Source: a virus. Taken from it: DNA of 64,000 bases. Of the stretch, positions 1 through 64,000 are shown one piece after another. A program made the position numbers and the translations under genes. The notes beneath the pieces were generated by a model that worked only from the letters and a program-made list of their open reading frames with translations, ran no database searches and was not told the DNA's origin. Position 1 is the first letter of the stretch, and each line of letters starts with the position of its first letter. The stretch covers positions 24,285 through 88,284 of the IMG/VR virus record IMGVR_UViG_3300030098_002339, one strand, 5' to 3'.

Positions 1-38
1 AAAAAGAACAAAATTAAAATAGAAAAGATTAATAAGAA

Positions 39-1466
39 ATGAGATGGTTAATACTATTTACATTATTAACCTTCAATGTTGCAGCTGAAGAAATTACAAC
101 TGGCAACTTATTACCCAATGCAGGAGATTCTGCATCATCTGTACAAAGTGTAGATACTAACGTACCTAATGTAGCATCTAGCTGCAATGATTTTACTATT
201 AATAATAGTCATTGTTTTAGTACTGAAATAGAAGTTACTGGTACAGGTACAGTTAAAAAGTCTGGATCTTTGGTGGGTATTACAACAAATTCTGATACAA
301 CTACTCAAGAAAAATTAGATAATGGTATTACTCTAAATAGTACTACTATTATTCAAAACTGTGAGTGGGCTAATTCCTCTTATGCTTGTGGCAATAGAGG
401 ATCTGGCAGAGATACATTTAAAACTACAGTTAAAATTTTAGATGTTGATGGCAACACTCTTGCTTCTGTAGATCAAATAAGAAATACAGACGCAGGATAC
501 TATGCCAATGCACATAAATATACTGATCAAGTTATTTATAACAATGCAGGTTCCAATCAGTTTGACTGGACTTGGACTGGGATAGATGAACAATCTAATC
601 CTGGAAATCTTGGTGGACCTAATTTATTAGGAGCTTCTCTTACTATGACTTATGAGAATGTAGTACTAGAAGTAGCAACTTTAACTGCTCTTGAAGAAGT
701 TAACGAAGCTGTATCCAATACTGAAATAGAACAATCTGTATCTGAAGTAGTTATAGAAGAAACTAAAACATTAGCTACACAAGTATCTAATATTCAAAAA
801 GCTCCTATAACTAAAACTGCGAAAGTAGTACAAGTACAACAAGCGGTTAAAAAATTTGAAGCTAAGACAGGAGCTAAAGTTGTTAAAGCTAGTACAACTA
901 GCACAACAACTAATACAGCACCAGCTGCTGCTCCTACTAAAGTAGCACAAGCTCCTAAAAAGGAGAAGAAAGCGACAACAATTGCTAAACAAATTATATC
1001 ATCAACTGCTAAAAAGGAGACAATTAATGAAAAAAAAGAAAAACAAGAAGAAAAAAAATCAGAAGTTAAAGAAGAAAAACAAGAAGAAAAACAAGAAAAA
1101 AAGAAGATAGTATCTAAAACAACTTCATCTTCTAAGTCTAAAGTATCTACAATAGATGCTGCAATGGCTAAAGTAGATGAGGTTGTTAAAGACATAGCTA
1201 AAAATTTAGAGGTTAAAAACCTTGTTAAATTAGAAGCTATGAAAGGAGATATTTCTCTTGCTCTTTACACTAATACTGAATTTTATAAAAGCAGAGATAT
1301 TTATTTAAACAATAATATGTTTGATAATAGAGAAATCTATAACAATATCAATTTAGTACAATATATAGAAAATGATCCCGTTGCTCAAAAAGAGAAGATC
1401 CTAAAAGATCTACGATTAAGAGAACGGGAATTGTTATTTAAACTGGAGGCATTAAAAAATGGGTAA
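39..1466 (+). CDS. Secreted protein with long Lys/Glu-rich tail
   Basis: A 475-residue protein of unknown function. Residues 1-17 look like a signal peptide (charged start, hydrophobic run, AA before the likely cut), so it should be exported or envelope-bound. Residues ~20-215 are a polar Asn/Thr-rich region with four cysteines, possibly a beta domain. After that come Ala/Val/Lys/Thr stretches, a very Lys/Glu/Gln-rich segment (~310-365) and a helical end. It overlaps the next membrane protein by 8 bases. No counterpart ends unit A. A role in lysis or envelope interaction is inferred only from export and position. Confidence 0.75.
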   Translation: MRWLILFTLLTFNVAAEEITTGNLLPNAGDSASSVQSVDTNVPNVASSCNDFTINNSHCFSTEIEVTGTGTVKKSGSLVGITTNSDTTTQEKLDNGITLNSTTIIQNCEWANSSYACGNRGSGRDTFKTTVKILDVDGNTLASVDQIRNTDAGYYANAHKYTDQVIYNNAGSNQFDWTWTGIDEQSNPGNLGGPNLLGASLTMTYENVVLEVATLTALEEVNEAVSNTEIEQSVSEVVIEETKTLATQVSNIQKAPITKTAKVVQVQQAVKKFEAKTGAKVVKASTTSTTTNTAPAAAPTKVAQAPKKEKKATTIAKQIISSTAKKETINEKKEKQEEKKSEVKEEKQEEKQEKKKIVSKTTSSSKSKVSTIDAAMAKVDEVVKDIAKNLEVKNLVKLEAMKGDISLALYTNTEFYKSRDIYLNNNMFDNREIYNNINLVQYIENDPVAQKEKILKDLRLRERELLFKLEALKNG

Positions 1467-1731
1467 ACTTAAAGATCAACTGGCAGGAATAGCAGCTCTA
1501 GTAGCAGCTATCGTTGCTATAGGCGGTGGATTTATTAAATATGGTGAGATTACTACTAAGTTAGATAACTTATCTAATCAATCACCAGAACAAGCTGAAG
1601 AAGTAGCTGAAAACTCAGGCAACATTATTGATAATCAACAATCAATTAAAGTTTTACAAACTGAAATGGAACTGTTAAAAGTTCGAATGAAAGAATTACA
1701 ACAAGAATCTAAAAATCCACTTGGTGGATAA
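1459..1731 (+). CDS. Single-pass membrane protein with coiled coil
   Basis: A 90-residue protein with one hydrophobic segment (residues ~7-25, Ala/Val/Ile/Gly-rich), then a Gln/Glu/Asn-rich stretch predicted to coil. The architecture is like the short proteins at 41487, 44036 and 44738 in the lysis region of unit A. It could be a holin-like or spanin-like component, but no family motif proves this. Confidence 0.65.
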   Translation: MGKLKDQLAGIAALVAAIVAIGGGFIKYGEITTKLDNLSNQSPEQAEEVAENSGNIIDNQQSIKVLQTEMELLKVRMKELQQESKNPLGG

Positions 1732-1850
1732 TGAAAAAGATTAAAGAATCTATTATAGAAATATTTGTTCTTATTTTATACTTCTCATTTTGTTTTCTAA
1801 TATTGATTTTTATTGGAATCTTATGGTTAGTAGATAAACTAATTAAATAA
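1731..1850 (+). CDS. Small membrane protein, 39 aa
   Basis: The start codon overlaps the stop of the preceding gene by one base. The peptide has a Lys-rich start, a long hydrophobic segment (residues ~9-34, Ile/Leu/Phe-rich) and ends DKLIK. It overlaps the convergent oxygenase stop by 8 bases. It is a plausible holin-type or accessory lysis peptide; function unknown. Confidence 0.5.
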   Translation: MKKIKESIIEIFVLILYFSFCFLILIFIGILWLVDKLIK

Positions 1851-2526
1851 TTATTTTAGACTTCTCTTTAGGTTCGTCTTTAGGAGCACCAAATACATTA
1901 AAACTAAATGATCTACGTTCTCCTTTTGTTCTAAAAGGATAAACCATGTGGTACATCCACCATGGAAATATATAATAATCACCAACTTTAGGTCTAATTC
2001 TAACTGTATTTGTAGAAAATAAATGAACTTGTCCAAATTGCATTTCTATTCCACCAGCAGTAGGATAATGATCTTCATCTTCTTTCTTCCACTCTTCCTC
2101 TATACCTTCGGGTAAAGATAGATAACCCACACAAGACATGTGGCAATTAGTATGATAATGCAATGGATTAAAATCACCTGCAAAAGATCTAACATACCAA
2201 CCTGATTTAAATATTACCTTTTGAAGTTCTGCAGCATTATCAGGATGTGCTTCAATATAAGCAGTCATAAGTTTTTGAAAGTATGGAGCCCATTTTTCAA
2301 ATACTTCAGGTGTAATAATTAATTCTTGTTTGACATTACCAACTAAATCATCAGAGAAATCATGAATTTTACTTTTCTCTTTATCAGCAATAATGTTATC
2401 ACAATCTTTATTAAAATCATCTATAAGTTCTTGTGGTAATTTACAATGACCTATTGATGGACCAAATGGTCTATATATTTTAAGTTGTTTATTGTCCTTA
2501 TTTAATTTACTAAAGTGCGTCCCCAT
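1843..2526 (-). CDS. 2OG-Fe(II) oxygenase-like protein (unit A)
   Basis: A 227-residue protein of the 2-oxoglutarate/Fe(II) dioxygenase type common in marine phages. The candidate iron site is H123-x-H125 in NPLHYH, with the distal His in WWMYHMVYP (H193) and a 2OG-binding Arg at 204/205 in GERRSFSFNV, all at the expected spacing of a double-stranded beta-helix fold. The N-terminal ~100 residues are helical. The substrate is unknown. It is the last gene of the leftward cluster, its start overlaps the DUF3310 gene by 17 bases, and it has a close homologue at 45237. Confidence 0.75.
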   Translation of the reverse strand: MGTHFSKLNKDNKQLKIYRPFGPSIGHCKLPQELIDDFNKDCDNIIADKEKSKIHDFSDDLVGNVKQELIITPEVFEKWAPYFQKLMTAYIEAHPDNAAELQKVIFKSGWYVRSFAGDFNPLHYHTNCHMSCVGYLSLPEGIEEEWKKEDEDHYPTAGGIEMQFGQVHLFSTNTVRIRPKVGDYYIFPWWMYHMVYPFRTKGERRSFSFNVFGAPKDEPKEKSKIII

Positions 2527-2758
2527 AATCCCTTTCCATTATCATTTCTAAATAGTGTATAGCTTTTTGTATATCTTTTTGTTTTCCCTTAACCGAATGC
2601 CTACAAATATACTTAATAGCATTCCCTTCTGCAAAGGGTAATTTATTTTCATTAATAAATTCAGCAGGTTCTATCTTAAAAGATTTATAATGATTTCCAT
2701 CTACTTGCTTATTAAGTGAATGATAGGTAACCCCTTTAAACATATCTTTATCTGTCAT
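2510..2758 (-). CDS. DUF3310 protein (SaV-like)
   Basis: An 82-residue protein matching the DUF3310 pattern: a VDGNHYKSFKIEP start, then EGNAIKYICRH and a helical ending that reads KAIHYLEMIMERD. The family is widespread in phages and is often labelled a nucleotide kinase without proof. It lies 2 bases after the 117-residue gene. Homologue at 45904. Confidence 0.8.
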   Translation of the reverse strand: MTDKDMFKGVTYHSLNKQVDGNHYKSFKIEPAEFINENKLPFAEGNAIKYICRHSVKGKQKDIQKAIHYLEMIMERDYGDAL

Positions 2759-2760
2759 AT

Positions 2761-3114
2761 TTAAAATACCAATTTATATCTTTGTGCTTCTCTATTAGGT
2801 CTAGGTACATATTTCTTTTTATTAAGAATAGCCTGTTGTTCATAAGTTAATGAATACTTATCTTCTTTTAACAAAATTTCAACTTTATTTCTAGCTCTAT
2901 ATTCTTCATATCCAGCATAATGAAATACTAAACGAAAGTCTTTAGAATCACTTTTTAACCAATCTATAGCACTCATTTTAGCATATATTCTTTCTTTTCT
3001 ATTACCTAAATATTCAGCATCTAAAAGGGCTTGAACAATTACAGCAAACCACAATTTATTTTCCGCTGATGTCTCTTCCTTTGGTAACAATGGTACTGTC
3101 TGTAGAGTTTTCAT
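2761..3114 (-). CDS. Conserved hypothetical protein, 117 aa
   Basis: Unknown function. Soluble, mixed helical protein with a basic C-terminus ending RYKLVF. Its start lies 59 bases inside the upstream gene; the homologous pair at 46160/46461 overlaps by the same 59 bases, which supports both reading frames. Shared features with the homologue are a WxAVIxQAxxDA stretch near residues 22-33 and an SKDF(K/R)(I/L)VF block. Confidence 0.7.
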   Translation of the reverse strand: MKTLQTVPLLPKEETSAENKLWFAVIVQALLDAEYLGNRKERIYAKMSAIDWLKSDSKDFRLVFHYAGYEEYRARNKVEILLKEDKYSLTYEQQAILNKKKYVPRPNREAQRYKLVF

Positions 3115-3289
3115 CAGATTTAGTTACTTCATAAGTAGTTCTTCTATGTAACATTTGATCTCTATTCCAAACAAAATTATTTAAGTCTAAAGATCTAAAC
3201 GTTTTAAGTGCTTCTTCATCATTAACTGCAGATAAATTAATTTCAGTATATTGAGGATCAAAAACCCAAATTTTAAATTTATAAATCAT
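3056..3289 (-). CDS. Conserved hypothetical protein, 77 aa
   Basis: A small beta-rich protein starting MIYKFKIWV with a TEI(N/Y)LSA stretch and an EEALKTF helix, a pattern seen in short single-sheet domains. The start overlaps the upstream stop by 4 bases (ATGA). Homologue at 46461. Function unknown. Confidence 0.7.
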   Translation of the reverse strand: MIYKFKIWVFDPQYTEINLSAVNDEEALKTFRSLDLNNFVWNRDQMLHRRTTYEVTKSDENSTDSTIVTKGRDISGK

Positions 3290-3612
3290 ATATTATGTTT
3301 ACGTCTACTTGCTTCTAAAGTTCTAAAAAGATCTATTACCATACCTTCTTTATCTCTTTTATTCTCAAGAGTATTTGCTTTAACTTCCGCATCATATATC
3401 TCTTGAACAGCTTTCTGATAATCATCTGATGCATAATATGCCTGTTCTTTGGCAGATATGCTCTTAAGATTACTTTCACCTGTGATAAAGAGAGCTTTCC
3501 TTCTCTTAAGAAGTCTATCCAGGTATTTAACGTTTGCACTTGCTTCCGCACTCTGTTCGTCTGTTTGAGCAAGGTAGGCTAATGCCTTTTCCAATCTGTC
3601 TTCTGTTATCAT
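3286..3612 (-). CDS. Helical conserved phage protein, 108 aa
   Basis: A charged, almost entirely helical protein. Residues ~20-40 (SAEASANVKYLDRLLKRRKA) and the end (LFRTLEASRRKHNI) are nearly the same in the homologue at 46688. A strong AGGAG ribosome site precedes the ATG. Its position next to SSB-like and nuclease genes would suit a DNA-metabolism accessory protein, but nothing in the sequence shows that. Confidence 0.75.
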   Translation of the reverse strand: MITEDRLEKALAYLAQTDEQSAEASANVKYLDRLLKRRKALFITGESNLKSISAKEQAYYASDDYQKAVQEIYDAEVKANTLENKRDKEGMVIDLFRTLEASRRKHNI

Positions 3613-3727
3613 ATTTTATTTCTCCTGTTCTTTTGAAATGAATATACGCTTTACGAACTTCTTTAGTTTTCTGCCAAGTCTCAAAATGGCATATTTCCAA
3701 GAAGAGTTTGAAAAGTTTGTAATCCAT
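3527..3727 (-). CDS. Hypothetical small protein, 66 aa
   Basis: Fills the gap between the 3729 gene (start 2 bases after its stop) and the 108-residue gene, with which it overlaps 86 bases. Starts MDYKLFKLFLEICHFETW; the C-terminal half lies in overlap and may be constrained by the other frame. There is no counterpart in unit B, so this is a weak call. Confidence 0.4.
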   Translation of the reverse strand: MDYKLFKLFLEICHFETWQKTKEVRKAYIHFKRTGEIKYDNRRQIGKGISLPCSNRRTECGSKCKR

Positions 3728-3728
3728 G

Positions 3729-3929
3729 TCATGGAACTAACTTTCCATCTCCTGTCTTACAATAACTTGCCCATACCTGATGACCATTATAATACACTCC
3801 GTCATCAGAACTTTTAGGACTTAACATTTCTACAAATTTATCGTTGCAAGTTTGAGTAGATAATAAAGTTACTGGTACTTTTGCTACTTCTCCGTTTGTT
3901 AAATGAAGTATCATTAATATTGTTTTCAT
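3729..3929 (-). CDS. Small Cys-containing protein, 66 aa
   Basis: Starts MKTILMILHL and has cysteines in TCNDKF and SYCKTG. The protein in the same slot of unit B (47011) also has a TCEEY and a TYCKK, suggesting distant homology of a small disulphide-type or exported protein. A convincing signal peptide is seen only in the unit B version. Function unknown. Confidence 0.55.
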   Translation of the reverse strand: MKTILMILHLTNGEVAKVPVTLLSTQTCNDKFVEMLSPKSSDDGVYYNGHQVWASYCKTGDGKLVP

Positions 3930-3965
3930 AATATATTCCTATATAATTGCTGATTTCCTACCACA

Positions 3966-4048
3966 GACTTGGCAGGGAATTTCACCCCGCCTAGTCATCC
4001 AATTGTCCTCATTTTTTTTATAGAAAGGGAGGAAACCATGAATTGGAT
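3966..4048 (-). promoter_or_regulatory. Stem-loops after the SSB-like gene (unit A)
   Basis: Two nested features lie in the gap downstream of the leftward SSB-like gene. An imperfect hairpin at 3966-3995 pairs GACTTGGC with GCCTAGTC around a G/C core, and an ATCCAATT...AATTGGAT inverted repeat spans 3997-4048. Unit B has different stem sequences in the same gap (47269-47355). Possible attenuator, processing site or mRNA-stabilising element. Confidence 0.5.
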
Positions 4049-4052
4049 TCTA

Positions 4053-4562
4053 TTAAAACGGAGCCTCGTCTCCGTCATATTGAGCATCTAATATCATTCT
4101 TACATATTTATCAATCTGATCAAAGTTTACTTCTTTGCCTGATTGTAAAGATGCTGATAATAAATTACTCATAGTTAATCTATATTTCTCTTTCCATTGT
4201 GATTGCTTATCTACAGGTTTTGATGCTGCAGGTGCTACACTTGGAATAGGTACAGAAGTCGCAACCTGTCCATCTAGCATTTCTACTGATTGAGCAGTTT
4301 GATACCACTTACCATTTTTAGATTGTCTTGGAGGTGCAGCAGTAATCTTAAGTCTAGATCCTTTAGACCAGCCTTCAGCTCCTACAGCTTCTCCATAAAT
4401 AGTCATATCAGTTCCATCATCTTTGGTAACGTAAATACTATATTTACCATTACCTTCTTTAGATGCGAATGCTTTTTTATGACTACATTCAAATGTTTCT
4501 ACATTTTGCATTTTATTTATTCTCCTATTTATATTTTTAACAATTGATCCAAATCGTTGCAT
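4053..4562 (-). CDS. SSB-like / OB-fold DNA-binding protein
   Basis: The long form is 169 residues; an internal start at 4511 gives 152. The core (residues ~20-100 of the long form) has SSB-like beta strands: ETFECSHKKAF, KYSIYVTKDDGTD, GSRLKITA, KWYQTAQSVEML. A Pro/Ala/Ser linker and a helical acidic tail ending DGDEAPF follow; acidic tips are usual in ssDNA-binding proteins. GAGGT precedes the upstream ATG (overlapping the nuclease stop) and AGGAG precedes the internal ATG; both are kept in unit B. It lies directly after the nuclease gene and probably works with it in recombination. OB-fold assignment is inference. Confidence 0.6.
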   Translation of the reverse strand: MQRFGSIVKNINRRINKMQNVETFECSHKKAFASKEGNGKYSIYVTKDDGTDMTIYGEAVGAEGWSKGSRLKITAAPPRQSKNGKWYQTAQSVEMLDGQVATSVPIPSVAPAASKPVDKQSQWKEKYRLTMSNLLSASLQSGKEVNFDQIDKYVRMILDAQYDGDEAPF

Positions 4563-4575
4563 GTTGATTTATACC

Positions 4576-5367
4576 TCATTTCCATGCTTCCATCCAGACC
4601 TTTCTTGCGAATTGCTCAGCACCTGGAGTATATCTCCATCTCCAGTTGTCGAATGTCAAAGGGAACATTCGCACAACGTCTTCTTTGGATCTAGCAATAG
4701 TCAATATATGTTCTATTACTTTGAATGCTTCTATCATTTGTTCAAGATATCCCACTCGATCACCTAGATCTGTAGTGTAGTTATCCCAAGGACTAGCATA
4801 TAACAATAATGCATCCTTTTTAAACAACTCACGATAGAGAAATTGTTGTCTTAAATGTTCAGGTTTAGGGTGATAATTATGATTAATTTTACCCTTCCTA
4901 CCAGCTTTTCTATCAGCAGCTGTAGGAGCATATCTCCATACTTTAGCAGTAGCTTTAGTATCTACAATATAATCTTTAAATTCAAAGTCTAATTTAGCAA
5001 TTATAGGTATTTCAAGACCTGGATACTTACCTTTCCATTCTTTTTGATAGCTTACAATATTACCATATTGTTTCAGTTCTTTTACGAATGCATTAGCTAT
5101 CTGACCAGACCACTCATACTCATCTTCATGAGATTCACCTTGATGGTCTTTTATGTATTTTTCTTTTGAGACATTTATGATATCATCTTCGTTAGTGATT
5201 TGACTCACTAATGCATGATGAGCTGCCTCTTCAGCAGCATGACCCATTTTCATTCTTGCATTCTCTTCAGTTTCGAATCCAAATAATTTATCTATGATCC
5301 ACATTTGCGGACAATCAATAAATGTATTACCTGCGGAAGCTGAATGATGTTCTATTACTTTCAACAT
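4576..5367 (-). CDS. PD-(D/E)XK exonuclease, RecB/Cas4-like
   Basis: A 263-residue nuclease with the order of motifs expected for the RecB-type PD-(D/E)XK superfamily: GHAAEEAAHH (42-51), D127 in AKLDFEF, D136-T-K138 in YIVDTKAT, and QQFLYRE (174-180) for the Q-x-x-x-Y motif. It probably processes DNA ends during phage recombination with the neighbouring SSB-like protein. SD GGAG lies upstream of the ATG. The divergent gene starts only 15 bases away. Homologue at 47875. Confidence 0.8.
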   Translation of the reverse strand: MLKVIEHHSASAGNTFIDCPQMWIIDKLFGFETEENARMKMGHAAEEAAHHALVSQITNEDDIINVSKEKYIKDHQGESHEDEYEWSGQIANAFVKELKQYGNIVSYQKEWKGKYPGLEIPIIAKLDFEFKDYIVDTKATAKVWRYAPTAADRKAGRKGKINHNYHPKPEHLRQQFLYRELFKKDALLLYASPWDNYTTDLGDRVGYLEQMIEAFKVIEHILTIARSKEDVVRMFPLTFDNWRWRYTPGAEQFARKVWMEAWK

Positions 5368-5382
5368 AATTTACTCCTTTCT

Positions 5383-5682
5383 ATGATTATTAATATTCAA
5401 AAGTACTTAAGTTGTACTTATAACATATCCCTTGATACCCTCAAGGGAAAAAAGATTATAAGATCTAGAGATGAATACAAAATATACAATCTCTCTATCT
5501 TATTATCTTGGCTATTAAACCCTACCAAAAGGTATGGGGTTAAGAGCCTTATTGCACGATTTCATGGTTGTAAACATAAAAATCGAGTCTATAGACTATC
5601 TAAACTATATAAGTCTAATTCACGTTTTAAAAATTTTGTAGACACTAACTTAACAAAATATGAAAAAACTAGAAAAACCTGA
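5383..5682 (+). CDS. DnaA domain IV-like DNA-binding protein (putative)
   Basis: A 99-residue basic protein (an upstream in-frame ATG at 5344 would add 13 residues inside the nuclease). The pattern NISLDTLKGKK...R...YNLSILLSWLL...YGVKSLIARFHGCKHKNRVYRL resembles the C-terminal DnaA domain, where a helix-turn-helix and a GxxH-type signature bind DnaA boxes. It could direct host replication proteins to the phage origin, which would suit a phage with no polymerase of its own. No ATPase domain is present. Homologue at 48685. The assignment rests on pattern only. Confidence 0.5.
   Translation: MIINIQKYLSCTYNISLDTLKGKKIIRSRDEYKIYNLSILLSWLLNPTKRYGVKSLIARFHGCKHKNRVYRLSKLYKSNSRFKNFVDTNLTKYEKTRKT
5401..5419. 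promoter_or_regulatory. Conserved palindrome, candidate operator (unit A)
   Basis: AAGTACT-N5-(T/A)GTACTT lies at the start of the rightward gene, about 35 bases upstream of the divergent nuclease start. Unit B keeps it as a perfect inverted repeat at 48703-48721, with high identity including third codon positions. Because the two divergent genes leave almost no intergenic space, a promoter or operator would have to sit inside coding sequence here. Confidence 0.4.
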
Positions 5683-6145
5683 GCTTGTACAAACAATAAT
5701 AGATAAGAAAAAAGTATGGTTAAACATACGTGAATCTCGTCTATTATATATGTTTCATCGTAGGTTAGTATCCTGGGAAGAATACGAAGCAGGATCTAGG
5801 TATCGTTTCATGTGTGAATTACAAGCAGGAAATTCTGGAAATACTTTAAAAGAAAGATTAGATGGCTGTACAACTGATTTCATTCCACTTCAAATAGGTG
5901 CAGCATTAGCCGTTAAAGAAGTAGATGAAGAAATAGGCGAACACCTTGCCAAAATTATGAAGTTATTTTGTTGGTTTAATTATGGTATAATTGAAATAGC
6001 AGATCGTCTAGAAATATCAGAACGTAAAGCATCTAATTATGTACATGAAGGACTAGCAAGATTATCAGTTTATTATGGGTATAAAAAAGTCAGAAATACA
6101 ATCAAAGGACAAGGAACTAAGGTTAAAAGACAAAAAGTATCTTAA
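5660..6145 (+). CDS. DUF6456-like / sigma region 4-like HTH protein
   Basis: A 161-residue protein. The middle has the EYEAGSRYRFMCEL pattern and the C-terminal half has AALAVKEVDEEIGE...LFCWFNYGIIEIADRLEIS, then a helix-turn-helix ending LARLSVYYGY. This matches the alphaproteobacterial and phage DUF6456 layout, whose HTH resembles sigma-70 region 4. A role as transcription regulator, for example a late activator, is plausible. It overlaps the preceding gene by 23 bases. Homologue at 48966. Confidence 0.65.
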   Translation: MKKLEKPELVQTIIDKKKVWLNIRESRLLYMFHRRLVSWEEYEAGSRYRFMCELQAGNSGNTLKERLDGCTTDFIPLQIGAALAVKEVDEEIGEHLAKIMKLFCWFNYGIIEIADRLEISERKASNYVHEGLARLSVYYGYKKVRNTIKGQGTKVKRQKVS

Positions 6146-6500
6146 GTGGGTAGCAAGCCAGGCTTGCATACTTTGTCAAGATGTTCCCTGCCAAGCTCAC
6201 CATATAACCTATGCTCAGCATAGAGGCTTTAGCCAAAAAGTAGGTGATCAATGGACTATACCTTTATGTTTTTTACATCATGATCAGCTACATAGATGTG
6301 GCTTATCTGAACGCAATTTCTGGTTAAAAATAGAGATAGACCCACTACATATAGCAGAAACTTTCTATAAACATAACAAAGATATGTGGAAAAACCCTGA
6401 TTTCTTCTATGATGACTCAATGCTTTGGATTATGGTTTATAACAAACTTGTACCTAAGATTAAGAAACACATTGACTTTATCATGCAACCCAAATTATAG
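6075..6500 (+). CDS. HNH-type / DUF968-like endonuclease
   Basis: A 141-residue protein with zinc and metal ligands CILC (31-34), AHH (41-43) and PLCFLHHDQLH (64-73): the C-x2-C...HH...C-x2-HH arrangement of DUF968/HNH recombination nucleases. The FW after this block is typical of the family. It may resolve junctions or trim DNA during packaging. It overlaps the DUF6456-like gene by 71 bases in another frame, as does the unit B pair. Start codon uncertain because of this overlap. Confidence 0.75.
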   Translation: MGIKKSEIQSKDKELRLKDKKYLKWVASQACILCQDVPCQAHHITYAQHRGFSQKVGDQWTIPLCFLHHDQLHRCGLSERNFWLKIEIDPLHIAETFYKHNKDMWKNPDFFYDDSMLWIMVYNKLVPKIKKHIDFIMQPKL

Positions 6501-6510
6501 AATATAGTAT

Positions 6511-6522
6511 CCTCGCCAGAGG
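6511..6522 (+). promoter_or_regulatory. SD-sequestering hairpin CCTC-GCCA-GAGG
   Basis: A 12-base perfect hairpin whose 3' arm, GAGG, is the only ribosome-binding sequence before the gene at 6535. The same 12 bases and their flanks recur before the unit B gene (49817-49828), although surrounding sequence differs. It could be a translational operator bound by a phage protein or melted by a ribosome arriving from the HNH gene. Confidence 0.55.
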
Positions 6523-6534
6523 TATGAAAAAATT

Positions 6535-6816
6535 ATGGCTAAAATATTTAAATTTCCGTTTAAAAAAGCTAGATATTCTGAGAGCTTTCTTAAGAAAGTA
6601 GATCCTAATAAAATAGGAGACTTTATTTCTAAAGAGCATCCAGATCTTTCTATTAGAGCTGCTGATGCTATGGCATTAGCTGTAATTTATTCTACTTATC
6701 TATCATTGGTATTTGAGGAAGAGGGAAAAAAAGTTCCTGTAGATGTTATGAATAAGTTTGAAGATAACGATTATGCAACATTCATCTGGAACAATGACCC
6801 AAAGACGCTACACTAA
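6535..6816 (+). CDS. Conserved hypothetical protein, 93 aa
   Basis: Small soluble helical protein starting MAKIFKFPFKK, with a conserved RAADAMALAVIYST block near residues 42-55 and FEEEG near 60. Unknown function. Translation start is controlled by the hairpin at 6511-6522. It overlaps the next gene by 23 bases. Homologue at 49839. Confidence 0.7.
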   Translation: MAKIFKFPFKKARYSESFLKKVDPNKIGDFISKEHPDLSIRAADAMALAVIYSTYLSLVFEEEGKKVPVDVMNKFEDNDYATFIWNNDPKTLH

Positions 6817-7075
6817 AAAAAAAAAGAAACCAGTTACTGAGTTTCCTTATAAACCTATTAAAGATAAATTAACCTGGCATGATGCACAATCTGATACTGG
6901 GTGGAAGTCTAAAGATAGCATGGACAGATTAAGACCTGCAATCTCTAAGACTAAAGGATGGATCTATGAGGAAACTGATGAGTATATCAAAACATTTGGA
7001 ACATACTCTATAGATCCTGAAACCAAAGAAATTGAATTTGGGGAAGTACTTTGTATTCCTAAGAATTGGATTTAA
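6794..7075 (+). CDS. Conserved phage protein with W-x-D-A-Q-S motif, 93 aa
   Basis: Start chosen at MTQRRY because unit B has MVQRRY at the same place; a longer frame begins at 6758. A Lys-rich N-terminus is followed by TWHDAQSDTGW, SKTKGWIYEET, and an ending FGEVLCIPKNWI that is nearly unchanged in unit B (50101). The ending looks like a small beta domain. Function unknown. The stop codon lies in the terminator inverted repeat. Confidence 0.7.
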   Translation: MTQRRYTKKKKKPVTEFPYKPIKDKLTWHDAQSDTGWKSKDSMDRLRPAISKTKGWIYEETDEYIKTFGTYSIDPETKEIEFGEVLCIPKNWI

Positions 7076-7151
7076 ACGCTTGACCCCAGATCCAATTGGG
7101 CGAGATCTCTTTAATGCTGAAGACCCAATTAGATCAGGGCTCAAGTTTAAA
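7071..7151. terminator. Long imperfect inverted repeat, bidirectional terminator
   Basis: Between the convergent genes ending at 7075 and 7147 the sequence folds on itself: TTTAAAC...CTTGACCCCAGATCCAATTGGG pairs with a diverged copy ending in CAAGTTTAAA. The arms are about 30 bases with a few mismatches and include both stop codons. A T-run is lacking, so it may act as a transcript end or processing structure rather than a classic intrinsic terminator. Unit B has unrelated sequence here. Confidence 0.6.
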
Positions 7152-7455
7152 TCTGATTAGAATCTTCTGTTCTATTATTATATTGTTCTTCAGGTTTATG
7201 AACAGGGTCAGCTTCTAACGGATTAGTATAAGTTTCTTCAATTGCTTGACCACCCAATTCTATTATTCTTTTCTTTGTAGCATTAATTTCAGCTTTAACA
7301 TGATCTTTCGCATGTTCTAATACTTGAGTTAACTTTGGAAAATTCGTAGGATATATTCCATAAATAGTTAAATCATTAATTGCTGTCGCTACTCTTTGAA
7401 GTCCTCTTTGACGCTTTTCTAGTCTGAGTACTTCGCTGTCTGGAGTTATTTCCAT
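7147..7455 (-). CDS. Conserved hypothetical protein, 102 aa
   Basis: Residues 1-75 (ITPDSE, then LRLEKRQRGLQRVATAINDL, IYGIYPTNFPKL, ATKKRIIELGG) are strongly conserved in unit B (50675); the Pro/Glu-rich tail is not. Helical and charged. Its start lies 80 bases inside the preceding gene in another frame, an overlap kept in unit B. Function unknown. Confidence 0.75.
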   Translation of the reverse strand: MEITPDSEVLRLEKRQRGLQRVATAINDLTIYGIYPTNFPKLTQVLEHAKDHVKAEINATKKRIIELGGQAIEETYTNPLEADPVHKPEEQYNNRTEDSNQI

Positions 7456-7549
7456 CTTCCATCTCCTTTATTTTACGTTTTAGTTTATCTATTTCTAACT
7501 GCTTAGTAGCAACCATTGCTCTAAGTGCGTTTTCGTTTCCATTGCTCAT
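7376..7549 (-). CDS. Small basic coiled-coil protein, 57 aa
   Basis: Starts MSNGNENALR and continues KQLEIDKLKRKIKEME, then a Ser/Arg/Lys tail ending TSKSSDSN. The unit B protein (50856) shares the coil and the tail SRQRxTQxRK...SKSSDSN. The tail overlaps the next gene's start in a different frame. It is short but well supported by comparison. Possible nucleic-acid-binding tail; function unknown. Confidence 0.65.
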   Translation of the reverse strand: MSNGNENALRAMVATKQLEIDKLKRKIKEMEDGNNSRQRSTQTRKASKRTSKSSDSN

Positions 7550-7748
7550 TTATTTGTCCTTCCATTATGTGATCTAAATATTCATATCGATCTTTATATT
7601 CTTTTAACCATTCCTGAATTATCAATGAATGCTTATCATATAAAAATCCACATGCTATAGCATTACTTAACACAGAAATAGATTCTTTACAATCAGCTAA
7701 TTCCTCTTTGGTTTTAGCCATTTCTTCAGCTGGATTAATTGTTATCAT
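7521..7748 (-). CDS. Conserved helical protein, 75 aa
   Basis: Start placed at MITINPAEEM, where AGGAG lies upstream and which matches the unit B start (51064). The conserved core is C-x-ES(I/V)SVL-x-NAIACGFL, then IIQ-x-W(L/I)KEYK. A longer frame starts at 7787 but lacks a ribosome site. Function unknown. Confidence 0.7.
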   Translation of the reverse strand: MITINPAEEMAKTKEELADCKESISVLSNAIACGFLYDKHSLIIQEWLKEYKDRYEYLDHIMEGQINEQWKRKRT

Positions 7749-7855
7749 AATATTATTGCTCCTGTTGCAAATCCAATTGTGAACCATACAATCTCGGTTC
7801 TATAATGTAATGACCAAATATCAAAATCTCTTTTTAGTTTTTCCCATTTATTCAT
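7745..7855 (-). CDS. Small membrane peptide, 36 aa
   Basis: An ATGA overlap at each end links this short gene to both neighbours. The charged N-terminus (MNKWEKLKRDF) is followed by a hydrophobic segment (IVWFTIGFATGAIIL). It is absent from unit B, where the flanking genes overlap directly. Function unknown. Confidence 0.5.
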   Translation of the reverse strand: MNKWEKLKRDFDIWSLHYRTEIVWFTIGFATGAIIL

Positions 7856-8127
7856 ATTTCACCATTCTTTCTTAGTTTATCAACTGTTTTATTAATGATT
7901 TCTTTCATCTTATCATTTTCTCTTAATAACTGATTATTAAGTACTCTAAGATCACCATTTGTTTGTGCATGAGAATCATTAATGTTCATTAGATCTGATA
8001 TTCTACGATCTTTATCCATCAGTTCTATATTATGATTATCTTGTAAAAGACTTATTTGCTTTTTAAGATATTCTATTTCTTTATGAAGATCCTCAAATTC
8101 TTTTAAATCTTTCAATCCTTCATTCAT
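7852..8127 (-). CDS. Coiled-coil protein, 91 aa
   Basis: Almost entirely heptad-like (Leu/Ile spacing with Lys/Glu/Asp/Asn), with a DKDRRISDLMNIN block that is also present in unit B (51276, EKDRRITDLLNIN). No other domain is visible. It probably forms oligomers; partner unknown. Confidence 0.7.
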   Translation of the reverse strand: MNEGLKDLKEFEDLHKEIEYLKKQISLLQDNHNIELMDKDRRISDLMNINDSHAQTNGDLRVLNNQLLRENDKMKEIINKTVDKLRKNGEI

Positions 8128-8504
8128 GCAGCCTCCTCTTCAACTTTTTGATAGACACATACTTTACCTGCAATAAAATCGCCTGGTAAACATTGTCTTC
8201 CAGTTTTTTCTAACCATTTACTCCATGCTTCAGTTATTTTTATATTAACTGTAGGCATATCTTTAAGTTTAGATTCTTCATCCATAAAAAAATCTACATA
8301 ACCATCTTTTCTATTAGATAGTTCTGGCATATATCCAGTAGACATTTGTATTATATCAGTTCCTATTTTCTTATACATCAATTTAAAATTAGGTTTCTCA
8401 TGATGCCAAGTAGTGAACTGCTTTCCGTCTTCATGAAATGTTACTAATTTCCATTGAGGACTCTTACGCTCTTTATTCATTTGACTCATTGATTTATTTT
8501 TCAT
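8124..8504 (-). CDS. DUF3846-like protein
   Basis: Start placed at MKNKSMSQ with GGAG upstream. The C-terminal half holds the family-like features: DEESKLKDMPTVNIKITEAW and PGDFIAGKVCVYQK, plus TGYMP(E/K)(L/Y)SNRKDGY earlier. The unit B homologue (51572) keeps these and lacks the first ~20 residues. DUF3846 proteins are phage-associated with no proven function. Confidence 0.65.
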   Translation of the reverse strand: MKNKSMSQMNKERKSPQWKLVTFHEDGKQFTTWHHEKPNFKLMYKKIGTDIIQMSTGYMPELSNRKDGYVDFFMDEESKLKDMPTVNIKITEAWSKWLEKTGRQCLPGDFIAGKVCVYQKVEEEAA

Positions 8505-8694
8505 TTTTCTCCTTTTTATAAACATCAAATTCATTATTAATTTTATTAAGAATATAATTCATTGCAATAGTGCCACCTAATACAACTAAAGCTTTTTCTT
8601 TATTGTTATATCTATCTGTAAATTCTTTATATTCATCTTCAGACTTTGGAGTCCAAAAGAAATTATTTAAAGTAAATTTAATATTATTTTTCAT
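8494..8694 (-). CDS. Hypothetical small protein, 66 aa
   Basis: A good AGGAG ribosome site precedes the ATG. An aromatic start (KFTLNNFFWTPKSE) precedes a short hydrophobic helix, and it ends KKEKNEK. The final KEKNEK also ends the next gene upstream because both tails are read through near-identical ribosome-site sequence. Not seen in unit B. Confidence 0.55.
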   Translation of the reverse strand: MKNNIKFTLNNFFWTPKSEDEYKEFTDRYNNKEKALVVLGGTIAMNYILNKINNEFDVYKKEKNEK

Positions 8695-8875
8695 TTTTCT
8701 CCTTTTCTAGTGTTAATCTCTCTCCAGTATATGCTTCAGCTTCCATTAACATTTTTAAAGCTGTCATATAATCTTGAAGAGTAGCTCCTTCTTTTAAAAT
8801 TTGAACTCTAATTCTACCGAGTCCACATTTTATAAATTCCTTACCTGCGTAAGGATCTTTTAGTTCTTCACTCAT
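8684..8875 (-). CDS. Hypothetical small protein, 63 aa
   Basis: Starts MSEELKDPYAGKEF with a helical second half (YMTALKMLMEAEAYTG). It overlaps the following gene's start region by 11 bases. No unit B counterpart. Function unknown. Confidence 0.55.
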   Translation of the reverse strand: MSEELKDPYAGKEFIKCGLGRIRVQILKEGATLQDYMTALKMLMEAEAYTGERLTLEKEKNEK

Positions 8876-9062
8876 TTTGCATATTCCTTATATTTGGTTG
8901 TTCTCCACATTTTACGAATATTTTCCATTGTTCTCTATCATCAAAACCTGAAAGATTAAATATATCCATTGCATTTTCATAGTTTTCACAGTTAGTAAAT
9001 AGAAATATATTATGTTTGATATTATGAAATATATATACACTATTTTCATTATCTTTACTCAT
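8868..9062 (-). CDS. Hypothetical small protein, 64 aa
   Basis: Start placed at MSKDNENS, directly after an AGGAG site; the longer frame from 9107 has no such site. Asn/Phe/Ile-rich (HNIKHNIFLFTN), probably a small beta/alpha domain, with two cysteines. Not found in unit B. Confidence 0.5.
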   Translation of the reverse strand: MSKDNENSVYIFHNIKHNIFLFTNCENYENAMDIFNLSGFDDREQWKIFVKCGEQPNIRNMQNE

Positions 9063-9220
9063 TAGTTTATTCTCCTTTTTATATATTTTGCTACTAACTC
9101 GACCCATCTAAACCATTCGTTTATATAGTGTCTTCTTTTACCTTGACGTTCTTTCTCTACAACTCTTAAGGCTTTGTCAGTAGCTTTATTTAACACTCTT
9201 AATTGTTCATCGTTTTTCAT
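9062..9220 (-). CDS. Small basic protein, 52 aa
   Basis: Linked by a one-base stop/start overlap to the next gene and by 4 bases to the previous one. Helical and Lys/Arg-rich, with an amphipathic C-terminal half (HYINEWFRWVELVAKYIKRR). Not obviously present in unit B. It may bind nucleic acid or membranes. Confidence 0.5.
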   Translation of the reverse strand: MKNDEQLRVLNKATDKALRVVEKERQGKRRHYINEWFRWVELVAKYIKRRIN

Positions 9221-9429
9221 TTAAATTTAACTGCTTTCTCTAACTCTTTAACTTTTTCGTTAGTATGTTGCATAATTTTCTTTAAATCTTCTGCAATATT
9301 TTCAATTGAAGAAGTATTTATACTTGCAAATCTTCTTTGCATCTCTTTATAAGCAGCTAATTCACCATGTTTTCTAGCTTCACTATGTAACTCAGTTACA
9401 ATTTGTATTTGTTTTTGTATATCAAACAT
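9217..9429 (-). CDS. Coiled-coil protein, 70 aa
   Basis: Preceded by AAGGA. Two helices are likely: residues 1-35 (MFDIQKQIQIVTEL...) and ~42-68 with regular Leu/Ile/Val spacing. No domain known. The unit B slot holds an unrelated-looking 82-residue protein (52585). Confidence 0.6.
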   Translation of the reverse strand: MFDIQKQIQIVTELHSEARKHGELAAYKEMQRRFASINTSSIENIAEDLKKIMQHTNEKVKELEKAVKFK

Positions 9430-9447
9430 ATTATTCCTTTCAATTTT

Positions 9448-9486
9448 AGGGCTAAAGCCCTACACTAGATAGGGCTTATGCCAGTT
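9448..9486 (-). promoter_or_regulatory. GCCCT/AGGGC stem-loops after stop (unit A)
   Basis: The gap between the 9490 and 9217 genes holds AGGGCT-AA-AGCCCT and AGCCCT-N9-AGGGCT, so two alternative hairpins share the middle arm. On the transcribed strand it reads ATAAGCCCT...AGGGCTTTAGCCCT. The same design occurs at 52973-53008 and 54907-54940. Mutually exclusive pairing is typical of attenuators or processing sites. Confidence 0.6.
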
Positions 9487-9489
9487 TAT

Positions 9490-9777
9490 TTAAGCAACTT
9501 TAGTATTCTTTTCAGATTCAGATATCTCTTCAAGTTTCTTCGCAACTTGTTTAGCATCTCTAATCTTATCTAAAGCAGCATTTGTTGCTATGAATACAGT
9601 AGCTAACATAGATGTTTGATTAAACTGTGGTAACTGTTTGTATCTTGGATCTTTACTTACCATTTCATAAGTTTGGAAGTATTGTTCCATAAACCATCTA
9701 GTCATTCCACCAGTTTTTTCAGCCACTCTGTTTTTCTGACTTGGTTTCATACCATTCTGTGTCTTCGACTTTTCCAT
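9490..9777 (-). CDS. Conserved helical protein, 95 aa
   Basis: The start at MEKSKT sits 6 bases after AGGAG; another ATG lies 6 bases upstream. The C-terminus (KQVAKKLEEISESEK) matches unit B (53018: KDVAAKLEQISETSK), and both contain a short hydrophobic Ala-rich helix before it. It overlaps the previous gene by 59 bases. Function unknown. Confidence 0.65.
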   Translation of the reverse strand: MEKSKTQNGMKPSQKNRVAEKTGGMTRWFMEQYFQTYEMVSKDPRYKQLPQFNQTSMLATVFIATNAALDKIRDAKQVAKKLEEISESEKNTKVA

Positions 9778-9925
9778 TAGCATCTCCTTTCTTTTTTATT
9801 TCAAACGGAAACTCTAATTTAGCAGGCATATTCTTTTGAATACATCTACTTAATCCAATTAGAGCCCTAATAGGAAATGTAAATGATGACACAAGTGTAT
9901 CACCTACTTTTTCTATTCTTTTCAT
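9719..9925 (-). CDS. Conserved protein, 68 aa
   Basis: Starts MKRIEKVGDTLV with a hydrophobic amphipathic helix (FPIRALIGLS). NMPAKLEFPFEIKKK is well conserved in unit B (53271: NMPDRLEMPYEIKKK). It may associate with membranes. Function unknown. Confidence 0.7.
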   Translation of the reverse strand: MKRIEKVGDTLVSSFTFPIRALIGLSRCIQKNMPAKLEFPFEIKKKGDANGKVEDTEWYETKSEKQSG

Positions 9926-10106
9926 ATTGCTCCTTTCGTTTACGTAAACGATGAACTTTCTTCATCGTATCTGACCACTCTTGATCAAATTCTTTCGATC
10001 CAGGAATTGGATCTACGTCAGCCGTGAGCCAATTCCAGGATTTCCTTATCACTACAGCAGAAATGCTATAAGCAATAAATCGAATAAAATTAAAAACTCC
10101 ATTCAT
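9900..10106 (-). CDS. Membrane-anchored conserved protein, 68 aa
   Basis: The N-terminal hydrophobic segment (FIRFIAYSISAVVI) is followed by WNWLTADVDPIPG, unchanged in unit B (53446), then a Lys/Arg-rich helical tail. This indicates a single-pass or monotopic inner-membrane protein with a basic cytoplasmic tail. Function unknown. Confidence 0.7.
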   Translation of the reverse strand: MNGVFNFIRFIAYSISAVVIRKSWNWLTADVDPIPGSKEFDQEWSDTMKKVHRLRKRKEQYEKNRKSR

Positions 10107-10107
10107 T

Positions 10108-10518
10108 CTACTCCTCTCTATTCGTCATAACATTATATAACTTTTCAGTTCTTCGTTTATAATATTTATCAGCAGATATTTCAGATTTCTTCCACATCTC
10201 TTTAACCTGCTCATATTCACGAGGTATAGCTCTATTATTTGGATAATCTCTTTGCATCCACTCATCTAACATCGCATCAGAATCTGCATACATCATAGTT
10301 ATATCCCATTTCTTCTCTTCACATATTCTTTGTAAATCTTCAGCATATATCCTATTTACACATTTTTCCATCTTCTGATACTGTTGAAAAGAAACACCAA
10401 TAATATCACCCATTTCAGTTTGTGTTAATCTAGACCATATTCGGTGTGCTATCAAATTCTTTGCTAGCCTTTTTGCTATGTCTAAATTTCTTTCGTCTCT
10501 CTTCGATCTTTTTGACAT
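10108..10518 (-). CDS. XRE-family helix-turn-helix regulator
   Basis: A 136-residue protein. Residues ~25-70 form a Cro/CI-type HTH: SRLTQTEMGDIIGVSFQQYQKME, where QTEMGDIIGV is the first pair of helices and SFQQYQKME the recognition helix. The C-terminal part is charged and helical. It probably regulates the leftward cluster or the divergent region. The unit B protein (53656) keeps LTQT..(V/M)...(L/I)(D/G)V(T/S)FQQ(V/Y)QK but otherwise differs greatly. It overlaps the next gene by 89 bases. Confidence 0.8.
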   Translation of the reverse strand: MSKRSKRDERNLDIAKRLAKNLIAHRIWSRLTQTEMGDIIGVSFQQYQKMEKCVNRIYAEDLQRICEEKKWDITMMYADSDAMLDEWMQRDYPNNRAIPREYEQVKEMWKKSEISADKYYKRRTEKLYNVMTNREE

Positions 10519-10819
10519 TGTCTATCTCCTTTCCATATAATTGTTTTAAGACAAGTAACTCTCGCTTGTCGGAGGTACTTGGCTTAGTCACTACTCTTAC
10601 CGATGGCTTCCCATCACGCATTATCTTAACCAATTGTATCCATCCCTTCTTCGGATATAATATTTCAAGATAAATAAATCTAATGAGATATCTCTTCCAC
10701 CATGTAATATGTTCTATTTGAATAGAACCTGTAAATGGCTGATGATACATCACTCTTATCACTCTACTTAAATTGATAGGTCTCTCTTTAAATCTATTCT
10801 TTAATATCACTCTATACAT
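10430..10819 (-). CDS. Conserved basic protein, 129 aa
   Basis: Well conserved with unit B (53942) over residues 1-95: VMYHQPFTGSIQ, WWKRY, LEILYP, GWIQLVK, DGKPS-x-RV-x-TKPST, KRELLV-x-KQLYGKE. The tail is basic and unique. Tightly placed aromatic and basic residues would suit nucleic-acid binding. Function unknown. It is the first gene after a 250-base untranslated stretch. Confidence 0.75.
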   Translation of the reverse strand: MYRVILKNRFKERPINLSRVIRVMYHQPFTGSIQIEHITWWKRYLIRFIYLEILYPKKGWIQLVKIMRDGKPSVRVVTKPSTSDKRELLVLKQLYGKEIDNVKKIEERRKKFRHSKKASKEFDSTPNMV

Positions 10820-11070
10820 ACACTCTATCCTTTCTTCCGAATTTTTTTAGTGGACTGTCTAACATACAGCTTCCAGTATTTCAGCTTTAGACCTTTTTCA
10901 AGGTTTGGATTTTACGCTTCTGTGACCGACAGTCCTAAGATACTCTACATAGTTGCGCTAATTGGGAGTTATTTTTTTACCACACTTCTTCTATGCTTGA
11001 GTCATCTATTCTTTCAAAATTTTTAAGGACTACGCCTAGAGGGAGGTCGAGACGCAGTCCTTGATTGACA
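10820..11070 (-). other. Untranslated structured stretch (unit A)
   Basis: No reading frame is visible. It contains an outer GGACTGTC...GACAGTCC inverted repeat (about 10853-10935) and an inner ACCTT-TTTC-AAGGT hairpin. The unit B equivalent (54521-54949) is longer and has different stems. It probably forms a structured leader for the 10430 gene. Confidence 0.45.
11025..11062 (-). promoter_or_regulatory. Stem-loop after stop codon (unit A)
   Basis: AAGGACT pairs perfectly with AGTCCTT, and within it GCGTC partly pairs with GGCGT. It lies 9 bases after the stop of the 61-residue leftward gene, the same place as the unit B hairpin at 54907. Likely a 3'-end or processing structure. Confidence 0.55.
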
Positions 11071-11250
11071 TTATTTAGTCAATTTTGCTAGTATTTTCTC
11101 AAGCATTTCATCTTGCTTGTCCAATCTAGTCTTCAATACTTTAGGTATGAAGATACCATTCTGTATCTTTTGAACATAACTCATACCATTATTAATAGCT
11201 GATTTACTTACATCTTTAGCAGTATCAACTACTGATTGTTTATTTGACAT
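11071..11250 (-). CDS. Small helical protein, 59 aa
   Basis: Start placed at MSNKQS (AAAGGTGA upstream); another ATG lies 6 bases earlier. The C-terminal helix LDKQDEMLEKILAKL resembles the end of the unit B protein in the same slot (54950: KELAELKDMIKALVDKK). Function unknown. Confidence 0.6.
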   Translation of the reverse strand: MSNKQSVVDTAKDVSKSAINNGMSYVQKIQNGIFIPKVLKTRLDKQDEMLEKILAKLTK

Positions 11251-11262
11251 ATTCACCTTTCT

Positions 11263-11298
11263 GTTAATATTATTTACGCTAGTAACAATAATATTAAC
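11263..11298 (-). promoter_or_regulatory. Perfect 12-bp stem-loop (unit A)
   Basis: GTTAATATTATT-N12-AATAATATTAAC, directly after the stop of the membrane gene at 11302. Unit B has an unrelated-sequence hairpin in the same gap (55146-55173). Conservation of pairing without sequence suggests function at the structural level. Confidence 0.6.
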
Positions 11299-11301
11299 TA
11301 T

Positions 11302-11469
11302 TTATTTAAATGAGTCTATATGTGCTTTGGCTAAACTTAAACCAAATAACAATAAACCACCTACTGCGAGTATTATACCTAATTTCGTGTGTTCAGGAGC
11401 ATTAATCATAATTATAATACCCATTACATTCATACATAGATATATTACCCATTGAACTACATAAGCCAT
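11302..11469 (-). CDS. Two-segment small membrane protein, 55 aa
   Basis: Start placed at MAYVVQW after an AGAGGTGA site, overlapping the previous stop by one base. A longer frame up to 11652 exists but its front half is a shadow of the 45-residue gene. Hydrophobic segments lie at ~4-20 and ~32-48. Possible membrane effector; function unknown. Confidence 0.6.
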   Translation of the reverse strand: MAYVVQWVIYLCMNVMGIIIMINAPEHTKLGIILAVGGLLLFGLSLAKAHIDSFK

Positions 11470-11606
11470 TACTTCACCTCTGGAATGATTTGATTTAACA
11501 TTCTTTTTGCGGTGAAATAGCCTACTAAAGTACCACCTATTAGCATTGTCATATATATAGCTAATAAGAATAACACAATAGTATACAATACTTCTATACC
11601 AGTCAT
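11469..11606 (-). CDS. Small membrane protein, 45 aa; first leftward gene
   Basis: Starts MTGIEVLYTIVLFLL after a GGAAAGGAT ribosome site, has a hydrophobic segment to about residue 31 and a short basic tail. The unit B gene in the same place (55174) also codes a 43-residue membrane protein with LLAIY in common. It is first in the long leftward cluster, so its promoter should lie in 11607-11972. Confidence 0.6.
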   Translation of the reverse strand: MTGIEVLYTIVLFLLAIYMTMLIGGTLVGYFTAKRMLNQIIPEVK

Positions 11607-11972
11607 TATATCCTTTCCGAGCCTTCGACAACAACCCGTTGAATAGGCTCATTTACTGTGTGTTTCATATCACTAGCAATCAAGTTAGCTAATGATATCA
11701 ATGGTTATAGAGCGATTCGGTAATCAGTTAATCAATGATGTTTCGGTCAGAGTTAACTCATCACCAAACCGCAATTAATAACAACAATTATTTTATCGCT
11801 GTCGCTAGCGACTTAGCGATGAAATAATCAACAATAACAAAGACAATCGCAACAGCGATTGACATTGACGGGTTTGTAATCGACCCTCGCAAGATATCGA
11901 TTTGTAATCGATTCTTGTATAGGGGGGTTTGTTATAGCATAGACCCACAATAGCAATGATAAGGAGAAATAG
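11607..11972. promoter_or_regulatory. Divergent structured control region (unit A)
   Basis: No gene in 366 bases. Five stem-loops follow in series: 11619-11650, 11667-11698, 11787-11828 (about 20 bp around TAGC), 11844-11861 (CAATCGC-AACA-GCGATTG) and 11891-11916. A GGGT...ACCC pair and the run ATAGGGGGGTTT (G6 at 11922-11927) come next. Unit B has stem-loops at matching spots with different bases. It separates the leftward early-type genes from the late operon, so it must hold promoters and may hold the origin or packaging site. No clear sigma-70 promoter is seen. Confidence 0.7.
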
Positions 11973-12227
11973 ATGGCAGCACCATTAATAAAACTAGGAG
12001 GAGCAGCAGCATTTAGAATGCTTAGAACACTTTACAAAAGTGGTAAGTCGGCTAAAAAAGCGGCTGTTTCTGCGACTGCAAAAGTCTCGAACCCGACAGT
12101 CCGAAAAGGACTAGAAGGTGCTGGGAAAAAAGCAGCTAAAGCTGGAGCTCACCTAAGAAAACACCACAAAGCATACGGATACGGTGTTACAGGTGCAGCA
12201 GCTTGGGATATTATCGATAAAGACTAA
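11973..12227 (+). CDS. Basic Ala/Lys-rich protein, 84 aa
   Basis: First gene of the late operon, with AAGGAG upstream. Highly basic (many AAK/KKA motifs) and ends GAAAWDIIDKD; unit B (55687) ends GAAAWDMLDRD. The composition is that of a DNA-condensing or head-interior protein. Function not proven. Confidence 0.7.
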   Translation: MAAPLIKLGGAAAFRMLRTLYKSGKSAKKAAVSATAKVSNPTVRKGLEGAGKKAAKAGAHLRKHHKAYGYGVTGAAAWDIIDKD

Positions 12228-12361
12228 TGAGTAAAAAGCTCCCAAAATGGGGCGTTAATACTTACGTCAGATCGACAAAGAAAAAACGACCAGGACGACA
12301 TGCGAAATCCTACTCGAAGAGGATTCCAAAACGTTCCAAATACAGAGGACAAGGAAAATAA
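12227..12361 (+). CDS. Basic microprotein, 44 aa
   Basis: One-base overlap with the gene before. LPKWGVNTYV then an Arg/Lys/Ser-rich run ending KYRGQGK; unit B (55953) has KPKWGVNTYV and the same KYRGQGK end. The conservation of both ends shows it is a real gene. It may bind DNA in the head. Confidence 0.65.
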   Translation: MSKKLPKWGVNTYVRSTKKKRPGRHAKSYSKRIPKRSKYRGQGK

Positions 12362-12832
12362 ATGGCAACAACAATAACAGCATCAACATTAACAGTAACG
12401 TTAACAGAAGCTATTTCGTTAAACGGATACGACCAGGGATCATCGAATACCCTGTCGATTTCCAGTATTAACGAGGTTCATAAGCGAATACTTACAGTTC
12501 CTACTTCAGAAATAGAAGTAGTAGCGATGAGTACCGCTAATAGCTCAGGTACGTTTATCGAAGGAGACGTAAGATATATGAGATTTACGAATCTGGACGA
12601 TACGAACCATGTGACGCTAACGTTCAAAAACGAAAACGATGACGAGTTCGCAATTAAACTAGACAAAGGACAATCCTTTATCTACAATGGCGACATGTCT
12701 GGAGGAGTCGTAGATACAATGGATGGCATAGACGGAACAGGATTAACAGTATCCCTAGGGGATTTAGTTAATGTAACTGCTTTAGCAGATACTGCCGCTT
12801 GCGATTTAGAAGTATTTGTGGCTTGTGTATAA
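12362..12832 (+). CDS. Putative virion protein, beta-rich, 156 aa
   Basis: Thr/Val/Leu-rich, almost entirely beta-patterned, starting MATTITASTLTVTLTEAI. It closely matches unit B (56084). The composition is like head-decoration or small structural proteins of marine podoviruses; no specific family is identified. Confidence 0.65.
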   Translation: MATTITASTLTVTLTEAISLNGYDQGSSNTLSISSINEVHKRILTVPTSEIEVVAMSTANSSGTFIEGDVRYMRFTNLDDTNHVTLTFKNENDDEFAIKLDKGQSFIYNGDMSGGVVDTMDGIDGTGLTVSLGDLVNVTALADTAACDLEVFVACV

Positions 12833-12990
12833 TGAAAGCAATAAGAAGTTTACATAGCATACCAGGATGGTTTAAGAAAACGAGAACAAAAGTCGCTAAA
12901 CAGCAGGCTGCGTTCCAAAAAGACCTTAAAGATCCAGGGTTTAGAAAAACAGCTAAAATAGGTAAATACAGAAAGATGTTCCATGGCTAG
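12832..12990 (+). CDS. Basic small protein, 52 aa
   Basis: Start placed at MKAIRS, overlapping the upstream stop by one base; the longer frame is inside the previous gene. Lys/Arg-rich, with a KDLKDPGFR(K)TAK block echoed in unit B (56554: KNLKNPKFRAKAK). Function unknown. Confidence 0.6.
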   Translation: MKAIRSLHSIPGWFKKTRTKVAKQQAAFQKDLKDPGFRKTAKIGKYRKMFHG

Positions 12991-13222
12991 AAAATCTATA
13001 GAAAAATTAGCAGATAAGATTATTCAGCTATCCCCAGAGGAAGCAGAACAACTTTCATTAGTTATTAAAGCTAAAATGCTTCCAGAAATCGCAAAACAAC
13101 AAGCAGGATTATTAGAACAGGCAGCGAATAATCCGCAATTGGCAGCGATGGGTCAAAGACAAGGCGGAAGAATGCCTATGCCAACTTCAGCAGATGCTGC
13201 TAGACAAGGACTGTTAAGATAA
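12983..13222 (+). CDS. Conserved small protein, 79 aa
   Basis: SIEKLADKIIQLSPEEAEQL, then QAGLLEQAANNPQ, a Gly/Gln stretch and MPMPTS. Unit B (56712) is nearly the same. The N-terminal helices are amphipathic. Its position before terminase suggests a structural or packaging accessory role. Confidence 0.7.
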   Translation: MARKSIEKLADKIIQLSPEEAEQLSLVIKAKMLPEIAKQQAGLLEQAANNPQLAAMGQRQGGRMPMPTSADAARQGLLR

Positions 13223-13320
13223 TGCCAAAAGTAGGAAAAAAGAAGTTCAGCTATACTAAAAAAGGTAAAGCTGCAGCTAAAAAATACGCAAAAAAGAAAG
13301 GCAAAAAGGTTAAATACTAA
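13222..13320 (+). CDS. Lys-rich microprotein, 32 aa
   Basis: One-base overlap with the preceding gene. MPKVGKKKFSYTKKGKAAAKK and a Lys-rich end. Unit B has two Lys-rich microgenes here (56951, 57042). Poly-A-rich coding sequence makes frame errors easy, but the frame is intact. Confidence 0.5.
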   Translation: MPKVGKKKFSYTKKGKAAAKKYAKKKGKKVKY

Positions 13321-13335
13321 AATAACGAGGAAACC

Positions 13336-13554
13336 ATGGCAAAAAAATTTAAAATGACTAAACAACATAAATTCTTAGGTAAGACGCTACCCAAAGCAAT
13401 TGGTGGAGCAGCTAAATTTGCCTTTAAACAACCTTTAACAGTAGCTGGTGCTTATATTGGTACTAAATTAATAGGAAAGGCTTTTAGAAAAGCTGATAAA
13501 GGAATTAGTTTTCCTGTTGCTAGACAATTCAATAAAAAAGGTAGAAAAATTTAA
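13336..13554 (+). CDS. Basic conserved protein, 72 aa
   Basis: Lys/Ala-rich, with a Gly-rich middle (IGGAAKFAFKQPLTVAGAYIG) and the ending PVARQFNKKGRKI, like unit B (57129: PQYRQFNKRGRKII). A possible membrane-active or DNA-binding head protein. GAGG precedes the start. Confidence 0.65.
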   Translation: MAKKFKMTKQHKFLGKTLPKAIGGAAKFAFKQPLTVAGAYIGTKLIGKAFRKADKGISFPVARQFNKKGRKI

Positions 13555-13871
13555 TGTCAGAAGTTGAAAAAAATCCAAATTATGGAGGCAAAAGGGAAGG
13601 TGCAGGAAGACCTTTAGGGTCTAAAAGCACTAAACCTAAGTGGAAAAGTATGGAAGAAATGTCCGTAAAATACCAACATTCCCCTTTAGATTATATGCTA
13701 GCTGTGTTAAACAATCCTATGAGTTCACCTGAACGTAAAATGTATGCAGCTGAAAAAGCAGCACCATTTGTTCACCCAAGGTTAGCTTCAACACAATCAC
13801 GAATAGGATCTGATGAACCAATTGAAATCAAAGTCGAGTGGCAAAAAGACCAAGAAAATAAAAAAGATTGA
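13554..13871 (+). CDS. terS: Terminase small subunit-like protein
   Basis: A 105-residue protein with the GGKREGAGRPLGSKSTKPKW start typical of phage small terminases, then SPLDYMLAVLNNP and ERKMYAAEKAAPFVHPRLAS. It should recognise the packaging site and hand DNA to TerL, whose gene overlaps it by 59 bases. Unit B homologue at 57440 has about 20 more residues near the start. Confidence 0.7.
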   Translation: MSEVEKNPNYGGKREGAGRPLGSKSTKPKWKSMEEMSVKYQHSPLDYMLAVLNNPMSSPERKMYAAEKAAPFVHPRLASTQSRIGSDEPIEIKVEWQKDQENKKD

Positions 13872-15120
13872 AATTCCTTATAAGCCACGAGAATATCAAT
13901 TAGAAGTACATAACAATAAAAAAAGATTTAATGTACTGGTTTGTCATAGACGATTTGGTAAATCAGTATTATCAATTAACGAATTAATTAAAACCGCAGC
14001 TGCTAAGCCTAGATCTTTATGTGCATTTATTGCACCAACTTACAGACAAGGTAAAGCAATTGCTTGGGAATATTTAAAATTTTACACTAAACCTTTAATG
14101 TATTTTGGAGGTGGACGAAATGAGACTGAATTAAGAATAGATTTATTTAACGGAAGTCGTATTCAAATATTTGGTGCAGATCATCCAGACTCAATCCGAG
14201 GAATGGGATTTGATGGAGTCGTAATGGATGAATATGCGATTATGTCACCAAGAGTCTGGACAGAAATTATACGTCCAGCAGTTTCTGATAAACTAGGATG
14301 GGTAATGTTTATTGGAACACCAATGGGTCATAATCAATTTTGGGAAGTATATGACTATGCACAACGTGGTCATAAAGATTGGATGGGTAAAATCTATCGA
14401 GCTTCCGAAACCAAAGTGATTCCAGATGAAGAGCTGGAACAGGCACGTGCGATAATGACTGAAGAACAATTCGAACAGGAGTTTGAATGTTCATTTACTG
14501 CAGCAGTCTCAGGCAGTTATTATGGAAGATTAATAACTAAAGCCGACTCCGAGAGGAGAATTACCAGCGTGCCACTAGATTCAAATGTAGGTGTAGAAAC
14601 GTGGTGGGATTTAGGTATAGGTGACTCAACAGCGATTTGGTTCGCACAAAGAGTGGGCAAGGAAATACATCTCATTGATTATTACGAAACTTCAGGTGAG
14701 TCATTAGCACATTATGCTGATAAACTTGAAGAAAAAGGATATGCTTATTCTAATCATATAGCTCCACACGATATAATGGCTAGAGAATTAGGAACAGGTA
14801 AATCTAGAATAGAAGTAGCAAGTGATTTGGGTATACAATTTGAAGTTGCTCCTAAATTAGAAGTAGATCATGGAATAGAAACTGTGAGAAACTATTTATC
14901 ACATTGTTATTTTGATAGAGAAAAATGCAAAGTAGGACTAGATGCATTGAGACAATATCGAAAACAATGGGACGATAAAAACCAAGTGTTTAAGAATAAA
15001 CCTTTACACGATTGGTGTTCACATGCAGCTGACGCTTTTAGGTACGGATGTGTTGCAGAACCAATTAATATGTCAGAATGGAATAAACCAATTAGAGTAG
15101 ATACAAAATATATAGTATGA
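13813..15120 (+). CDS. terL: Terminase large subunit
   Basis: A 435-residue packaging ATPase-nuclease. Walker A is CHRRFGKS (44-51), Walker B is GVVMDE (D139, E140), and a coupling motif lies at FIGTP (~166-170). The RNase-H-type nuclease has D266 in WWDLGIGD and D400/H404/D407 in HDWCSHAADAF. It drives DNA into the prohead through the portal made by the next gene. The start overlaps terS by 59 bases and is not certain; residues before ~20 are Lys/Ser-rich. Homologue at 57777 differs mostly by conservative changes. Confidence 0.95.
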   Translation: MNQLKSKSSGKKTKKIKKIEIPYKPREYQLEVHNNKKRFNVLVCHRRFGKSVLSINELIKTAAAKPRSLCAFIAPTYRQGKAIAWEYLKFYTKPLMYFGGGRNETELRIDLFNGSRIQIFGADHPDSIRGMGFDGVVMDEYAIMSPRVWTEIIRPAVSDKLGWVMFIGTPMGHNQFWEVYDYAQRGHKDWMGKIYRASETKVIPDEELEQARAIMTEEQFEQEFECSFTAAVSGSYYGRLITKADSERRITSVPLDSNVGVETWWDLGIGDSTAIWFAQRVGKEIHLIDYYETSGESLAHYADKLEEKGYAYSNHIAPHDIMARELGTGKSRIEVASDLGIQFEVAPKLEVDHGIETVRNYLSHCYFDREKCKVGLDALRQYRKQWDDKNQVFKNKPLHDWCSHAADAFRYGCVAEPINMSEWNKPIRVDTKYIV

Positions 15121-17270
15121 AAAAATCAGAACAAGAAATATTATCAATATTAAATACAGAAATACATAACGCATCAGGATTTATTGGTGGCGAGTTAGTA
15201 GCTAGAAGAAAAAAATCTTTAAGCTATTATCTTGGTATGCCCTTAGGGAACGAACAAGAAGGTCGTTCTCAAGTGGTATCCAATGATGTATTAGACACAG
15301 TAGAAAGTCTAATGCCATCTTTAATGAGAATTTTTACATCTGGAGATAATGTATTTCAATGTGAAGGTGTTGGACCAGAAGACGATGAAATGGCTCGTCA
15401 ATGTTCCGATTACCTTAATTATATTTTTTATAAAGAGAATGATGGCTTTGTAGCCTTATATTCTGCATTTAAAGATGCATTAATCCAAAAGAATGGAATT
15501 TTAAAAGTATACTGGGATGATTCAGAAAAAACTGAAAGAGAAGAATATACAAGATTAACAGATGATGAATTTAATGATCTTGTTGCAGATTCAGAAGTTA
15601 AAGTTAAAAATCATTCAGAATACGAAGAATCTATAACAGATGATCGTGGTAAAGAAATTGATAAAGTTACTTTACACGATGTTGTTATTCATAGAACAAG
15701 ATTATATGGTAAGGTTAGAATTGAACCTGTACCACCTGAAGAATTTTTAATTGAAAGAAGATGTAAAGATATTAATTCAGCTAACTTTGTTTGTCATAGA
15801 ACAAATAAAACTAGATCTGAATTAGTTGAAATGGGTTTTCCTAAAGATGTTGTAGAAAATATACCTCAAGGTGATACTGATTTCTTTACAGAAGATAAAT
15901 TTACTAGACACCAAAACGTAGATTTCTCACATGGAGAAAATGATGGAGATAGATCCACTAATGATATTTTAGTATATGAATCATATATTAAGATGGATGT
16001 TAATAATGATGGTAAATCAGAATTATTAAAAATAACTACTGCTGGATCTGGAACTGGTAAAATTTTAGATATGACTGAAATAGATAGTATTCCGTTTATA
16101 TCTATGACACCAGTTATTATGCCTCACAGATTTCATGGAAGATCTATATCTGAATTAGTAGAAGACATCCAATTAATTAAATCTACTGTTATGAGACAAA
16201 TGTTAGATAACATGTATCTAACAAATAATAACAGAGTTGCTGTCCAAGATGGACAAGTAGCAATGGATGATCTTTTAACAAATCGTCCAGGCGGAATTGT
16301 AAGAACTAAACAACCTCCACAAAATGTTATGATGCCTATTCAGGCACAACCTATTACAGAACAAGCAAGTGGAATGTTATCTTACTTAGATTCTGTTAAA
16401 GAAACTAGAACTGGAATTACAAGACAATCACAAGGTCTTGATGCTAATACTTTAAACAAAACAGCAACAGGTCAAAACCAAATTCTAACTCAATCTCAAA
16501 TGAGAATGGAATTGATTGCAAGAATCTTTGCTGAAACAGGTGTTAAAGATTTAGCATTAAAAATGTTTGAACTTACTTGTAAGTATCAACAAAAAGAAAA
16601 GATCGTAAGAATTAGAGGTAAGTATATACCTATGAGACCTTACGAATGGAAAGACAGAGTTAATATTACTGTTCAAGTAGGACTAGGTACAGGTTCTAAA
16701 GAACAACAACTAATTTTATTAAACGCTATTCTTGAAAGACAAATGCAAGCAATTAATTTGCAACAGAATGTATTTGGTCCAATGGTTAATTTAAGAAACG
16801 TTTATAATACACTTAAGAAATTAATTGAGAATGCAGGACTTAATGGAATTGAACCATACTTTATGGATCCAGATGTCGGTGCAGCTCAAATGCCTCAACT
16901 ACCACCTAAACCTCCAACTGAGTTTGAAAGAGTTACATTAGCTCAAGTTCAAGGTGAAAATCAAAGAGCTCAGTTAGAAGCTAATACAAGATTAAAAGAA
17001 GTTGAAGCTAAAATGAGACAACAATTGCTTGATTTTGAAATACAAATTAAAGAATTAGAGCTTAAATATGGTTCACAAATAGATGAGCTTGAATTGAAGC
17101 GTAGAAGTATGTTAGAACAAACAGATCTTCAGAAATCTGGAGATATGATGAAAGAAATAGTCAAAGGACAACAAAAATTCTTTAATGATAAACAAAATGG
17201 AAAAGCAAATCAGGGAGGGCAAACGAGCCCAAGTACTTCTAAACGATCCTCTTCTAAAACAAGCGTTTGA
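15117..17270 (+). CDS. Portal protein (P22-like)
   Basis: A 717-residue protein, the size expected of podovirus head-to-tail portals. Typical blocks include GFIGGELVARRKKSL, NNRVAVQDGQVAMDDLLT, NRPGGIVRTK and KTATGQNQI in the portal wing/stem region, with a long coiled C-terminal barrel-like region (~600-690) rich in Gln/Glu/Lys. It forms the ring through which DNA is packaged and ejected. ATGA overlap with terL. Homologue at 59072. Confidence 0.9.
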   Translation: MKKSEQEILSILNTEIHNASGFIGGELVARRKKSLSYYLGMPLGNEQEGRSQVVSNDVLDTVESLMPSLMRIFTSGDNVFQCEGVGPEDDEMARQCSDYLNYIFYKENDGFVALYSAFKDALIQKNGILKVYWDDSEKTEREEYTRLTDDEFNDLVADSEVKVKNHSEYEESITDDRGKEIDKVTLHDVVIHRTRLYGKVRIEPVPPEEFLIERRCKDINSANFVCHRTNKTRSELVEMGFPKDVVENIPQGDTDFFTEDKFTRHQNVDFSHGENDGDRSTNDILVYESYIKMDVNNDGKSELLKITTAGSGTGKILDMTEIDSIPFISMTPVIMPHRFHGRSISELVEDIQLIKSTVMRQMLDNMYLTNNNRVAVQDGQVAMDDLLTNRPGGIVRTKQPPQNVMMPIQAQPITEQASGMLSYLDSVKETRTGITRQSQGLDANTLNKTATGQNQILTQSQMRMELIARIFAETGVKDLALKMFELTCKYQQKEKIVRIRGKYIPMRPYEWKDRVNITVQVGLGTGSKEQQLILLNAILERQMQAINLQQNVFGPMVNLRNVYNTLKKLIENAGLNGIEPYFMDPDVGAAQMPQLPPKPPTEFERVTLAQVQGENQRAQLEANTRLKEVEAKMRQQLLDFEIQIKELELKYGSQIDELELKRRSMLEQTDLQKSGDMMKEIVKGQQKFFNDKQNGKANQGGQTSPSTSKRSSSKTSV

Positions 17271-17448
17271 GGATTTACTAGAAACTTACAAGCAAGAAAT
17301 TTTTAATACAAGTTTTGCTGACGATAATAAACGCAGATCTCTTTGGATGGCATATAATATGCTAGACAAAATTAGAGGTCATTTACAGTCTATTATGGAA
17401 AGCGGAAAACTAGCTCAAAAAGATCTTGAGCAGTTAAATAAGAGCTAA
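17197..17448 (+). CDS. Conserved phage protein after portal, 83 aa
   Basis: Start placed at MEKQIREGKRAQ inside the end of the portal gene (74-base overlap). Helical: LLNDPLLKQAFEDLLETYKQEIFNTSF, RRSLWMAYNMLDKIRGHL. Proteins of this kind commonly follow portals in podoviruses. Nearly the same in unit B (61149). Role unknown. Confidence 0.7.
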   Translation: MEKQIREGKRAQVLLNDPLLKQAFEDLLETYKQEIFNTSFADDNKRRSLWMAYNMLDKIRGHLQSIMESGKLAQKDLEQLNKS

Positions 17449-17496
17449 CCTATTCTAGGAGCTCAATATACGTCAACCAACAAGGAGGAACGTTAC

Positions 17497-18489
17497 ATGG
17501 CAGAAAGTACTAATGTACAAGGTGCTGCTGATAAGATCAAAGGACTTCTGAATCCTGAACAAGGACAATCAGAACCTAAGAAAAAAGCAGAACCATCAGA
17601 GCAACCTGAAAAGATCAAACAGGAATCTTCAAAAGAGAGTCAATCAAAGTCTGAAGAAACTCCAAAAGAAGAAGCATCTGAAAATACTGAGATCAAAGAA
17701 GAAACGCAAACAGCAACAGAGGAACCAGAACTCCACCGAGTCAAAGTACAAGGTCAAGAGTTAGAGGTTAGCCTCGATGAACTGAAAGCAGGTTATTCTA
17801 GAGACTCGGATTATAGACAAAAAACTCATTCTTTAGGCTTAGAGAAAAAAGATCTTGAAGCTCAAAAGAGTAGTTTGCGTCAAAATTATGACAATCGTTT
17901 AAGTGAACTTAACGACTTGATTGCAACTGCTGATGGTTTCATCAGACAACAACAAGGTAGTAAAGATCTTAAAAAACTTTGGGAAGAAGATCCCACGTCT
18001 GCAGCACGACTGGATTACCAGTTAAGAGAACAAAACAGGCAGATAGATGATATGAAATCCAAAGCAAAAGACGCTTATCAAAAACAATATGATGAGTACC
18101 TTGATACACAGAGACAGTTAGCAGCAGCGAGAATACCAGAATACAGCGATCCTAATAAAGCTGATCAATTTAGAACTGATATGAGAACCTCTTTGAGGTC
18201 TTATGGTTTTAGTGAGCAGGAAATTGGGAATCTGGCTGATCATCGTTTTTTAATGGTGATTAGAGATGCTATGAGTTATAAATCTGTTAAAGATAGAAAA
18301 CCTATAGTCCAGAAGAAGGTAGCTAACGCACCTAAAGTTGTTAAAGCTGGTGTCGCTAAACCAAGTACAGGCACAGGACGAGACGCCATAAGAAACAAAA
18401 TTGGCAAGTTAGCAAAAACTGGTCATATTAAAGATGCCCAGTCTGCAATACTTGACATGATTAATCTTAAATCTCAACAAAAAAGGTAA
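17497..18489 (+). CDS. Capsid scaffolding protein
   Basis: A 330-residue Glu/Lys/Gln-rich protein. The disordered acidic N-terminus (~1-85) is followed by LHRVKVQGQELEVSLDELKAG-type sequence and YSRDSDYRQKT, then long coiled coil and a basic C-terminus: the usual layout of phage scaffolds just upstream of the capsid gene. AAGGAGG before the start indicates strong translation. Homologue at 61446. Confidence 0.8.
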   Translation: MAESTNVQGAADKIKGLLNPEQGQSEPKKKAEPSEQPEKIKQESSKESQSKSEETPKEEASENTEIKEETQTATEEPELHRVKVQGQELEVSLDELKAGYSRDSDYRQKTHSLGLEKKDLEAQKSSLRQNYDNRLSELNDLIATADGFIRQQQGSKDLKKLWEEDPTSAARLDYQLREQNRQIDDMKSKAKDAYQKQYDEYLDTQRQLAAARIPEYSDPNKADQFRTDMRTSLRSYGFSEQEIGNLADHRFLMVIRDAMSYKSVKDRKPIVQKKVANAPKVVKAGVAKPSTGTGRDAIRNKIGKLAKTGHIKDAQSAILDMINLKSQQKR

Positions 18490-18495
18490 AACACA

Positions 18496-19437
18496 ATGGC
18501 ACAACCAACAAATACGTTTGATACGTATGACAGTATTGGTGAAAGAGAAGACCTGTCGGATGTTATTTATAACATCTCGCCAACTGACACTCCATTCTTA
18601 AGCTCAGCTGCTAAAGTAAAAGCAACTGCAGTTTTACACGAATGGCAAACTGACAGCTTGGCTGCAGCTTCTACATCAAACGCTGTAATCGAAGGTGACG
18701 AAGCCACTTTGGATTCTACTTCTGCAACAACTAGATTATCTAACTCTTGTCAAATTATGGACAAAACAGTTGTAATCACAGGTACGCAAGAAGCAGTTAA
18801 CAAAGCTGGTAGAGCATCTGAGATCGCTTATCAAGTAGCTAAAAGAGCTAAAGAGCTTAAAAGAGACTTGGAAGCAATGTTAACAACAAACAACGCTGAA
18901 GTAACAGGTAACGCTACAACAGCAAGAGAAATGGGTTCATTAAGAGCATGGGTTGCTACTAATGACGTAATGGGAACTTCTGGAACATCTGGAGCAGCAG
19001 GTAATACTGCAGCAACTGATGGAACTCAAAGAGTTTTCACAGAATCTCTCTTGAAATCTGTAATTAAATCAGTATGGGAGCAAGGTGGAAATCCAACTAT
19101 GGTTATGGTTGGTCCTTTCAACAAGCAAAAATTATCAGGATTTACTGGTAATAGTACTAGATTCGATGCAGGTGCTGATGCAACTTTGTATACATCAGTT
19201 GATGTTTACGCTTCTGACTTTGGTCAGCTTCAAGTAGTACCTAACAGATTCTCTAGAGATAGAGATGCTTGGGTATTAGACATGGATTACTGGGGAGTAG
19301 CTTTCTTAAGAGACTTTCAAATGCATGATCTTTCAAAAACTGGAGACACAGAGAAAAAACAACTTCTTTTAGAAGCAACTCTGGAATCTAGAAACGAAGC
19401 TGCAAGTGGCTGCGTAGCAGACTTGACAACATCGTAA
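18496..19437 (+). CDS. Major capsid protein (SU10-like / DUF5309)
   Basis: A 313-residue protein. The N-terminal part (DLSDVIYNISPTDTPFLSS, then HEWQTDSL) and later blocks (LDMDYWGVAFLRDF) are those of the DUF5309/SU10-type coat proteins, which have the HK97 fold. It follows the scaffold gene by 6 bases. Unit B (62448) is close to identical, with long stretches of identical DNA. Confidence 0.9.
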   Translation: MAQPTNTFDTYDSIGEREDLSDVIYNISPTDTPFLSSAAKVKATAVLHEWQTDSLAAASTSNAVIEGDEATLDSTSATTRLSNSCQIMDKTVVITGTQEAVNKAGRASEIAYQVAKRAKELKRDLEAMLTTNNAEVTGNATTAREMGSLRAWVATNDVMGTSGTSGAAGNTAATDGTQRVFTESLLKSVIKSVWEQGGNPTMVMVGPFNKQKLSGFTGNSTRFDAGADATLYTSVDVYASDFGQLQVVPNRFSRDRDAWVLDMDYWGVAFLRDFQMHDLSKTGDTEKKQLLLEATLESRNEAASGCVADLTTS

Positions 19438-19453
19438 TAACTAAATAACTGTT

Positions 19454-19483
19454 TGGGCGAGTAACCTTAAATCTGCTCGCCCA
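19454..19483 (+). terminator. Stem-loop after capsid gene (unit A)
   Basis: TGGGCGAG-N14-CTCGCCCA lies 16 bases after the capsid stop. No T-run follows, so it is more likely an mRNA stabiliser or partial terminator. Unit B has an unrelated stem in the same place (63401-63440). Such structures help keep capsid mRNA abundant. Confidence 0.65.
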
Positions 19484-19545
19484 GCAGATTCTAACAATGA
19501 AGTCTTGAGAGAAGGTTAAAGGCGGAACATTAAAGGAATATAAAC

Positions 19546-19893
19546 ATGAGAACATTAAACGACTATTTTTTACATGCAGCAATCGCAGATATTAGTACAG
19601 CATCATCAACATTCGTGCCTGTACCTGATGGAGGCAAAGTAATAAAAATTATAACTGCTCTTCAAGGAGCAATTGGAACAGCTAATGGCGGAATTTCTTT
19701 CGAAATTGGTGGTACAGCAATAACTGGTGGCGGGATTACAGTAACACAATCTGGATCTGCTGCTGGGGATGTTGATACAGCAGAACCAACTGCAGCTAAT
19801 GACGTTGCTGAAGATGGAACTATTGAAATGATAACTGACGGAGCTTCTAGCAACGCAGTTAAACTTAATGTAACATTCGTTATAAGAAGATAA
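19546..19893 (+). CDS. Putative head decoration / minor virion protein, 115 aa
   Basis: A Gly/Thr/Ile/Val-rich beta protein (GGKVIKIITALQGAIG, then GGGITVTQSGSAAGD) directly after the capsid gene. Unit B (63497) differs at only 2 of 115 residues and the DNA is nearly identical. Its position and composition suit a decoration or head-fibre protein. Confidence 0.65.
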   Translation: MRTLNDYFLHAAIADISTASSTFVPVPDGGKVIKIITALQGAIGTANGGISFEIGGTAITGGGITVTQSGSAAGDVDTAEPTAANDVAEDGTIEMITDGASSNAVKLNVTFVIRR

Positions 19894-19901
19894 TTTAAAT
19901 C

Positions 19902-19936
19902 GGTAAATGTTCCTGGAACGTTCTGGGAACATTACC
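19902..19936 (+). promoter_or_regulatory. Stem-loop between virion genes (unit A)
   Basis: GGTAAATGTTCC pairs with GGAACATTACC (one bulged A), 8 bases after the stop at 19893 and before the AAGGAG of the next gene. The unit B gap holds a different, perfect hairpin, AGGGGATG-N4-CATCCCCT (63852-63871). Confidence 0.6.
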
Positions 19937-19957
19937 AAAACATAAGGAGAACAAAAT

Positions 19958-20236
19958 ATGAACTATGGTTTAAGACATGGAACTGTGCATAAGCTAACTT
20001 CTGGAAGTTCATCTTCTGCAAGTTCAGCTTTTTCAGCTAATATAGAATATATAAGAGTTGTAGGCACTATTGCTTGTCATATACATATAGCAGTATCACC
20101 AACAGCAACTACAAGTACTACTTATTTACCTGCAGGAGAAGTTGAAGTTATTAAAGTGTCAGCTGGAGAAAAGATTGCAGTATTAAGAATTGGTGGTTCT
20201 GACGGAGAATTATACGCTACAGAATTAACTGAATAA
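19958..20236 (+). CDS. Small virion-like protein, 92 aa
   Basis: Ser-rich N-terminal segment (SGSSSSASSAFSA) and beta-patterned remainder (EYIRVVGTIACHIHIAV). AAGGAGA precedes the start. The unit B copy begins at 63892 and shows a single base difference over the 109 bases available. Likely a minor structural protein. Confidence 0.65.
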   Translation: MNYGLRHGTVHKLTSGSSSSASSAFSANIEYIRVVGTIACHIHIAVSPTATTSTTYLPAGEVEVIKVSAGEKIAVLRIGGSDGELYATELTE

Positions 20237-20574
20237 TGGGTAAAGTAAGAGCAACCGAATGGAATGCTGATGCTAGTAGAACTCGTTATATACAAGAGTC
20301 TGATGGCAAACTAACAGTTAATAATCAGCAAAACTTAAATCCTTTATTAGAAAGGAATAAGAAACTTTATACTCATAATGATGGCTATACAGCCTCAAGA
20401 GATATGAGACGGATTGCTAGTGTCCCTCCAATCATACTACAGATTTGGACTAAAGAATATAATGGGACTAATAATTGGTGGGCTTTACCTAAAGAAACAC
20501 AAAAAAAAATAATGAGAACTAAACTCAACAGTAGTGATTTTAGATACTTTAAAACTTCTGAAGGAAGATTATAA
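20236..20574 (+). CDS. Conserved phage protein, 112 aa
   Basis: One-base overlaps on both sides. IASVPPIILQIWTKEYNGTNNWW and LNSSDFRYFKTSEGRL are patterns seen in head-completion region proteins of marine podoviruses. Predicted mostly helical. Precise role unknown. Confidence 0.65.
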   Translation: MGKVRATEWNADASRTRYIQESDGKLTVNNQQNLNPLLERNKKLYTHNDGYTASRDMRRIASVPPIILQIWTKEYNGTNNWWALPKETQKKIMRTKLNSSDFRYFKTSEGRL

Positions 20575-21245
20575 TGGCATTAAATACTTATGCAGCTTTA
20601 AAAACAGCTATCGCTAATTGGTTAAATCGAAGTGATTTAACAGATGAGATCGCTGATGATTTTATTAAACTTACAGAAGCTGATTTCAATTCAAAATTAA
20701 GAATAAGACAGATGGAACAAATAGATACAATAACTATTGATTCAGAAACTGAAACTGTTCCTACTGGTTTTATTGGAGTTAGATCATTTTATATTTTATC
20801 AAGTGATACTAAATATACTTTAGAATACATTACACCCCATAATTTATTTGAAATAAGAGGAGGTTCTAGAACTGGTAGACCTCGTTCTTATACTATTGAG
20901 GCAGACAATGAAACAGAACAATTCAGATTTGGTCCTAGTCCTGATACTACTTACACTGGTTATTTATCATATTATAAAAACTTTGAATCTCTTAGTTCCT
21001 CTAGTGCCAACTCAAGTAATTATATTTTAAGCAATCATCCTGGAATCTATTTGTATGGTAGTCTTTACCATGCATCCAATTTTATTGGAGGAATAGATCC
21101 AGAACAAAAACAGAATTGGTTACAAATGTACATCGCAGCTCTTGAAAGATGCGAGAATAACGATAAACAAGATAACTATGGTGGAGCACCTGTAGTTCAA
21201 AGAACAGATGTGCAAACTGATTTATCTTTCTATAGGCGGAAATAA
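20574..21245 (+). CDS. Head-tail adaptor protein (P22 gp4-like)
   Basis: A 223-residue protein. YAALKTAIANWLNRSDLTDEI, then IKLTEADFNSKLRIRQME, a helix-rich start typical of phage adaptor proteins, followed by beta strands and YLYGSLYHAS near the C-terminus. It should plug onto the portal and connect to the tail hub encoded next. Confidence 0.8.
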   Translation: MALNTYAALKTAIANWLNRSDLTDEIADDFIKLTEADFNSKLRIRQMEQIDTITIDSETETVPTGFIGVRSFYILSSDTKYTLEYITPHNLFEIRGGSRTGRPRSYTIEADNETEQFRFGPSPDTTYTGYLSYYKNFESLSSSSANSSNYILSNHPGIYLYGSLYHASNFIGGIDPEQKQNWLQMYIAALERCENNDKQDNYGGAPVVQRTDVQTDLSFYRRK

Positions 21246-22690
21246 TGCAAGTACCTTTTGGAGAATGGTTACCTGATATACCTGATCATTTAAATAAAGG
21301 AGCTACAACTGCAACTAATGTATTCCCTGCAGCAGTTAGCTATAAACCATTTAAAGCATCACAGCAAAAATCTAATGCTTTAGATAGTCAATGCTTTGGT
21401 GCATTTTCTACAAAAGACAATAGTGCAAACGTCTATACTTTTGCAGGAACAAAATCAAAATTATACAAATTATCTGGCGAAACATTTTCAGATGTAAGTC
21501 AAGCCAGTACTACATACAATGCAGGAGCTGATAACTTCTGGTCATTTTCTAACTTTGGAACAACAGTTGTTGCTTCCAATGGAGAAGATACTCCACAAAA
21601 ATTTGTAGTAGGAACTTCTAGTGTATTTGCAGATCTAGGTGGTTCCCCACCTATTTTTACATTTTCTGCAGTGATTAGAGATTTTCTTGTAGTAGGAAGA
21701 ATTAAAACTGTTAAAAATAGAGTTCAATGGTCTGGCATTAATGATGTTGAAACATGGACATCAGGTACTAAACAATCTGATTATCAAGACTTAGCAGATG
21801 GTGGTGAGATTACAGGTATAGTCGGAGGCGAGTATGGTTATATATTTCAAGAAAACCAAATAACTCGTATGGACTATGTGGGTGGTACAACAGTATTTAG
21901 ATTTTCAGTTATATCTAAAAACAGAGGTGCTATCTTTGCTAAAGCAATAACACAAGTAGGTAAAAGAGTTTTCTTTTATGCTCAAGATGGTTTCTTTGAA
22001 ATTGATGGTGAAACTATTAGACCAATAGGACAACATAAAGTTAATGATTATTTTGAAAGTAATTTATCTGCAGGCTATCAACAAAATATTATAGCTTCTA
22101 CAGATCCATTAAATCATTTAGCAATATGGTCTTATCCTAGTACTGCTGCTACAACAGGAGTTCAAGATCGTTTACTTATTTATAATTATTCTGTTAATAG
22201 ATGGTCTGTAGTAGAAACAGCTGCTGAAATGATTTTTTTACAATTTTCAGAAGCTTATACAGTTGATACATTAGATAACGTATCAAATAGTTTGGATGAT
22301 TTAAATGTATCATTTGATTCTAGATATTGGTTAGGTGGAGTTGTTAATTTTGCAGGTTTTGATGGTGATCATAAACTTATTCAATTTGATGGAGATACTT
22401 TAGCAGCAACAATTGAAACAGGAGAAATAGAACCATCACCTGGAAGACGATCAACTGTAACAATGGTTAGACCAATAGTAGATGGAACATCTACAGCACG
22501 AGTAACAAGTCGTGCAAGAGCAGCAGATTCAGGAACAAGTACTAGCTATGCTAGTTTGCAAACAAATGGAGATATACCTGTTAGATCTTCTGGAAGGTAT
22601 CATAAAGTTGGAGTTGCTATAGCAGCAGCTGCATCTTGGAATGATGCTCAAGGAGTAGATTTAATAGCAGTATCAGCAGGTAATCGATGA
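21245..22690 (+). CDS. Tail hub / DNA-stabilisation protein (P22 gp10-like)
   Basis: A 481-residue beta-rich protein. It has PFGEWLPDIPDHLNKG at the start and NRVQWSGINDVETW, MDYVGGTTVFRF, SKNRGAIF and SYPSTA blocks resembling beta-propeller hub proteins of P22-like tails. It should close the head after packaging and anchor the fibres. It overlaps the adaptor by one base. Confidence 0.75.
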   Translation: MQVPFGEWLPDIPDHLNKGATTATNVFPAAVSYKPFKASQQKSNALDSQCFGAFSTKDNSANVYTFAGTKSKLYKLSGETFSDVSQASTTYNAGADNFWSFSNFGTTVVASNGEDTPQKFVVGTSSVFADLGGSPPIFTFSAVIRDFLVVGRIKTVKNRVQWSGINDVETWTSGTKQSDYQDLADGGEITGIVGGEYGYIFQENQITRMDYVGGTTVFRFSVISKNRGAIFAKAITQVGKRVFFYAQDGFFEIDGETIRPIGQHKVNDYFESNLSAGYQQNIIASTDPLNHLAIWSYPSTAATTGVQDRLLIYNYSVNRWSVVETAAEMIFLQFSEAYTVDTLDNVSNSLDDLNVSFDSRYWLGGVVNFAGFDGDHKLIQFDGDTLAATIETGEIEPSPGRRSTVTMVRPIVDGTSTARVTSRARAADSGTSTSYASLQTNGDIPVRSSGRYHKVGVAIAAAASWNDAQGVDLIAVSAGNR

Positions 22691-22836
22691 GTGATACAAT
22701 AGATATAGATAATATAAGATTTGCATTTTCAGAAACTGACTACTTTCAAAGAGAAGTAGAAAGATCTGTTAATGAATTAATACTAAAAAACAACCAGGAA
22801 AATGACAAAGCATTTATCTGGTTTATGGGAGGATAA
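22687..22836 (+). CDS. Small acidic protein, 49 aa
   Basis: ATGA overlap with the hub gene. MSDTIDIDNIRFAFSETDYF, helical middle, ends WFMGG. Such short proteins before the tail fibre are often assembly factors; here the role is unknown. Confidence 0.5.
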   Translation: MSDTIDIDNIRFAFSETDYFQREVERSVNELILKNNQENDKAFIWFMGG

Positions 22837-22839
22837 TAA

Positions 22840-25128
22840 ATGGCAGGATCATATATAGGCAAATACGATACAACAGCTGCTAATAATACTGCAACAGGCA
22901 CAGGTTCGGTTAGTATAGCTGAAGGTATGCTGCCTTCTAATGTTAATAATGCTATGCGTGATATTATGGCGGACATTAGGCAATGGTATAATTCAGCTGA
23001 ATGGATTGAATACGGAGATGGAGCAGGATCATATACACCTGCTTATGCATCAGGAACAAGTTTTACAATTGCAGGTGCAGATGTAACTTCTGCTTACCAT
23101 GTAGGTAGAAGAGTTAAAGCAGTAGGTTCGTCTACAGGAACAATTTACGGATCAATTACTGCTACAAGTTTTTCAACAAATACAACAGTTACAGTTTCTT
23201 GGGATTCAGGTTCACTATCTAGTGAATCTTTAACAATTTATATTGGTATTACAAGTGCAACAAACACTTCAATGCCAGAAACTCCATCTATTACTGGAGA
23301 TTATACATTAGATGTATCAGGCGATATTATCCTAGATGCTGATGGCGGAGATGTATTCTTTAAAGATGGTGGTACTACCTTTGGAAGTGCTACTAATTCT
23401 TCAGGTAATTTAATTATTAAATCAGGTACAACAACAGCTTTAACATTTAGTGGAGCTAATGCTACCCTTGCTGGAGATTTAACAATCTCTGGTGATGATT
23501 TAACAATGGGTACTAATACTTCAGGAATGTTATTAGTAGCTGATGGTACAAATTTTAATCCAGTAGCAGTTAGTGGAGATGTTACTATGGCTTCTAATGG
23601 AGCAGTAACAATTGCTTCAACAGCTGTAGAAAATTCTATGTTAGCTGGATCTATTGCTGATAGCAAATTATCTACAATTTCAACAGCAGATAAAGTTGCT
23701 GGTGGAGCTATTCAAATTGATAGTGGTACTGATGGTACATCTATTACATTAGCAGATACAGATAAATTTTTAGTTGATGATGGTGGTACAACAAAATATG
23801 TTAATGCCTCTCAAATTAATAGTTATGTAAGTGCTTCCGTTGCAGCAGACGATCTTGGATCTGGTGATGCCGCAATTAATCTAACAACTTCATCTGGCAA
23901 TATTACAATTGATGCAGCAGCTAATGATAGTGATATTATATTTAAAGGAACAGATGCAACTTCCGATATTACAATGCTTACATTGGATGGAAGTGAAGCA
24001 GGACACGCAACTTTTAATAGTCACGTATCTGTTGGTGGATCTAATAACGAATTAAGATTTTATGAAGGTGCAAACTATATAGGTTTTGAAGCACCCGCTT
24101 TATCAGGAGATCAAATATGGGTATTACCTGCAGCAGATGGATCTTCGGATCAAGTATTAAAAACAGATGGCTCAGGTAATTTAGGTTGGGCTTCTGTTAC
24201 AGGTACAATTACTGCTTTAAATAATCAATCAGCTAATCGATTAACTACAATCGGTTCAACAACAACACAGTTAGATGGTGAAGCAAATTTAACTTTCACA
24301 GGTTCAGCATTAACTTGTATAGGAACAATTACAGTTGGTGTAGATGACACAGGACATGACGTTAAGTTCTTTGGTGCAACAGCTAGTAGATACTGGTTAT
24401 GGGATGAATCAGCAGATGGTGTAGTACAACAAGGTACATTAACTGTTGGAGTTGACGATACTGGATATGATGTAAAATTCTTTGGAGCTACAGCAAGTGC
24501 TTATATGCAATGGGATGAATCAGAAGATGATTTAATCCTAGGTGGTGCTGCAAGAATAGTTGTCCCAGAAGGACAATTAGTATTAGGTAGTACAGCTGTA
24601 AGTTCAACTGCAGCAGAATTAAATTTATTAGATGGTGTTTCAGGATTAGTACAAGCAGATCTAACTAAATTAGCAGCAGTTAATTCTACAGACGCAGAAC
24701 TTAATATATTAGATGGTTCAGCTAAATCTACATCTTCAATTACATTAGCAGATACTGATGCTTTAATTGTTATAGATGGGAATACAACAAAACAAATTCC
24801 TGTTTCAGATATTAAAACATACAATCCAGGTGGAACTGCATGGCAAGCTGTTGTTACAGGTAATACAACAATGGTTTCTGGTAGAGGTTATTTTGTTAAT
24901 ACAACTTCAGCTGCAATTACAATGACATTACCTGCATCTCCTTCATTAGGAGATAGTGTAACGGTTATTGATTATGCAGGAACAGCAGATTCAAATAATA
25001 TTACGATAGGAAGAAACTCTCAAAAAATTCATGGAGCTTCTGAGGATTTAACAGTAGCAACAGAACGAGCTGCCTTTACATTAGTATTTACAGATTCTAC
25101 TCAAGGTTGGCTCTTAACGGAGAAATAA
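22840..25128 (+). CDS. Large tail fibre / tail protein, 762 aa
   Basis: The N-terminal ~150 residues (GSVSIAEGMLPSNVNNAMRDIMADIRQWYN) are a common tail-fibre attachment domain. A long Thr/Ser/Gly/Asp-rich beta region with repeats such as TLTVGVDDTGYDVKFFGATAS (twice) follows, and the C-terminal end (~660-762) is a small beta domain. It is the main candidate for the fibre shaft that carries the kelch-like proteins. Confidence 0.75.
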   Translation: MAGSYIGKYDTTAANNTATGTGSVSIAEGMLPSNVNNAMRDIMADIRQWYNSAEWIEYGDGAGSYTPAYASGTSFTIAGADVTSAYHVGRRVKAVGSSTGTIYGSITATSFSTNTTVTVSWDSGSLSSESLTIYIGITSATNTSMPETPSITGDYTLDVSGDIILDADGGDVFFKDGGTTFGSATNSSGNLIIKSGTTTALTFSGANATLAGDLTISGDDLTMGTNTSGMLLVADGTNFNPVAVSGDVTMASNGAVTIASTAVENSMLAGSIADSKLSTISTADKVAGGAIQIDSGTDGTSITLADTDKFLVDDGGTTKYVNASQINSYVSASVAADDLGSGDAAINLTTSSGNITIDAAANDSDIIFKGTDATSDITMLTLDGSEAGHATFNSHVSVGGSNNELRFYEGANYIGFEAPALSGDQIWVLPAADGSSDQVLKTDGSGNLGWASVTGTITALNNQSANRLTTIGSTTTQLDGEANLTFTGSALTCIGTITVGVDDTGHDVKFFGATASRYWLWDESADGVVQQGTLTVGVDDTGYDVKFFGATASAYMQWDESEDDLILGGAARIVVPEGQLVLGSTAVSSTAAELNLLDGVSGLVQADLTKLAAVNSTDAELNILDGSAKSTSSITLADTDALIVIDGNTTKQIPVSDIKTYNPGGTAWQAVVTGNTTMVSGRGYFVNTTSAAITMTLPASPSLGDSVTVIDYAGTADSNNITIGRNSQKIHGASEDLTVATERAAFTLVFTDSTQGWLLTEK

Positions 25129-25131
25129 TAA

Positions 25132-26100
25132 ATGGCTGATTATAAAGCTATCAAGGGCTGGACTATTCAAACAGTTTCTAGTGATCCTAGTAATCCTATT
25201 AAAGGACAGGTGTGGTATAATTCAACACTTGGAAAATTAAGAGGTGCTAAATTAGCTGCTGGTGCTTGGAGCACAGGAGCTAATGTAGGAACAGCAAGAG
25301 CTAATCCAGAAGGTGCTGATAGATCAACACCATCCGCAGGTTTAATTTTTGGTGGAAGAACAAGTGGATCAGCAGGTGGTGGAGATACAGAAGAATATAA
25401 TGGAACAGCTTGGTCTGAACAAAATGATTTAAATGTTAATCGTTGGCGAGGTGGTGGTGCTGGAACTCAAACAGCAGGATTTAGTTTTGGAGGATCAACA
25501 GGACCTACAGCTCACGTTGGAACAGCAGAGACCTATGATGGTACAAGCTGGACTGAAGTTGGCGATCTTACTTCTACTACCAGACCTAATACAGTAGGAT
25601 TTGGATTACAAACAGCAGCTTTATGCGTTGCTGGATATGGTGTAGCGGTTGTAGAACAATATAATGGTTCTTCTTGGTCAGAAGTCGGAGATTTAAATAC
25701 TGCTAGAGGTTCTATGGCAGGATGCGGATCAACAACAGCAGGACTTGTAGCACAAGGAGAATCTCCAGGTGGTAATATAGATTCAGTAGAACAATGGGAT
25801 GGTTCAAGCTGGACTGAAGTTGCAGATTGTAATACTGCTCGAAATCAACCAGGTGGAGGTGGAACATCTACTTCTTCTATATGTTTTGGTGGCGATCCTT
25901 CTGCTTTAACAGAAAACTGGGATGGTTCTTCTTGGACTGAAGTGGGTGATATGTCTACAGCAAGAGGTCGTGCCGCAGCAGCAGGAACATCGAGTTCTGC
26001 ATTTTGTGCAGCAGGTGCAACACCAGGAGCAACGACTGGAGTTAATAATACAGAAGAATGGGATCAATCAGTATCTGGAAATAATTGGGATACAACATAA
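25132..26100 (+). CDS. Kelch-like tail fibre protein 1, 322 aa
   Basis: Starts MADYKAIKGWTIQTV with a QVWYNST element shared by all three paralogues (the likely anchoring module, residues 1-40). Then come five repeats of about 44 residues, each with Y/W-(D/N)-G-x-(S/A)-W-(T/S)-E and a GG pair, closed by NTEEWDQS. The arrangement suggests one beta-propeller for receptor binding. Confidence 0.75.
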   Translation: MADYKAIKGWTIQTVSSDPSNPIKGQVWYNSTLGKLRGAKLAAGAWSTGANVGTARANPEGADRSTPSAGLIFGGRTSGSAGGGDTEEYNGTAWSEQNDLNVNRWRGGGAGTQTAGFSFGGSTGPTAHVGTAETYDGTSWTEVGDLTSTTRPNTVGFGLQTAALCVAGYGVAVVEQYNGSSWSEVGDLNTARGSMAGCGSTTAGLVAQGESPGGNIDSVEQWDGSSWTEVADCNTARNQPGGGGTSTSSICFGGDPSALTENWDGSSWTEVGDMSTARGRAAAAGTSSSAFCAAGATPGATTGVNNTEEWDQSVSGNNWDTT

Positions 26101-27884
26101 TGGCAGATTACAAAGAATTAAAAGGAAAACATATTTTAAGTATCGCATCAGACTTGGACAACGCTGCAGGTGAAGGACAAATTTGGTATAATACTACATC
26201 TGGAGACTACAAGACGATTGTTAAAGCGGCTGGAACTTGGTCAACTAGTAATAGTTTGAACACAGGTAAAGAAAAATCTTTTGGCATAGGAATTCAAACA
26301 GCTGCTCTTACTATAAGTGGAGAAGGTACAGCCACAGTTGAACAATATGATGGTACTTCTTGGTCGGAAATTGCAGATGTTAATACAGCAAGAGAACATG
26401 GCGCAGGTTGTGGAACTGTAGCCTCAGGTCTTTTTTTCGGTGGACAACCTCCTGTTACAGGAAAAACAGAATCCTGGAATGGAACCTCATGGACAGAAAC
26501 TGGAGATTTGAATACCTCTCGAAGAGGAGGAGGTGGATCAGGACCAAGTAGCTCTGCTGCTCTTGCAGCTACAGGTTATGATGGTTCTAATAATGTTACA
26601 AATGTTGAAAGTTGGAATGGATCAAGCTGGACTGAAGTGGCTGATGTTAATACTGCACGAAGAACAGGAGCAAGTGGAGGAACGAGCAGTACCGCTTCAA
26701 TGATAGTAGGAGGCGGAGGACCTGGTAGTGGAACAGCAAATGTCGAAGTATGGGATGGAGCAAGCTGGACTGAAGTAACTGATATTAATACTGCTAGAGA
26801 AGAATTTAAAGGTGCTCCAGAGACTTCTGCAACAAATTTGGTTTTTGGAGGTGCTCATGATCCAGGTCCTACAGCTGCTACAGAATATTATGATGGATCT
26901 AGTTGGTCAGAGGTCGGAGATTTAAATGAAAATAGACAAAGATTATCAGGAACAGGAACAACGATTTTAGCATTGGCTTCTGGAGGAGGAACTCCTCCCT
27001 CTCCCCTTGTTACTGTTGAAGAATGGGATTGGACATCTACCCTTGCTGCAGGTGCATGGGCATCGGGTGGAGCAGCAAATAATCCAAGAGGTAAAGGTGG
27101 AGGAGCTGGAATTCAAACTGCAGCTGCAGTTTTTGGTGGTGTCGTTAGTGATACCCCTAAATCAAATACAACAGAAGAATATGATGGTTCTTCGTGGACA
27201 AATACAGGAAATTTAAATACAGGTCGACATGCTGGAGCTGGTTTTGGAGTACAAACAGCAGCTTTTTATTGTGCGGGAGAATCAACAGCTTATGTTGATA
27301 ATGTTGAATCTTACAATGGTTCAACCTGGTCCGAAACAACAGATTTAAGTACAGCTCGTGGAGGTGCAGAAGGTAATGGTACAACAACAGCAGGAATGGT
27401 AGTTTGTGGTGCAGTAAACCCGCCTAATTTTTCAACTCTTAACGAACAATGGAATGGTTCTGCTTGGTCAGAAGATGCAGATACTAATACAGGTAGAAAT
27501 GAGGGTGGATGTGTAGGCACATCAACCGCTGCTTTATATTTCGGTGGTTTTACTCCAGATTTAACAGCAAACTCAGAAGAATGGAATGGAACAGCATGGG
27601 CAGAAGGAAACAATGTAAATAGAGTTATTGGACAATCAGGTGATTTTGGCATTCAAACTTCAGCGATTGCTGCTGGAGGAAGTCCAGGAGATGTAGCTAG
27701 CACAGAGGAATATGATGGTACTTCTTGGGCTGAAGTTGCAAATTTATCTACAGCAAGAAATATACTTATTGGAAATAATAATAGCACTGATTCTACTCTA
27801 GGATTAGTTATGGGAGGAGATCCAGGCGTTACTACTACAGAAGAATGGACACAATCACAAAACATTAAGACAATAGCAGACTAG
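26100..27884 (+). CDS. Kelch-like tail fibre protein 2, 594 aa
   Basis: Start placed at MADYKELKG, overlapping the previous stop by one base. The same anchor module precedes two sets of five W-(T/S)-E repeats; each set ends in an EEW element (EEWDWTS near residue 305, EEWTQS near the end). Two propeller domains joined by a short AWASGG linker are likely. A duplicated, extended version of the previous gene. Confidence 0.75.
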   Translation: MADYKELKGKHILSIASDLDNAAGEGQIWYNTTSGDYKTIVKAAGTWSTSNSLNTGKEKSFGIGIQTAALTISGEGTATVEQYDGTSWSEIADVNTAREHGAGCGTVASGLFFGGQPPVTGKTESWNGTSWTETGDLNTSRRGGGGSGPSSSAALAATGYDGSNNVTNVESWNGSSWTEVADVNTARRTGASGGTSSTASMIVGGGGPGSGTANVEVWDGASWTEVTDINTAREEFKGAPETSATNLVFGGAHDPGPTAATEYYDGSSWSEVGDLNENRQRLSGTGTTILALASGGGTPPSPLVTVEEWDWTSTLAAGAWASGGAANNPRGKGGGAGIQTAAAVFGGVVSDTPKSNTTEEYDGSSWTNTGNLNTGRHAGAGFGVQTAAFYCAGESTAYVDNVESYNGSTWSETTDLSTARGGAEGNGTTTAGMVVCGAVNPPNFSTLNEQWNGSAWSEDADTNTGRNEGGCVGTSTAALYFGGFTPDLTANSEEWNGTAWAEGNNVNRVIGQSGDFGIQTSAIAAGGSPGDVASTEEYDGTSWAEVANLSTARNILIGNNNSTDSTLGLVMGGDPGVTTTEEWTQSQNIKTIAD

Positions 27885-27929
27885 ACAAATGGAATTTAAA
27901 CAAATATAAAAGGAAAAAGGAGGAGCAAT

Positions 27930-28223
27930 ATGGCAAATGACATCTTTAATTACTGCGTAGCAACGAACACTGGAAAGGGTTTCATCACACATGATGATAG
28001 CCGAAGATTCTGGATTAGTGGCAATCCTGGTAATGTATGGGTTGCAACAGACTGTGTAGAATCAAGACATTGGATTGCAAGAAACAATGGTGTTTCTAAA
28101 ACTAAAGAAGAAGCACAAGCTATTGTAACAGCAGAAGTTGAAGCAGCACAAGCAGCTTGGGATGCTTTATCTGATGAAGAAAAAGCATTAACATCAAGAC
28201 CAGGCGACATAACTCTTCCCTAA
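27930..28223 (+). CDS. Small protein between fibre genes, 97 aa
   Basis: AAGGAGG before the start. A beta-like N-terminal half (FNYCVATNTGKGFITHDDSRRFWISG) and a helical, Ala/Glu-rich C-terminal half. It could be a fibre chaperone or a small virion protein; it has no kelch repeats. Function unknown. Confidence 0.6.
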   Translation: MANDIFNYCVATNTGKGFITHDDSRRFWISGNPGNVWVATDCVESRHWIARNNGVSKTKEEAQAIVTAEVEAAQAAWDALSDEEKALTSRPGDITLP

Positions 28224-28232
28224 AGGAATTAA

Positions 28233-30059
28233 ATGGCAACGTACCGAGAAATTAAAGGACTCACCGTTCCTTATTTAGATGCTGATTTACCTTCTGCTTC
28301 TGCAAGTACGCAAGAAGGACAGGTTTGGTATAACTCAGCTACAGGAAAGCTACGAGCTTTTATATCCTATAATACATGGGCTACATCTAGTGCTGCAAGT
28401 ACAGGTCGTGGAGAATTAGGTGGTACTGGACCTCAAACTGCTGCTTTTATATGTGGTGGTAGAAGTCCAACTGTAAGAGCACATACCGAACATTATAATG
28501 GTAGTGGCTGGTCAGAAGTTGCTGATCTTAATTCAGCTAGACATGCTTTAGCTGCTTTAGGTACGCAAACAGCAAGTTTAGCTTATGGTGGAGCATTTCC
28601 TGGAAGCACTGATTCGGATATATCGGAAGAGTTTGATGGTTCTTCTTGGTCAGAAGGAGACGATTTAAATACAGCAAGACAAGATTTAGGTGGTACTGGA
28701 GCTGGAACACAAACAGCTGGGTTAATGGCTGCGGGTAATGTTAAAGCAGGAGGTACTACTACCAAACAACTTTGTGAGTCTTACAATGGAACTAGCTGGT
28801 CAGAAGAATCTGATTTAGGAACAGCTAGATATTATACGGGAATTATTGGAGCACAAGATGCTGCTCTTTGTGTATCAGGAGGTCCTGCACCTGCACCAGA
28901 TGTAACTGTTAATGTAGAATCTTGGAATGGTTCATCATGGACAGAAACTACAAATGTAAATACAGGAAAAGCTCAAGGAGCTTCTTTTGGAACACAAACT
29001 CATGCAATTAATGCAGGTGGTGATAATCCAGGTCCTTCTGAACTTAATGCAGAAGAATGGGATGGCACTTCTTGGACAGAAACGACTAACATATCCTCAG
29101 AAAAAAAATACCATACAGCTGGAGGAAGTGGAACAGCAGGAGCTCATTTAGCTGGTTACGATATGAGTAATTATGTAGGTACAACAGAAGAATGGAACAA
29201 ATCAATTTTAACCTATACCCCTGCAGCATGGGCAAGTGGTGGAAATTATGGACAATCTTTAAAAGGAGTTGGTGGAGCAGGAACTCAAACTGCTGGACTT
29301 GGATTTGGAGGTCAACCTCCCACTAAAGCTGAAACTTATGAATACGATGGTACGGCTTGGACAGAAACAAATGATTTAAATACAGCAAGATATAATACAC
29401 AAGGAACTGGAACTCAAACTGCAGGATTAGCAGCTGGAGGATATGATGCTCCAAATCGTAAAGACGAAGTAGAAGAATATAATGGTTCTACTTGGAGTGA
29501 ACAAAATGATATACCTGCTGCTACATATAATGCGGGTATGGCTGGAACTCAAACTTCAGCTCTTTTCTTTGCAGGTAATAGTCCAGCTGGAGGAAGTACT
29601 GCTGAAACTTATGAATATGACGGCACAAATTGGACTGATGGTGGAGATTTAAGTACAGCTAAAAATGCTAACACAGGATGTGGAACACAAACAGCAGGAT
29701 TATCAATGTTTGGAGAACCTGGTGTATCTAGTGAAGAATATAATGGAACAGCTTGGACAGCTGGAGGAAATGGGAATATTGAACGATATGGTTTAGCTGG
29801 ATGGGGAATCCAAACGGCAGCTGGAGTAGCTGGTGGTTATGGACCTGGATACTCAAGTCTTTCTGAACTTTATGATGGGACCTCTTGGTCAACAAATGCC
29901 TCTTTAAGTACAGCAAGAAGTGCGATAGGAACAGCAAGAAATTCAACACAAGAAGCTGGATTAGTATTTGGAGGATCAAGACCAGCTAATAGTGATGCAA
30001 CAGAAGAATTTACAGGTGTAACAACAGCCGCAGAAGCTGCTGATATTGACTTTGACTAA
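28233..30059 (+). CDS. Kelch-like tail fibre protein 3, 608 aa
   Basis: The anchor module is present in altered form (MATYREIKGLTVPYL, QVWYNSATGKLRA). Two sets of five repeats follow, each closed by an EEW/EEF element (EEWNKS near 325, EEFTGV near 595). Repeats differ from those of paralogues 1 and 2, so binding specificity may differ. It is followed by 29 untranslated bases. Confidence 0.75.
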   Translation: MATYREIKGLTVPYLDADLPSASASTQEGQVWYNSATGKLRAFISYNTWATSSAASTGRGELGGTGPQTAAFICGGRSPTVRAHTEHYNGSGWSEVADLNSARHALAALGTQTASLAYGGAFPGSTDSDISEEFDGSSWSEGDDLNTARQDLGGTGAGTQTAGLMAAGNVKAGGTTTKQLCESYNGTSWSEESDLGTARYYTGIIGAQDAALCVSGGPAPAPDVTVNVESWNGSSWTETTNVNTGKAQGASFGTQTHAINAGGDNPGPSELNAEEWDGTSWTETTNISSEKKYHTAGGSGTAGAHLAGYDMSNYVGTTEEWNKSILTYTPAAWASGGNYGQSLKGVGGAGTQTAGLGFGGQPPTKAETYEYDGTAWTETNDLNTARYNTQGTGTQTAGLAAGGYDAPNRKDEVEEYNGSTWSEQNDIPAATYNAGMAGTQTSALFFAGNSPAGGSTAETYEYDGTNWTDGGDLSTAKNANTGCGTQTAGLSMFGEPGVSSEEYNGTAWTAGGNGNIERYGLAGWGIQTAAGVAGGYGPGYSSLSELYDGTSWSTNASLSTARSAIGTARNSTQEAGLVFGGSRPANSDATEEFTGVTTAAEAADIDFD

Positions 30060-30088
30060 TATTTAAAAAAAGAGTATAAAACCTCTAT

Positions 30089-30775
30089 ATGAAAGAGAAA
30101 AGAAACATACACGAACTTATTGTAAAAGAAGAACCTCATCTTCATGAAATATTAGATCCTGCACAAGTTGCTAAATTTAAAGAATTAACAAACGAACTTA
30201 GAGATACCTGGACAAAGAAACAAATGTTCAGAACAAAAACAGAGATGGAATTTTCTGTTTTAAATGATGCTAAATATCCAACCAATGCTGCTAAGTATTG
30301 GCAATGTGTGAGAGAACAAAATACTCACATGGAAAACTTAATGCATTTATCCTTTGATGCTCGTAAAAATGATATTGAAATAAAACAAAAATTAAAAGAA
30401 CTAGAAGAAGAAAAAGACGAATTAAAAAAAGAACTCATACAAGTAGAAATAGATGAAAAAACTTATAGTAAAGCTAGTATGCAACTTGTTGCAGCTCATC
30501 GTATGAGAGAAGTTACTGAATGGTCTAACTTTAAAAAGATTTATAATGATGGTACTTTTGATGATAAGAATGTAGATACACACCAACTATTATCATACAA
30601 AAAGATCATGAAGAATAGAAAGAATACATTAACTCCTGGATCTTCACAACCTGAAGTCTTTAATGTATTAGGTCAATTGCAAACAATTGAACGGGTGGAA
30701 GAAGAACGAAAAGCCCTTGGACACGAAAAGAAAAAGGCTATAAGTGAAACACCTAAATACGGAAAACAAGGCTAA
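30089..30775 (+). CDS. Coiled-coil protein, 228 aa
   Basis: Lys/Glu-rich, with a long heptad region (~92-135) and helical flanks. It has the look of phage proteins that follow tail fibres in marine myoviruses and podoviruses. The last 32 bases overlap the sulfotransferase. Possible virion assembly factor. Confidence 0.6.
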   Translation: MKEKRNIHELIVKEEPHLHEILDPAQVAKFKELTNELRDTWTKKQMFRTKTEMEFSVLNDAKYPTNAAKYWQCVREQNTHMENLMHLSFDARKNDIEIKQKLKELEEEKDELKKELIQVEIDEKTYSKASMQLVAAHRMREVTEWSNFKKIYNDGTFDDKNVDTHQLLSYKKIMKNRKNTLTPGSSQPEVFNVLGQLQTIERVEEERKALGHEKKKAISETPKYGKQG

Positions 30776-31538
30776 ACAAATCTACTTTCTTTGTGCGATG
30801 CCAAGATCAGGGAATACCTTATTTGCATCACTCATGAATCAAAATCCAGAGATTGCTGTTACCGCCAATAGTATCACCTTGGAAATTATGAAAGATTTAT
30901 TTCTTCTTAAAAAAATAGATGCCTTTCAAAATTTTCCTGATGAACAATCTTTAGATAATGTTATGGATGAAGTTTATAATCTTTATTATAAACATTGGAA
31001 TTATAAAGTTATTATTGATCGAGGACCTGTTTGTACATCTAGCAATCTAAAGATCATGCAAAAACATTTTAAACAACCTATACGATGTATTGTATTAGTT
31101 AGAGATTTATTAGATGTTTTAGCTTCTTATATTAAATGGTTTGAAACTGAGCCAACTGCTTTTTTAAATCAATTAAAAACAATAGATGAAAAATTAAGTC
31201 GACTTATGCACAAGTATGGAGCAATAGCAAAAGGACTTTTATCTATTCAGTATTTACTTCAGCATCCTGAGATGGCTGTGTTTATTAAGTATGATGATTT
31301 AGTTGTTAATCCAGAACAAGAATTAAGAAAAGTCTACACTTTTTTAAATCTCCCCTATTTTCCGCATAAGTTTATTGATCTAGATCAAATTACCGTGAAT
31401 GGTTTACAATATAATGATAGTATTACAGGTAAAAATATGCACACCATTAGAACACAAAATGTTCACAAGGTTGATAATCCATATAAGAATATGATACCAG
31501 AGAGATTTATTAAGGAATATGGACACATCCGATTTTAA
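30744..31538 (+). CDS. Sulfotransferase
   Basis: A 264-residue protein with a 5'-phosphosulfate loop PRSGNT (20-25) in the first strand, a 3'-phosphate-type segment VLVRDLLDVLASY, and FIKYDDLVVNPEQELRKVYTFLNLPY at the usual position. It transfers sulfate from PAPS to an unknown acceptor. It is followed by four oxygenase genes with 20- and 4-base overlaps, implying one modification pathway. Confidence 0.85.
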   Translation: MKHLNTENKAKQIYFLCAMPRSGNTLFASLMNQNPEIAVTANSITLEIMKDLFLLKKIDAFQNFPDEQSLDNVMDEVYNLYYKHWNYKVIIDRGPVCTSSNLKIMQKHFKQPIRCIVLVRDLLDVLASYIKWFETEPTAFLNQLKTIDEKLSRLMHKYGAIAKGLLSIQYLLQHPEMAVFIKYDDLVVNPEQELRKVYTFLNLPYFPHKFIDLDQITVNGLQYNDSITGKNMHTIRTQNVHKVDNPYKNMIPERFIKEYGHIRF

Positions 31539-32178
31539 ATTTATCTGGTTAGGGCAAACTATTTTAAGATATAAAGTTCCTTTAGATGTTTTTAATACTC
31601 TTAATGGAATTTACGAAACTAATTTTGTTAATCTTCCTGATGCTCATAAACAACTTGTGGGGAAAATAAGAAAAGAAAATTCTTTGTTTTTTGGTGGTGC
31701 TCCCAATAATAAAATGCACCGACATAATTTACTTCCTCCTTATGTTTTAAATTGGTTTGAAAGTAAATTTAGACATTATTTAGATTTTAATAAAATACAT
31801 CCTTATACACTTCATATGAACTCTATATGGATTAATGAGATGAAAGCAGGAGAATACAATCCTATTCATATTCATCAAGGCACGATTTATACAGGACTTT
31901 CATCAGTCATGATGCTTAAACTTCCTAAAGATATGGGTCCTGAATATGCAAGACCTGATACTCCTTTAAATGGTAAGTTACAAATCGTAGGTGCAGCTAA
32001 TGGTCAATTTGTAAAATCTGACTATTCACCTATTGCAGAAGAAAGAGATTTTTATATTTTTCCTTATGACATGAGGCATTGTGTTTATCCTCATACCAAT
32101 CCTAATGCCATAAGACGCACACTTGCAGCCAACATGGATGTAGAGTATAACCCTGTTAGTACAAGGACAGCAGGATGA
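31519..32178 (+). CDS. 2OG-Fe(II) oxygenase-like protein 1
   Basis: A 219-residue protein. Candidate iron ligands H117 and H119 in NPIHIHQG, distal H187 in YDMRHCVYP, and Arg 199/200 for 2-oxoglutarate. It resembles the 1843/45237 oxygenases in layout. It overlaps the sulfotransferase by 20 bases. Substrate unknown. Confidence 0.75.
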   Translation: MDTSDFKFIWLGQTILRYKVPLDVFNTLNGIYETNFVNLPDAHKQLVGKIRKENSLFFGGAPNNKMHRHNLLPPYVLNWFESKFRHYLDFNKIHPYTLHMNSIWINEMKAGEYNPIHIHQGTIYTGLSSVMMLKLPKDMGPEYARPDTPLNGKLQIVGAANGQFVKSDYSPIAEERDFYIFPYDMRHCVYPHTNPNAIRRTLAANMDVEYNPVSTRTAG

Positions 32179-32759
32179 TACCTACAGAACCTACTTGGAG
32201 AAGTTATATAGCTGAAACAACTCAGCCTATCTTTTCACCTAAACAATGCCAGATGGTTATTGATAAGGGCATGAGTTTAAAAAAAGAAACAGCTGCAGTA
32301 GGTATGGGTAATCCCAAAGGAAGTGGTATTGATCCTGACAAAAGAATTACAACAATTAGTTGGATTCCTTTTAAAGAAATGCCAGAGATGTATCGTGATA
32401 TTGAAAAGACTATGCTTCAAGCAAACAATAATCACTTTGGTTTTGAAGGAATGCGATTAACTGAACCTGGACAATTTACACATTATCTTACAGGTGGATT
32501 TTATGAATGGCATATGGATAATGATGTAGTAGGAAAACATCAGCCTCCTGTTCGTAAAATCTCAATGACACTTCTGTTATCTGATCCTTCTACCTTTGAA
32601 GGTGGTGAATTAGAGTTTATGAGTAAAGGTAAGACTGCAAAGTTAAAACAAGGTCAAGCTATTTTCTTTGCGAGTTGGTTACAGCACCGAGTTAAACCCG
32701 TTACTAGAGGTGAGAGAAAATCTTTAGTCATGTGGTTTGGAGGTCCTTCCTTTAAATGA
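32175..32759 (+). CDS. Prolyl-4-hydroxylase-type 2OG-Fe(II) oxygenase 2
   Basis: A 194-residue protein with a clean motif set: H113-M-D115 in EWHMDND, distal H171 in LQHRVKPV, R181 for 2OG, and GGELEF/GQAIFF strands typical of the PKHD (PiuC-like) family. It hydroxylates a protein side chain or small molecule. 4-base overlap with both neighbours. Confidence 0.9.
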   Translation: MIPTEPTWRSYIAETTQPIFSPKQCQMVIDKGMSLKKETAAVGMGNPKGSGIDPDKRITTISWIPFKEMPEMYRDIEKTMLQANNNHFGFEGMRLTEPGQFTHYLTGGFYEWHMDNDVVGKHQPPVRKISMTLLLSDPSTFEGGELEFMSKGKTAKLKQGQAIFFASWLQHRVKPVTRGERKSLVMWFGGPSFK

Positions 32760-33337
32760 TTACTGAGCATCATTTTCCAACAATCATTTATATTAAAGAT
32801 CTACCGAATGCTCTTCAGTTGAATCAATATTTAGAACAAAAGATTATTCAATGGAGCCAACAGGATAAAGGCGAACAAAAAACTAATGCAGGTGGATGGC
32901 ATAGTAAAACGGATATGAATAAAAAAGAAGAATACAATCCGTTAACAAAAGAACTCTTTAATATGCAAGATGAGATTTATCAAAAAGAGCATTTGTCTTT
33001 AAAACCTGTACTTGGAAATATGTGGGCAAATATTAATTATCCAAAATGTTTTAATAGACCTCATATTCATCCTAACTCATTATTCTCAGGTGTTTATTTT
33101 ATTAAGACTCCTCAAAAATCTGGTAATTTGATGGTATACGATCCAAGACCAGGAGTTCAAATGGCAATGCCTAGTCGTAAAAAGGGAGATCTTCCTCCTG
33201 CATCGTGGAGAGAAGTACATTACGAACCTGTTGCAGGAAGATGTATTATGTTTCCTTCTTGGTTATGGCATGAAGTAAAACCTAATGAAAGTAATGATAT
33301 AAGAATATCTGTATCGTTTAATTTTTTACAACGATGA
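32756..33337 (+). CDS. 2OG-Fe(II) oxygenase 3 (2OG-FeII_Oxy_5 type)
   Basis: A 193-residue protein. MWANINYP, RPHIHPNSLFSGVYF (H103, H105), GNLMVYDPRP, and FPSWLWHEVKPN (H172), with R183 at the expected place. This is the TIGR02466/2OG-FeII_Oxy_5 pattern common in cyanophages and marine phages. Substrate unknown. Confidence 0.85.
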   Translation: MITEHHFPTIIYIKDLPNALQLNQYLEQKIIQWSQQDKGEQKTNAGGWHSKTDMNKKEEYNPLTKELFNMQDEIYQKEHLSLKPVLGNMWANINYPKCFNRPHIHPNSLFSGVYFIKTPQKSGNLMVYDPRPGVQMAMPSRKKGDLPPASWREVHYEPVAGRCIMFPSWLWHEVKPNESNDIRISVSFNFLQR

Positions 33338-33978
33338 GTTTCAAAGAAAAGAAATATGAAGTTATTCCCAATGCTATTTCTTACGAACTCGCTAATTTTG
33401 CTTTTAATTACTTTTTACTTAAAAGAGATGCTGTAAACTGGATGTATCAGAATAATTACATATCAGAATTTACACCAGGATTTGGTACTTGGAAAGATAA
33501 ACAAATTCCTAATACCTATTCCTGTTATGGTGATTTTTTCATGGAAACTTTAATGATGAAAGTATTACCTATTATGCAAAAGTTTACAGGTTTAAATGTT
33601 ATACCAACGTATACTTATACTAGAGCATATAAAAAGGGAGATATTTTAAAAAGGCATAAGGATAGACCTAGCTGTGAAATATCCACAACCTTACATTTAG
33701 GTGGAGAACCTTGGTCTATTTATATAGATCCTACGGGATCTAATAACGTGATTGATGAATATAAAAATATTCATAAACCTAATGCTCCTAAAGGAGTACC
33801 CGTTGATCTTAACGTAGGAGATATGTTAATATATAGCGGATGTGATTTAGAACATTGGAGAGAACCTTTTGAAGGTAATGTCTGTGTTCAAACATTTCTT
33901 CATTATAATAATGCAGATGGAAAATTTGCTTATAATAATAAATTTGATAAACGACCAATGTTAGGAATACCAAAATGA
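33334..33978 (+). CDS. 2OG-Fe(II) oxygenase-like protein 4
   Basis: A 214-residue protein with H108-K-D110 in LKRHKDRPSCEIS, distal H174 in CDLEHWREPF and R176. Unlike the other three it resembles cyanophage oxygenases with the HxD followed by a long LHLGGEPWSIYIDP strand. It closes a run of four oxygenases. Confidence 0.8.
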   Translation: MSFKEKKYEVIPNAISYELANFAFNYFLLKRDAVNWMYQNNYISEFTPGFGTWKDKQIPNTYSCYGDFFMETLMMKVLPIMQKFTGLNVIPTYTYTRAYKKGDILKRHKDRPSCEISTTLHLGGEPWSIYIDPTGSNNVIDEYKNIHKPNAPKGVPVDLNVGDMLIYSGCDLEHWREPFEGNVCVQTFLHYNNADGKFAYNNKFDKRPMLGIPK

Positions 33979-34205
33979 AACAATTACTATTAGCACTACA
34001 AAGACAATACGAAGCTAAAATATTAGAAGCAGATTATCAGATTAAGCATTATAGTTCTCATAATTTAGCTGTTAATGCTCATTCAGATATTATAAATGAA
34101 CTTGATAAATGGGTAGATCGTAAAGCCTTTTATGAAGGTAAGTTAAAACAAGTTATAACTTATATGCCTAAAGAAGATAAGAAAGATAAAAAGGATGGCA
34201 AATAA
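33975..34205 (+). CDS. Helical protein, 76 aa
   Basis: ATGA overlap with the oxygenase before it. Helical (LLALQRQYEAKILEADYQIK, then ELDKWVDRKAFYEGKLKQV) with a Lys/Asp-rich tail. Seen in marine phages next to structural genes; function unknown. Confidence 0.6.
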   Translation: MKQLLLALQRQYEAKILEADYQIKHYSSHNLAVNAHSDIINELDKWVDRKAFYEGKLKQVITYMPKEDKKDKKDGK

Positions 34206-34521
34206 TTATAAATTCACTGGTGTAGCATTAGCTACAACTTCTGAAACAACTTTATTAACAGCAGCAGCTGATACTACAGTTGTTATAAGATCTATTAGAG
34301 TTACTAATAATACTTCTAATACACCGACTATCTCATTAGATTTATCTGATGATTCAGCAAGTACTGAGTATACAATATTAAAAACTCAAACACTTGCAGC
34401 TAATACAGGTGTAGAATTATTATCAGTACCTTTAGTCCTAGAAGAATCTGATGCACTAAAAGCAACAATGAGTTCAACAGATTCAACACATATAGGAATA
34501 AGTTACTTAGTAATTTCGTGA
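34195..34521 (+). CDS. Beta-rich small virion-like protein, 108 aa
   Basis: Thr/Ser/Leu-rich beta pattern (TTVVIRSIRVTNNTSNTPTIS, then YTILKTQTLAANTGVELL). Similar short proteins occur as decoration or minor tail components. It overlaps the preceding gene by 11 bases. Confidence 0.6.
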   Translation: MANNYKFTGVALATTSETTLLTAAADTTVVIRSIRVTNNTSNTPTISLDLSDDSASTEYTILKTQTLAANTGVELLSVPLVLEESDALKATMSSTDSTHIGISYLVIS

Positions 34522-34952
34522 TCCAATTAATTAACATACCAACCAAAAGTGTTGATGAGGCTTGGGGGGTAGTTAGAACCGATATAGCCAATGCTTTAAC
34601 ACGTTCTAACGGATATGCTTTATCAGAGCATATTAAGAAATGGATTATAGAAGAAAAGATGCAGCTCTGGATTCTTTGGGATCAAGAAGCTGACAAAGAA
34701 AAGTATTACGGAGTTGTTGTAACTGAAGTAATACAACGACCATTACAACGATGCCTGAATATTAAAATAATGACAGGAAGACATCGTGAGAAATGGCAAC
34801 ATTTAATCAAACATATAGAAGACTTTGCTTGGCAACAAAATTGCGATTTACTCGAATTAGTTGCTAGACCTGGGTGGAAGAAAATTCTGAAACCCTTTGG
34901 TTATAAAGAAAGTCATGTATTGTTAGAAAAGAAAAAAAAGGAGAATAAATAA
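34518..34952 (+). CDS. GNAT-like phage protein, 144 aa (GTG start)
   Basis: Begins with GTG overlapping the previous stop by 4 bases. LWILWDQEADKEKYYGVVVTEV, then NIKIMTGRHREKW and LLELVARPGWKKILKPFGYKESHVLLEK: the strand/helix pattern and end of a GNAT-type fold. Phage proteins of this shape are virion or assembly-associated; acetyltransferase activity is uncertain. Confidence 0.6.
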   Translation: MIQLINIPTKSVDEAWGVVRTDIANALTRSNGYALSEHIKKWIIEEKMQLWILWDQEADKEKYYGVVVTEVIQRPLQRCLNIKIMTGRHREKWQHLIKHIEDFAWQQNCDLLELVARPGWKKILKPFGYKESHVLLEKKKKENK

Positions 34953-34953
34953 T

Positions 34954-35688
34954 ATGTCAATCGGAGGCGGAGGAAGTGGCGGTGGAACACAAACTACTGT
35001 AGCTTCTACACAACCATATGGTCCAGCGGAACCTGCTTTAGGGCAGATTCTGTCTGAAGCACAAACTATATATGGGCAAGGTCCAGCAGCAGCTGGATAT
35101 GTTGCTCCTACAACTCAAACCCTAGAAGGTATAGCAGCTCAAGAACAAATAGCTAATGCTGCTAATCAGCAAATATTAGGTACTATTCAAGGTCAGTATA
35201 CGAATCCTTTTTTATCTCCTTTGATCGCACAATCTGCTCAAGATGTGTATTCTAATGTAGCTGGACAATTTTCTGGTATGGGTAGAACACCAACAAGTCC
35301 AATGGCACAACAGGCTGTTATAGGTCAAGTTGCACAAAAAGCATTACCTTATGCATTTGGTCAATTAGAACGAGAACGAGCAAGACAACTTCAAACAGCT
35401 CAAAGAGTACCAAGTTTAACTGCTGTTGGCGGACAATTAGAAGATATACAAAGACAACAACAAATGGCTCCAAGTGATGCGTTAGCTCAATATTATAATG
35501 TTGCAGCTCCCATTGCTTTTGGGCTACCAACACAAAACGTACAAAATCAACTACCAGACGCTAACCCAATAACTATGGCTGCAGGCGGAGCAATGACAGG
35601 AGCAGCTTTAGGATCTATGTTTCCTATGGGAGGAGGCATGGGTGCACTTATTGGTGGCGGTATGGGATTATTAGGAGGATTATTATAA
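34954..35688 (+). CDS. Ala/Gly/Gln-rich internal virion protein (putative)
   Basis: A 244-residue protein. Gly-rich start (SIGGGGSGGGTQTT), Ala/Gln-rich middle (QQAVIGQVAQKALPYAFGQLERERARQLQT) and a glycine-zipper membrane-active end (GGAMTGAALGSMFPMGGGMG). Such proteins are ejected with the DNA in podoviruses. Inference from composition and position. Confidence 0.6.
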   Translation: MSIGGGGSGGGTQTTVASTQPYGPAEPALGQILSEAQTIYGQGPAAAGYVAPTTQTLEGIAAQEQIANAANQQILGTIQGQYTNPFLSPLIAQSAQDVYSNVAGQFSGMGRTPTSPMAQQAVIGQVAQKALPYAFGQLERERARQLQTAQRVPSLTAVGGQLEDIQRQQQMAPSDALAQYYNVAAPIAFGLPTQNVQNQLPDANPITMAAGGAMTGAALGSMFPMGGGMGALIGGGMGLLGGLL

Positions 35689-35786
35689 TGGATAAATTTT
35701 TAGACACAATAGAACATTACTGGACTAATCACAAAAAAGCTGTGATTATAGTTGCAGTAATAATCGTATTAGCAATCATAGCGTAA
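35688..35786 (+). CDS. Small membrane peptide, 32 aa
   Basis: One-base overlap with the gene before. MDKFLDTIEHYWTNHKK and one hydrophobic segment (AVIIVAVIIVLAIIA). Possibly an ejection-associated membrane peptide. Confidence 0.55.
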   Translation: MDKFLDTIEHYWTNHKKAVIIVAVIIVLAIIA

Positions 35787-35797
35787 GGAGAATATAA

Positions 35798-36736
35798 ATG
35801 TCAGGAGGCGGAGGCGGCAACGGCAATGGCGGAGGCGGAGGACCACCAGGTGGTGGTGATCCAGGAATGTCTTATTCAGCTCCAACAGGTCGTCAAGATA
35901 GAGAAGGAGCTGCATCATCTCAAACATATTCAGCACCAGATAGAGGTGGACCTCCAGGAGGAGGAGATCCAGGTATGACTTATACTGCACCTGCTCCAAC
36001 ACCAGATAGAAATACATATGATGAGTGGGCTACAGTTATTGATACACCTGAAGTTATACCTACTGTTACATCTGAAAATGTATCTAAAGAACCTGTGTAT
36101 GCTGATAGAATCCAAAGAATATCTACTGGAGAAGAACCTGGTTATAGAGCACAAGATTCTCAACCTTTTGGTTTAAGTAAAGAAGAGGCATATAGACAAG
36201 GTAAAATTACAGTAGATCAAAGAGATGCTGATCCTGTATTAACAGCACCAGAAGAAAGAGATTTAACAAGAGATTTAACCTTTGCAGAGCATTGGAATTT
36301 AGCACCAGACGCTTTAAAATATTCACCTACCCTTAGACTATTATGGGCTACAGGTGCAAATTTAGGAGAATGGTCTAAAAGACAAGGTGCTAATGTTTGG
36401 GATTGGGGAACAGGAGAATCTAATATTTCACCTGCTCCTGATAGAGGAGATGGACAAGGTGCAACAGGTGCAGTATCTGCAGCACAATCTAATTACATAA
36501 CTTCTGGACAAACATCTCCAAGTAATTCTGTTGCTGCTAATTGGTATCAAAGTTTAGGAACAGGAAGTGCATCAGGTAATAGTGGTGCATTTAATCTAGC
36601 TTCTGAATATGCAGCTGCACAACAAAAAGTAAAACAAACACTAGGAACACCTAGTGCTGTAGGAATGTTAGCTGTAAATGATAGTCCATTTTTTGACTTC
36701 TTACAGAAACATAATTTGACAAAAGGAATATTATAA
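35798..36736 (+). CDS. Gly/Pro-rich virion-associated protein, 312 aa
   Basis: The N-terminal ~75 residues are almost all Gly, Pro, Asp, Thr and Tyr, with GGPPGGGDPGM(S/T)Y-type repeats (twice). The rest is polar with no known domain. AAGGAG precedes the start. Likely a disordered internal or tail protein. Confidence 0.6.
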   Translation: MSGGGGGNGNGGGGGPPGGGDPGMSYSAPTGRQDREGAASSQTYSAPDRGGPPGGGDPGMTYTAPAPTPDRNTYDEWATVIDTPEVIPTVTSENVSKEPVYADRIQRISTGEEPGYRAQDSQPFGLSKEEAYRQGKITVDQRDADPVLTAPEERDLTRDLTFAEHWNLAPDALKYSPTLRLLWATGANLGEWSKRQGANVWDWGTGESNISPAPDRGDGQGATGAVSAAQSNYITSGQTSPSNSVAANWYQSLGTGSASGNSGAFNLASEYAAAQQKVKQTLGTPSAVGMLAVNDSPFFDFLQKHNLTKGIL

Positions 36737-36737
36737 T

Positions 36738-37796
36738 ATGGGAATGTTCGATATATTCGCAAATTGGGGTATGCAAAACCCTGATGAAAGAAAGAAATCT
36801 TTAGAAGAAATTGCTAGAGGTTCACAATATGGTACAGGTTTACAAAACAAAAGTGATTTTAAAGATAGTTCTAGTTTAGTTTCTAGATATAATTTAAGAG
36901 ATAGACAAAATCCAAATGTTGTACCTATGCAAAAAAAACAATCAATTTACCCAGATGCCATAACAACAGGTGGTCAAGGAACTCAACAAGGTGATATAGG
37001 ATTTTTACAAAGACTCTCTAATTTAGCTGGAGTAGATATGGATAAAGCTGCAGCAATGTGGAAAGACAAAGGTGGCTTTGAAGGACTAATGTCTAATCCT
37101 GCCTTTACTATGGGCTTAGCATTTATGCAAGCTGGAGCTAATGGTAAAACTTTAGGTCAAGATGCACTAAACAATGTTGTTAAAGCAGCAGGAATATCTG
37201 CTGAATTTAAAGATAGAATAGCAGCTAGAAAACAAGCACCTATACAAGCTACTGCTGGAGATATAGCAGAAGTTAAAGATTTACTTCAAACTATGAAAAT
37301 AGACGAACCTAATATGTGGGAAAAAGCATTTGGTTGGATTAAAGGTGATAATGTTACTGCTAAATATGATGAAGCAGCTGAACAAATTGCTGTTGAATAT
37401 CAAAAAGAAATTGCAATACTTCAGAAAAATAATAAATCGGGTAAACCACTTGTTATTGATACACCTTTAAAGAAAAGAATTATTAAAAAAGTTCTTAAAT
37501 CAGGTAAAATTAAACATAAAAAAGGATGGTTTGGTCCAGTAACTAAAGGTACTATACAAGGTACATCTGAAGATCCTTTTAAAGCAAGAGGTGGTCCAGT
37601 TAAAGCTAATAAAGCCTACATTGTAGGAGAAGAAGGACCAGAAATTATGATAGCTAAATCATCAGGTAAAGTATTATCTAACGATGATTCACAAATATTT
37701 GCTATGCTATTAGCAGCAAACCCACAATTACAAAAAGTATCTAAAGCGAGAGCTGAGAAGATTATGAGATCTCGTTTCCCTGAATACTTTGAATAG
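36738..37796 (+). CDS. Tape-measure-like / internal virion protein, 352 aa
   Basis: A helical region (~90-230) precedes AYIVGEEGPEIMIAKSSGKVLS near the C-terminus, a pattern found at the ends of phage tape-measure and ejection proteins. Its place between virion genes supports a structural role. No protease or hydrolase motif seen. Confidence 0.6.
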   Translation: MGMFDIFANWGMQNPDERKKSLEEIARGSQYGTGLQNKSDFKDSSSLVSRYNLRDRQNPNVVPMQKKQSIYPDAITTGGQGTQQGDIGFLQRLSNLAGVDMDKAAAMWKDKGGFEGLMSNPAFTMGLAFMQAGANGKTLGQDALNNVVKAAGISAEFKDRIAARKQAPIQATAGDIAEVKDLLQTMKIDEPNMWEKAFGWIKGDNVTAKYDEAAEQIAVEYQKEIAILQKNNKSGKPLVIDTPLKKRIIKKVLKSGKIKHKKGWFGPVTKGTIQGTSEDPFKARGGPVKANKAYIVGEEGPEIMIAKSSGKVLSNDDSQIFAMLLAANPQLQKVSKARAEKIMRSRFPEYFE

Positions 37797-37804
37797 GAGA
37801 CATA

Positions 37805-38302
37805 ATGATTAAAATATTCCATCCCAGAGGACTGAAAGAACTTATCTGGAAAGCAGGAAGAACTACTGAAACAGTAGCTTTTAAAAGATTAATTAAAAAA
37901 CATCCTAAGCAAGGCATTAGAGCATTTACAATTGCTCAACGCAAAGGATTAAAAAAAGTTCAAGCTCTTGGTAAAAGACATGGAGTTGAAGGACTTGGTG
38001 TATCTTTAAGAGGAAAAAGAGTTAAACCTTCTAGATATAAACCCACACATTTTGATGATCCTAATAAGGCTTATGCTGATCTACATCAAATTAAAGGTAG
38101 AGCTTCAGCAGAAGCTAAAGAAACATTACATGGATGGGGATTTAGACCAAGAAATCCTAAATTTTACAAAGTTTCAGAAAGAAGAATAGATCCTTTAACA
38201 GGAAGAGCTTCTCTTGTTAGAGTTCGTAAAGGACCACAATATATAAAACATAAAAATTTATCTGCTTGGATCAAAAGTGGTAGAAAAACTTATAAAGATT
38301 AA
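37805..38302 (+). CDS. Basic virion-associated protein, 165 aa
   Basis: Lys/Arg-rich throughout (KRLIKKHPKQGIRAFTIAQRK, then KRVKPSRYKPTHF). One-base overlap with the large internal protein that follows. Probably DNA-binding within the capsid; no family recognised. Confidence 0.6.
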   Translation: MIKIFHPRGLKELIWKAGRTTETVAFKRLIKKHPKQGIRAFTIAQRKGLKKVQALGKRHGVEGLGVSLRGKRVKPSRYKPTHFDDPNKAYADLHQIKGRASAEAKETLHGWGFRPRNPKFYKVSERRIDPLTGRASLVRVRKGPQYIKHKNLSAWIKSGRKTYKD

Positions 38303-41300
38303 TGGCTAATGATTTTAATGTTAATGAATTTAAATTAAAAGACCCAGTACGTAGTATACCCGATGGTTTAAAAGAACCAGTAAAGGATTCAACGCCTGGG
38401 TTTTTTCAGTCTCTTCGTAATCCATATCACCTATGGTTAGAAGAATCTTTACCAGCATCACTCTACCAATGGATGACTGGCAATACAAAAAAGAAACAAG
38501 CACAAGAAGCACTCAATTACATTCGTAATAATCCTCAGCAACAAGGATCTAAAATTTATCAGGAAGCTGAAAGAAAACTACAAAGATTTGGTTATCTTTT
38601 AGATGATGGTCCTATGTCCATAGACATGAAGGAAGTTGGTAATATGATTAAAGCCAACCCTAAACTCTTTGGAGCTGAATTAGTTAATATGATTATGGCA
38701 GATCCTTGGTTATTATTTATGCCTCTTGGATGGCATAGATTAGGTAGAGGAGTTGTTAATGGTATTAGATTAAAACGAGCTAAGAATCTTAGCATGACTA
38801 CAGTAGCAGCTAAGAAAGCTGATAACATGGCTGATATTAAAGTTGGAGCTATGGCTACACTCGGAATACCTTTTGCATTCTCAACTGCATGGCAATTAGG
38901 AGAAGATGCTACATTAGATCCTAAAAGAACTACAGTAGAAACTACATTAGGAGCTACAGCAGGAGCTTTAATCTCAGTAGGTTTTGCAGGCACAGGAGCT
39001 TTAGCACAAAGATTAACTCAAGTTCCTAAAAATAGAGTTTTACAAATACAAAACCAAGTTTTAAATAAACATGGAATTAATCCTGAGAAATTATTAGACT
39101 ATAATGAAAATGGTATTTTCCGTTCTGTTGATGAACTTATAGACGAGATACAAAAACAAACTAGAATTATTACAGATCCTAAAAAATTTCAAGTTATTAA
39201 AGCAGATATGACTGCTGCCTTAAGACAGCTGAATGAACATGGAAGAGATATGTCTTTTAATGCTGCTCTTAAAAGAGGTGGTACTCTTGCAGCTATAGGT
39301 GCAACTGCACAATTCTTAACAGCTGATGATGAGAAATTATTAGCAACAGCTAAGGGTGCAGGAGCTGGTGCAGCTATATATTTAGCTGGAAGATTCCTTA
39401 CAAGTAAACTTAGGCAAATGCCTAAAGACTTTGATGCTGCTACTATATCAGCAGAAGCTACATTAGATGCAGCTAAAATGAGTACAGTTAAATTAAACTC
39501 TGCTGCATATGAACTAGCTAATAAGATTAAACAAAATATACCTGATGCAATAGATTCTAGACGTAAGATATTTTATTACTTAACTAGAGCTAGAGTTGAT
39601 AGAAAAAACTTTAGATATGATGGTAAATTAAAACCTATTGCTGATTCAGAATTATCTGCTAGAGAATTAGATGCAGCTAAAGCTATTAGAAAAACATTTG
39701 ATAGTTTAGAGCAATCTCTTGGTAAAGAAGGTAGTGGTTTATTATTTAATAAAAGAGTTAACTATCTTCCTTTATTATGGGAACATTATAATCCTAAGAT
39801 ACAACCTTTTAGATTTGTTAAAGAATTTGATCAAACAGTAACTGGTCCATCAGGTAAGTTTCAGTTTGCTAAACGTGGTGTCTTTGGAGATATTAACGCA
39901 GGACTTCAAAAGAACTTTAAAATTAAACCAGGTTATGATGATCCTACTGAACTTATTAAAGTATATACTCATGCAGCAGGTAAAGCATTATCTACTAGGG
40001 CTTTAATTACAAGTTTAGAAACTTCAAAAATAGAAGGTCTACCTCTCTTAATCAGAAGAGGAACAAGACCTGTTAATCAAAACTATATAGAATTTAAACA
40101 TCCTTACTTTGAAGGTAAAGAAGGATTCCCTTATATCCATAGAGGAATGGATAAATCATTAAGAATGGTTTTCGATGCTACAGATGAACAACCATTAATG
40201 TCAGCACTTTTTACGACTAACTTAATGATGAAGAGATTAGCGGTAGGTTTTTCATTTTTCCATGCAGGTGCATTAGTTGAATCAATGTGGTTTGCTGGAT
40301 CTAAATGGAATTTTATTAAGAAAATATTAAACCCAAGATCTAAAGCTGAATTAGAAAATCTAATTAATAATCCTAGAACTTATGTTAATGAGTTTCCTCA
40401 TGCAGTAAACCAATTAGAACAACATGGCTTTAGGGATGTTATTCAATTTTCTAGAGGATCAGGATTACAAATATCAACACCTGAAGATATAGGATTTGAT
40501 AGATTCTATTATAACTTAAGAGGAGTTGATACCTTTTTAAAAAGACATTTTGGTATTTCATCTAGTGGTAAAGCTGAAAAAGTTTTTAAATGGTTTGATA
40601 GAATAACTTGGGATAGAGTATTTACTCATGCTAAACTTAATACTTTTCTTACAGCATTAAATAAATCTGTACAGCCTGGAGATACTCAAGCTATTATATA
40701 CAGGAAAGCACAACAAGCAGCACAGTTTTCTAATGATGCTTTTGGTGGACAAGACTGGGCTAAATTAGCTAATAGCATACAAACACCTTGGTTAAAGAGA
40801 ATGATGCAAACTACATTTGCACCAGGCTCTAGAGGTTATATGCAGTTGTTAATGTTTGCTCCTGACTGGACAATATCTAATGTTAGAATTATTGCTAAGT
40901 CTTTACCTGCATTTGAAGCTGATCCACAGTTAAGAAGACTATACCAATTTTATTTTGCTAAAGCTGCACTTACTTATGCAGCAGCAGGATCTGCATTAAA
41001 CTATGCATTTAGCGGACACTCTATATTAGAGAATACAGATCCAACAAGAATTGACTTAGGGAATGGTGAAGTACTTACTTTCTCAAAACAGTTAATGGAA
41101 CCTTTCCATTGGATAACTGCTCCACAATCTACTGGTCTTAAAAAGATAGGAGCATTACCTAGAGTTACAATAGAAGTATTAACAAATAAGAAATACTTGA
41201 CAACTAAGTGGAGTCCAAACATCACTAAGAAAGATGATGAAGCTATTGAAAAAGGTTTAAAGATAGGTGGTCAGGTTGGTAAAAGATTTTTACCTATTTG

Positions 41301-41487
41301 GCTGCAAACAGCATCACAAAATATTGCTGAAGGTTTAGAACGAGATGGGCTTAGTGCTGATCTTGCTTGGGACACAGCAGTTGATTTTGTGCTAGGGCAA
41401 AGTGGTCACCCTAGATACCAAGGACCACGATATACACAATATAAAACAAAAGGATTAGTAAGGTCTCCTTACGAAACATTATTTTAA
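38302..41487 (+). CDS. Large internal virion / ejection protein, 1061 aa
   Basis: The largest gene in the window. The N-terminal ~120 residues are helical and soluble. Hydrophobic Ala/Gly-rich segments follow (~184-200, ~214-235, ~325-335, ~348-365), suited to insertion into a membrane, and the rest is long helical sequence ending RSPYETLF. Its size, position and composition match podovirus proteins ejected to form a trans-envelope conduit. No lytic transglycosylase motif is obvious. Confidence 0.75.
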   Translation: MANDFNVNEFKLKDPVRSIPDGLKEPVKDSTPGFFQSLRNPYHLWLEESLPASLYQWMTGNTKKKQAQEALNYIRNNPQQQGSKIYQEAERKLQRFGYLLDDGPMSIDMKEVGNMIKANPKLFGAELVNMIMADPWLLFMPLGWHRLGRGVVNGIRLKRAKNLSMTTVAAKKADNMADIKVGAMATLGIPFAFSTAWQLGEDATLDPKRTTVETTLGATAGALISVGFAGTGALAQRLTQVPKNRVLQIQNQVLNKHGINPEKLLDYNENGIFRSVDELIDEIQKQTRIITDPKKFQVIKADMTAALRQLNEHGRDMSFNAALKRGGTLAAIGATAQFLTADDEKLLATAKGAGAGAAIYLAGRFLTSKLRQMPKDFDAATISAEATLDAAKMSTVKLNSAAYELANKIKQNIPDAIDSRRKIFYYLTRARVDRKNFRYDGKLKPIADSELSARELDAAKAIRKTFDSLEQSLGKEGSGLLFNKRVNYLPLLWEHYNPKIQPFRFVKEFDQTVTGPSGKFQFAKRGVFGDINAGLQKNFKIKPGYDDPTELIKVYTHAAGKALSTRALITSLETSKIEGLPLLIRRGTRPVNQNYIEFKHPYFEGKEGFPYIHRGMDKSLRMVFDATDEQPLMSALFTTNLMMKRLAVGFSFFHAGALVESMWFAGSKWNFIKKILNPRSKAELENLINNPRTYVNEFPHAVNQLEQHGFRDVIQFSRGSGLQISTPEDIGFDRFYYNLRGVDTFLKRHFGISSSGKAEKVFKWFDRITWDRVFTHAKLNTFLTALNKSVQPGDTQAIIYRKAQQAAQFSNDAFGGQDWAKLANSIQTPWLKRMMQTTFAPGSRGYMQLLMFAPDWTISNVRIIAKSLPAFEADPQLRRLYQFYFAKAALTYAAAGSALNYAFSGHSILENTDPTRIDLGNGEVLTFSKQLMEPFHWITAPQSTGLKKIGALPRVTIEVLTNKKYLTTKWSPNITKKDDEAIEKGLKIGGQVGKRFLPIWLQTASQNIAEGLERDGLSADLAWDTAVDFVLGQSGHPRYQGPRYTQYKTKGLVRSPYETLF

Positions 41488-41681
41488 TGAGTAGACATAC
41501 AGAAAATAAAGAAGAAATATTAAAAATTCATGGCGAACTTAAGGTAATTAATACTAAGTTAGATAACCATATTGTACACTTAACAGCTAGAGTAAATACG
41601 ATTTATAAAATTATTTGGGTTGTTGGTGTTATGGCGTTAGGAAACCTTTTAGGGTTAGTTAAAACTCTCCTGGTTCCATAA
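41487..41681 (+). CDS. Small membrane protein, 64 aa
   Basis: One-base overlap with the 1061-residue gene. N-terminal coil (KEEILKIHGELKVINTKLDNH) and a C-terminal hydrophobic segment (IYKIIWVVGVMALGNLLGLV). Architecture reversed relative to 1459. Possibly holin-related. Confidence 0.6.
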   Translation: MSRHTENKEEILKIHGELKVINTKLDNHIVHLTARVNTIYKIIWVVGVMALGNLLGLVKTLLVP

Positions 41682-41905
41682 TGAAAGTAGCTTTGGCAAT
41701 TGTTATGTGCTCTCTTGTTTATGCAGAGTGCATGCCTCCTTATGAATTTCCCGAAAGATACCGAAGTCATTACGAATGTATGATTGCAGGATATGAAAAA
41801 TCATTATCTAAAATGAAAGAAATTGGGAGAACAGATATTAATAAAGATCAAGTATTTATTAAATTTGCTTGTTATCCAGTAGAAGAACCAGGTTCAGATA
41901 CATAA
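41681..41905 (+). CDS. Secreted Cys-containing protein, 74 aa
   Basis: A signal peptide is likely (MKVALAIVMCSLVYA), followed by a mature part with cysteines at ECMPP, YECMI and FACYP. Pattern C...YE...FACYP recurs in 44407 (FACGK). Periplasmic; function unknown. Confidence 0.6.
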   Translation: MKVALAIVMCSLVYAECMPPYEFPERYRSHYECMIAGYEKSLSKMKEIGRTDINKDQVFIKFACYPVEEPGSDT

Positions 41906-41958
41906 TTTTGTACCTCTAGGTCTAGACTAACACACTAATTAGTTGTACAAGCAATAAT

Positions 41959-42672
41959 ATGCTTCGAAAATCAATACTTTGCATTAGCGATCAACACTCT
42001 CCATATCATCATCCAGATACACTTGACTTTCTGGCTGCACTCAAGAAAGAATACAAACCCGATTGTATTGTGAATATGGGAGATGAATTAGACTGGCACA
42101 GTATTTCTTTTCATGACCATCATCCAGGATTACGTGCACCTAAAGATGAACTTACGGAAGCTAAAGTATTCTTCCAAGAGTTACATAGTATGTTTCCTAA
42201 AATGCATTTATTGGATTCCAATCATGGAAGTCTAGTATTTAGGAAAGCAACAAGACACGGAATACCACACGAACTTTTTAAATCATATAATGATATGTTA
42301 GGTGTGGGACCAGGTTGGACTTGGCATGAGGACTTAATCATCAAAGCATCCAACGGACAAAAAATTTACTTCTGCCATGGTAAATATAAAGATGTGCTAA
42401 AGGTAGCACAACAATATGGTATGTGTACTGTCCAAGGACATTACCATACTACATTCAGTATACATTACTGGAGTAATCCAAATGAATTACTCTGGGCTAT
42501 GCAAACTGGATGTTTAATAAACATGAAAAGTTTAGCTTTTGAATATAATAAACTTCAAAAGACTAGACCAGTAATAGGAACCGCTGTGATCATTAACGGA
42601 CTACCGAAATTGATCCCAATGGTATTAAAAGACAATGGCAGATGGAATAGAAAAATTACCGAGAGGAATTAG
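41959..42672 (+). CDS. Calcineurin-like metallophosphoesterase
   Basis: A 237-residue protein with the metal-binding series D11-x-H13 (SDQHSP), G41-D42, N88-H89 (DSNHG), H140 (CHGKY) and G160-H-Y-H163. These are the residues of the calcineurin-like fold. It could act on nucleotides, RNA or phosphodiesters; substrate unknown. The 53 bases before it contain a TTGTAC...GTACAA pair. Its 3' end overlaps the next gene by 38 bases. Confidence 0.85.
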   Translation: MLRKSILCISDQHSPYHHPDTLDFLAALKKEYKPDCIVNMGDELDWHSISFHDHHPGLRAPKDELTEAKVFFQELHSMFPKMHLLDSNHGSLVFRKATRHGIPHELFKSYNDMLGVGPGWTWHEDLIIKASNGQKIYFCHGKYKDVLKVAQQYGMCTVQGHYHTTFSIHYWSNPNELLWAMQTGCLINMKSLAFEYNKLQKTRPVIGTAVIINGLPKLIPMVLKDNGRWNRKITERN

Positions 42673-43081
42673 AAACAAGAATCCAGGCAATATTAAAATA
42701 GGTACTGACTGGGATGGGTTGGCTGATGAACAATCAGATCCAACTTTTTGTGTTTTTAAGGAAGCTGTTTGGGGTATTCGAGCTTTAATGAGAATACTCT
42801 TAGTCTATCGTTTTCATCATAAAAAAAATAATGTAGAGGATATTATCGGAAGATGGGCTCCTCCTAGTGAAAATGATACTGACGCTTATATAGACTTTGT
42901 CTGTAACAAGACAGGTTTCAATCCGATGGATCAACTAGATAATAGTATTGAACACTATTTACCTTTAGTTAAATCCATCATTCAAATGGAAAATGGCAAG
43001 CAGCCATATACAGATGAACACTTAGTGGAAGGAATGTATAAAGCATGGGAGGGATTTCCAACAAAATCCTCCGCTACTTAA
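42635..43081 (+). CDS. Peptidoglycan hydrolase-like / endolysin (putative)
   Basis: A 148-residue protein with PRGIRNKNPGNI (9-20), WGIRALMRILLVYR and IIGRWAPPSENDT: the pattern of phage structural/lytic proteins often assigned to virion-associated peptidoglycan hydrolase. No signal peptide is visible, so release would need the holin-like protein at 43201. It could instead be a virion component. Confidence 0.6.
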   Translation: MADGIEKLPRGIRNKNPGNIKIGTDWDGLADEQSDPTFCVFKEAVWGIRALMRILLVYRFHHKKNNVEDIIGRWAPPSENDTDAYIDFVCNKTGFNPMDQLDNSIEHYLPLVKSIIQMENGKQPYTDEHLVEGMYKAWEGFPTKSSAT

Positions 43082-43197
43082 TGTATGTTGGAGATAGATT
43101 ACATCAATGGGCTTGGGATAGATTCTACAAAAGACGAAAAGTTATTCGTCACGTTGGTGGAAGAACAGGTAAAATATACACTTTTAAAAGGAAGTAA
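43081..43197 (+). CDS. Basic microprotein, 38 aa
   Basis: One-base overlap with the preceding gene. Starts MYVGDRLHQWAWD and is Arg/Lys-rich (FYKRRKVIRHVGGRTGKIY). Unknown. Confidence 0.5.
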   Translation: MYVGDRLHQWAWDRFYKRRKVIRHVGGRTGKIYTFKRK

Positions 43198-43200
43198 TAT

Positions 43201-43599
43201 ATGTGGTTAGGACTAGCAAAAATGGCTCTCCAAACGGGAGCTAAAGTCTATGCAAATAAGCAACGCACTAAACAAGCGATGTCTGACGCTGCCCTATTGA
43301 CTGCTGAAAAGCAAGCACGGGGTGAGATTGAATATAATGGTAAGCTATTAGAAGCTCGTCAAAATGATTATAAAGACGAAGTAGTCTTGATTATTTTAAC
43401 GCTTCCGATTTTGGTACTCGCTTACGGGGTGTGGTCAGACGATCCGCAAGCTATGGAAAAGATACAAATATTCTTTGATCATTTTCAAGCACTCCCTTCA
43501 TGGTTTACTAATTTGTGGATTTTAGTTGTTGCATCAATTTTTGGTATTAAAGGTACACAAATCTTTCGTAGTGGTGGACCTAAATTACCTAAAAAATGA
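43201..43599 (+). CDS. Holin-like membrane protein, 132 aa
   Basis: A helical, charged N-terminal half (KQRTKQAMSDAALLTAEKQA) precedes two hydrophobic segments (VVLIILTLPILVLAYGVW and LWILVVASIFGIKG) with a basic end PKLPKK. This matches the holin-like proteins next to lysis genes of marine podoviruses. Confidence 0.7.
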   Translation: MWLGLAKMALQTGAKVYANKQRTKQAMSDAALLTAEKQARGEIEYNGKLLEARQNDYKDEVVLIILTLPILVLAYGVWSDDPQAMEKIQIFFDHFQALPSWFTNLWILVVASIFGIKGTQIFRSGGPKLPKK

Positions 43600-43811
43600 C
43601 AGAAAAAGCAGACTATCAAGAAATTATAAACGAATACAAAGAACAAGTACGGGTTCTTAAAGAGCAGCTCAATGAGCTTACGGATGCTGCTAAGGCTAAA
43701 GATTCGGCTCTTAAAAGAACTTTACAAAAGTTAGAATACGTAACAGAAGATTTAGACAAAGCGAATGAAGAATTAAATGCAAAAAAAGGTATGGAAAAAA
43801 CCTCAAAATAG
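43596..43811 (+). CDS. Coiled-coil protein, 71 aa
   Basis: ATGA overlap with the holin-like gene. Long charged heptads (YKEQVRVLKEQLNELTDAAKA, then RTLQKLEYVTEDLDKANEEL). Lacks a membrane anchor. Possibly a lysis regulator. Confidence 0.6.
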   Translation: MTEKADYQEIINEYKEQVRVLKEQLNELTDAAKAKDSALKRTLQKLEYVTEDLDKANEELNAKKGMEKTSK

Positions 43812-43953
43812 AACCTATGATGTAGGTAAATGTAAATGGTGTCATAAAGACATGGTTAGTTCTGATCCTTTTGTAGTTTTTGCAGATAAATCTAGAGCTT
43901 GTTTAAAATGTTATCATAACTCAGGAGCATCCTTACCGATGTTTCGTAAATGA
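43777..43953 (+). CDS. Zinc-ribbon-like protein, 58 aa
   Basis: Read in another frame than its neighbour, starting 35 bases before that gene's stop. Four cysteines in two C-x2-C pairs (C19/C22 in CKWC, C42/C45 in CLKC), followed by HNSGASLPMFRK. The spacing suits a treble-clef or ribbon zinc finger. Confidence 0.6.
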   Translation: MQKKVWKKPQNRTYDVGKCKWCHKDMVSSDPFVVFADKSRACLKCYHNSGASLPMFRK

Positions 43954-44039
43954 CAAATTTTCCTTACGATATACAAATGACAGGAATGTTTGTATTTATA
44001 ACACTCTACTTAGTATTTAAGGTAATAAACTGGATATGA
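43950..44039 (+). CDS. Small membrane peptide, 29 aa
   Basis: ATGA overlaps at both ends. A single hydrophobic segment (MFVFITLYLVFKVINWI). Possible accessory lysis peptide. Confidence 0.45.
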   Translation: MTNFPYDIQMTGMFVFITLYLVFKVINWI

Positions 44040-44407
44040 AAATAAGTGAATCAACAAGTGTGGCTATGCCAATCAAAAATATGATTGGAATTATTTTTGC
44101 AGTTGCTATGGGTGTGTGGGCATGGGCAGATATTACAAGTAGACTTACATCTTTAGAGACTTCTAAACAATTAATGGAACAAGATTTACTTGAAGCAAGT
44201 ACTCAAAAACCCATAGACCAAGAGCAATTCATGTTGTTGGAAATGATTACTTCTTCTCAAGAAAAATTAATTAGAAGAGTTGATGACATGATGCATAATA
44301 AAATTAATATTAAAGCATTAGAAAAATCAGTTAATAAACTGCAATCTGATGTAGAAAAATTAAAAGATAAGCAAAGATCCTTTGCTAATGGAAATGGAGC
44401 ACATTAA
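44036..44407 (+). CDS. Membrane protein with coiled coil, 123 aa
   Basis: Hydrophobic segment (~16-30: MIGIIFAVAMGVWAW) followed by a long coil (~40-118) ending FANGNGAH. It is like 1459 and could be an inner-membrane spanin-type protein. One-base overlap with the next gene. Confidence 0.6.
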   Translation: MKISESTSVAMPIKNMIGIIFAVAMGVWAWADITSRLTSLETSKQLMEQDLLEASTQKPIDQEQFMLLEMITSSQEKLIRRVDDMMHNKINIKALEKSVNKLQSDVEKLKDKQRSFANGNGAH

Positions 44408-44625
44408 TGGTCGAAACGGTGATCGCCCTATGTATGTTTTATCAAGGTGGAATTATTGAACACACTTATAAAAAAAGTATGTCTGATTGTTTAAAATCTA
44501 AAAGGATTGCTTCTAGAGAAGTTAATCCTGAAAATGTCAGATTTGCCTGTGGTAAAGTAACTGCAAAAACAGAAATTTATATGGGTGAAAAAAAGATACT
44601 TAAAATATTAGAAGATAAATATTAA
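44407..44625 (+). CDS. Small Cys-containing protein, 72 aa
   Basis: Hydrophobic start (METVIALCMFYQGG-like, with Val at position 2), then SDCLKS and FACGK. It resembles the secreted protein at 41681 in cysteine pattern. One-base overlaps on both sides. Confidence 0.55.
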   Translation: MVETVIALCMFYQGGIIEHTYKKSMSDCLKSKRIASREVNPENVRFACGKVTAKTEIYMGEKKILKILEDKY

Positions 44626-44738
44626 TGAACACATGTACAAATTGTAAATGTAATAGTAAATGGCTTTATATTTATAGAGCTGCTATTGTTATATCTATTC
44701 TTGGATTGTTTTATATTCATACAATGGAGTGTATTTAA
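44625..44738 (+). CDS. Small membrane protein with Cys cluster, 37 aa
   Basis: Starts MNTCTNCKCNSKW with a C-x2-C-x-C motif, followed by a hydrophobic segment (AAIVISILGLFYI). The cysteine group could bind metal at the membrane face. Unknown function. Confidence 0.5.
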   Translation: MNTCTNCKCNSKWLYIYRAAIVISILGLFYIHTMECI

Positions 44739-44917
44739 TGGACAATAAAATAGTAACAGCATTGTTAGCTATTCTTCTTGCATTGGGAGGCTGGAATTTA
44801 AGTCAGACTTTTAAATTAAGCAATGATATGGTTTTAGTTAAAGAGAAAATTTCTAACATTGAAAACAAAATTAATAAATTCAAACCAAATAAGAAGAAAA
44901 AGAAGAAGAATAAATAA
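44738..44917 (+). CDS. Small membrane protein with basic tail, 59 aa
   Basis: Start placed at MDNKIV, overlapping the previous stop by one base. A hydrophobic segment (VTALLAILLALGGW) is followed by a coil and an almost pure Lys tail. Similar layout to the small membrane genes at 41487 and 1459. Confidence 0.6.
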   Translation: MDNKIVTALLAILLALGGWNLSQTFKLSNDMVLVKEKISNIENKINKFKPNKKKKKKNK

Positions 44918-44965
44918 CCAATACAATTACTTTCTTAAAAAACGTAGATGGTATAGTAGGAGGAG

Positions 44966-45154
44966 ATGAGGTATTTAATTACATTTTTATTTTTAAGTTT
45001 ATTTTTAGTAGCTTGTGAAAACACAAGACACTCAATAGGTGTTACTGGTAAACCATTAGCAACTGAGGGTAAATTTGAAGATAGTGTAAAATTTAATTAT
45101 AAGATTATTTTTGGGAAAATCAGATCAAAAAACACAGAAGAAGATGACGACTAG
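44966..45154 (+). CDS. Small lipoprotein, 62 aa
   Basis: A signal peptide with lipobox LVAC (MRYLITFLFLSLFLVAC), so the mature protein would begin at the lipid-modified Cys17. AGGAGG precedes the ATG. The short mature part is polar and ends EEDDD. A candidate outer-membrane spanin (o-spanin) or exclusion lipoprotein. Confidence 0.7.
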   Translation: MRYLITFLFLSLFLVACENTRHSIGVTGKPLATEGKFEDSVKFNYKIIFGKIRSKNTEEDDD

Positions 45155-45248
45155 GAATCCAGTCGCTAGAAGTTTACCTAAATACAAACATAAACGCTTT
45201 AAAGATAATACGAAATATAATAGGAAGAAGTATAAGTTAGAGTATTAG
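45144..45248 (+). CDS. Basic microprotein, 34 aa; last gene of unit A
   Basis: Overlaps the lipoprotein stop by 11 bases in another frame and overlaps the convergent oxygenase by 12. Arg/Lys/Tyr-rich (PKYKHKRFKDNTKYNRKK). The unit A/B junction falls here. Confidence 0.45.
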   Translation: MTTRNPVARSLPKYKHKRFKDNTKYNRKKYKLEY

Positions 45249-45917
45249 TTTGGATTTAGGTTTTTTTTCTTTTCTAGGTTCACCGAATACATTAAAACTA
45301 AAAGATCTACGTTCTCCTTTTGTTCTAAAAGGATAAACCATATGATACATCCACCAGGGAAAGAGATAATAATCTCCAACCTTTGGGCGGATTCTTACTG
45401 TATTAGTTGAAAATAATTGGACTTGTCCATACTGCATTTCAATACCACCAGCAGTTGGATAATGATCTAGATCTTCTTTATCCCATTCTTCTTTAATACC
45501 TTTAGGTAAAGATAGATACCCTACACAAGACATATGACAATTCGTATGGTAATGTAAGGGATTAAAATCACCTGCAAAGGTTCTTACATACCAACCCGAT
45601 TTAAATACTATTTTTTGAAGTTCTTTAGAATTATCTGGATGTGCTTCAATATAAGCACTAACTAATTTTTGAAAATAGGGAGCCCATTTTTCAAATACTT
45701 CAGGACTAATAATTAACTCTTGTTTAACATTACCGACTAGATCATCAGAGAAATCATGTAATTTACTTTTCTCTTTATCAGCAACAATGTTATCACAATC
45801 TTTATTAAAATCATCAATCAGTTCTTGAGGTAATTTACAATGACCTATGGATGGACCAAAAGGTCTATAAATTTTAAGTTCTTTATTCTCTTTATTTAAT
45901 TTACTATAATGTGCCAC
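45237..45917 (-). CDS. 2OG-Fe(II) oxygenase-like protein (unit B)
   Basis: A 226-residue homologue of the 1843 gene with the same ligand set (HYHTNCHM, YHMVYPF, GERRSFSFNV). It differs mainly at the N- and C-termini and in conservative changes. It keeps the overlap with the DUF3310 gene (14 bases). It marks the start of the second unit. Confidence 0.8.
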   Translation of the reverse strand: MAHYSKLNKENKELKIYRPFGPSIGHCKLPQELIDDFNKDCDNIVADKEKSKLHDFSDDLVGNVKQELIISPEVFEKWAPYFQKLVSAYIEAHPDNSKELQKIVFKSGWYVRTFAGDFNPLHYHTNCHMSCVGYLSLPKGIKEEWDKEDLDHYPTAGGIEMQYGQVQLFSTNTVRIRPKVGDYYLFPWWMYHMVYPFRTKGERRSFSFNVFGEPRKEKKPKSKLIL

Positions 45918-46191
45918 GTTTCCACTTTCTATATCCTTCTACCCAGGATTCTTTAGGTTCATTAGTATAGTCTCTTTCAATAATCATTTCAATAAAGTGT
46001 ATAGCTTTAAGTAAGTCTTTCTTACCACCTTTATCTTGGTGTCTAATGATATACTTAATAGCTGATCCTTCAGGAAATAATAACTTATTTTCTACAACAA
46101 ATTTACTAGGCTGAATCTTATATTTTAAATAATAAGATCCACCTACCTGTTGATCATAACTAGAACTTGAGTTTGAAACCTTTTTTTTCAT
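45904..46191 (-). CDS. DUF3310 protein (unit B)
   Basis: Start placed at MKKKVSNSS; a longer frame to 46242 lies inside the upstream gene. QQVGGSYYLKYKIQPSKF, EGSAIKYIIRH and KAIHFIEMIIERD are as in the 2510 gene, but it has about 14 extra residues at the C-terminus (ESWVEGYRKWKRGTL). Confidence 0.75.
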   Translation of the reverse strand: MKKKVSNSSSSYDQQVGGSYYLKYKIQPSKFVVENKLLFPEGSAIKYIIRHQDKGGKKDLLKAIHFIEMIIERDYTNEPKESWVEGYRKWKRGTL

Positions 46192-46519
46192 ATTTAATTT
46201 GAGCAGGAGTTCTTTTATCATGTAAAAGTTTAAGCTGCTCATCAGTCATAATATACTCTTTATTCTTTAAAGCAATCTGTATTTTAGTATAAGCATAATC
46301 TGGATCTATATTAGCCATTCTAAATACTATTTTAAAATCTTTAGACTTTTTGGAAAGCCAAGTAAGTGCTTTATGTTTACAATCAACATATCCTTTTCTA
46401 ATACCTTCGTAAGTCGCATCTCTAACTGCTTGAGCAATTACCGCTGTCCACAGTATATGTTCAGGACTCTTCTCTAAATCTGTCGACTGTTCTGTGGGTA
46501 GTGTCTTTAACCTCAACAT
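46160..46519 (-). CDS. Conserved hypothetical protein, 119 aa (unit B)
   Basis: Homologue of 2761: W-T-AVIAQAVRDATY, KHKALTWLSKKSKDFKIVF, ends KGFKLKF. The 59-base overlap with the upstream gene is kept exactly, although the sequences differ. Confidence 0.7.
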   Translation of the reverse strand: MLRLKTLPTEQSTDLEKSPEHILWTAVIAQAVRDATYEGIRKGYVDCKHKALTWLSKKSKDFKIVFRMANIDPDYAYTKIQIALKNKEYIMTDEQLKLLHDKRTPAQIKYEKKGFKLKF

Positions 46520-46691
46520 CTTTTACAACCTCATAAGTTACTCTTGATTTTCTCATGCCATCATCACGAAATTTAAATTCACTTAGGTTTAATTTTTTAA
46601 AGTTAGATAAGGCATGGTCATCATCTTCAGCAGATAAATATATTTCTGTTGTTTGAGGTAACCATACCCATACTTTAAACTTATAAATCAT
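46461..46691 (-). CDS. Conserved hypothetical protein, 76 aa (unit B)
   Basis: MIYKFKVWVWLPQTTEIYLSA, then HALSNFKKLNL. Homologue of 3056 with changed C-terminus (overlapped by the next gene). ATGA overlap with the 46688 gene. Confidence 0.7.
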   Translation of the reverse strand: MIYKFKVWVWLPQTTEIYLSAEDDDHALSNFKKLNLSEFKFRDDGMRKSRVTYEVVKDVEVKDTTHRTVDRFREES

Positions 46692-47014
46692 ATATTATGT
46701 TGTCTTCTACTAGCTTCTAAAGTTCTAAAGAGATCTATAATTAGACCTTCTTTATCTCTTTTATTACCCATTGTAGCTGACTTAACTTCAGCCTGGAATA
46801 ATTCTTCAACAGCATTCTTATAAATATCTGAAGCATAAAAGCCTTGCTCTTTAGCAGATATAGATTTTAATTCTCTATCATCCATTATAAATAATGCTTT
46901 CTTTCTCTTTAATAATCTATCTAGATACTTTACATTAGCATTAGCTTCTGCACTCTGTTCATCAGTATCACTTAGATATTTTAGAGCTTTCTCTAATCGT
47001 TCTTCTGTTATCAT
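46688..47014 (-). CDS. Helical conserved protein, 108 aa (unit B)
   Basis: Same length as its homologue at 3286; differences are concentrated in residues 40-75 while SAEANANVKYLDRLLKRKKAL and the C-terminus are kept. The ATG overlaps the stop of the 47011 gene by 4 bases. Confidence 0.75.
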   Translation of the reverse strand: MITEERLEKALKYLSDTDEQSAEANANVKYLDRLLKRKKALFIMDDRELKSISAKEQGFYASDIYKNAVEELFQAEVKSATMGNKRDKEGLIIDLFRTLEASRRQHNI

Positions 47015-47244
47015 TTTTCACCTACTTTTTTACAATACGTTAAAAATACTTTATATTCTTTATTATCAATCTTATAAAATACTCCTTCATATTTTTGTTC
47101 ACCTGGTTTACTATATGTATTTTTTACTACATATTCTTCGCAAGTTTGATAATCCACAAATTGTTGTTTCAGAACATATTTCATTCCTAACTTTTGTGGA
47201 TTGATTTCGCTGGGTGCTATTAATAGCATTAATAATTCTATCAT
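47011..47244 (-). CDS. Small exported-type Cys protein, 77 aa
   Basis: Hydrophobic start (MIELLMLLIAP), then VDYQTCEEYV and FLTYCKKVGEK. Occupies the slot of 3729 and shares the two-cysteine pattern, but the sequence is mostly different. AAGGAA precedes the ATG. Confidence 0.55.
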   Translation of the reverse strand: MIELLMLLIAPSEINPQKLGMKYVLKQQFVDYQTCEEYVVKNTYSKPGEQKYEGVFYKIDNKEYKVFLTYCKKVGEK

Positions 47245-47268
47245 ATATTCCTTTTATTAAATGACAAA

Positions 47269-47355
47269 GTGGGCTCATTTATATTTATACATTTGTTCTA
47301 TGTTGAACCCACTCGCCACGCTATGCTTAAGAGGGAGATGATTCGTCAGCATAGC
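47269..47355 (-). promoter_or_regulatory. Stem-loops after the SSB-like gene (unit B)
   Basis: GTGGG...CCCAC (47269-47312) and GCTATGCT-N20-AGCATAGC (47320-47355) fill the gap after the SSB-like gene. Stem sequences are unrelated to those of unit A at 3966-4048. Confidence 0.5.
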
Positions 47356-47363
47356 AATTCGGT

Positions 47364-47867
47364 TTAAAACTGATCGTTAAATTCATCAGGATTTTCTTTA
47401 GCAGATAATATCTTTCTTACATATCCATCTACTTTAGTAAAATCAATTTCTTTACCTGATTGAATTGATGCAGCCATTAAATTACTCATAGTCAATCTAT
47501 ATTTTTCTTCCCATTGACCAGATTTAATTGGTGCAGATTGAACAGCATTTGGTACAGGTACACTAGCAGCAACTTCGCCACCTAGTAACTCAACTGACTT
47601 TGCAGTTTGATACCATTTACCATTCTTGCTTTGTCTTGCAGGCATTGCAATGATTTTTAATCTTGCACCTTTCTGCCAACCTTCAGCACCTACTGCTTCA
47701 CCATAAATAGTCATATCATTACCATCATCTTTGGTAACGTAAATACTATATTTACCGCCACCATCTCTTGATGCAAATGATTTCTTATGTGAGCATTCAA
47801 ATGTTTCTAGATTTTCCATATTCCTCCTTTTATTTAATTGTTTAACTATACTACCTATTCGTTGCAT
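47364..47867 (-). CDS. SSB-like / OB-fold protein (unit B)
   Basis: Long form from MQRIGS at 47867 (GAGGT upstream), 167 residues; internal start at 47819 (AGGAGG upstream), 151 residues. As in unit A both starts carry a Shine-Dalgarno sequence. The core is nearly the same as 4053; the linker and acidic end (ENPDEFNDQF) differ. Confidence 0.6.
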   Translation of the reverse strand: MQRIGSIVKQLNKRRNMENLETFECSHKKSFASRDGGGKYSIYVTKDDGNDMTIYGEAVGAEGWQKGARLKIIAMPARQSKNGKWYQTAKSVELLGGEVAASVPVPNAVQSAPIKSGQWEEKYRLTMSNLMAASIQSGKEIDFTKVDGYVRKILSAKENPDEFNDQF

Positions 47868-47874
47868 ATATACC

Positions 47875-48672
47875 TCATTTCCAGGCTGTATGCCATATCT
47901 TTCTTGCGAACGCTTCAGCACCTGGCGAATATCTCCATCTCCAGTTGTCGAATGTCAAAGGAAACATTCGTACAACGTCTTCCTTTGTTTTCGCTATTCC
48001 TAAGATATGTTCTATCGATTTAAAGGCTTGGATTAAAGTTTCTAAACATCCTACATGATCTCCTAAATCAGAAGTATGATGATCCCAAGCAGATGCATAT
48101 AACAGTAAGCATTCTTTATTGAATAACTCACGATATAAGAACTGCTGCCTTAAATGATCGGGTTTAGGGTGATAGTTATGATTAATTCTTCCCTTTCTCC
48201 CCTTATGTCTTTCTGCTGCAGTTGGAGCATATCTCCAAACTTTAGCAGTCGCTTTAGTATCAACGATATAATCATTGAACTCAAAGTCTGTCTTCGCAAC
48301 TACTGGCAAACATAGATCCTTATAAGGACCATTATATTCCCTTTGATAATGAATTAATTTACCATATTGTTTTAATTCTTTAACAAATGTATTTGCTATT
48401 TGAGCAGTCCATTCGTATTCATCATCAATGGTTCCTCCGTTTTCACCACATCTTTCTATGTATTTACCTTTAGCATCACTTATGATAAGTTTTTCATCAG
48501 TGATTTGATTTACTAATGCATGATGAGCTGCTTCTTCCGCAGCGTGTCCCATTCGCATTCTTGCATTCTCTTCTGTTTCGAATCCGTATATTTTTTCTAT
48601 GATCCACATTTGCGGACAATCAATAAACGTATTACCAGCAGAAGCTGAATGATGTTCTATAACTTTCAACAT
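47875..48672 (-). CDS. PD-(D/E)XK exonuclease (unit B)
   Basis: A 265-residue homologue of 4576. Start placed at MLKVIE after GGAG; a longer frame to 48702 is not supported. GHAAEEAAHHAL, KTDFEF...YIVDTKAT and QQFLYREL motifs are intact. An insertion near residues 75-85 makes it slightly longer. Confidence 0.8.
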   Translation of the reverse strand: MLKVIEHHSASAGNTFIDCPQMWIIEKIYGFETEENARMRMGHAAEEAAHHALVNQITDEKLIISDAKGKYIERCGENGGTIDDEYEWTAQIANTFVKELKQYGKLIHYQREYNGPYKDLCLPVVAKTDFEFNDYIVDTKATAKVWRYAPTAAERHKGRKGRINHNYHPKPDHLRQQFLYRELFNKECLLLYASAWDHHTSDLGDHVGCLETLIQAFKSIEHILGIAKTKEDVVRMFPLTFDNWRWRYSPGAEAFARKIWHTAWK

Positions 48673-48684
48673 AATTTTCTCCGT

Positions 48685-48978
48685 ATGATTGTTAATATTC
48701 AAAAGTACTTATGTAGTACTTATAACATATCCCTTGAAACTTTGAAGGGAAAAAAACCAATAAAAGATAAAGATGAGTATAATAAATACAACTTATCTAT
48801 TATCTTATGTTGGCTATTGCTACCTACGCAACGCTGGGGTAGCAAAAGCCTTATAGCTCGTTTCCACGGGTGTAAGCATAAGAATAGGGTATATCGTCTT
48901 ATTCGCTTCTATGAGTCTAATAGAGGCTTTAAACGCTATGTTAATGAGGCTATAAAAGGGTATAAATGCGACAAATAG
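48685..48978 (+). CDS. DnaA domain IV-like protein (unit B)
   Basis: A 97-residue homologue of 5383. The segment KSLIARFHGCKHKNRVYRL is unchanged, so the putative recognition helix and GCKH signature are under strong constraint, while the C-terminal end has diverged. Start at MIVNIQ, 12 bases from the divergent nuclease start. Confidence 0.5.
   Translation: MIVNIQKYLCSTYNISLETLKGKKPIKDKDEYNKYNLSIILCWLLLPTQRWGSKSLIARFHGCKHKNRVYRLIRFYESNRGFKRYVNEAIKGYKCDK
48703..48721. promoter_or_regulatory. Perfect palindrome, candidate operator (unit B)
   Basis: AAGTACT-TATGT-AGTACTT, the perfect form of the element at 5401-5419. It is placed the same distance inside the rightward gene, next to the nuclease start. 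Confidence 0.4.
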
Positions 48979-49463
48979 AAAAACCAGAACTTATCTCTAC
49001 AGTAATGGATAAGAAGAAAGTATGGTTAAATATAAGAGAATCTCGCCTCTTATATATGTTTCATCGCAAGCTCATTTCTTGGGAAGAATATGAAGCTGGT
49101 TCCAGATACCGATTAATGTGTGAACTCCAAGGTGGAGGTACAGGTAATGTTCTTAAAGAACGTACTGATGGTGGAACTCCAGATTTTATGACTATGCAAA
49201 TAGGGGCAGCACTAGCAATAGCAGAAGTGGATGCTGAACTTGGTGAAGATAATGCTAGAAATATGAAGTTATTTTGCCATGAAAATTATGGTATTATTGA
49301 AATTGCACATATGCTAGGTAAGTCAGAACGTAGTACTTCTTTTTTAATTCACGAAGGTTTAGCTAGATTAGCAGTTTATTATGGGTACAAAAAAGTTAGA
49401 CATACCATCAGGAGACAAGGTACAAAGGTTAAGAGACAAGCAATATCTGAAATTTGTAAGTAG
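48966..49463 (+). CDS. DUF6456-like / HTH protein (unit B)
   Basis: A 165-residue homologue of 5660. EYEAGSRYRLMCELQGG, AALAIAEVDAELGE and the HTH are kept; the recognition region (MLGKSERSTSFLIHEGL) differs, which may reflect a different target site. Overlaps the HNH gene by 83 bases. Confidence 0.65.
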   Translation: MRQIEKPELISTVMDKKKVWLNIRESRLLYMFHRKLISWEEYEAGSRYRLMCELQGGGTGNVLKERTDGGTPDFMTMQIGAALAIAEVDAELGEDNARNMKLFCHENYGIIEIAHMLGKSERSTSFLIHEGLARLAVYYGYKKVRHTIRRQGTKVKRQAISEICK

Positions 49464-49806
49464 ACAACCTTGCTTACTTTGTTTAACTCCTAAGTGTCAG
49501 GCACATCACTTAACATTTGCTATGCCACGTGGAATGAGTCAGAAAACTGGAGATCAATGGGCAGTTCCTTTATGTCCTGCACATCATTCTCAGCTGCATT
49601 TATGTGGCAAAAATGAGAAGGATTTTTGGAAAACACTAGATATAGATGCTGAAGATATAGCTTGTATACTATATCAATGGTGGTTAGATCAGAAAGTTTC
49701 TAAAGAATTTTTTACTGATGAGTCAATACTTTGGGTCAAGATCTATAATAATCTTGTACCTAAGATAAAGAAAAATATTGACTTTCTCATGCAACCCAAA
49801 CTATAG
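49381..49806 (+). CDS. HNH-type / DUF968-like endonuclease (unit B)
   Basis: 141 residues, same length as 6075. Ligands CLLC, AHH and PLCPAHHSQLH are intact. The stretch around residues 75-115 is the most diverged part. Confidence 0.75.
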   Translation: MGTKKLDIPSGDKVQRLRDKQYLKFVSRQPCLLCLTPKCQAHHLTFAMPRGMSQKTGDQWAVPLCPAHHSQLHLCGKNEKDFWKTLDIDAEDIACILYQWWLDQKVSKEFFTDESILWVKIYNNLVPKIKKNIDFLMQPKL

Positions 49807-49816
49807 ATTGGAATAT

Positions 49817-49828
49817 CCTCGCCAGAGG
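49817..49828 (+). promoter_or_regulatory. SD-sequestering hairpin (unit B)
   Basis: CCTC-GCCA-GAGG, identical to 6511-6522, before the 49839 gene. Here the ATG just after GAGGT (49830) is in frame with the gene, giving three extra residues; in unit A it is out of frame. Confidence 0.55.
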
Positions 49829-49838
49829 TATGTTTATT

Positions 49839-50123
49839 ATGGCTAAAATATATAAATTTCCTAAAGGTAAAAAGTTATATTCTCAAAGGTTTATACAGAA
49901 TATAAACCCTAATGCTATAGGTGATTTTATCCAAAAACAAAATCCACACCTTTCTTTAAGAGCTGCAGATGCTATGGCTCTAGCTATTATTTATAGTACA
50001 CATTTAAAATTAGTTTTTGAAGAAGAAGGATCTCAGATTCCTATTGATGTCATGGAAGATTTTGAGGAGAACGATCATAAAAGTTTTTTGTGGAATAAAC
50101 ATGGTCCAAAGACGTTACATTAA
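49839..50123 (+). CDS. Conserved hypothetical protein, 94 aa (unit B)
   Basis: Start placed at MAKIYKF to match unit A; the ATG at 49830 is an alternative. RAADAMALAIIYST and FEEEG blocks are kept. Homologue of 6535. Confidence 0.7.
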   Translation: MAKIYKFPKGKKLYSQRFIQNINPNAIGDFIQKQNPHLSLRAADAMALAIIYSTHLKLVFEEEGSQIPIDVMEDFEENDHKSFLWNKHGPKTLH

Positions 50124-50379
50124 AAAGAAAAAGCCTAATAAAGATTTTCCTTATAAACCTATTCCTAAGCATTTGCTTTGGCAAGATGCTCAATCACAAA
50201 CAGGTTGGTTAACTAAAGAACAAATGGATAAACTTAGACCTGCACAGTCTAAAACTAAAGGATGGATTTATGAAGAAACTCAAGATTATATTAAGACGTT
50301 TGGAACTTACTCTATAGATTCAGAAGATGAATCAATTGAATTTGGGGAAGTAATTTGTATTCCTAAGAATTGGATTTAA
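50101..50379 (+). CDS. Conserved phage protein, 92 aa (unit B)
   Basis: Start placed at MVQRRYIKKKK, matching 6794. WQDAQSQTGW, SKTKGWIYEET and FGEVICIPKNWI are kept. 23-base overlap with the gene before. Confidence 0.7.
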   Translation: MVQRRYIKKKKPNKDFPYKPIPKHLLWQDAQSQTGWLTKEQMDKLRPAQSKTKGWIYEETQDYIKTFGTYSIDSEDESIEFGEVICIPKNWI

Positions 50380-50674
50380 TTAATGGCTTTGTTCTCAAAA
50401 CTGTTTTCCTCCCGTGTTAATTCACAACACTATGTTAATTCATAGTGTACCTGGAATAAATTTACTCGAACTTCTCAGGTTGCTAAATACTTAGCTCCAC
50501 AGTCATTATTTCGATACCATTAACGAACCAGGCAGTCTCCCACCTGGTTAGCCGAAGTGATGGCTTTTTTAAATAGGTCGTCACCCTAAAACTGGACATT
50601 TTAAGTACCTCCAATTCTTTTACGACAGATCGGTACACCATTCACTTCTATCTGATCTAGAATCAGAATTCTGT
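50380..50674. terminator. Convergent intergenic region with hairpins (unit B)
   Basis: No gene in 295 bases. It has ACACTATG-N6-CATAGTGT near 50430-50451 and AACCAGG-N10-CCTGGTT at 50525-50548, followed by GCC...GGC and a T6 run, a credible rightward intrinsic terminator. Unit A has a single long inverted repeat here instead (7071-7151). Confidence 0.6.
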
Positions 50675-50932
50675 TCACTCATCGTGAATTGGTTCAAGTG
50701 GATTAGTGTAAACTTCTTCTACAGTAGCTCCACCTAGTTCTATAATTCTTTTTTTTGTCGCAATAATTTCAGCTTTAACATGATCTTTACTATGTTCTAA
50801 AGCAGTAACTAATTTTGGAAAATTAGTAGGATATATTCCATAAATAGTTAAATCGTTAATTGCTGTCGCTACTCTTTGAAGACCTCTTTGTCTTTTTTCT
50901 AACCTGAGTATCTCGCTGTCTGGAGTTATCAT
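50675..50932 (-). CDS. Conserved hypothetical protein, 85 aa (unit B)
   Basis: Homologue of 7147 with the first 75 residues nearly unchanged and a shorter tail. Its start overlaps the 50856 gene by 77 bases in another frame. Confidence 0.75.
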   Translation of the reverse strand: MITPDSEILRLEKRQRGLQRVATAINDLTIYGIYPTNFPKLVTALEHSKDHVKAEIIATKKRIIELGGATVEEVYTNPLEPIHDE

Positions 50933-51074
50933 TTAGTTTCCTTTCTCTCTGATTTTCTGCTTCCATACGTTCACATTCAGATTCATTTTCCATTTCTTTT
51001 ACTTTACGTTTTAACTTATCTATTTCTAACTGCTTACCAGCTAGTAATGCTTTCCATTGTCCATCATTTACCAT
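50856..51074 (-). CDS. Small basic coiled-coil protein, 72 aa (unit B)
   Basis: Homologue of 7376. KQLEIDKLKRKVKEME, then an inserted Glu/Arg-rich stretch and the tail SSKSSDSN. It ends inside the next gene, as in unit A. Confidence 0.7.
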   Translation of the reverse strand: MVNDGQWKALLAGKQLEIDKLKRKVKEMENESECERMEAENQRERKLNDNSRQRDTQVRKKTKRSSKSSDSN

Positions 51075-51279
51075 TTGTCCTCACATTTTCTATTTGTTCA
51101 CGTAAATATTCTATTCGATGTTTATACTCTTTAATCCAGTTTTGAATAATAAGATTATGTTCATCAAATAAAAATCCACAAGCTATAGCATTATCTAGCA
51201 CAGATACACTTTCGATGCAATCATCGAGTTCATTCTGTGCTTGCTCTATTTCTTTAGCTCTATTAACAGTTATTTTCAT
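51064..51279 (-). CDS. Conserved helical protein, 71 aa (unit B)
   Basis: Homologue of 7521. ESVSVLDNAIACGFL, then IIQNWIKEYK. Overlaps the coiled-coil gene upstream by 4 bases; the 36-residue membrane peptide of unit A is missing here. Confidence 0.7.
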   Translation of the reverse strand: MKITVNRAKEIEQAQNELDDCIESVSVLDNAIACGFLFDEHNLIIQNWIKEYKHRIEYLREQIENVRTNGK

Positions 51280-51575
51280 ATTACACCTGCTTTTCTAAGT
51301 TTATTAATATTATCATCAACTTGTTTAGCTAAATTTTGATTATCCTTAATAAGCTCGTTATTTAATTGTCGAAGATCACCATTAATTTTCTTATGTTCTT
51401 CATTAATATTTAATAAATCAGTTATACGTCTATCTTTTTCTAAAGTATCTATTTGAGCTTGTTCTCTAACTAAAGCAAGCTCTTTCTCATAATGATCTAT
51501 TTTTTTCATCATGAGTTCATCAGTTTCTTTTTTAACTTTCTCTATTTCAATAATATGTTTCCAATATTCACTCAT
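51276..51575 (-). CDS. Coiled-coil protein, 99 aa (unit B)
   Basis: Homologue of 7852 (EKDRRITDLLNIN) with a longer N-terminus beginning MSEYWKHIIEIEKVKK. ATGA overlap with the DUF3846-like gene. Confidence 0.7.
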   Translation of the reverse strand: MSEYWKHIIEIEKVKKETDELMMKKIDHYEKELALVREQAQIDTLEKDRRITDLLNINEEHKKINGDLRQLNNELIKDNQNLAKQVDDNINKLRKAGVI

Positions 51576-51910
51576 GCTGCATCATCCTGCACTTTCTGTA
51601 TTACACATACATGACCTGCAATGAAATCTCCAGGAATAATTTGATGTTTTGTTTTCTTTGCCCATTTATGCCATGCATCTGTAATATTTTTATTAATAAT
51701 AAATGGATGTTTTAATTTAGATTCTTCATCCATCCATAGATCAGTATATCCATCTTTACGATTAGAATACTTTGGTAAATATCCTGTAGTTCTTTCAATC
51801 ATTCTACAGTCTATTTCCTTATACATATCTTCGAATGTAGGTTTCATTTTATAAGGATCTGATTTAATAGATCCATCTGTTCTAAATGTATGTAATTTAT
51901 AACTACTCAT
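51572..51910 (-). CDS. DUF3846-like protein (unit B)
   Basis: 112 residues starting MSSYKLHTF after AGGAGG. TGYLPKYSNRKDGY, DEESKLKHPF and PGDFIAGHVCVIQK match 8124. Confidence 0.65.
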   Translation of the reverse strand: MSSYKLHTFRTDGSIKSDPYKMKPTFEDMYKEIDCRMIERTTGYLPKYSNRKDGYTDLWMDEESKLKHPFIINKNITDAWHKWAKKTKHQIIPGDFIAGHVCVIQKVQDDAA

Positions 51911-52074
51911 TTTTCCTCCTTTTTTAATAATAAGCTATACCTTCCTGTATCAGTATTAAATGCAAGATCTGCTTCAGATCCATCTAACAATGAACCTGCA
52001 TCAGTTACATCATAATCTAATTCTTTTTCCAGAAAGTTTTGTATAGCCACTCGTATTTCATATATATCAGTCAT
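51907..52074 (-). CDS. Small acidic protein, 55 aa
   Basis: ATGA overlap with the next gene. MTDIYEIRVAIQNFLEKELDYD, then Asp/Gly-rich (TDAGSLLDGSEADLAFNTDTG). Its slot in unit A holds unrelated small genes. Confidence 0.55.
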   Translation of the reverse strand: MTDIYEIRVAIQNFLEKELDYDVTDAGSLLDGSEADLAFNTDTGRYSLLLKKEEK

Positions 52075-52216
52075 TTTTTTTTCTTTTCTTCTTATTTTCT
52101 ACGATTTGTCTTTTAACTCTTTTTTTTAATTGTTTGTTCATTTTGATAGTCTTATCTTTTTTAACATCAATATAATAAACAGGCATAAAGTCTAATAGAT
52201 CTTTCATTTTTTTCAT
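52067..52216 (-). CDS. Small Lys-rich protein, 49 aa
   Basis: MKKMKDLLDFMPVYYIDV and a very Lys/Arg-rich second half. It overlaps the next gene by 8 bases. An ATG at 52207 would give 46 residues. Not found in unit A. Confidence 0.5.
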   Translation of the reverse strand: MKKMKDLLDFMPVYYIDVKKDKTIKMNKQLKKRVKRQIVENKKKRKKND

Positions 52217-52217
52217 C

Positions 52218-52595
52218 TTACCAACTACAATTATAGGTTACTTCTCTACCAGCTTTTAATGCTTTTCTTGCAGCTCTTAAAAACTGTTTATCAAGTTCTT
52301 TATACTCTTTCACAGACTCTTCTTGGTATTGTTGTCCCCAAAAGAATCCATCAGATGCAAAGTAATCATAGTAACCATTCTTAATAGCTGTTTCTAATCT
52401 ATCTAAGATTTCATTAGTAATGTTTACTGGTCCTCCATTAAATCCTAAATGAGAAAGACCTCCTTCGTTTTCACTAGCTTTCTCTTCTCTAGGATTTTGT
52501 TTGTTATACTCTTCTGCCATAAACACTTGTAATCTTGCGTGTTTACGCCAATAGAACTCCTTATTGAGTCCATCTGCATATTGATCAAGTCCCAT
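52218..52595 (-). CDS. Conserved phage protein MGLDQYA-type, 125 aa
   Basis: MGLDQYADGLNKEFYWRKH, with N-terminal residues typical of a widespread phage family, and ending REVTYNCSW. No enzymatic motif is visible. AGGTGAT lies before the start; a frame from 52604 adds three residues. No unit A homologue, so it was gained or lost. Confidence 0.65.
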   Translation of the reverse strand: MGLDQYADGLNKEFYWRKHARLQVFMAEEYNKQNPREEKASENEGGLSHLGFNGGPVNITNEILDRLETAIKNGYYDYFASDGFFWGQQYQEESVKEYKELDKQFLRAARKALKAGREVTYNCSW

Positions 52596-52833
52596 ATTTA
52601 TCACCTATTTCTTTCATCTTTTTACCCATATCTGTAGTCAAAATTAATTCTTCATATCTTTTAATTTCAGCCTTCAGATGTTCAGTTATTTTTAATCCTA
52701 AATCTTTAGGTGTTATTTTAGGATCAACATTTGCTATAAAATTTACTGTATCTTGTATAGCATATAAACCTCCAGTCCATCTAGCATGATTCTGTTGATC
52801 GACTGTATCATTTAACATTTGTTTTATATCCAT
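52585..52833 (-). CDS. Helical protein, 82 aa
   Basis: Start placed at MDIKQML after AAAGGA. Helical throughout, ending MKKMKEIGDKYGT-like. It takes the slot of the unit A coiled-coil gene at 9217, but similarity is weak. Function unknown. Confidence 0.6.
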   Translation of the reverse strand: MDIKQMLNDTVDQQNHARWTGGLYAIQDTVNFIANVDPKITPKDLGLKITEHLKAEIKRYEELILTTDMGKKMKEIGDKYGT

Positions 52834-52957
52834 TTTTTTCCTTTCTACCAAAAATTTTCCAATATTTACGTAGAATAATTTCTGGTATTTGTTTCTTTTT
52901 ATATTTTGATGTATCTATTTGTGATACCCAAATTGCAAAGGACATTATTTTTTTCAT
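52808..52957 (-). CDS. Small basic protein, 49 aa
   Basis: GAAAGGA precedes the ATG. MKKIMSFAIWVSQIDTSKYKKK, ends basic and overlaps the next gene by 26 bases. It is short and unsupported by comparison. Confidence 0.45.
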   Translation of the reverse strand: MKKIMSFAIWVSQIDTSKYKKKQIPEIILRKYWKIFGRKEKNGYKTNVK

Positions 52958-52972
52958 ATTAATTCCTTTCTA

Positions 52973-53008
52973 GGGCATTAAGCCCTACACACAGTTAGGG
53001 CTTATGCC
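52973..53008 (-). promoter_or_regulatory. GCCCT/AGGGC stem-loops after stop (unit B)
   Basis: GGGCATTAAGCCCT pairs with AGGGCTTATGCC across N10, giving a stem of about 12 bp with one bulge. Same place and design as 9448-9486 in unit A. Confidence 0.6.
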
Positions 53009-53017
53009 AATTAGTAT

Positions 53018-53308
53018 TTAAGCTGATTTTCGTTCAACTTTACTCGTTTCACTTATCTGTTCAAGTTTAGCTGCAACATCTTTTGCTTTCGCTGCATCTA
53101 TTAACTTATGACCTCTAATTACTATCGTAGCAGCAGCAGTTTGTTGTCCGATTATATTTCCTTGTCGTACACCTAACTCCTGTATTACTTGATCAGCAAT
53201 CTTAATCTGCATTGCAATATTCTTATACATTTTATAATACTTGCTATGCACTCTGTTATATAGTTCTTGACTAGATTCTGTTTTCTTTTGACTCGATTGG
53301 TTCAACAT
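53018..53308 (-). CDS. Conserved helical protein, 96 aa (unit B)
   Basis: Start placed at MLNQSSQ after AAGGAG. Ala/Gln/Ile-rich helices with KDVAAKLEQISETSK near the end, matching 9490. The first 50 residues differ from unit A. Confidence 0.65.
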   Translation of the reverse strand: MLNQSSQKKTESSQELYNRVHSKYYKMYKNIAMQIKIADQVIQELGVRQGNIIGQQTAAATIVIRGHKLIDAAKAKDVAAKLEQISETSKVERKSA

Positions 53309-53471
53309 CAATAACGTCTCCTTTCTTGTCACGTTTTTTCTTAATTTCATAAGGCATTTCTAGTCTGTCAGGCATATTCTTTTCAACTGCATTGACTATA
53401 CCTACGACTATCCTTACTGGTAATGTTAATCCTCGAATTAACATATCACCGTATTTTTCTACTCGCTTCAT
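53271..53471 (-). CDS. Conserved protein, 66 aa (unit B)
   Basis: MKRVEKYGDMLIRGLTLPVRIVV and NMPDRLEMPYEIKKK, homologue of 9719. The amphipathic helix is kept while the C-terminal end differs. Confidence 0.7.
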   Translation of the reverse strand: MKRVEKYGDMLIRGLTLPVRIVVGIVNAVEKNMPDRLEMPYEIKKKRDKKGDVIDVEPIESKENRI

Positions 53472-53655
53472 CGTATTCTCCTTTCTTTTTTCTTAATCGA
53501 TTATACTTTTCTTTGGCTGCGTAGAACTCTTTATCAAATTCCTTTGTTCCAGGAATTGGATCAACATCAGCGGTGAGCCAATTCCATGCTTTTCTTACTG
53601 TTACAGCAGCAACGCTATAAGCAATAAATCGAACAAAATTAATAACTCCATTCAT
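53446..53655 (-). CDS. Membrane-anchored conserved protein, 69 aa (unit B)
   Basis: FVRFIAYSVAAVTV, then WNWLTADVDPIPG, homologue of 9900 with a similar basic tail. One base before the HTH gene's stop. Confidence 0.7.
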   Translation of the reverse strand: MNGVINFVRFIAYSVAAVTVRKAWNWLTADVDPIPGTKEFDKEFYAAKEKYNRLRKKKGEYDEASRKIR

Positions 53656-54009
53656 TTACTCCCTTTCTTCTCTATGATCTTCTAACTTAGAATCATACTT
53701 AGTTAGGTCTTCAAAGAATGTATTTATATCAGTATCTGTTAATTCACAGAACTTCCATAAATTTCTTAATCCGATAGCGTTCATTCCACATTCGTATTTT
53801 TGAACTTGTTGAAATGTTACGTCTAACATAATTGATACTTTGGTCTGAGTTAGATTCTTTTCTAATCTTATCTTTCTTAACTTCATACCAATTACTCGTG
53901 CAAATACACTAGGTACTATGTCATTATTATTTCTTATTGTTTCATCTATTTCTATTTGACATAACTCTGGTGTTTTGAACTTTCTTATTTGTCCTGTTCT
54001 TGCGCTCAT
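53656..54009 (-). CDS. XRE-family HTH regulator (unit B)
   Basis: Start placed at MSARTGQ after AAGGAG. The HTH lies at residues ~46-73: RLEKNLTQTKVSIMLDVTFQQVQKYE. Outside the HTH it is unrelated to 10108, so the operator specificity probably differs and may give immunity differences between the units. Confidence 0.8.
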   Translation of the reverse strand: MSARTGQIRKFKTPELCQIEIDETIRNNNDIVPSVFARVIGMKLRKIRLEKNLTQTKVSIMLDVTFQQVQKYECGMNAIGLRNLWKFCELTDTDINTFFEDLTKYDSKLEDHREERE

Positions 54010-54313
54010 ATGTATCTTTCTCCTTTCCATATAGTTGTTTGTAGACAAGCAACTCTCGTTTGCCAGAGGTGCTTGGCTTTGTTATTACTCTAATCGATGG
54101 TTTCCCATCTCTATATACTTTAACTAATTGAATCCATCCTTCACTTGGATATAGTATTTCGAGCATTATTGGTTTAATCCAATATCTCTTCCACCACTTG
54201 ATATGTTCACTCTGAATAGATCCTGTAAATGGTTGATGATACATCACCCTACTTACTATACTCAGATCTATTCTTCTCTCTTTGAACTTTCCTTTTAGTA
54301 TTACTTTGAACAT
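53942..54313 (-). CDS. Conserved basic protein, 123 aa (unit B)
   Basis: Homologue of 10430 with VMYHQPFTGSIQ, WWKRYW, EGWIQLVKVYRDGKPSIRV and KRELLVYKQLYGKE. It overlaps the HTH gene by 68 bases. Confidence 0.75.
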   Translation of the reverse strand: MFKVILKGKFKERRIDLSIVSRVMYHQPFTGSIQSEHIKWWKRYWIKPIMLEILYPSEGWIQLVKVYRDGKPSIRVITKPSTSGKRELLVYKQLYGKEKDTYERKNRTNKKVQNTRVMSNRNR

Positions 54314-54398
54314 TCTTTTTCCTTATCCAATATTCAGCATCCATCCTTTTAGTTGGATGATTCATTATTTCTGATAATTTAACTATTGTATATTTCAT
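54249..54398 (-). CDS. Small basic protein, 49 aa
   Basis: ATGA overlap with the 54395 gene and a 65-base overlap with 53942. MKYTIVKLSEIMNHPTKRMD, then Lys/Arg-rich. Only seen in unit B. Confidence 0.4.
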   Translation of the reverse strand: MKYTIVKLSEIMNHPTKRMDAEYWIRKKNVQSNTKRKVQREKNRSEYSK

Positions 54399-54520
54399 CT
54401 TTCCATCCAAGGTTTAATTGCAAATAGTATCAATACTAAGAGCACTATCATATATAGTTCCTTACTCTGTATTGTATTCCAAAATGAATCTATTGCAAGT
54501 TGTATTATTGTAGGCTCCAT
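54395..54520 (-). CDS. Small membrane protein, 41 aa
   Basis: MEPTIIQLAIDSFWNTIQSKE, then a hydrophobic segment (YMIVLLVLILFAI) and KPWMER. Preceded by GAAAGGATAG. No unit A counterpart. Confidence 0.5.
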   Translation of the reverse strand: MEPTIIQLAIDSFWNTIQSKELYMIVLLVLILFAIKPWMER

Positions 54521-54949
54521 ACTCTCTATCCTTTCAGTTTAAAATTTTTTATAGTCTACCATAGTTGCGTAGTGCCCTTGCGGAGTGACACGTACCCAAG
54601 TACTAACTACCACGTTAGACTAGGCATATAGTAGACTATACGATATATTATATATATCTCACACGTGCTTGGATTTTTTCTAGCCTGTGTTTCCACAGGA
54701 TGTATTACACTTGCAAATGTAATAACTGCCAAGCAACTACCAGGTGCATAAGCACATTAGGTTAACTCTAGATTTTACATCTAGAATTACAAGTAGTACA
54801 CTACTCATCTGGCTCTCAGGATTTATCCCAAACACCAGACTCTCGCTACCTTATCGCGTTAACCAAACGATTCTTCAGTCAACGTGAGAGATATATATTT
54901 TTTTCAGGGCTATGCCCTGCACTAAGCAAGGGCATAACCCATATTATAT
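54521..54949 (-). other. Stem-loop array without genes (unit B)
   Basis: About 430 bases without a frame but full of inverted repeats: ATAGTCTAC...GTAGACTAT (54551-54641 region), CCTGTG-TTTC-CACAGG, TATTACA-N8-TGTAATA, TCTAGA-rich and CTCTCGC...GAGAG pairs, ending with the stem at 54907-54940. Unit A has 250 bases here (10820-11070) with other stems. A structured leader or small RNA is plausible. Confidence 0.5.
54907..54940 (-). promoter_or_regulatory. GCCCT/AGGGC stem-loop after stop
   Basis: GGGCTATGCCCT pairs with AGGGCATAACCC. Third member of the family at 9448 and 52973. It follows the 54950 gene's stop by 10 bases. Confidence 0.6.
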
Positions 54950-55123
54950 TTATTTCTTATCAACTAATGCTTTAATCATATCTTTTAATTCAGCTAGTTC
55001 TTTTCTAACTTGAACAAATGATTGATGTGTAGCATATGGCTGATGTTTCTTATTATCCCAGTTCTTGTTTAACCAAGCAACTTTTTCATTGGGAGTCTTA
55101 CCATTCATAGGTTGTACAGACAT
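54950..55123 (-). CDS. Small helical protein, 57 aa (unit B)
   Basis: AAGGAGA precedes MSVQPMNGKTPNEK; the C-terminal helix KELAELKDMIKALVDKK resembles the end of 11071. Probably a distant homologue. Confidence 0.6.
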   Translation of the reverse strand: MSVQPMNGKTPNEKVAWLNKNWDNKKHQPYATHQSFVQVRKELAELKDMIKALVDKK

Positions 55124-55145
55124 ATTATCTCCTTTCTGATAATAA

Positions 55146-55173
55146 ATATCACTATCGCTAGAGCCAGTGATAT
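55146..55173 (-). promoter_or_regulatory. Stem-loop after first leftward gene (unit B)
   Basis: ATATCACT-N12-AGTGATAT, directly after the stop of 55174. Counterpart of 11263-11298 with different bases. Confidence 0.6.
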
Positions 55174-55305
55174 TTAAACTATTTCTTTATTTTCGTCCTT
55201 TAAACTCTTAAAGAACTTATAACTAAACACACCACTTGCTACCATCACTGCTAATTGTATAGAGAGATAGATAGCTAATAGAGTCATTACTATTGTAGTT
55301 AACAT
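55174..55305 (-). CDS. Small membrane protein, 43 aa; first leftward gene (unit B)
   Basis: MLTTIVMTLLAIYLSIQLAVMV followed by a basic and acidic tail. GAAAGGAT precedes the ATG as in unit A (11469). The second membrane gene of unit A (11302) is missing. Confidence 0.6.
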   Translation of the reverse strand: MLTTIVMTLLAIYLSIQLAVMVASGVFSYKFFKSLKDENKEIV

Positions 55306-55686
55306 CTTATCCTTTCCGAGCTCGATTCTATGCTAGAATATAGCTCTTTCTGTGTGACTATTTGATAATCATCAATCAATATCATCAATGTTATCAAGGG
55401 TTAACGAGTGATTCGGTAATCAATATATCAATGGATTTAGCCCAATGTATACCGACTACCGAAGATAAACAAACAACAACAAAATTGTTGTCGATTTCGC
55501 TAGAAATATCGACAACTATTTTAAATAAAAACAAAGACGAATTGCGACAAAGTTGTCGCTAGCAATTCGACTGTCATTTTAATGACGGGTTTGAAATTCA
55601 CCCTGATCACATCGAGATTGATCTCGATTGATCAAATAGGGGGGTTTTGTACAGCAACAACACAACAACGAAAGAAGGAGGAAACT
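55306..55686. promoter_or_regulatory. Divergent structured control region (unit B)
   Basis: Counterpart of 11607-11972 with no gene. Stem-loops at 55318-55346, 55362-55397, 55481-55522, 55538-55569 (nested: GCGACAA-AG-TTGTCGC inside CGAATT...AATTCG) and 55605-55634 (ATCGAGAT-TG-ATCTCGAT), then GGGT...ACCC and ATAGGGGGGTTTT (G6 at 55639-55644). GATTCGGTAATCA is among the few primary-sequence matches to unit A. Confidence 0.7.
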
Positions 55687-55953
55687 ATGGCATTACCATT
55701 CGCAGCAGGTTCTGTAGGGATGAGATTCCTAAGAACACTCTACAAAGGTAAGAAGAAGATTGGCAAAGGAGCTTCAATGGCAGCGGGATACGCTGGCAAA
55801 AAAGGCTTCGTAAAGACTAGCCAAGCAATTACAGGTGCTTCAAAGAAAGTACATAGAGGAACTATGTCCGCTAAAAGTTTAGCGAAAAAATACCCAAAAT
55901 CGACTGCAGCCATCGGTGGTGCAGCGGCTTGGGATATGCTTGATCGTGACTAA
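55687..55953 (+). CDS. Basic Ala/Lys-rich protein, 88 aa (unit B)
   Basis: Start placed at MALPFAAGS after AAGGAGG; the longer frame from 55582 covers the control region. Ends GAAAWDMLDRD, homologue of 11973. Confidence 0.7.
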   Translation: MALPFAAGSVGMRFLRTLYKGKKKIGKGASMAAGYAGKKGFVKTSQAITGASKKVHRGTMSAKSLAKKYPKSTAAIGGAAAWDMLDRD

Positions 55954-56084
55954 TGGCTAAGAAACCCAAATGGGGTGTTAACACCTACGTCAAACGAACC
56001 AAGCCTCAAATAGGCAGACATAAGAAACGGATGAACAAGGACGAAAAACGATCCTATAAAAAATACAGAGGACAAGGCAAATAA
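55953..56084 (+). CDS. Basic microprotein, 43 aa (unit B)
   Basis: MAKKPKWGVNTYVKRTK, ends KYRGQGK. Homologue of 12227; the middle differs but stays basic. Confidence 0.65.
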   Translation: MAKKPKWGVNTYVKRTKPQIGRHKKRMNKDEKRSYKKYRGQGK

Positions 56085-56554
56085 TGGCAACAACACTAAC
56101 AGCAGCAACATTAACTGTGACATTAACAGAGGCAATTTCGTTAAACGGATATGACCAGGGATCAAAGAATACCCTAAGCATAGCCAGCATTAACGAAGTC
56201 CATAAGCGTATTCTAACAGTCCCAACTTCAGAAATAGAAGTTTTGGCTATGAGTACCGCTAATGCTTCTGGGACTTTCATAGAAGGCGATGTACGATATA
56301 TTCGGATCACTAATTTAGATGATACGAACCATGTAACTCTTACCTTCAAAAATGAAAACGATGATGAGTTCGCAGTTAAACTAGACAAAGGACAATCCTT
56401 TATCTACAATGGCGACCTATCAGGAGGAGTCGTAGATACGATGGATGGCATAGACGGAACAGGATTAACAGTTTCCTTGGGGGACCTGGTAAATATAACT
56501 GCACTTGCAGATACTGCCGCTTGCGATCTAGAAGTATTTGTGGCTTGCGTATAA
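56084..56554 (+). CDS. Putative virion protein, 156 aa (unit B)
   Basis: Same length as 12362, with most residues identical; differences are conservative. One-base overlap with the neighbours. Confidence 0.65.
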   Translation: MATTLTAATLTVTLTEAISLNGYDQGSKNTLSIASINEVHKRILTVPTSEIEVLAMSTANASGTFIEGDVRYIRITNLDDTNHVTLTFKNENDDEFAVKLDKGQSFIYNGDLSGGVVDTMDGIDGTGLTVSLGDLVNITALADTAACDLEVFVACV

Positions 56555-56712
56555 TGAAATATCCATTAGGATTACCTTATACAGTCATCAGTAGTCTTTC
56601 AGCTAAAACTTTAAAAAAGAGCTGGAAGAAACGGGATCAGTTTATTAAAAATTTAAAGAATCCTAAGTTCAGAGCAAAAGCTAAACTGAAGGATTATAAA
56701 ACAGTACTATAA
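56554..56712 (+). CDS. Basic small protein, 52 aa (unit B)
   Basis: Start placed at MKYPLGLPYTV. The C-terminal half resembles 12832, the N-terminus is changed. One-base overlaps on both sides. Confidence 0.6.
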   Translation: MKYPLGLPYTVISSLSAKTLKKSWKKRDQFIKNLKNPKFRAKAKLKDYKTVL

Positions 56713-56951
56713 TGGCTAAACGATCATTAGAAAAATTAGCAGATAAAATTATCCAATTAACTCCTGAAGAAGGACAACAATTGGGTTTAATTATAAGAGC
56801 TAAGATGTTGCCAGAAATGGCAAAGAAACAAGCTGGATTATTAGAACAAGCAGCGAATAATCCACAGATGGCACAAATGGGACAACCACGTGGTGGTCAA
56901 ATGCCTATGCCAACTTCAAGACAAGCTGCGATGCAAGGACTATTAAGATAA
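56712..56951 (+). CDS. Conserved small protein, 79 aa (unit B)
   Basis: Homologue of 12983 with LEKLADKIIQLTPEE, KKQAGLLEQAANNPQM and MPMPTS. Confidence 0.7.
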   Translation: MAKRSLEKLADKIIQLTPEEGQQLGLIIRAKMLPEMAKKQAGLLEQAANNPQMAQMGQPRGGQMPMPTSRQAAMQGLLR

Positions 56952-57031
56952 TGAAAAAGAAAAAAAATAAGAAGAAGAAAAATCAAAAGAAAAAGAAGAA
57001 CAAAAAAAAGAATAAGAAAAAAGGGAGATAG
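56951..57031 (+). CDS. Lys/Asn-only microprotein, 26 aa
   Basis: The peptide is nearly all Lys with a few Asn and Gln, ending KKGR. One-base overlap with the gene before. The adenine-rich codons may be a mere linker or the remains of a gene like 13222. Confidence 0.35.
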   Translation: MKKKKNKKKKNQKKKKNKKKNKKKGR

Positions 57032-57041
57032 AAAGGTAAAT

Positions 57042-57119
57042 ATGCCAAAAGGAAAAGGAACATACGGGTCTAAAAGAGGTAGACCTCGTAAAAAAAACAA
57101 AAAGAAAAAAAGAAAGTAA
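57042..57119 (+). CDS. AT-hook-like microprotein, 25 aa
   Basis: MPKGKGTYGSKRGRPRKK and a Lys-rich end. RGRP flanked by basic residues is the AT-hook core that binds the minor groove of AT-rich DNA. GAAAGG precedes the ATG. A phage genome this AT-rich would be a natural target. Confidence 0.5.
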   Translation: MPKGKGTYGSKRGRPRKKNKKKKRK

Positions 57120-57128
57120 AATACTAAT

Positions 57129-57440
57129 ATGGCAAATGTTAATGGAAATTGGAAAGGCGGTAAAGCAGTAGTTAAGTATTCCAAAGCTAAAGCTAAGGGA
57201 AGAAAAGCTGCTGGTCAAATTGCTAGAAACTACAAAAGATATGTTAGCCCTTCTGTTAAAATATTAAAAGGAGCAACAGGCTTAGCAGCTGGTGCTGGTA
57301 AACTAGCTTTAAGATTTCCTGGTACAGGTTTAGTTGCAGCTGGTTTATATGCTGGAGCTAAAGGTATTGCTAAAAGACAGAAGGGTTTAAAATTTCCTCA
57401 ATATAGACAATTTAATAAACGAGGAAGAAAGATCATCTAA
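57129..57440 (+). CDS. Basic conserved protein, 103 aa (unit B)
   Basis: Longer than 13336, with an extra Lys/Ala-rich N-terminal region; the Gly-rich middle (GLAAGAGKLALRFPGTGLVAA) and the ending QFNKRGRKII match. Confidence 0.65.
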   Translation: MANVNGNWKGGKAVVKYSKAKAKGRKAAGQIARNYKRYVSPSVKILKGATGLAAGAGKLALRFPGTGLVAAGLYAGAKGIAKRQKGLKFPQYRQFNKRGRKII

Positions 57441-57817
57441 TGAGTGAAGATAAAACACAAGAAAACAAAGTTGAAACTAAAGAAGAAGGTCCTTTAGACA
57501 AACCTAATTATTGGGGAGTCTTAGGAAGCAAAAAACCTTCTAATAAAGGTGGAAAACGTGAAGGAGCTGGAAGACCATTAGGTTCTAAAAGCACAAAACC
57601 TAAATGGAAATCTATGGATGAGATGTCTGTGAAATATCAACATTCCCCTTTAGATTATATGTTATCTGTGTTAAATAATCCTATGAGCTCACCTGAGAGA
57701 AAGATGTATGCTGCTGAAAAATCAGCTCCATATATTCATCCTAGGTTAGCTTCTTCAACAGCAAGAATAGGATCAGATGAACCAATCGAAATCAAAGTCC
57801 AATGGCAAAAAGATTAA
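57440..57817 (+). CDS. terS: Terminase small subunit-like protein (unit B)
   Basis: A 125-residue homologue of 13554 with an extra acidic N-terminal segment. GGKREGAGRPLGSKSTKPKW and ERKMYAAEKSAPYIHPRLAS are kept. It overlaps terL by 41 bases. Confidence 0.7.
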   Translation: MSEDKTQENKVETKEEGPLDKPNYWGVLGSKKPSNKGGKREGAGRPLGSKSTKPKWKSMDEMSVKYQHSPLDYMLSVLNNPMSSPERKMYAAEKSAPYIHPRLASSTARIGSDEPIEIKVQWQKD

Positions 57818-59075
57818 GCGAATTGAAATTCCTTATAAGCCAAGACCTTATCAATTAGAAGTACACGATAATAAAAAACGATTTAATGTATTAGTCTGTC
57901 ACAGACGATTCGGTAAATCAGTATTATCCATTAACGAATTAATTAAAACCGCAGCAGCAAAACCGAGAGCTCTGCTGGCTTTCATAGCTCCTACCTATAG
58001 ACAAGGAAAATCTATAGCTTGGGAGTATTTAAAATTTTATACGAAACCTCTAATGTATTTTGGAGGAAGTAGGAACGAGACTGAATTAAGAATAGATTTA
58101 TTTAACGGAAGTCGTATTCAAATATTTGGTGCAGATAATCCAGACAGCATCCGTGGATTAGGATTTGACGGAGTGGTTATGGATGAATATGCAATTATGT
58201 CACCTAGAGTTTGGACAGAGATCGTAAGACCTGCTGTATCAGACAAACTAGGATGGGTTATGTTTATCGGAACACCCATGGGACATAATCAATTCTGGGA
58301 AGTCTATGATTACGCCCAACGAGGTCATAAAGACTGGATGGGTAAAATCTATAGAGCCTCAGAAACCAAGGTGATTCCAGACGAGGAGCTGGCGCAGGCA
58401 CGTTCCATAATGACCGAAGAGCAGTATGACCAAGAGTTCGAATGCTCTTTTACTGCAGCGGTCTCAGGAAGTTATTACGGAAGATTAATAACGAAAGCCG
58501 AAAATTCTAGAAGAATCGGATCCGTGCCTGTGGATAGTAACGTAGGTGTAGAAACGTGGTGGGATTTAGGTATAGGTGACTCAACAGCAATTTGGTTTGC
58601 TCAACGAGTGGGAAAAGAAATACACCTTATAGATTATTATGAAACTTCAGGAGAATCTTTAGCACACTATGCAGATAAACTTGAAGAAAAAGGATATGCT
58701 TATTCTAATCACATAGCTCCACACGATATAATGGCTAGAGAATTAGGAACAGGTAAATCAAGAATGGAAGTTGCTAATGAATTGGGTATTGATTTTGAAG
58801 TAGCTCCTAAGTTAGAAGTAGATCACGGAATTGAATCTGTGAGAAATTTATTACCACATTGTTATTTTGATAGAGAAAAATGTAAACTAGGATTAGATGC
58901 ATTAAGACAATATCGAAAACAATGGGATGATAAAAACCAAGTGTTTAAAAATAAACCTCTACACGATTGGTGTTCTCATGCAGCTGACGCATTTCGATAT
59001 GGCTGTGTATCTGAACCGATTGATATGACGGAGTGGAATAAACCAATTAAAGTAGATACCAAATATATAGTATGA
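57777..59075 (+). CDS. terL: Terminase large subunit (unit B)
   Basis: 432 residues with all motifs of 13813 intact (CHRRFGKS; GVVMDE; WWDLGIGDST; HDWCSHAADAFRYG). Few amino-acid changes, but many silent base changes. Packaging motors of the two units would be nearly equivalent. Confidence 0.95.
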   Translation: MNQSKSKSNGKKIKRIEIPYKPRPYQLEVHDNKKRFNVLVCHRRFGKSVLSINELIKTAAAKPRALLAFIAPTYRQGKSIAWEYLKFYTKPLMYFGGSRNETELRIDLFNGSRIQIFGADNPDSIRGLGFDGVVMDEYAIMSPRVWTEIVRPAVSDKLGWVMFIGTPMGHNQFWEVYDYAQRGHKDWMGKIYRASETKVIPDEELAQARSIMTEEQYDQEFECSFTAAVSGSYYGRLITKAENSRRIGSVPVDSNVGVETWWDLGIGDSTAIWFAQRVGKEIHLIDYYETSGESLAHYADKLEEKGYAYSNHIAPHDIMARELGTGKSRMEVANELGIDFEVAPKLEVDHGIESVRNLLPHCYFDREKCKLGLDALRQYRKQWDDKNQVFKNKPLHDWCSHAADAFRYGCVSEPIDMTEWNKPIKVDTKYIV

Positions 59076-61222
59076 AATCAGAAAAAGAAATATTAGCAAT
59101 ATTAGGAAAAGAATTACATAACGCTTCTGGATTTATTGGAGGCGAATTAGTTGCTCGAAGGAAAAAATCCTTAGAGTACTACCTAGGAATGCCATTAGGG
59201 AACGAACAAGAAGGTCGTTCTCAAGTGGTATCTAATGATGTATTAGATACAGTTGAAAGCCTCATGCCATCTTTAATGAGAATCTTTACAGCTGGCGATA
59301 ATGTATTTAATTGTGAAGGTGTTGGACCAGAAGACGATGAAATGGCACGTCAATGTTCCGATTACCTTAATTATATTTTTTATAAAGAGAACAATGGATT
59401 TGTAGCTCTTTATTCTGCATTTAAAGATGCATTGATCCAAAAGAATGGAATCTTAAAAGTTTATTGGGATGATTCTCAGAAAACTGAAAGAGAAGAATAT
59501 ACAAGATTAACGGATGATGAATTTAATGATCTCGTTGCAGATCCTCAAGTTAAAGTTAAAAATCATTCAGAATACGAAGAACCAATAACGGATGATCGTG
59601 GTAAAGAAATTGATAAAGTTGCTTTACACGATGTTGTTATTCATAGAACAAGATTGTACGGACAGGTTAAAATTGAACCAGTTCCTCCAGAAGAATTTTT
59701 AATTGAACGTAGATGTAAATCTATTGATGCTTCCCATTTTGTTTGTCATCGAACAACAAAAACAAGAACAGAACTTATTGAAATGGGTTTTCCCAAAGAT
59801 GTCGTAGAAGGATTACCTGCAGGCGATGCAGATTATTTTACGGAAGATAAGTTTGTTAGACATCAAAATATTGACCTACAGCACGGAGCTGCTGATGGAG
59901 ATAAAGGCACAACAGATATTACAGTTCATGAATGTTATATTAACATTGATGTTAATGAAGATGGTAAATCAGAATTAGTTAAAATCATTACAGCAGGTAG
60001 CGGTACTGGTAAAATTCTAGATTTAGAAGAAGTTGATACTATACCATTTATATCAATGACACCCGTTATTATGCCACACAGATTTCATGGCAGATCTGTG
60101 TCGGAATTAGTAGAAGACATCCAACTTATTAAGTCTACTGTTATGAGACAAATGTTAGATAATATGTATCTAACAAACAATAACAGAGTTGCAGTACAAG
60201 ATGGTCAAGTTGCAATGGATGATCTTCTAACTAACCGACCAGGTGGAATCGTAAGAACAAAACAACCTCCTCAAAATGTTATGATGCCTATTCAGGCACA
60301 ACCAATTACGGAACAAGCTAGTGGAATGTTAGCTTATCTAGATTCTGTTAAAGAAACTAGAACAGGGGTTACAAGACAATCCCAGGGGCTAGATGCTGAT
60401 ACCTTAAATAAAACAGCAACTGGACAAAACCAAATTCTGACACAATCACAAATGAGAATGGAGTTAATTGCCAGGATCTTTGCTGAAACAGGTGTTAAGG
60501 ATCTAGCTTTAAAAATATTTGAATTGGTATGCAAGTATCAACAAAAGGAAAAGATAGTAAGAATTAGAGGAAAATACATTCCTATGAGACCTTATGAATG
60601 GAAAGACAGAGTAAATGTTACTGTTCAAGTAGGTTTAGGTACAGGTTCTAAAGAACAACAGCTAATTTTATTAAATGCAATCTTAGAAAGACAAATGCAG
60701 GCAATAAACTTACAACAAAATGTCTATGGACCTATGGTAAACCTTAGAAATGTATACAATAGTTTAAAAAAATTAATAGAAAATGCTGGATTGAACGGAA
60801 TTGAGCCATTTTTCATGGATCCTGACGTTGGTGCAGCACAAATGCCACAACTTCCACCTAAACCACCAACAGAATTTGAAAAAGTGACGTTGGCTCAGGT
60901 TCAAGGTGAAAATCAGCGTGAACAATTGAAAGCTGAAGTAAGATTAAAAGAAGTTGAAGGTAGAATGAGACAACAATTGCTTGATTTTGAGATAAAAATT
61001 AAAGAATTAGAACTTAAATACGGATCTAAAATCGATGAACTTGAATTGAAACGTAGAACTATGTTAGAAGAAGTAGATCTTCAAAAATCTGGAGATTTAA
61101 TGAAAGAAATAGTGAAAGGACAACAACAATTCTTTAATGATGGACAAGCTAGAAACACAGCTGCGAAGGGGAAAGAGAGCCCAGGTGCTGCTAGACGATC
61201 CCCTGCTAAAGCAAGGGTTTAA
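59072..61222 (+). CDS. Portal protein (unit B)
   Basis: 716 residues, homologue of 15117. Differences cluster around residues 215-320 and in the last 40; the portal core (RPGGIVRTKQPPQNVMMPIQ) is unchanged. ATGA overlap with terL. Confidence 0.9.
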   Translation: MKSEKEILAILGKELHNASGFIGGELVARRKKSLEYYLGMPLGNEQEGRSQVVSNDVLDTVESLMPSLMRIFTAGDNVFNCEGVGPEDDEMARQCSDYLNYIFYKENNGFVALYSAFKDALIQKNGILKVYWDDSQKTEREEYTRLTDDEFNDLVADPQVKVKNHSEYEEPITDDRGKEIDKVALHDVVIHRTRLYGQVKIEPVPPEEFLIERRCKSIDASHFVCHRTTKTRTELIEMGFPKDVVEGLPAGDADYFTEDKFVRHQNIDLQHGAADGDKGTTDITVHECYINIDVNEDGKSELVKIITAGSGTGKILDLEEVDTIPFISMTPVIMPHRFHGRSVSELVEDIQLIKSTVMRQMLDNMYLTNNNRVAVQDGQVAMDDLLTNRPGGIVRTKQPPQNVMMPIQAQPITEQASGMLAYLDSVKETRTGVTRQSQGLDADTLNKTATGQNQILTQSQMRMELIARIFAETGVKDLALKIFELVCKYQQKEKIVRIRGKYIPMRPYEWKDRVNVTVQVGLGTGSKEQQLILLNAILERQMQAINLQQNVYGPMVNLRNVYNSLKKLIENAGLNGIEPFFMDPDVGAAQMPQLPPKPPTEFEKVTLAQVQGENQREQLKAEVRLKEVEGRMRQQLLDFEIKIKELELKYGSKIDELELKRRTMLEEVDLQKSGDLMKEIVKGQQQFFNDGQARNTAAKGKESPGAARRSPAKARV

Positions 61223-61400
61223 AGATCTCTTAGAAACTTACAAAGACGAAATTTTTAATACGAATTTTGCTGACGATGAAAAACGTAGATCCCTTTGGAT
61301 GGCATATAATATGCTAGACAAAATACGAGGGCATTTACAGACAATCATGGAAAGCGGAAAACTAGCTCAAAAAGATCTTGAGCTTTTAAACAAGAGCTAA
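61149..61400 (+). CDS. Conserved protein after portal, 83 aa (unit B)
   Basis: Start placed at METQLRRGKRAQ-like (third-frame ATG at 61149 within the portal end). Nearly the same as 17197. Confidence 0.65.
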   Translation, partial: LETQLRRGKRAQVLLDDPLLKQGFKDLLETYKDEIFNTNFADDEKRRSLWMAYNMLDKIRGHLQTIMESGKLAQKDLELLNKS

Positions 61401-61445
61401 CCTTTATAGGAGCTCACTTACGTCAACCAATAGGAGGAACGTTAC

Positions 61446-62441
61446 ATGGCACAAGAACAATCAGTTCAAGGTGCTGCTGAAAAAATATCTGGATTACTGA
61501 ATCCTAAACAGGACAATCAAGTACCAGAGAAGAAAGAAGCAGCTCCCTCAGAGCAACCTGAAAAGATCAAACAGGAACCTTCAAAAGAGAGTCAATCAAA
61601 GTCTGAAGAAACTCCCAAAGAAGTAGCTACTGAAAAAACCGAAATCGAAGAAGAAACGCAAACAGCTACAGAGGAACCCGAACTCCACCGAGTTAAAGTT
61701 AGTGGTCAAGAGTTAGAGGTTACCCTCGATGAGTTGAAAGCAGGTTATTCACGAGACTCGGATTATAGACAAAAAACTCATACTTTAGGCTTAGAGAAAA
61801 AAGATCTTGAAGCTCAAAAGCAGAGTTTGCGTCAATCTTATGATACTCGTTTATCAGAACTAAACGAAATGATTACAACTGCTGACAGTTTTGTCAGACA
61901 ACAACAAGGTAGTAAGGATCTCCAAAAACTTTATGATGAAGATCCCACATCTGCAGCTAAACTGGATTACCAGTTACGACAACAAAATAGGCAGATAGAG
62001 GAAATGAAGTCTAAAGCTCAAGAGGCTTACACAAAACAATACAATGAATACCTTGATATACAGAAACAGTTAGCAGCAGCTAAAATCCCAGAATATAGCG
62101 ATCCCAATAAAGCTGATCAATTCAGAACTAATATGCGTACAACACTACGTGGATATGGTTTTAATGATACAGAAATTGGAAACCTGGCAGATCACCGTTT
62201 TTTAATGGTGATTAAAGATGCAATGAGTTATAAATCTGTTAAAGATAAAAAACCTATTGCCCAGAAGAAGGTAGCAAATGCACCTAAAGTCGTTAAAGCT
62301 GGAGTAGCTAAATCAGGACCAAGTTCAGGTAGAGAGGAAATAAGAAACAAGATCAATCGCTTAAAGAAGACTGGGCATCTTCGTGAAGCTCAAGACGCAA
62401 TAAGAGATATGATCAATCTTAAATCTCAACAAAAAAGGTAA
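61446..62441 (+). CDS. Capsid scaffolding protein (unit B)
   Basis: 331 residues. EELHRVKV-type centre, YSRDSDYRQKT and the basic end match 17497; the acidic N-terminus is the most changed part. AGGAGG precedes the start. Confidence 0.8.
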   Translation: MAQEQSVQGAAEKISGLLNPKQDNQVPEKKEAAPSEQPEKIKQEPSKESQSKSEETPKEVATEKTEIEEETQTATEEPELHRVKVSGQELEVTLDELKAGYSRDSDYRQKTHTLGLEKKDLEAQKQSLRQSYDTRLSELNEMITTADSFVRQQQGSKDLQKLYDEDPTSAAKLDYQLRQQNRQIEEMKSKAQEAYTKQYNEYLDIQKQLAAAKIPEYSDPNKADQFRTNMRTTLRGYGFNDTEIGNLADHRFLMVIKDAMSYKSVKDKKPIAQKKVANAPKVVKAGVAKSGPSSGREEIRNKINRLKKTGHLREAQDAIRDMINLKSQQKR

Positions 62442-62447
62442 TAAACA

Positions 62448-63389
62448 ATGGCACAACCAACAAATACGTTTGATACGTATGATTCCATTGGAGAACGTGA
62501 AGATCTGTCAGATGTTATTTATAACATCTCGCCAACTGACACACCATTCCTTAGCTCTGCAGCTAAAACAAAAGCTACAGCAGTTTTACACGAATGGCAA
62601 ACTGACAGTTTGGCATCAGCTTCAACATCCAATGCTGTAATCGAAGGTGACGAAGCAACTTTAGACGCTGTTACTGCAACAACTAGATTATCTAACTCTT
62701 GTCAAATTATGGACAAAACAGTTGTAATCACAGGTACGCAGGAAGTAGTTGATAAAGCTGGAAGAGCTTCTGAACTAGCTTACCAAATCGCTAAAAAGTC
62801 AAAAGAGCTTAAAAGAGACTTGGAAGCACAACTAACAACAAACAACGCTGAAGTAACAGGTAATGCTACAACAGCAAGAGAAATGGGTTCATTAAGAGCA
62901 TGGGTTGCTACTAATGACGTAATGGGAACTTCTGGAACTTCAGGAGCAGCAGGTAATACTGCAGCAACTGATGGAACTCAAAGAGCTTTCACAGAATCTC
63001 TCTTGAAATCTGTAATTAAATCAGTATGGAACGAAGGTGGAAACCCAACTATGATTATGGTTGGACCTTTCAATAAACAAAAATTGTCAGGATTCACTGG
63101 TAACAGTACTAGATTCGATGCAGGTGCTGATGCAACCTTATACACATCAGTAGATGTTTACGCTTCTGACTTCGGTCAACTTCAAGTAGTACCTAACAGA
63201 TTCTCTAGAGATAGAGATGCTTGGGTATTAGACATGGATTATTGGGGAGTAGCTTTCTTAAGAGACTTTTCAATGCATGAATTGTCAAAAACTGGAGACT
63301 CAGAGAAAAGACAACTAATTCTAGAAGCGACTCTAGAATCTAGAAATGAAGCTGCAAGCGGCTGCGTAGCTGACTTAACAACTTCATAA
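62448..63389 (+). CDS. Major capsid protein (unit B)
   Basis: 313 residues, same length as 18496, with few substitutions (for example RAKELK to KSKELK). Long identical DNA runs are present in the middle of the gene. Confidence 0.9.
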   Translation: MAQPTNTFDTYDSIGEREDLSDVIYNISPTDTPFLSSAAKTKATAVLHEWQTDSLASASTSNAVIEGDEATLDAVTATTRLSNSCQIMDKTVVITGTQEVVDKAGRASELAYQIAKKSKELKRDLEAQLTTNNAEVTGNATTAREMGSLRAWVATNDVMGTSGTSGAAGNTAATDGTQRAFTESLLKSVIKSVWNEGGNPTMIMVGPFNKQKLSGFTGNSTRFDAGADATLYTSVDVYASDFGQLQVVPNRFSRDRDAWVLDMDYWGVAFLRDFSMHELSKTGDSEKRQLILEATLESRNEAASGCVADLTTS

Positions 63390-63400
63390 TAATATAACAA

Positions 63401-63440
63401 ATGCGTAGGCGGGTAACCTCAAATTCTACCCGCCTTGCAT
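63401..63440 (+). terminator. Stem-loop after capsid gene (unit B)
   Basis: ATGC..AGGCGGGTA-N11-TACCCGCCT.GCAT, a stem of 9 perfect pairs plus 4 outer pairs. Counterpart of 19454-19483 with different bases. Confidence 0.65.
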
Positions 63441-63496
63441 CCTAATTAACATTGAAGTCTTGAGAGGGGTTAAAGGCGGAACAATGAGGAAACAAA

Positions 63497-63844
63497 ATGA
63501 GAACATTAAACGACTACTTTTTACACGCAGCAATCGCAGACATTAGTACAGCATCATCAACATTCGTGCCTGTACCTGATGGAGGCAAAGTAATAAAAAT
63601 TATAACTGCTCTTCAAGGAGCAATTGGTACAGCTAATGGCGGAATTTCTTTTGAAATTGGTGGAACAGCAATAACTGGTGGCGGGATTACAGTAACACAA
63701 TCTGGATCTGCTGCTGGAGATGTTGATACAGCAGAACCAACTGCAGCTAACGAAGTTGCTGAAGATGGAACTATTGAAATGATAACTGACGGAGCTTCTA
63801 GCAACACAGTTAAACTCAACGTAACATTTGTTATAAGAAGATAA
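63497..63844 (+). CDS. Head decoration-like protein, 115 aa (unit B)
   Basis: Differs from 19546 at two residues only (D/E near 88 and A/T near 103). Most of the gene is identical in DNA, unlike the early genes. Confidence 0.65.
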   Translation: MRTLNDYFLHAAIADISTASSTFVPVPDGGKVIKIITALQGAIGTANGGISFEIGGTAITGGGITVTQSGSAAGDVDTAEPTAANEVAEDGTIEMITDGASSNTVKLNVTFVIRR

Positions 63845-63851
63845 TTAATTC

Positions 63852-63871
63852 AGGGGATGGAAACATCCCCT
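63852..63871 (+). promoter_or_regulatory. Stem-loop between virion genes (unit B)
   Basis: AGGGGATG-GAAA-CATCCCCT, a perfect 8-bp stem with a GNRA tetraloop. Counterpart of 19902-19936. Confidence 0.6.
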
Positions 63872-63891
63872 AAACAAAAGGAGAACAAAAT

Positions 63892-64000
63892 ATGAACTAT
63901 GGTTTAAGACATGGGACTGTGCATAAGCTAACTTCTGGAAGTTCATCTTCTGCAAGTTCAGCTTTTTCAGCTAATATAGAATATATAAGAGTTGTAGGCA
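63892..64000 (+). CDS. Small virion-like protein, N-terminal part (cut by window end)
   Basis: Starts MNYGLRHGTVHKL after AAGGAGA. The 109 bases visible differ from 19958 at one position. The rest lies outside the window. Confidence 0.65.
   Translation, partial: MNYGLRHGTVHKLTSGSSSSASSAFSANIEYIRVVG

Follow-up and report, generated by a model that had tools for sequence, protein, structure and literature searches.

Does an 88-kb virus record that holds two versions of one phage genome represent a single virus, or have the genomes of two viruses been strung together during assembly? The record in question, IMGVR_UViG_3300030098_002339, has 88,284 bases. The window considered here, meaning the whole stretch of DNA that was analyzed, is 64,000 nucleotides long and corresponds to bases 24285-88284 of that record (coordinates of the full record are given below as contig positions). 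A preliminary description of the window had posed the choice between a stably joined form, be it a dimer, an array or a recombinant, and two strains bridged by an assembler. A dimer, if true, would let related phages travel together in a novel way. Our results strongly support bridging and do not support the joined form, on account of the closure of each unit on itself, a 25-base word at the switch between the units and an allele of a third strain. We hold with very high confidence that assembly merged the complete genomes of two related marine phages that occur together, A of 44,175 bp and B of 43,934 bp, into a chimeric record.

Layout of the record

Comparison of the whole 88,284-base record with itself showed two diverged versions of a phage genome, A and B, lying head to tail, which bears out what had been proposed from the window. 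The last 19.9 kb of A fill window positions 1-19943 (contig 24285-44227), with the rest of A (contig 1-24284) lying outside the window, and B fills window positions 19969-64000 (contig 44253-88284). The collinear A/B blocks were found at offsets of 43.3-45.1 kb and, when summed by hand, amounted to ~29 kb of the 44-kb unit. The units of a replicative concatemer would be identical, whereas A and B were only 72-86% identical in blocks longer than 1 kb, and some shorter blocks were as low as 68%.

The gene complements of the two units were compared using a mechanical set of 154 ORFs of at least 50 aa (79 in A and 75 in B). Reciprocal best hits connected 58 A/B pairs. The strand was the same in all 58, and so was the order except for one pair, which falls in a run of repeated paralogues. 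The stronger claim that every gene from the oxygenase at window position 45237 onward has a counterpart was correct for 31 of the 40 B ORFs in this part; the other 9 had no reciprocal best hit. Two major head genes are present in the record (contig 42780-43718 and 86732-87670), and their proteins are 93% identical.

One explanation of this layout is a hetero-dimeric genome or tandem array, made up of two stably linked, related phages that are passed on as one 88-kb unit. It would be in keeping with the continuity of the record, which has zero N letters in 88,284 bases, and with the full set of matching genes in both units. The closures and the related records described below make such a unit extremely unlikely.

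Closure of the two units and the join between them

The start, the middle and the end of the record correspond to one genome position, at which a 92-aa gene begins; this gene is the second to follow the major head gene. The word found here in the middle of the record (window 19944-19968, + strand) has 25 bases that are identical in A and B, including a ribosome-binding-like stretch and the start codon ATG at 19958, and it is at this word that the path turns from A to B. The three occurrences of the word, at contig 53, 44228 and 88162, were aligned. The junction had earlier been placed at window position 45236, but this position lies in the interior of B: a separate contig, 3300030329_003392, matches B over contig 66269-72277 at 99.98% identity and runs straight across it. 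The start of a unit at the oxygenase at 45237 was likewise discarded. The reader of the window saw the right-hand 64 kb only, and both ends of the record lie at the genome position of the join.

Each unit closes on itself within the record. For A, the 77 bases of window 19892-19968 (+ strand; contig 44176-44252) are exactly those of contig 1-77, giving a unit of 44,175 bp. For B, window 19944-20066 (+ strand; contig 44228-44350) agrees in 122 of 123 bases with the last 123 bases of the record (contig 88162-88284), giving a unit of 43,934 bp; exact repeats of 37 bases (44228/88162) and 85 bases (44266/88200) flank the single mismatch. At the end of the record (window 63878-64000, + strand) the word is preceded by B-left sequence and followed by B-right sequence again, and the same B-to-B path is present in contig 3300030329_001194. 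One record carries the A-to-A closure in its first 77 bases, the A-to-B switch in its middle and the B-to-B closure in its last 123 bases, which is the figure-eight pattern of an assembly graph in which two closed paths meet in common sequence. The unit lengths were argued from these closures and from HTVC106P, a named relative described below.

An exact end repeat of 10-2999 bases was sought on the full record and was absent, because the record begins in A and finishes in B. The missing end repeat was dropped as evidence against closure once both ends had been compared with the middle. According to a passage of the CheckV paper, a circular template gives a contig whose terminal repeats have the length of the assembler k, the values named being 55, 77 and 99 (PMC8116208). 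A value of k = 77 agrees with the overlap of A but not with that of B, which is exact over 85 bases. An attempt to identify the assembler from the overlap lengths of 77 and 85 was abandoned since only 77 is a common k.

Two neighboring prophages in one host chromosome could also bring related phages into head-to-tail order. The preliminary description had seen no integrase and no host borders. Integrase family PF00589 gave 0 matches in the whole record, with 14 of 14 control genomes positive. The record has no host-like flank either, its two ends being phage sequence from a single position in the phage genome. As both units also close on themselves, an origin from tandem prophages is vanishingly unlikely.

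Separate contigs and related records

Contigs separate from the record were examined by scanning the 25-base word across IMG/VR, which gave 12 contigs. In 3300030117_000282, A-left is joined to A-right, at 99.5% and 99.6% identity on the two sides (99.4% further left). In the 23,122-bp contig 3300030329_001194 (L092/L102), B-left is joined to B-right, at 100% and 99.9%, and the contig continues along B to contig 66539 at 99.97-100% (99.97% over contig 44253-55417). The join is kept within type by L100/L104 (A to A) as it is by L092/L102 (B to B). Both closures are found within the record and again in contigs apart from it, and nothing here calls for a dimeric virus.

Further contigs of dataset 3300030329 follow one unit or the other. 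Contig 3300030329_000463 matched A at 99.8-99.9% over contig 13356-31809, apart from ~120 additional bases near 31370, and at ~97% over contig 7862-13507 and 31363-32803. Contig 3300030329_004182 matched B at 99.6% over contig 82940-87680. At an identity of at least 99%, the contigs of this dataset cover ~18.5 kb of A, which is the computed 19,282 minus 828 bases of run-through alignment, and 33.4 kb of B (33,370 of 44,032 bases), so that the cover is partial for both. The separate A-type and B-type contigs show that A and B coexist in one dataset. A scan of loci for a match of at least 97% to both A and B flagged L102 alone. It was rejected as a mixed A and B contig, since the flag came from a single alignment through the join and its first 933 bases are 100% B.

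A stably propagated 88-kb unit is difficult to reconcile with closure of each unit on itself both in the record and in separate contigs. The sizes of the relatives also speak against it: the longest among those listed has 39,272 bases, compared to 88,284 for the record. The lists comprise 80, 12, 80, 54, 53 and 80 entries that overlap, three of them being the best 80 of 512, 124 and 473, and they may omit records very near the window's own. Among 13 records picked as longest or nearest, the major head gene was present as a single copy in 12 (truncated by a record end in one of these) and absent from one. The lack of PF00589 matches is a further point against a joined form, and a hetero-dimer would account for nothing that an assembly chimera leaves open.

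Strain C and the exchanged gene

The location of the switch cannot be understood from the length of the word alone, because longer exact words of 86, 86 and 81 bases are common to A and B elsewhere, as compared to 25 at the join. The switch at this short word is instead probably due to the allele carried by a third strain. Contig L097 (IMGVR_UViG_3300020473_000514), from another dataset, holds the whole A-to-B switch unchanged over 258 bases (window 19879-20136, + strand), as an exact extension of 65 + 25 + 168 bases. The flanks of this contig are A-like on both sides, at 97-100% per 60-nt bin with one bin at 88%. From the word on, ~300 nt comprising the 92-aa gene are 95-100% B-like, after which the sequence is that of A again. 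The 92-aa gene (window 19958-20236, + strand), of which the window holds the B allele, appears to be exchanged as a cassette among natural strains that are otherwise A-like or B-like and has two very different alleles that are 57-72% alike per 60 nt (window 19944-20243). L097 represents a natural strain, C, with an A-type genome that carries the B allele of the 92-aa gene.

Strain C offers much longer stretches of common sequence than the 25 bases of A and B. Its match to A is exact over the 90 bases that finish with the word, and its match to B is exact over 155 bases, starting at the 14th base past the word. Both lengths exceed 77, and shared sequence of this extent suffices to lead an assembler astray. 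The join carries the base of C at position 13 after the word, unlike the B closure in the record or in 3300030329_001194, although this base is not unique to C and is also found in the B-type contig L099.

These observations are consistent with the following course of events. Among the reads, A and B would each be terminally redundant, permuted or circular, which would let the assembly path close on itself. At the end of A the assembler would have taken a C-like allele and then slipped into B within the 155 bases common to C and B. The outcome would be A followed by B, a figure-eight walk with both record ends at one genome position. Strain C, whose contig comes from a different dataset, would also have been present in the window's own sample.

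When the left and right sides of the word were typed in the 12 contigs, AA was found in 4, AB in 4, BB in 3 and BA in 1; for L090 and L101, which are less closely related, the type is that of the nearest match. The occurrence of all four combinations indicates that recombination at the word is likely real in the population, and the gene after the word appears to be swapped among strains as a cassette, provided that the 12 contigs are sound. The four combinations would also suit a transient mixed concatemer, formed on coinfection by A and B through recombination in the 25-base word or nearby homology during replication. However, the allele combination of strain C already supplies the junction, and a mixed concatemer alone leaves unexplained that both record ends share the genome position of the join. 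We consider this origin of the record very unlikely. An equally slim chance is given to the idea that a minority of real molecules are 88-kb A-B hetero-dimers, produced when genomes recombine where the 92-aa gene begins, a spot prone to exchange, and perhaps packaged or carried over. In our preferred explanation, an assembly chimera, the exchange of this single gene is ordinary phage mosaicism and probably what misled the assembly.

Implications for database records

The apparent double genome is almost certainly not a new kind of virus but two ordinary phage genomes strung together. The mean k-mer copy number of the record was 1.04 for k 15 and 1.02 for k 21. Since its k-mers are on average close to single-copy and its ends differ, the record would probably be accepted as one large phage genome by filters designed to catch identical copies or end repeats. 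A k-mer flag of the CheckV kind would probably miss it, as judged from the k-mer counts and not from a CheckV run.

Concatenated contigs in IMG/VR have been described before. In the part of the CheckV paper that concerns them, contigs that carry 2.0 to 6.8 copies of a single genome are deemed probable artefacts (PMC8116208). The present record resembles the contigs described there in having about twice the genome length, head-to-tail copies and an end overlap equal to a common k (77). It differs from them in holding two different strains, whereas those contigs are described as one genome repeated, with a k-mer frequency >1. An excerpt of an in silico virome benchmark reports that chimeric contigs occur and cites co-existing similar viruses as a cause (PMC5610896). 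The record is like the chimeras of that excerpt in that one contig is derived from two distinct genomes with similar regions, and differs in that it holds two complete genomes. There may be more such two-strain concatenations in the database. The natural exchange of a one-gene cassette is the modest biology that is left over, and it points to neat, cassette-like swapping of single structural-region genes among marine phages of this group.

Gene content and relatives of A and B

The gene set is that of a tailed phage and includes a terminase, portal, scaffold, major head protein, virion structural proteins, a metallophosphoesterase and a 2OG-Fe(II) oxygenase; one further gene product matches endolysin and tail-protein families. 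The oxygenase of A (window 1843-2526, - strand) matched phrog_81 and PF13759, and that of B (window 45237-45917, - strand) is its reciprocal best hit at 88% aa identity. The large terminase subunit of A (window 13813-15120, + strand; phrog_2 / phrog_2472) has its reciprocal best hit in B at 57777-59075 with 93% aa identity. It is followed in A by the portal gene (window 15117-17270, + strand; phrog_1216, E 6e-170), with a reciprocal best hit in B at 59072-61222 (89% aa), and by the major head gene (window 18496-19437, + strand; phrog_1328), with the B copy at 62448-63389. Pfam searches gave no match for 8 of the 10 proteins tried, and one of the remaining two was far below the Pfam cut-off.

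In searches with the portal, the oxygenase, the terminase-to-head block and the join, the best-ranked named relative was Pelagibacter phage HTVC106P (MN698244.1, 36,945 bp), which was the sole match (1 record) of the named-phage search at the join region. The portal has 51.7% aa identity to that of HTVC106P over 97% of its length, the oxygenase has 41.4% aa identity, and the DNA of the terminase-to-head block is 67.8% identical over 40% of 7.9 kb. HTVC106P differs in that A and B are ~7 kb longer and have little DNA identity in common with it. By the homology of the portal and the terminase-to-head block, A and B are best regarded as distant relatives of HTVC106P. In a passage of a published analysis the HTVC106P terminase is placed near, yet outside, Ubiqueviridae (PMC10504331).

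Some parts of the two units are particular to one of them or rich in repeats. A run of three ORFs in A (contig 23733-26015) has no reciprocal best hit in B. For the first of these ORFs the sole match, to a putative bacteriocin family, was below the threshold. The run also contains a 475-aa ORF (window 39-1466), for which PHROGs and Pfam searches gave no match; ~78 bases of it resemble another site in B (contig 81238-81315) at 79%. In B, three long adjacent genes at window 25132-30059 all match phrog_27227, a family of unknown function, and a run of genes similar to this trio is found in A at contig 5023-9996. These regions contain many short DNA repeats, both within and between the units, and the phrog_27227-type genes possibly encode fast-diversifying tail or surface proteins.
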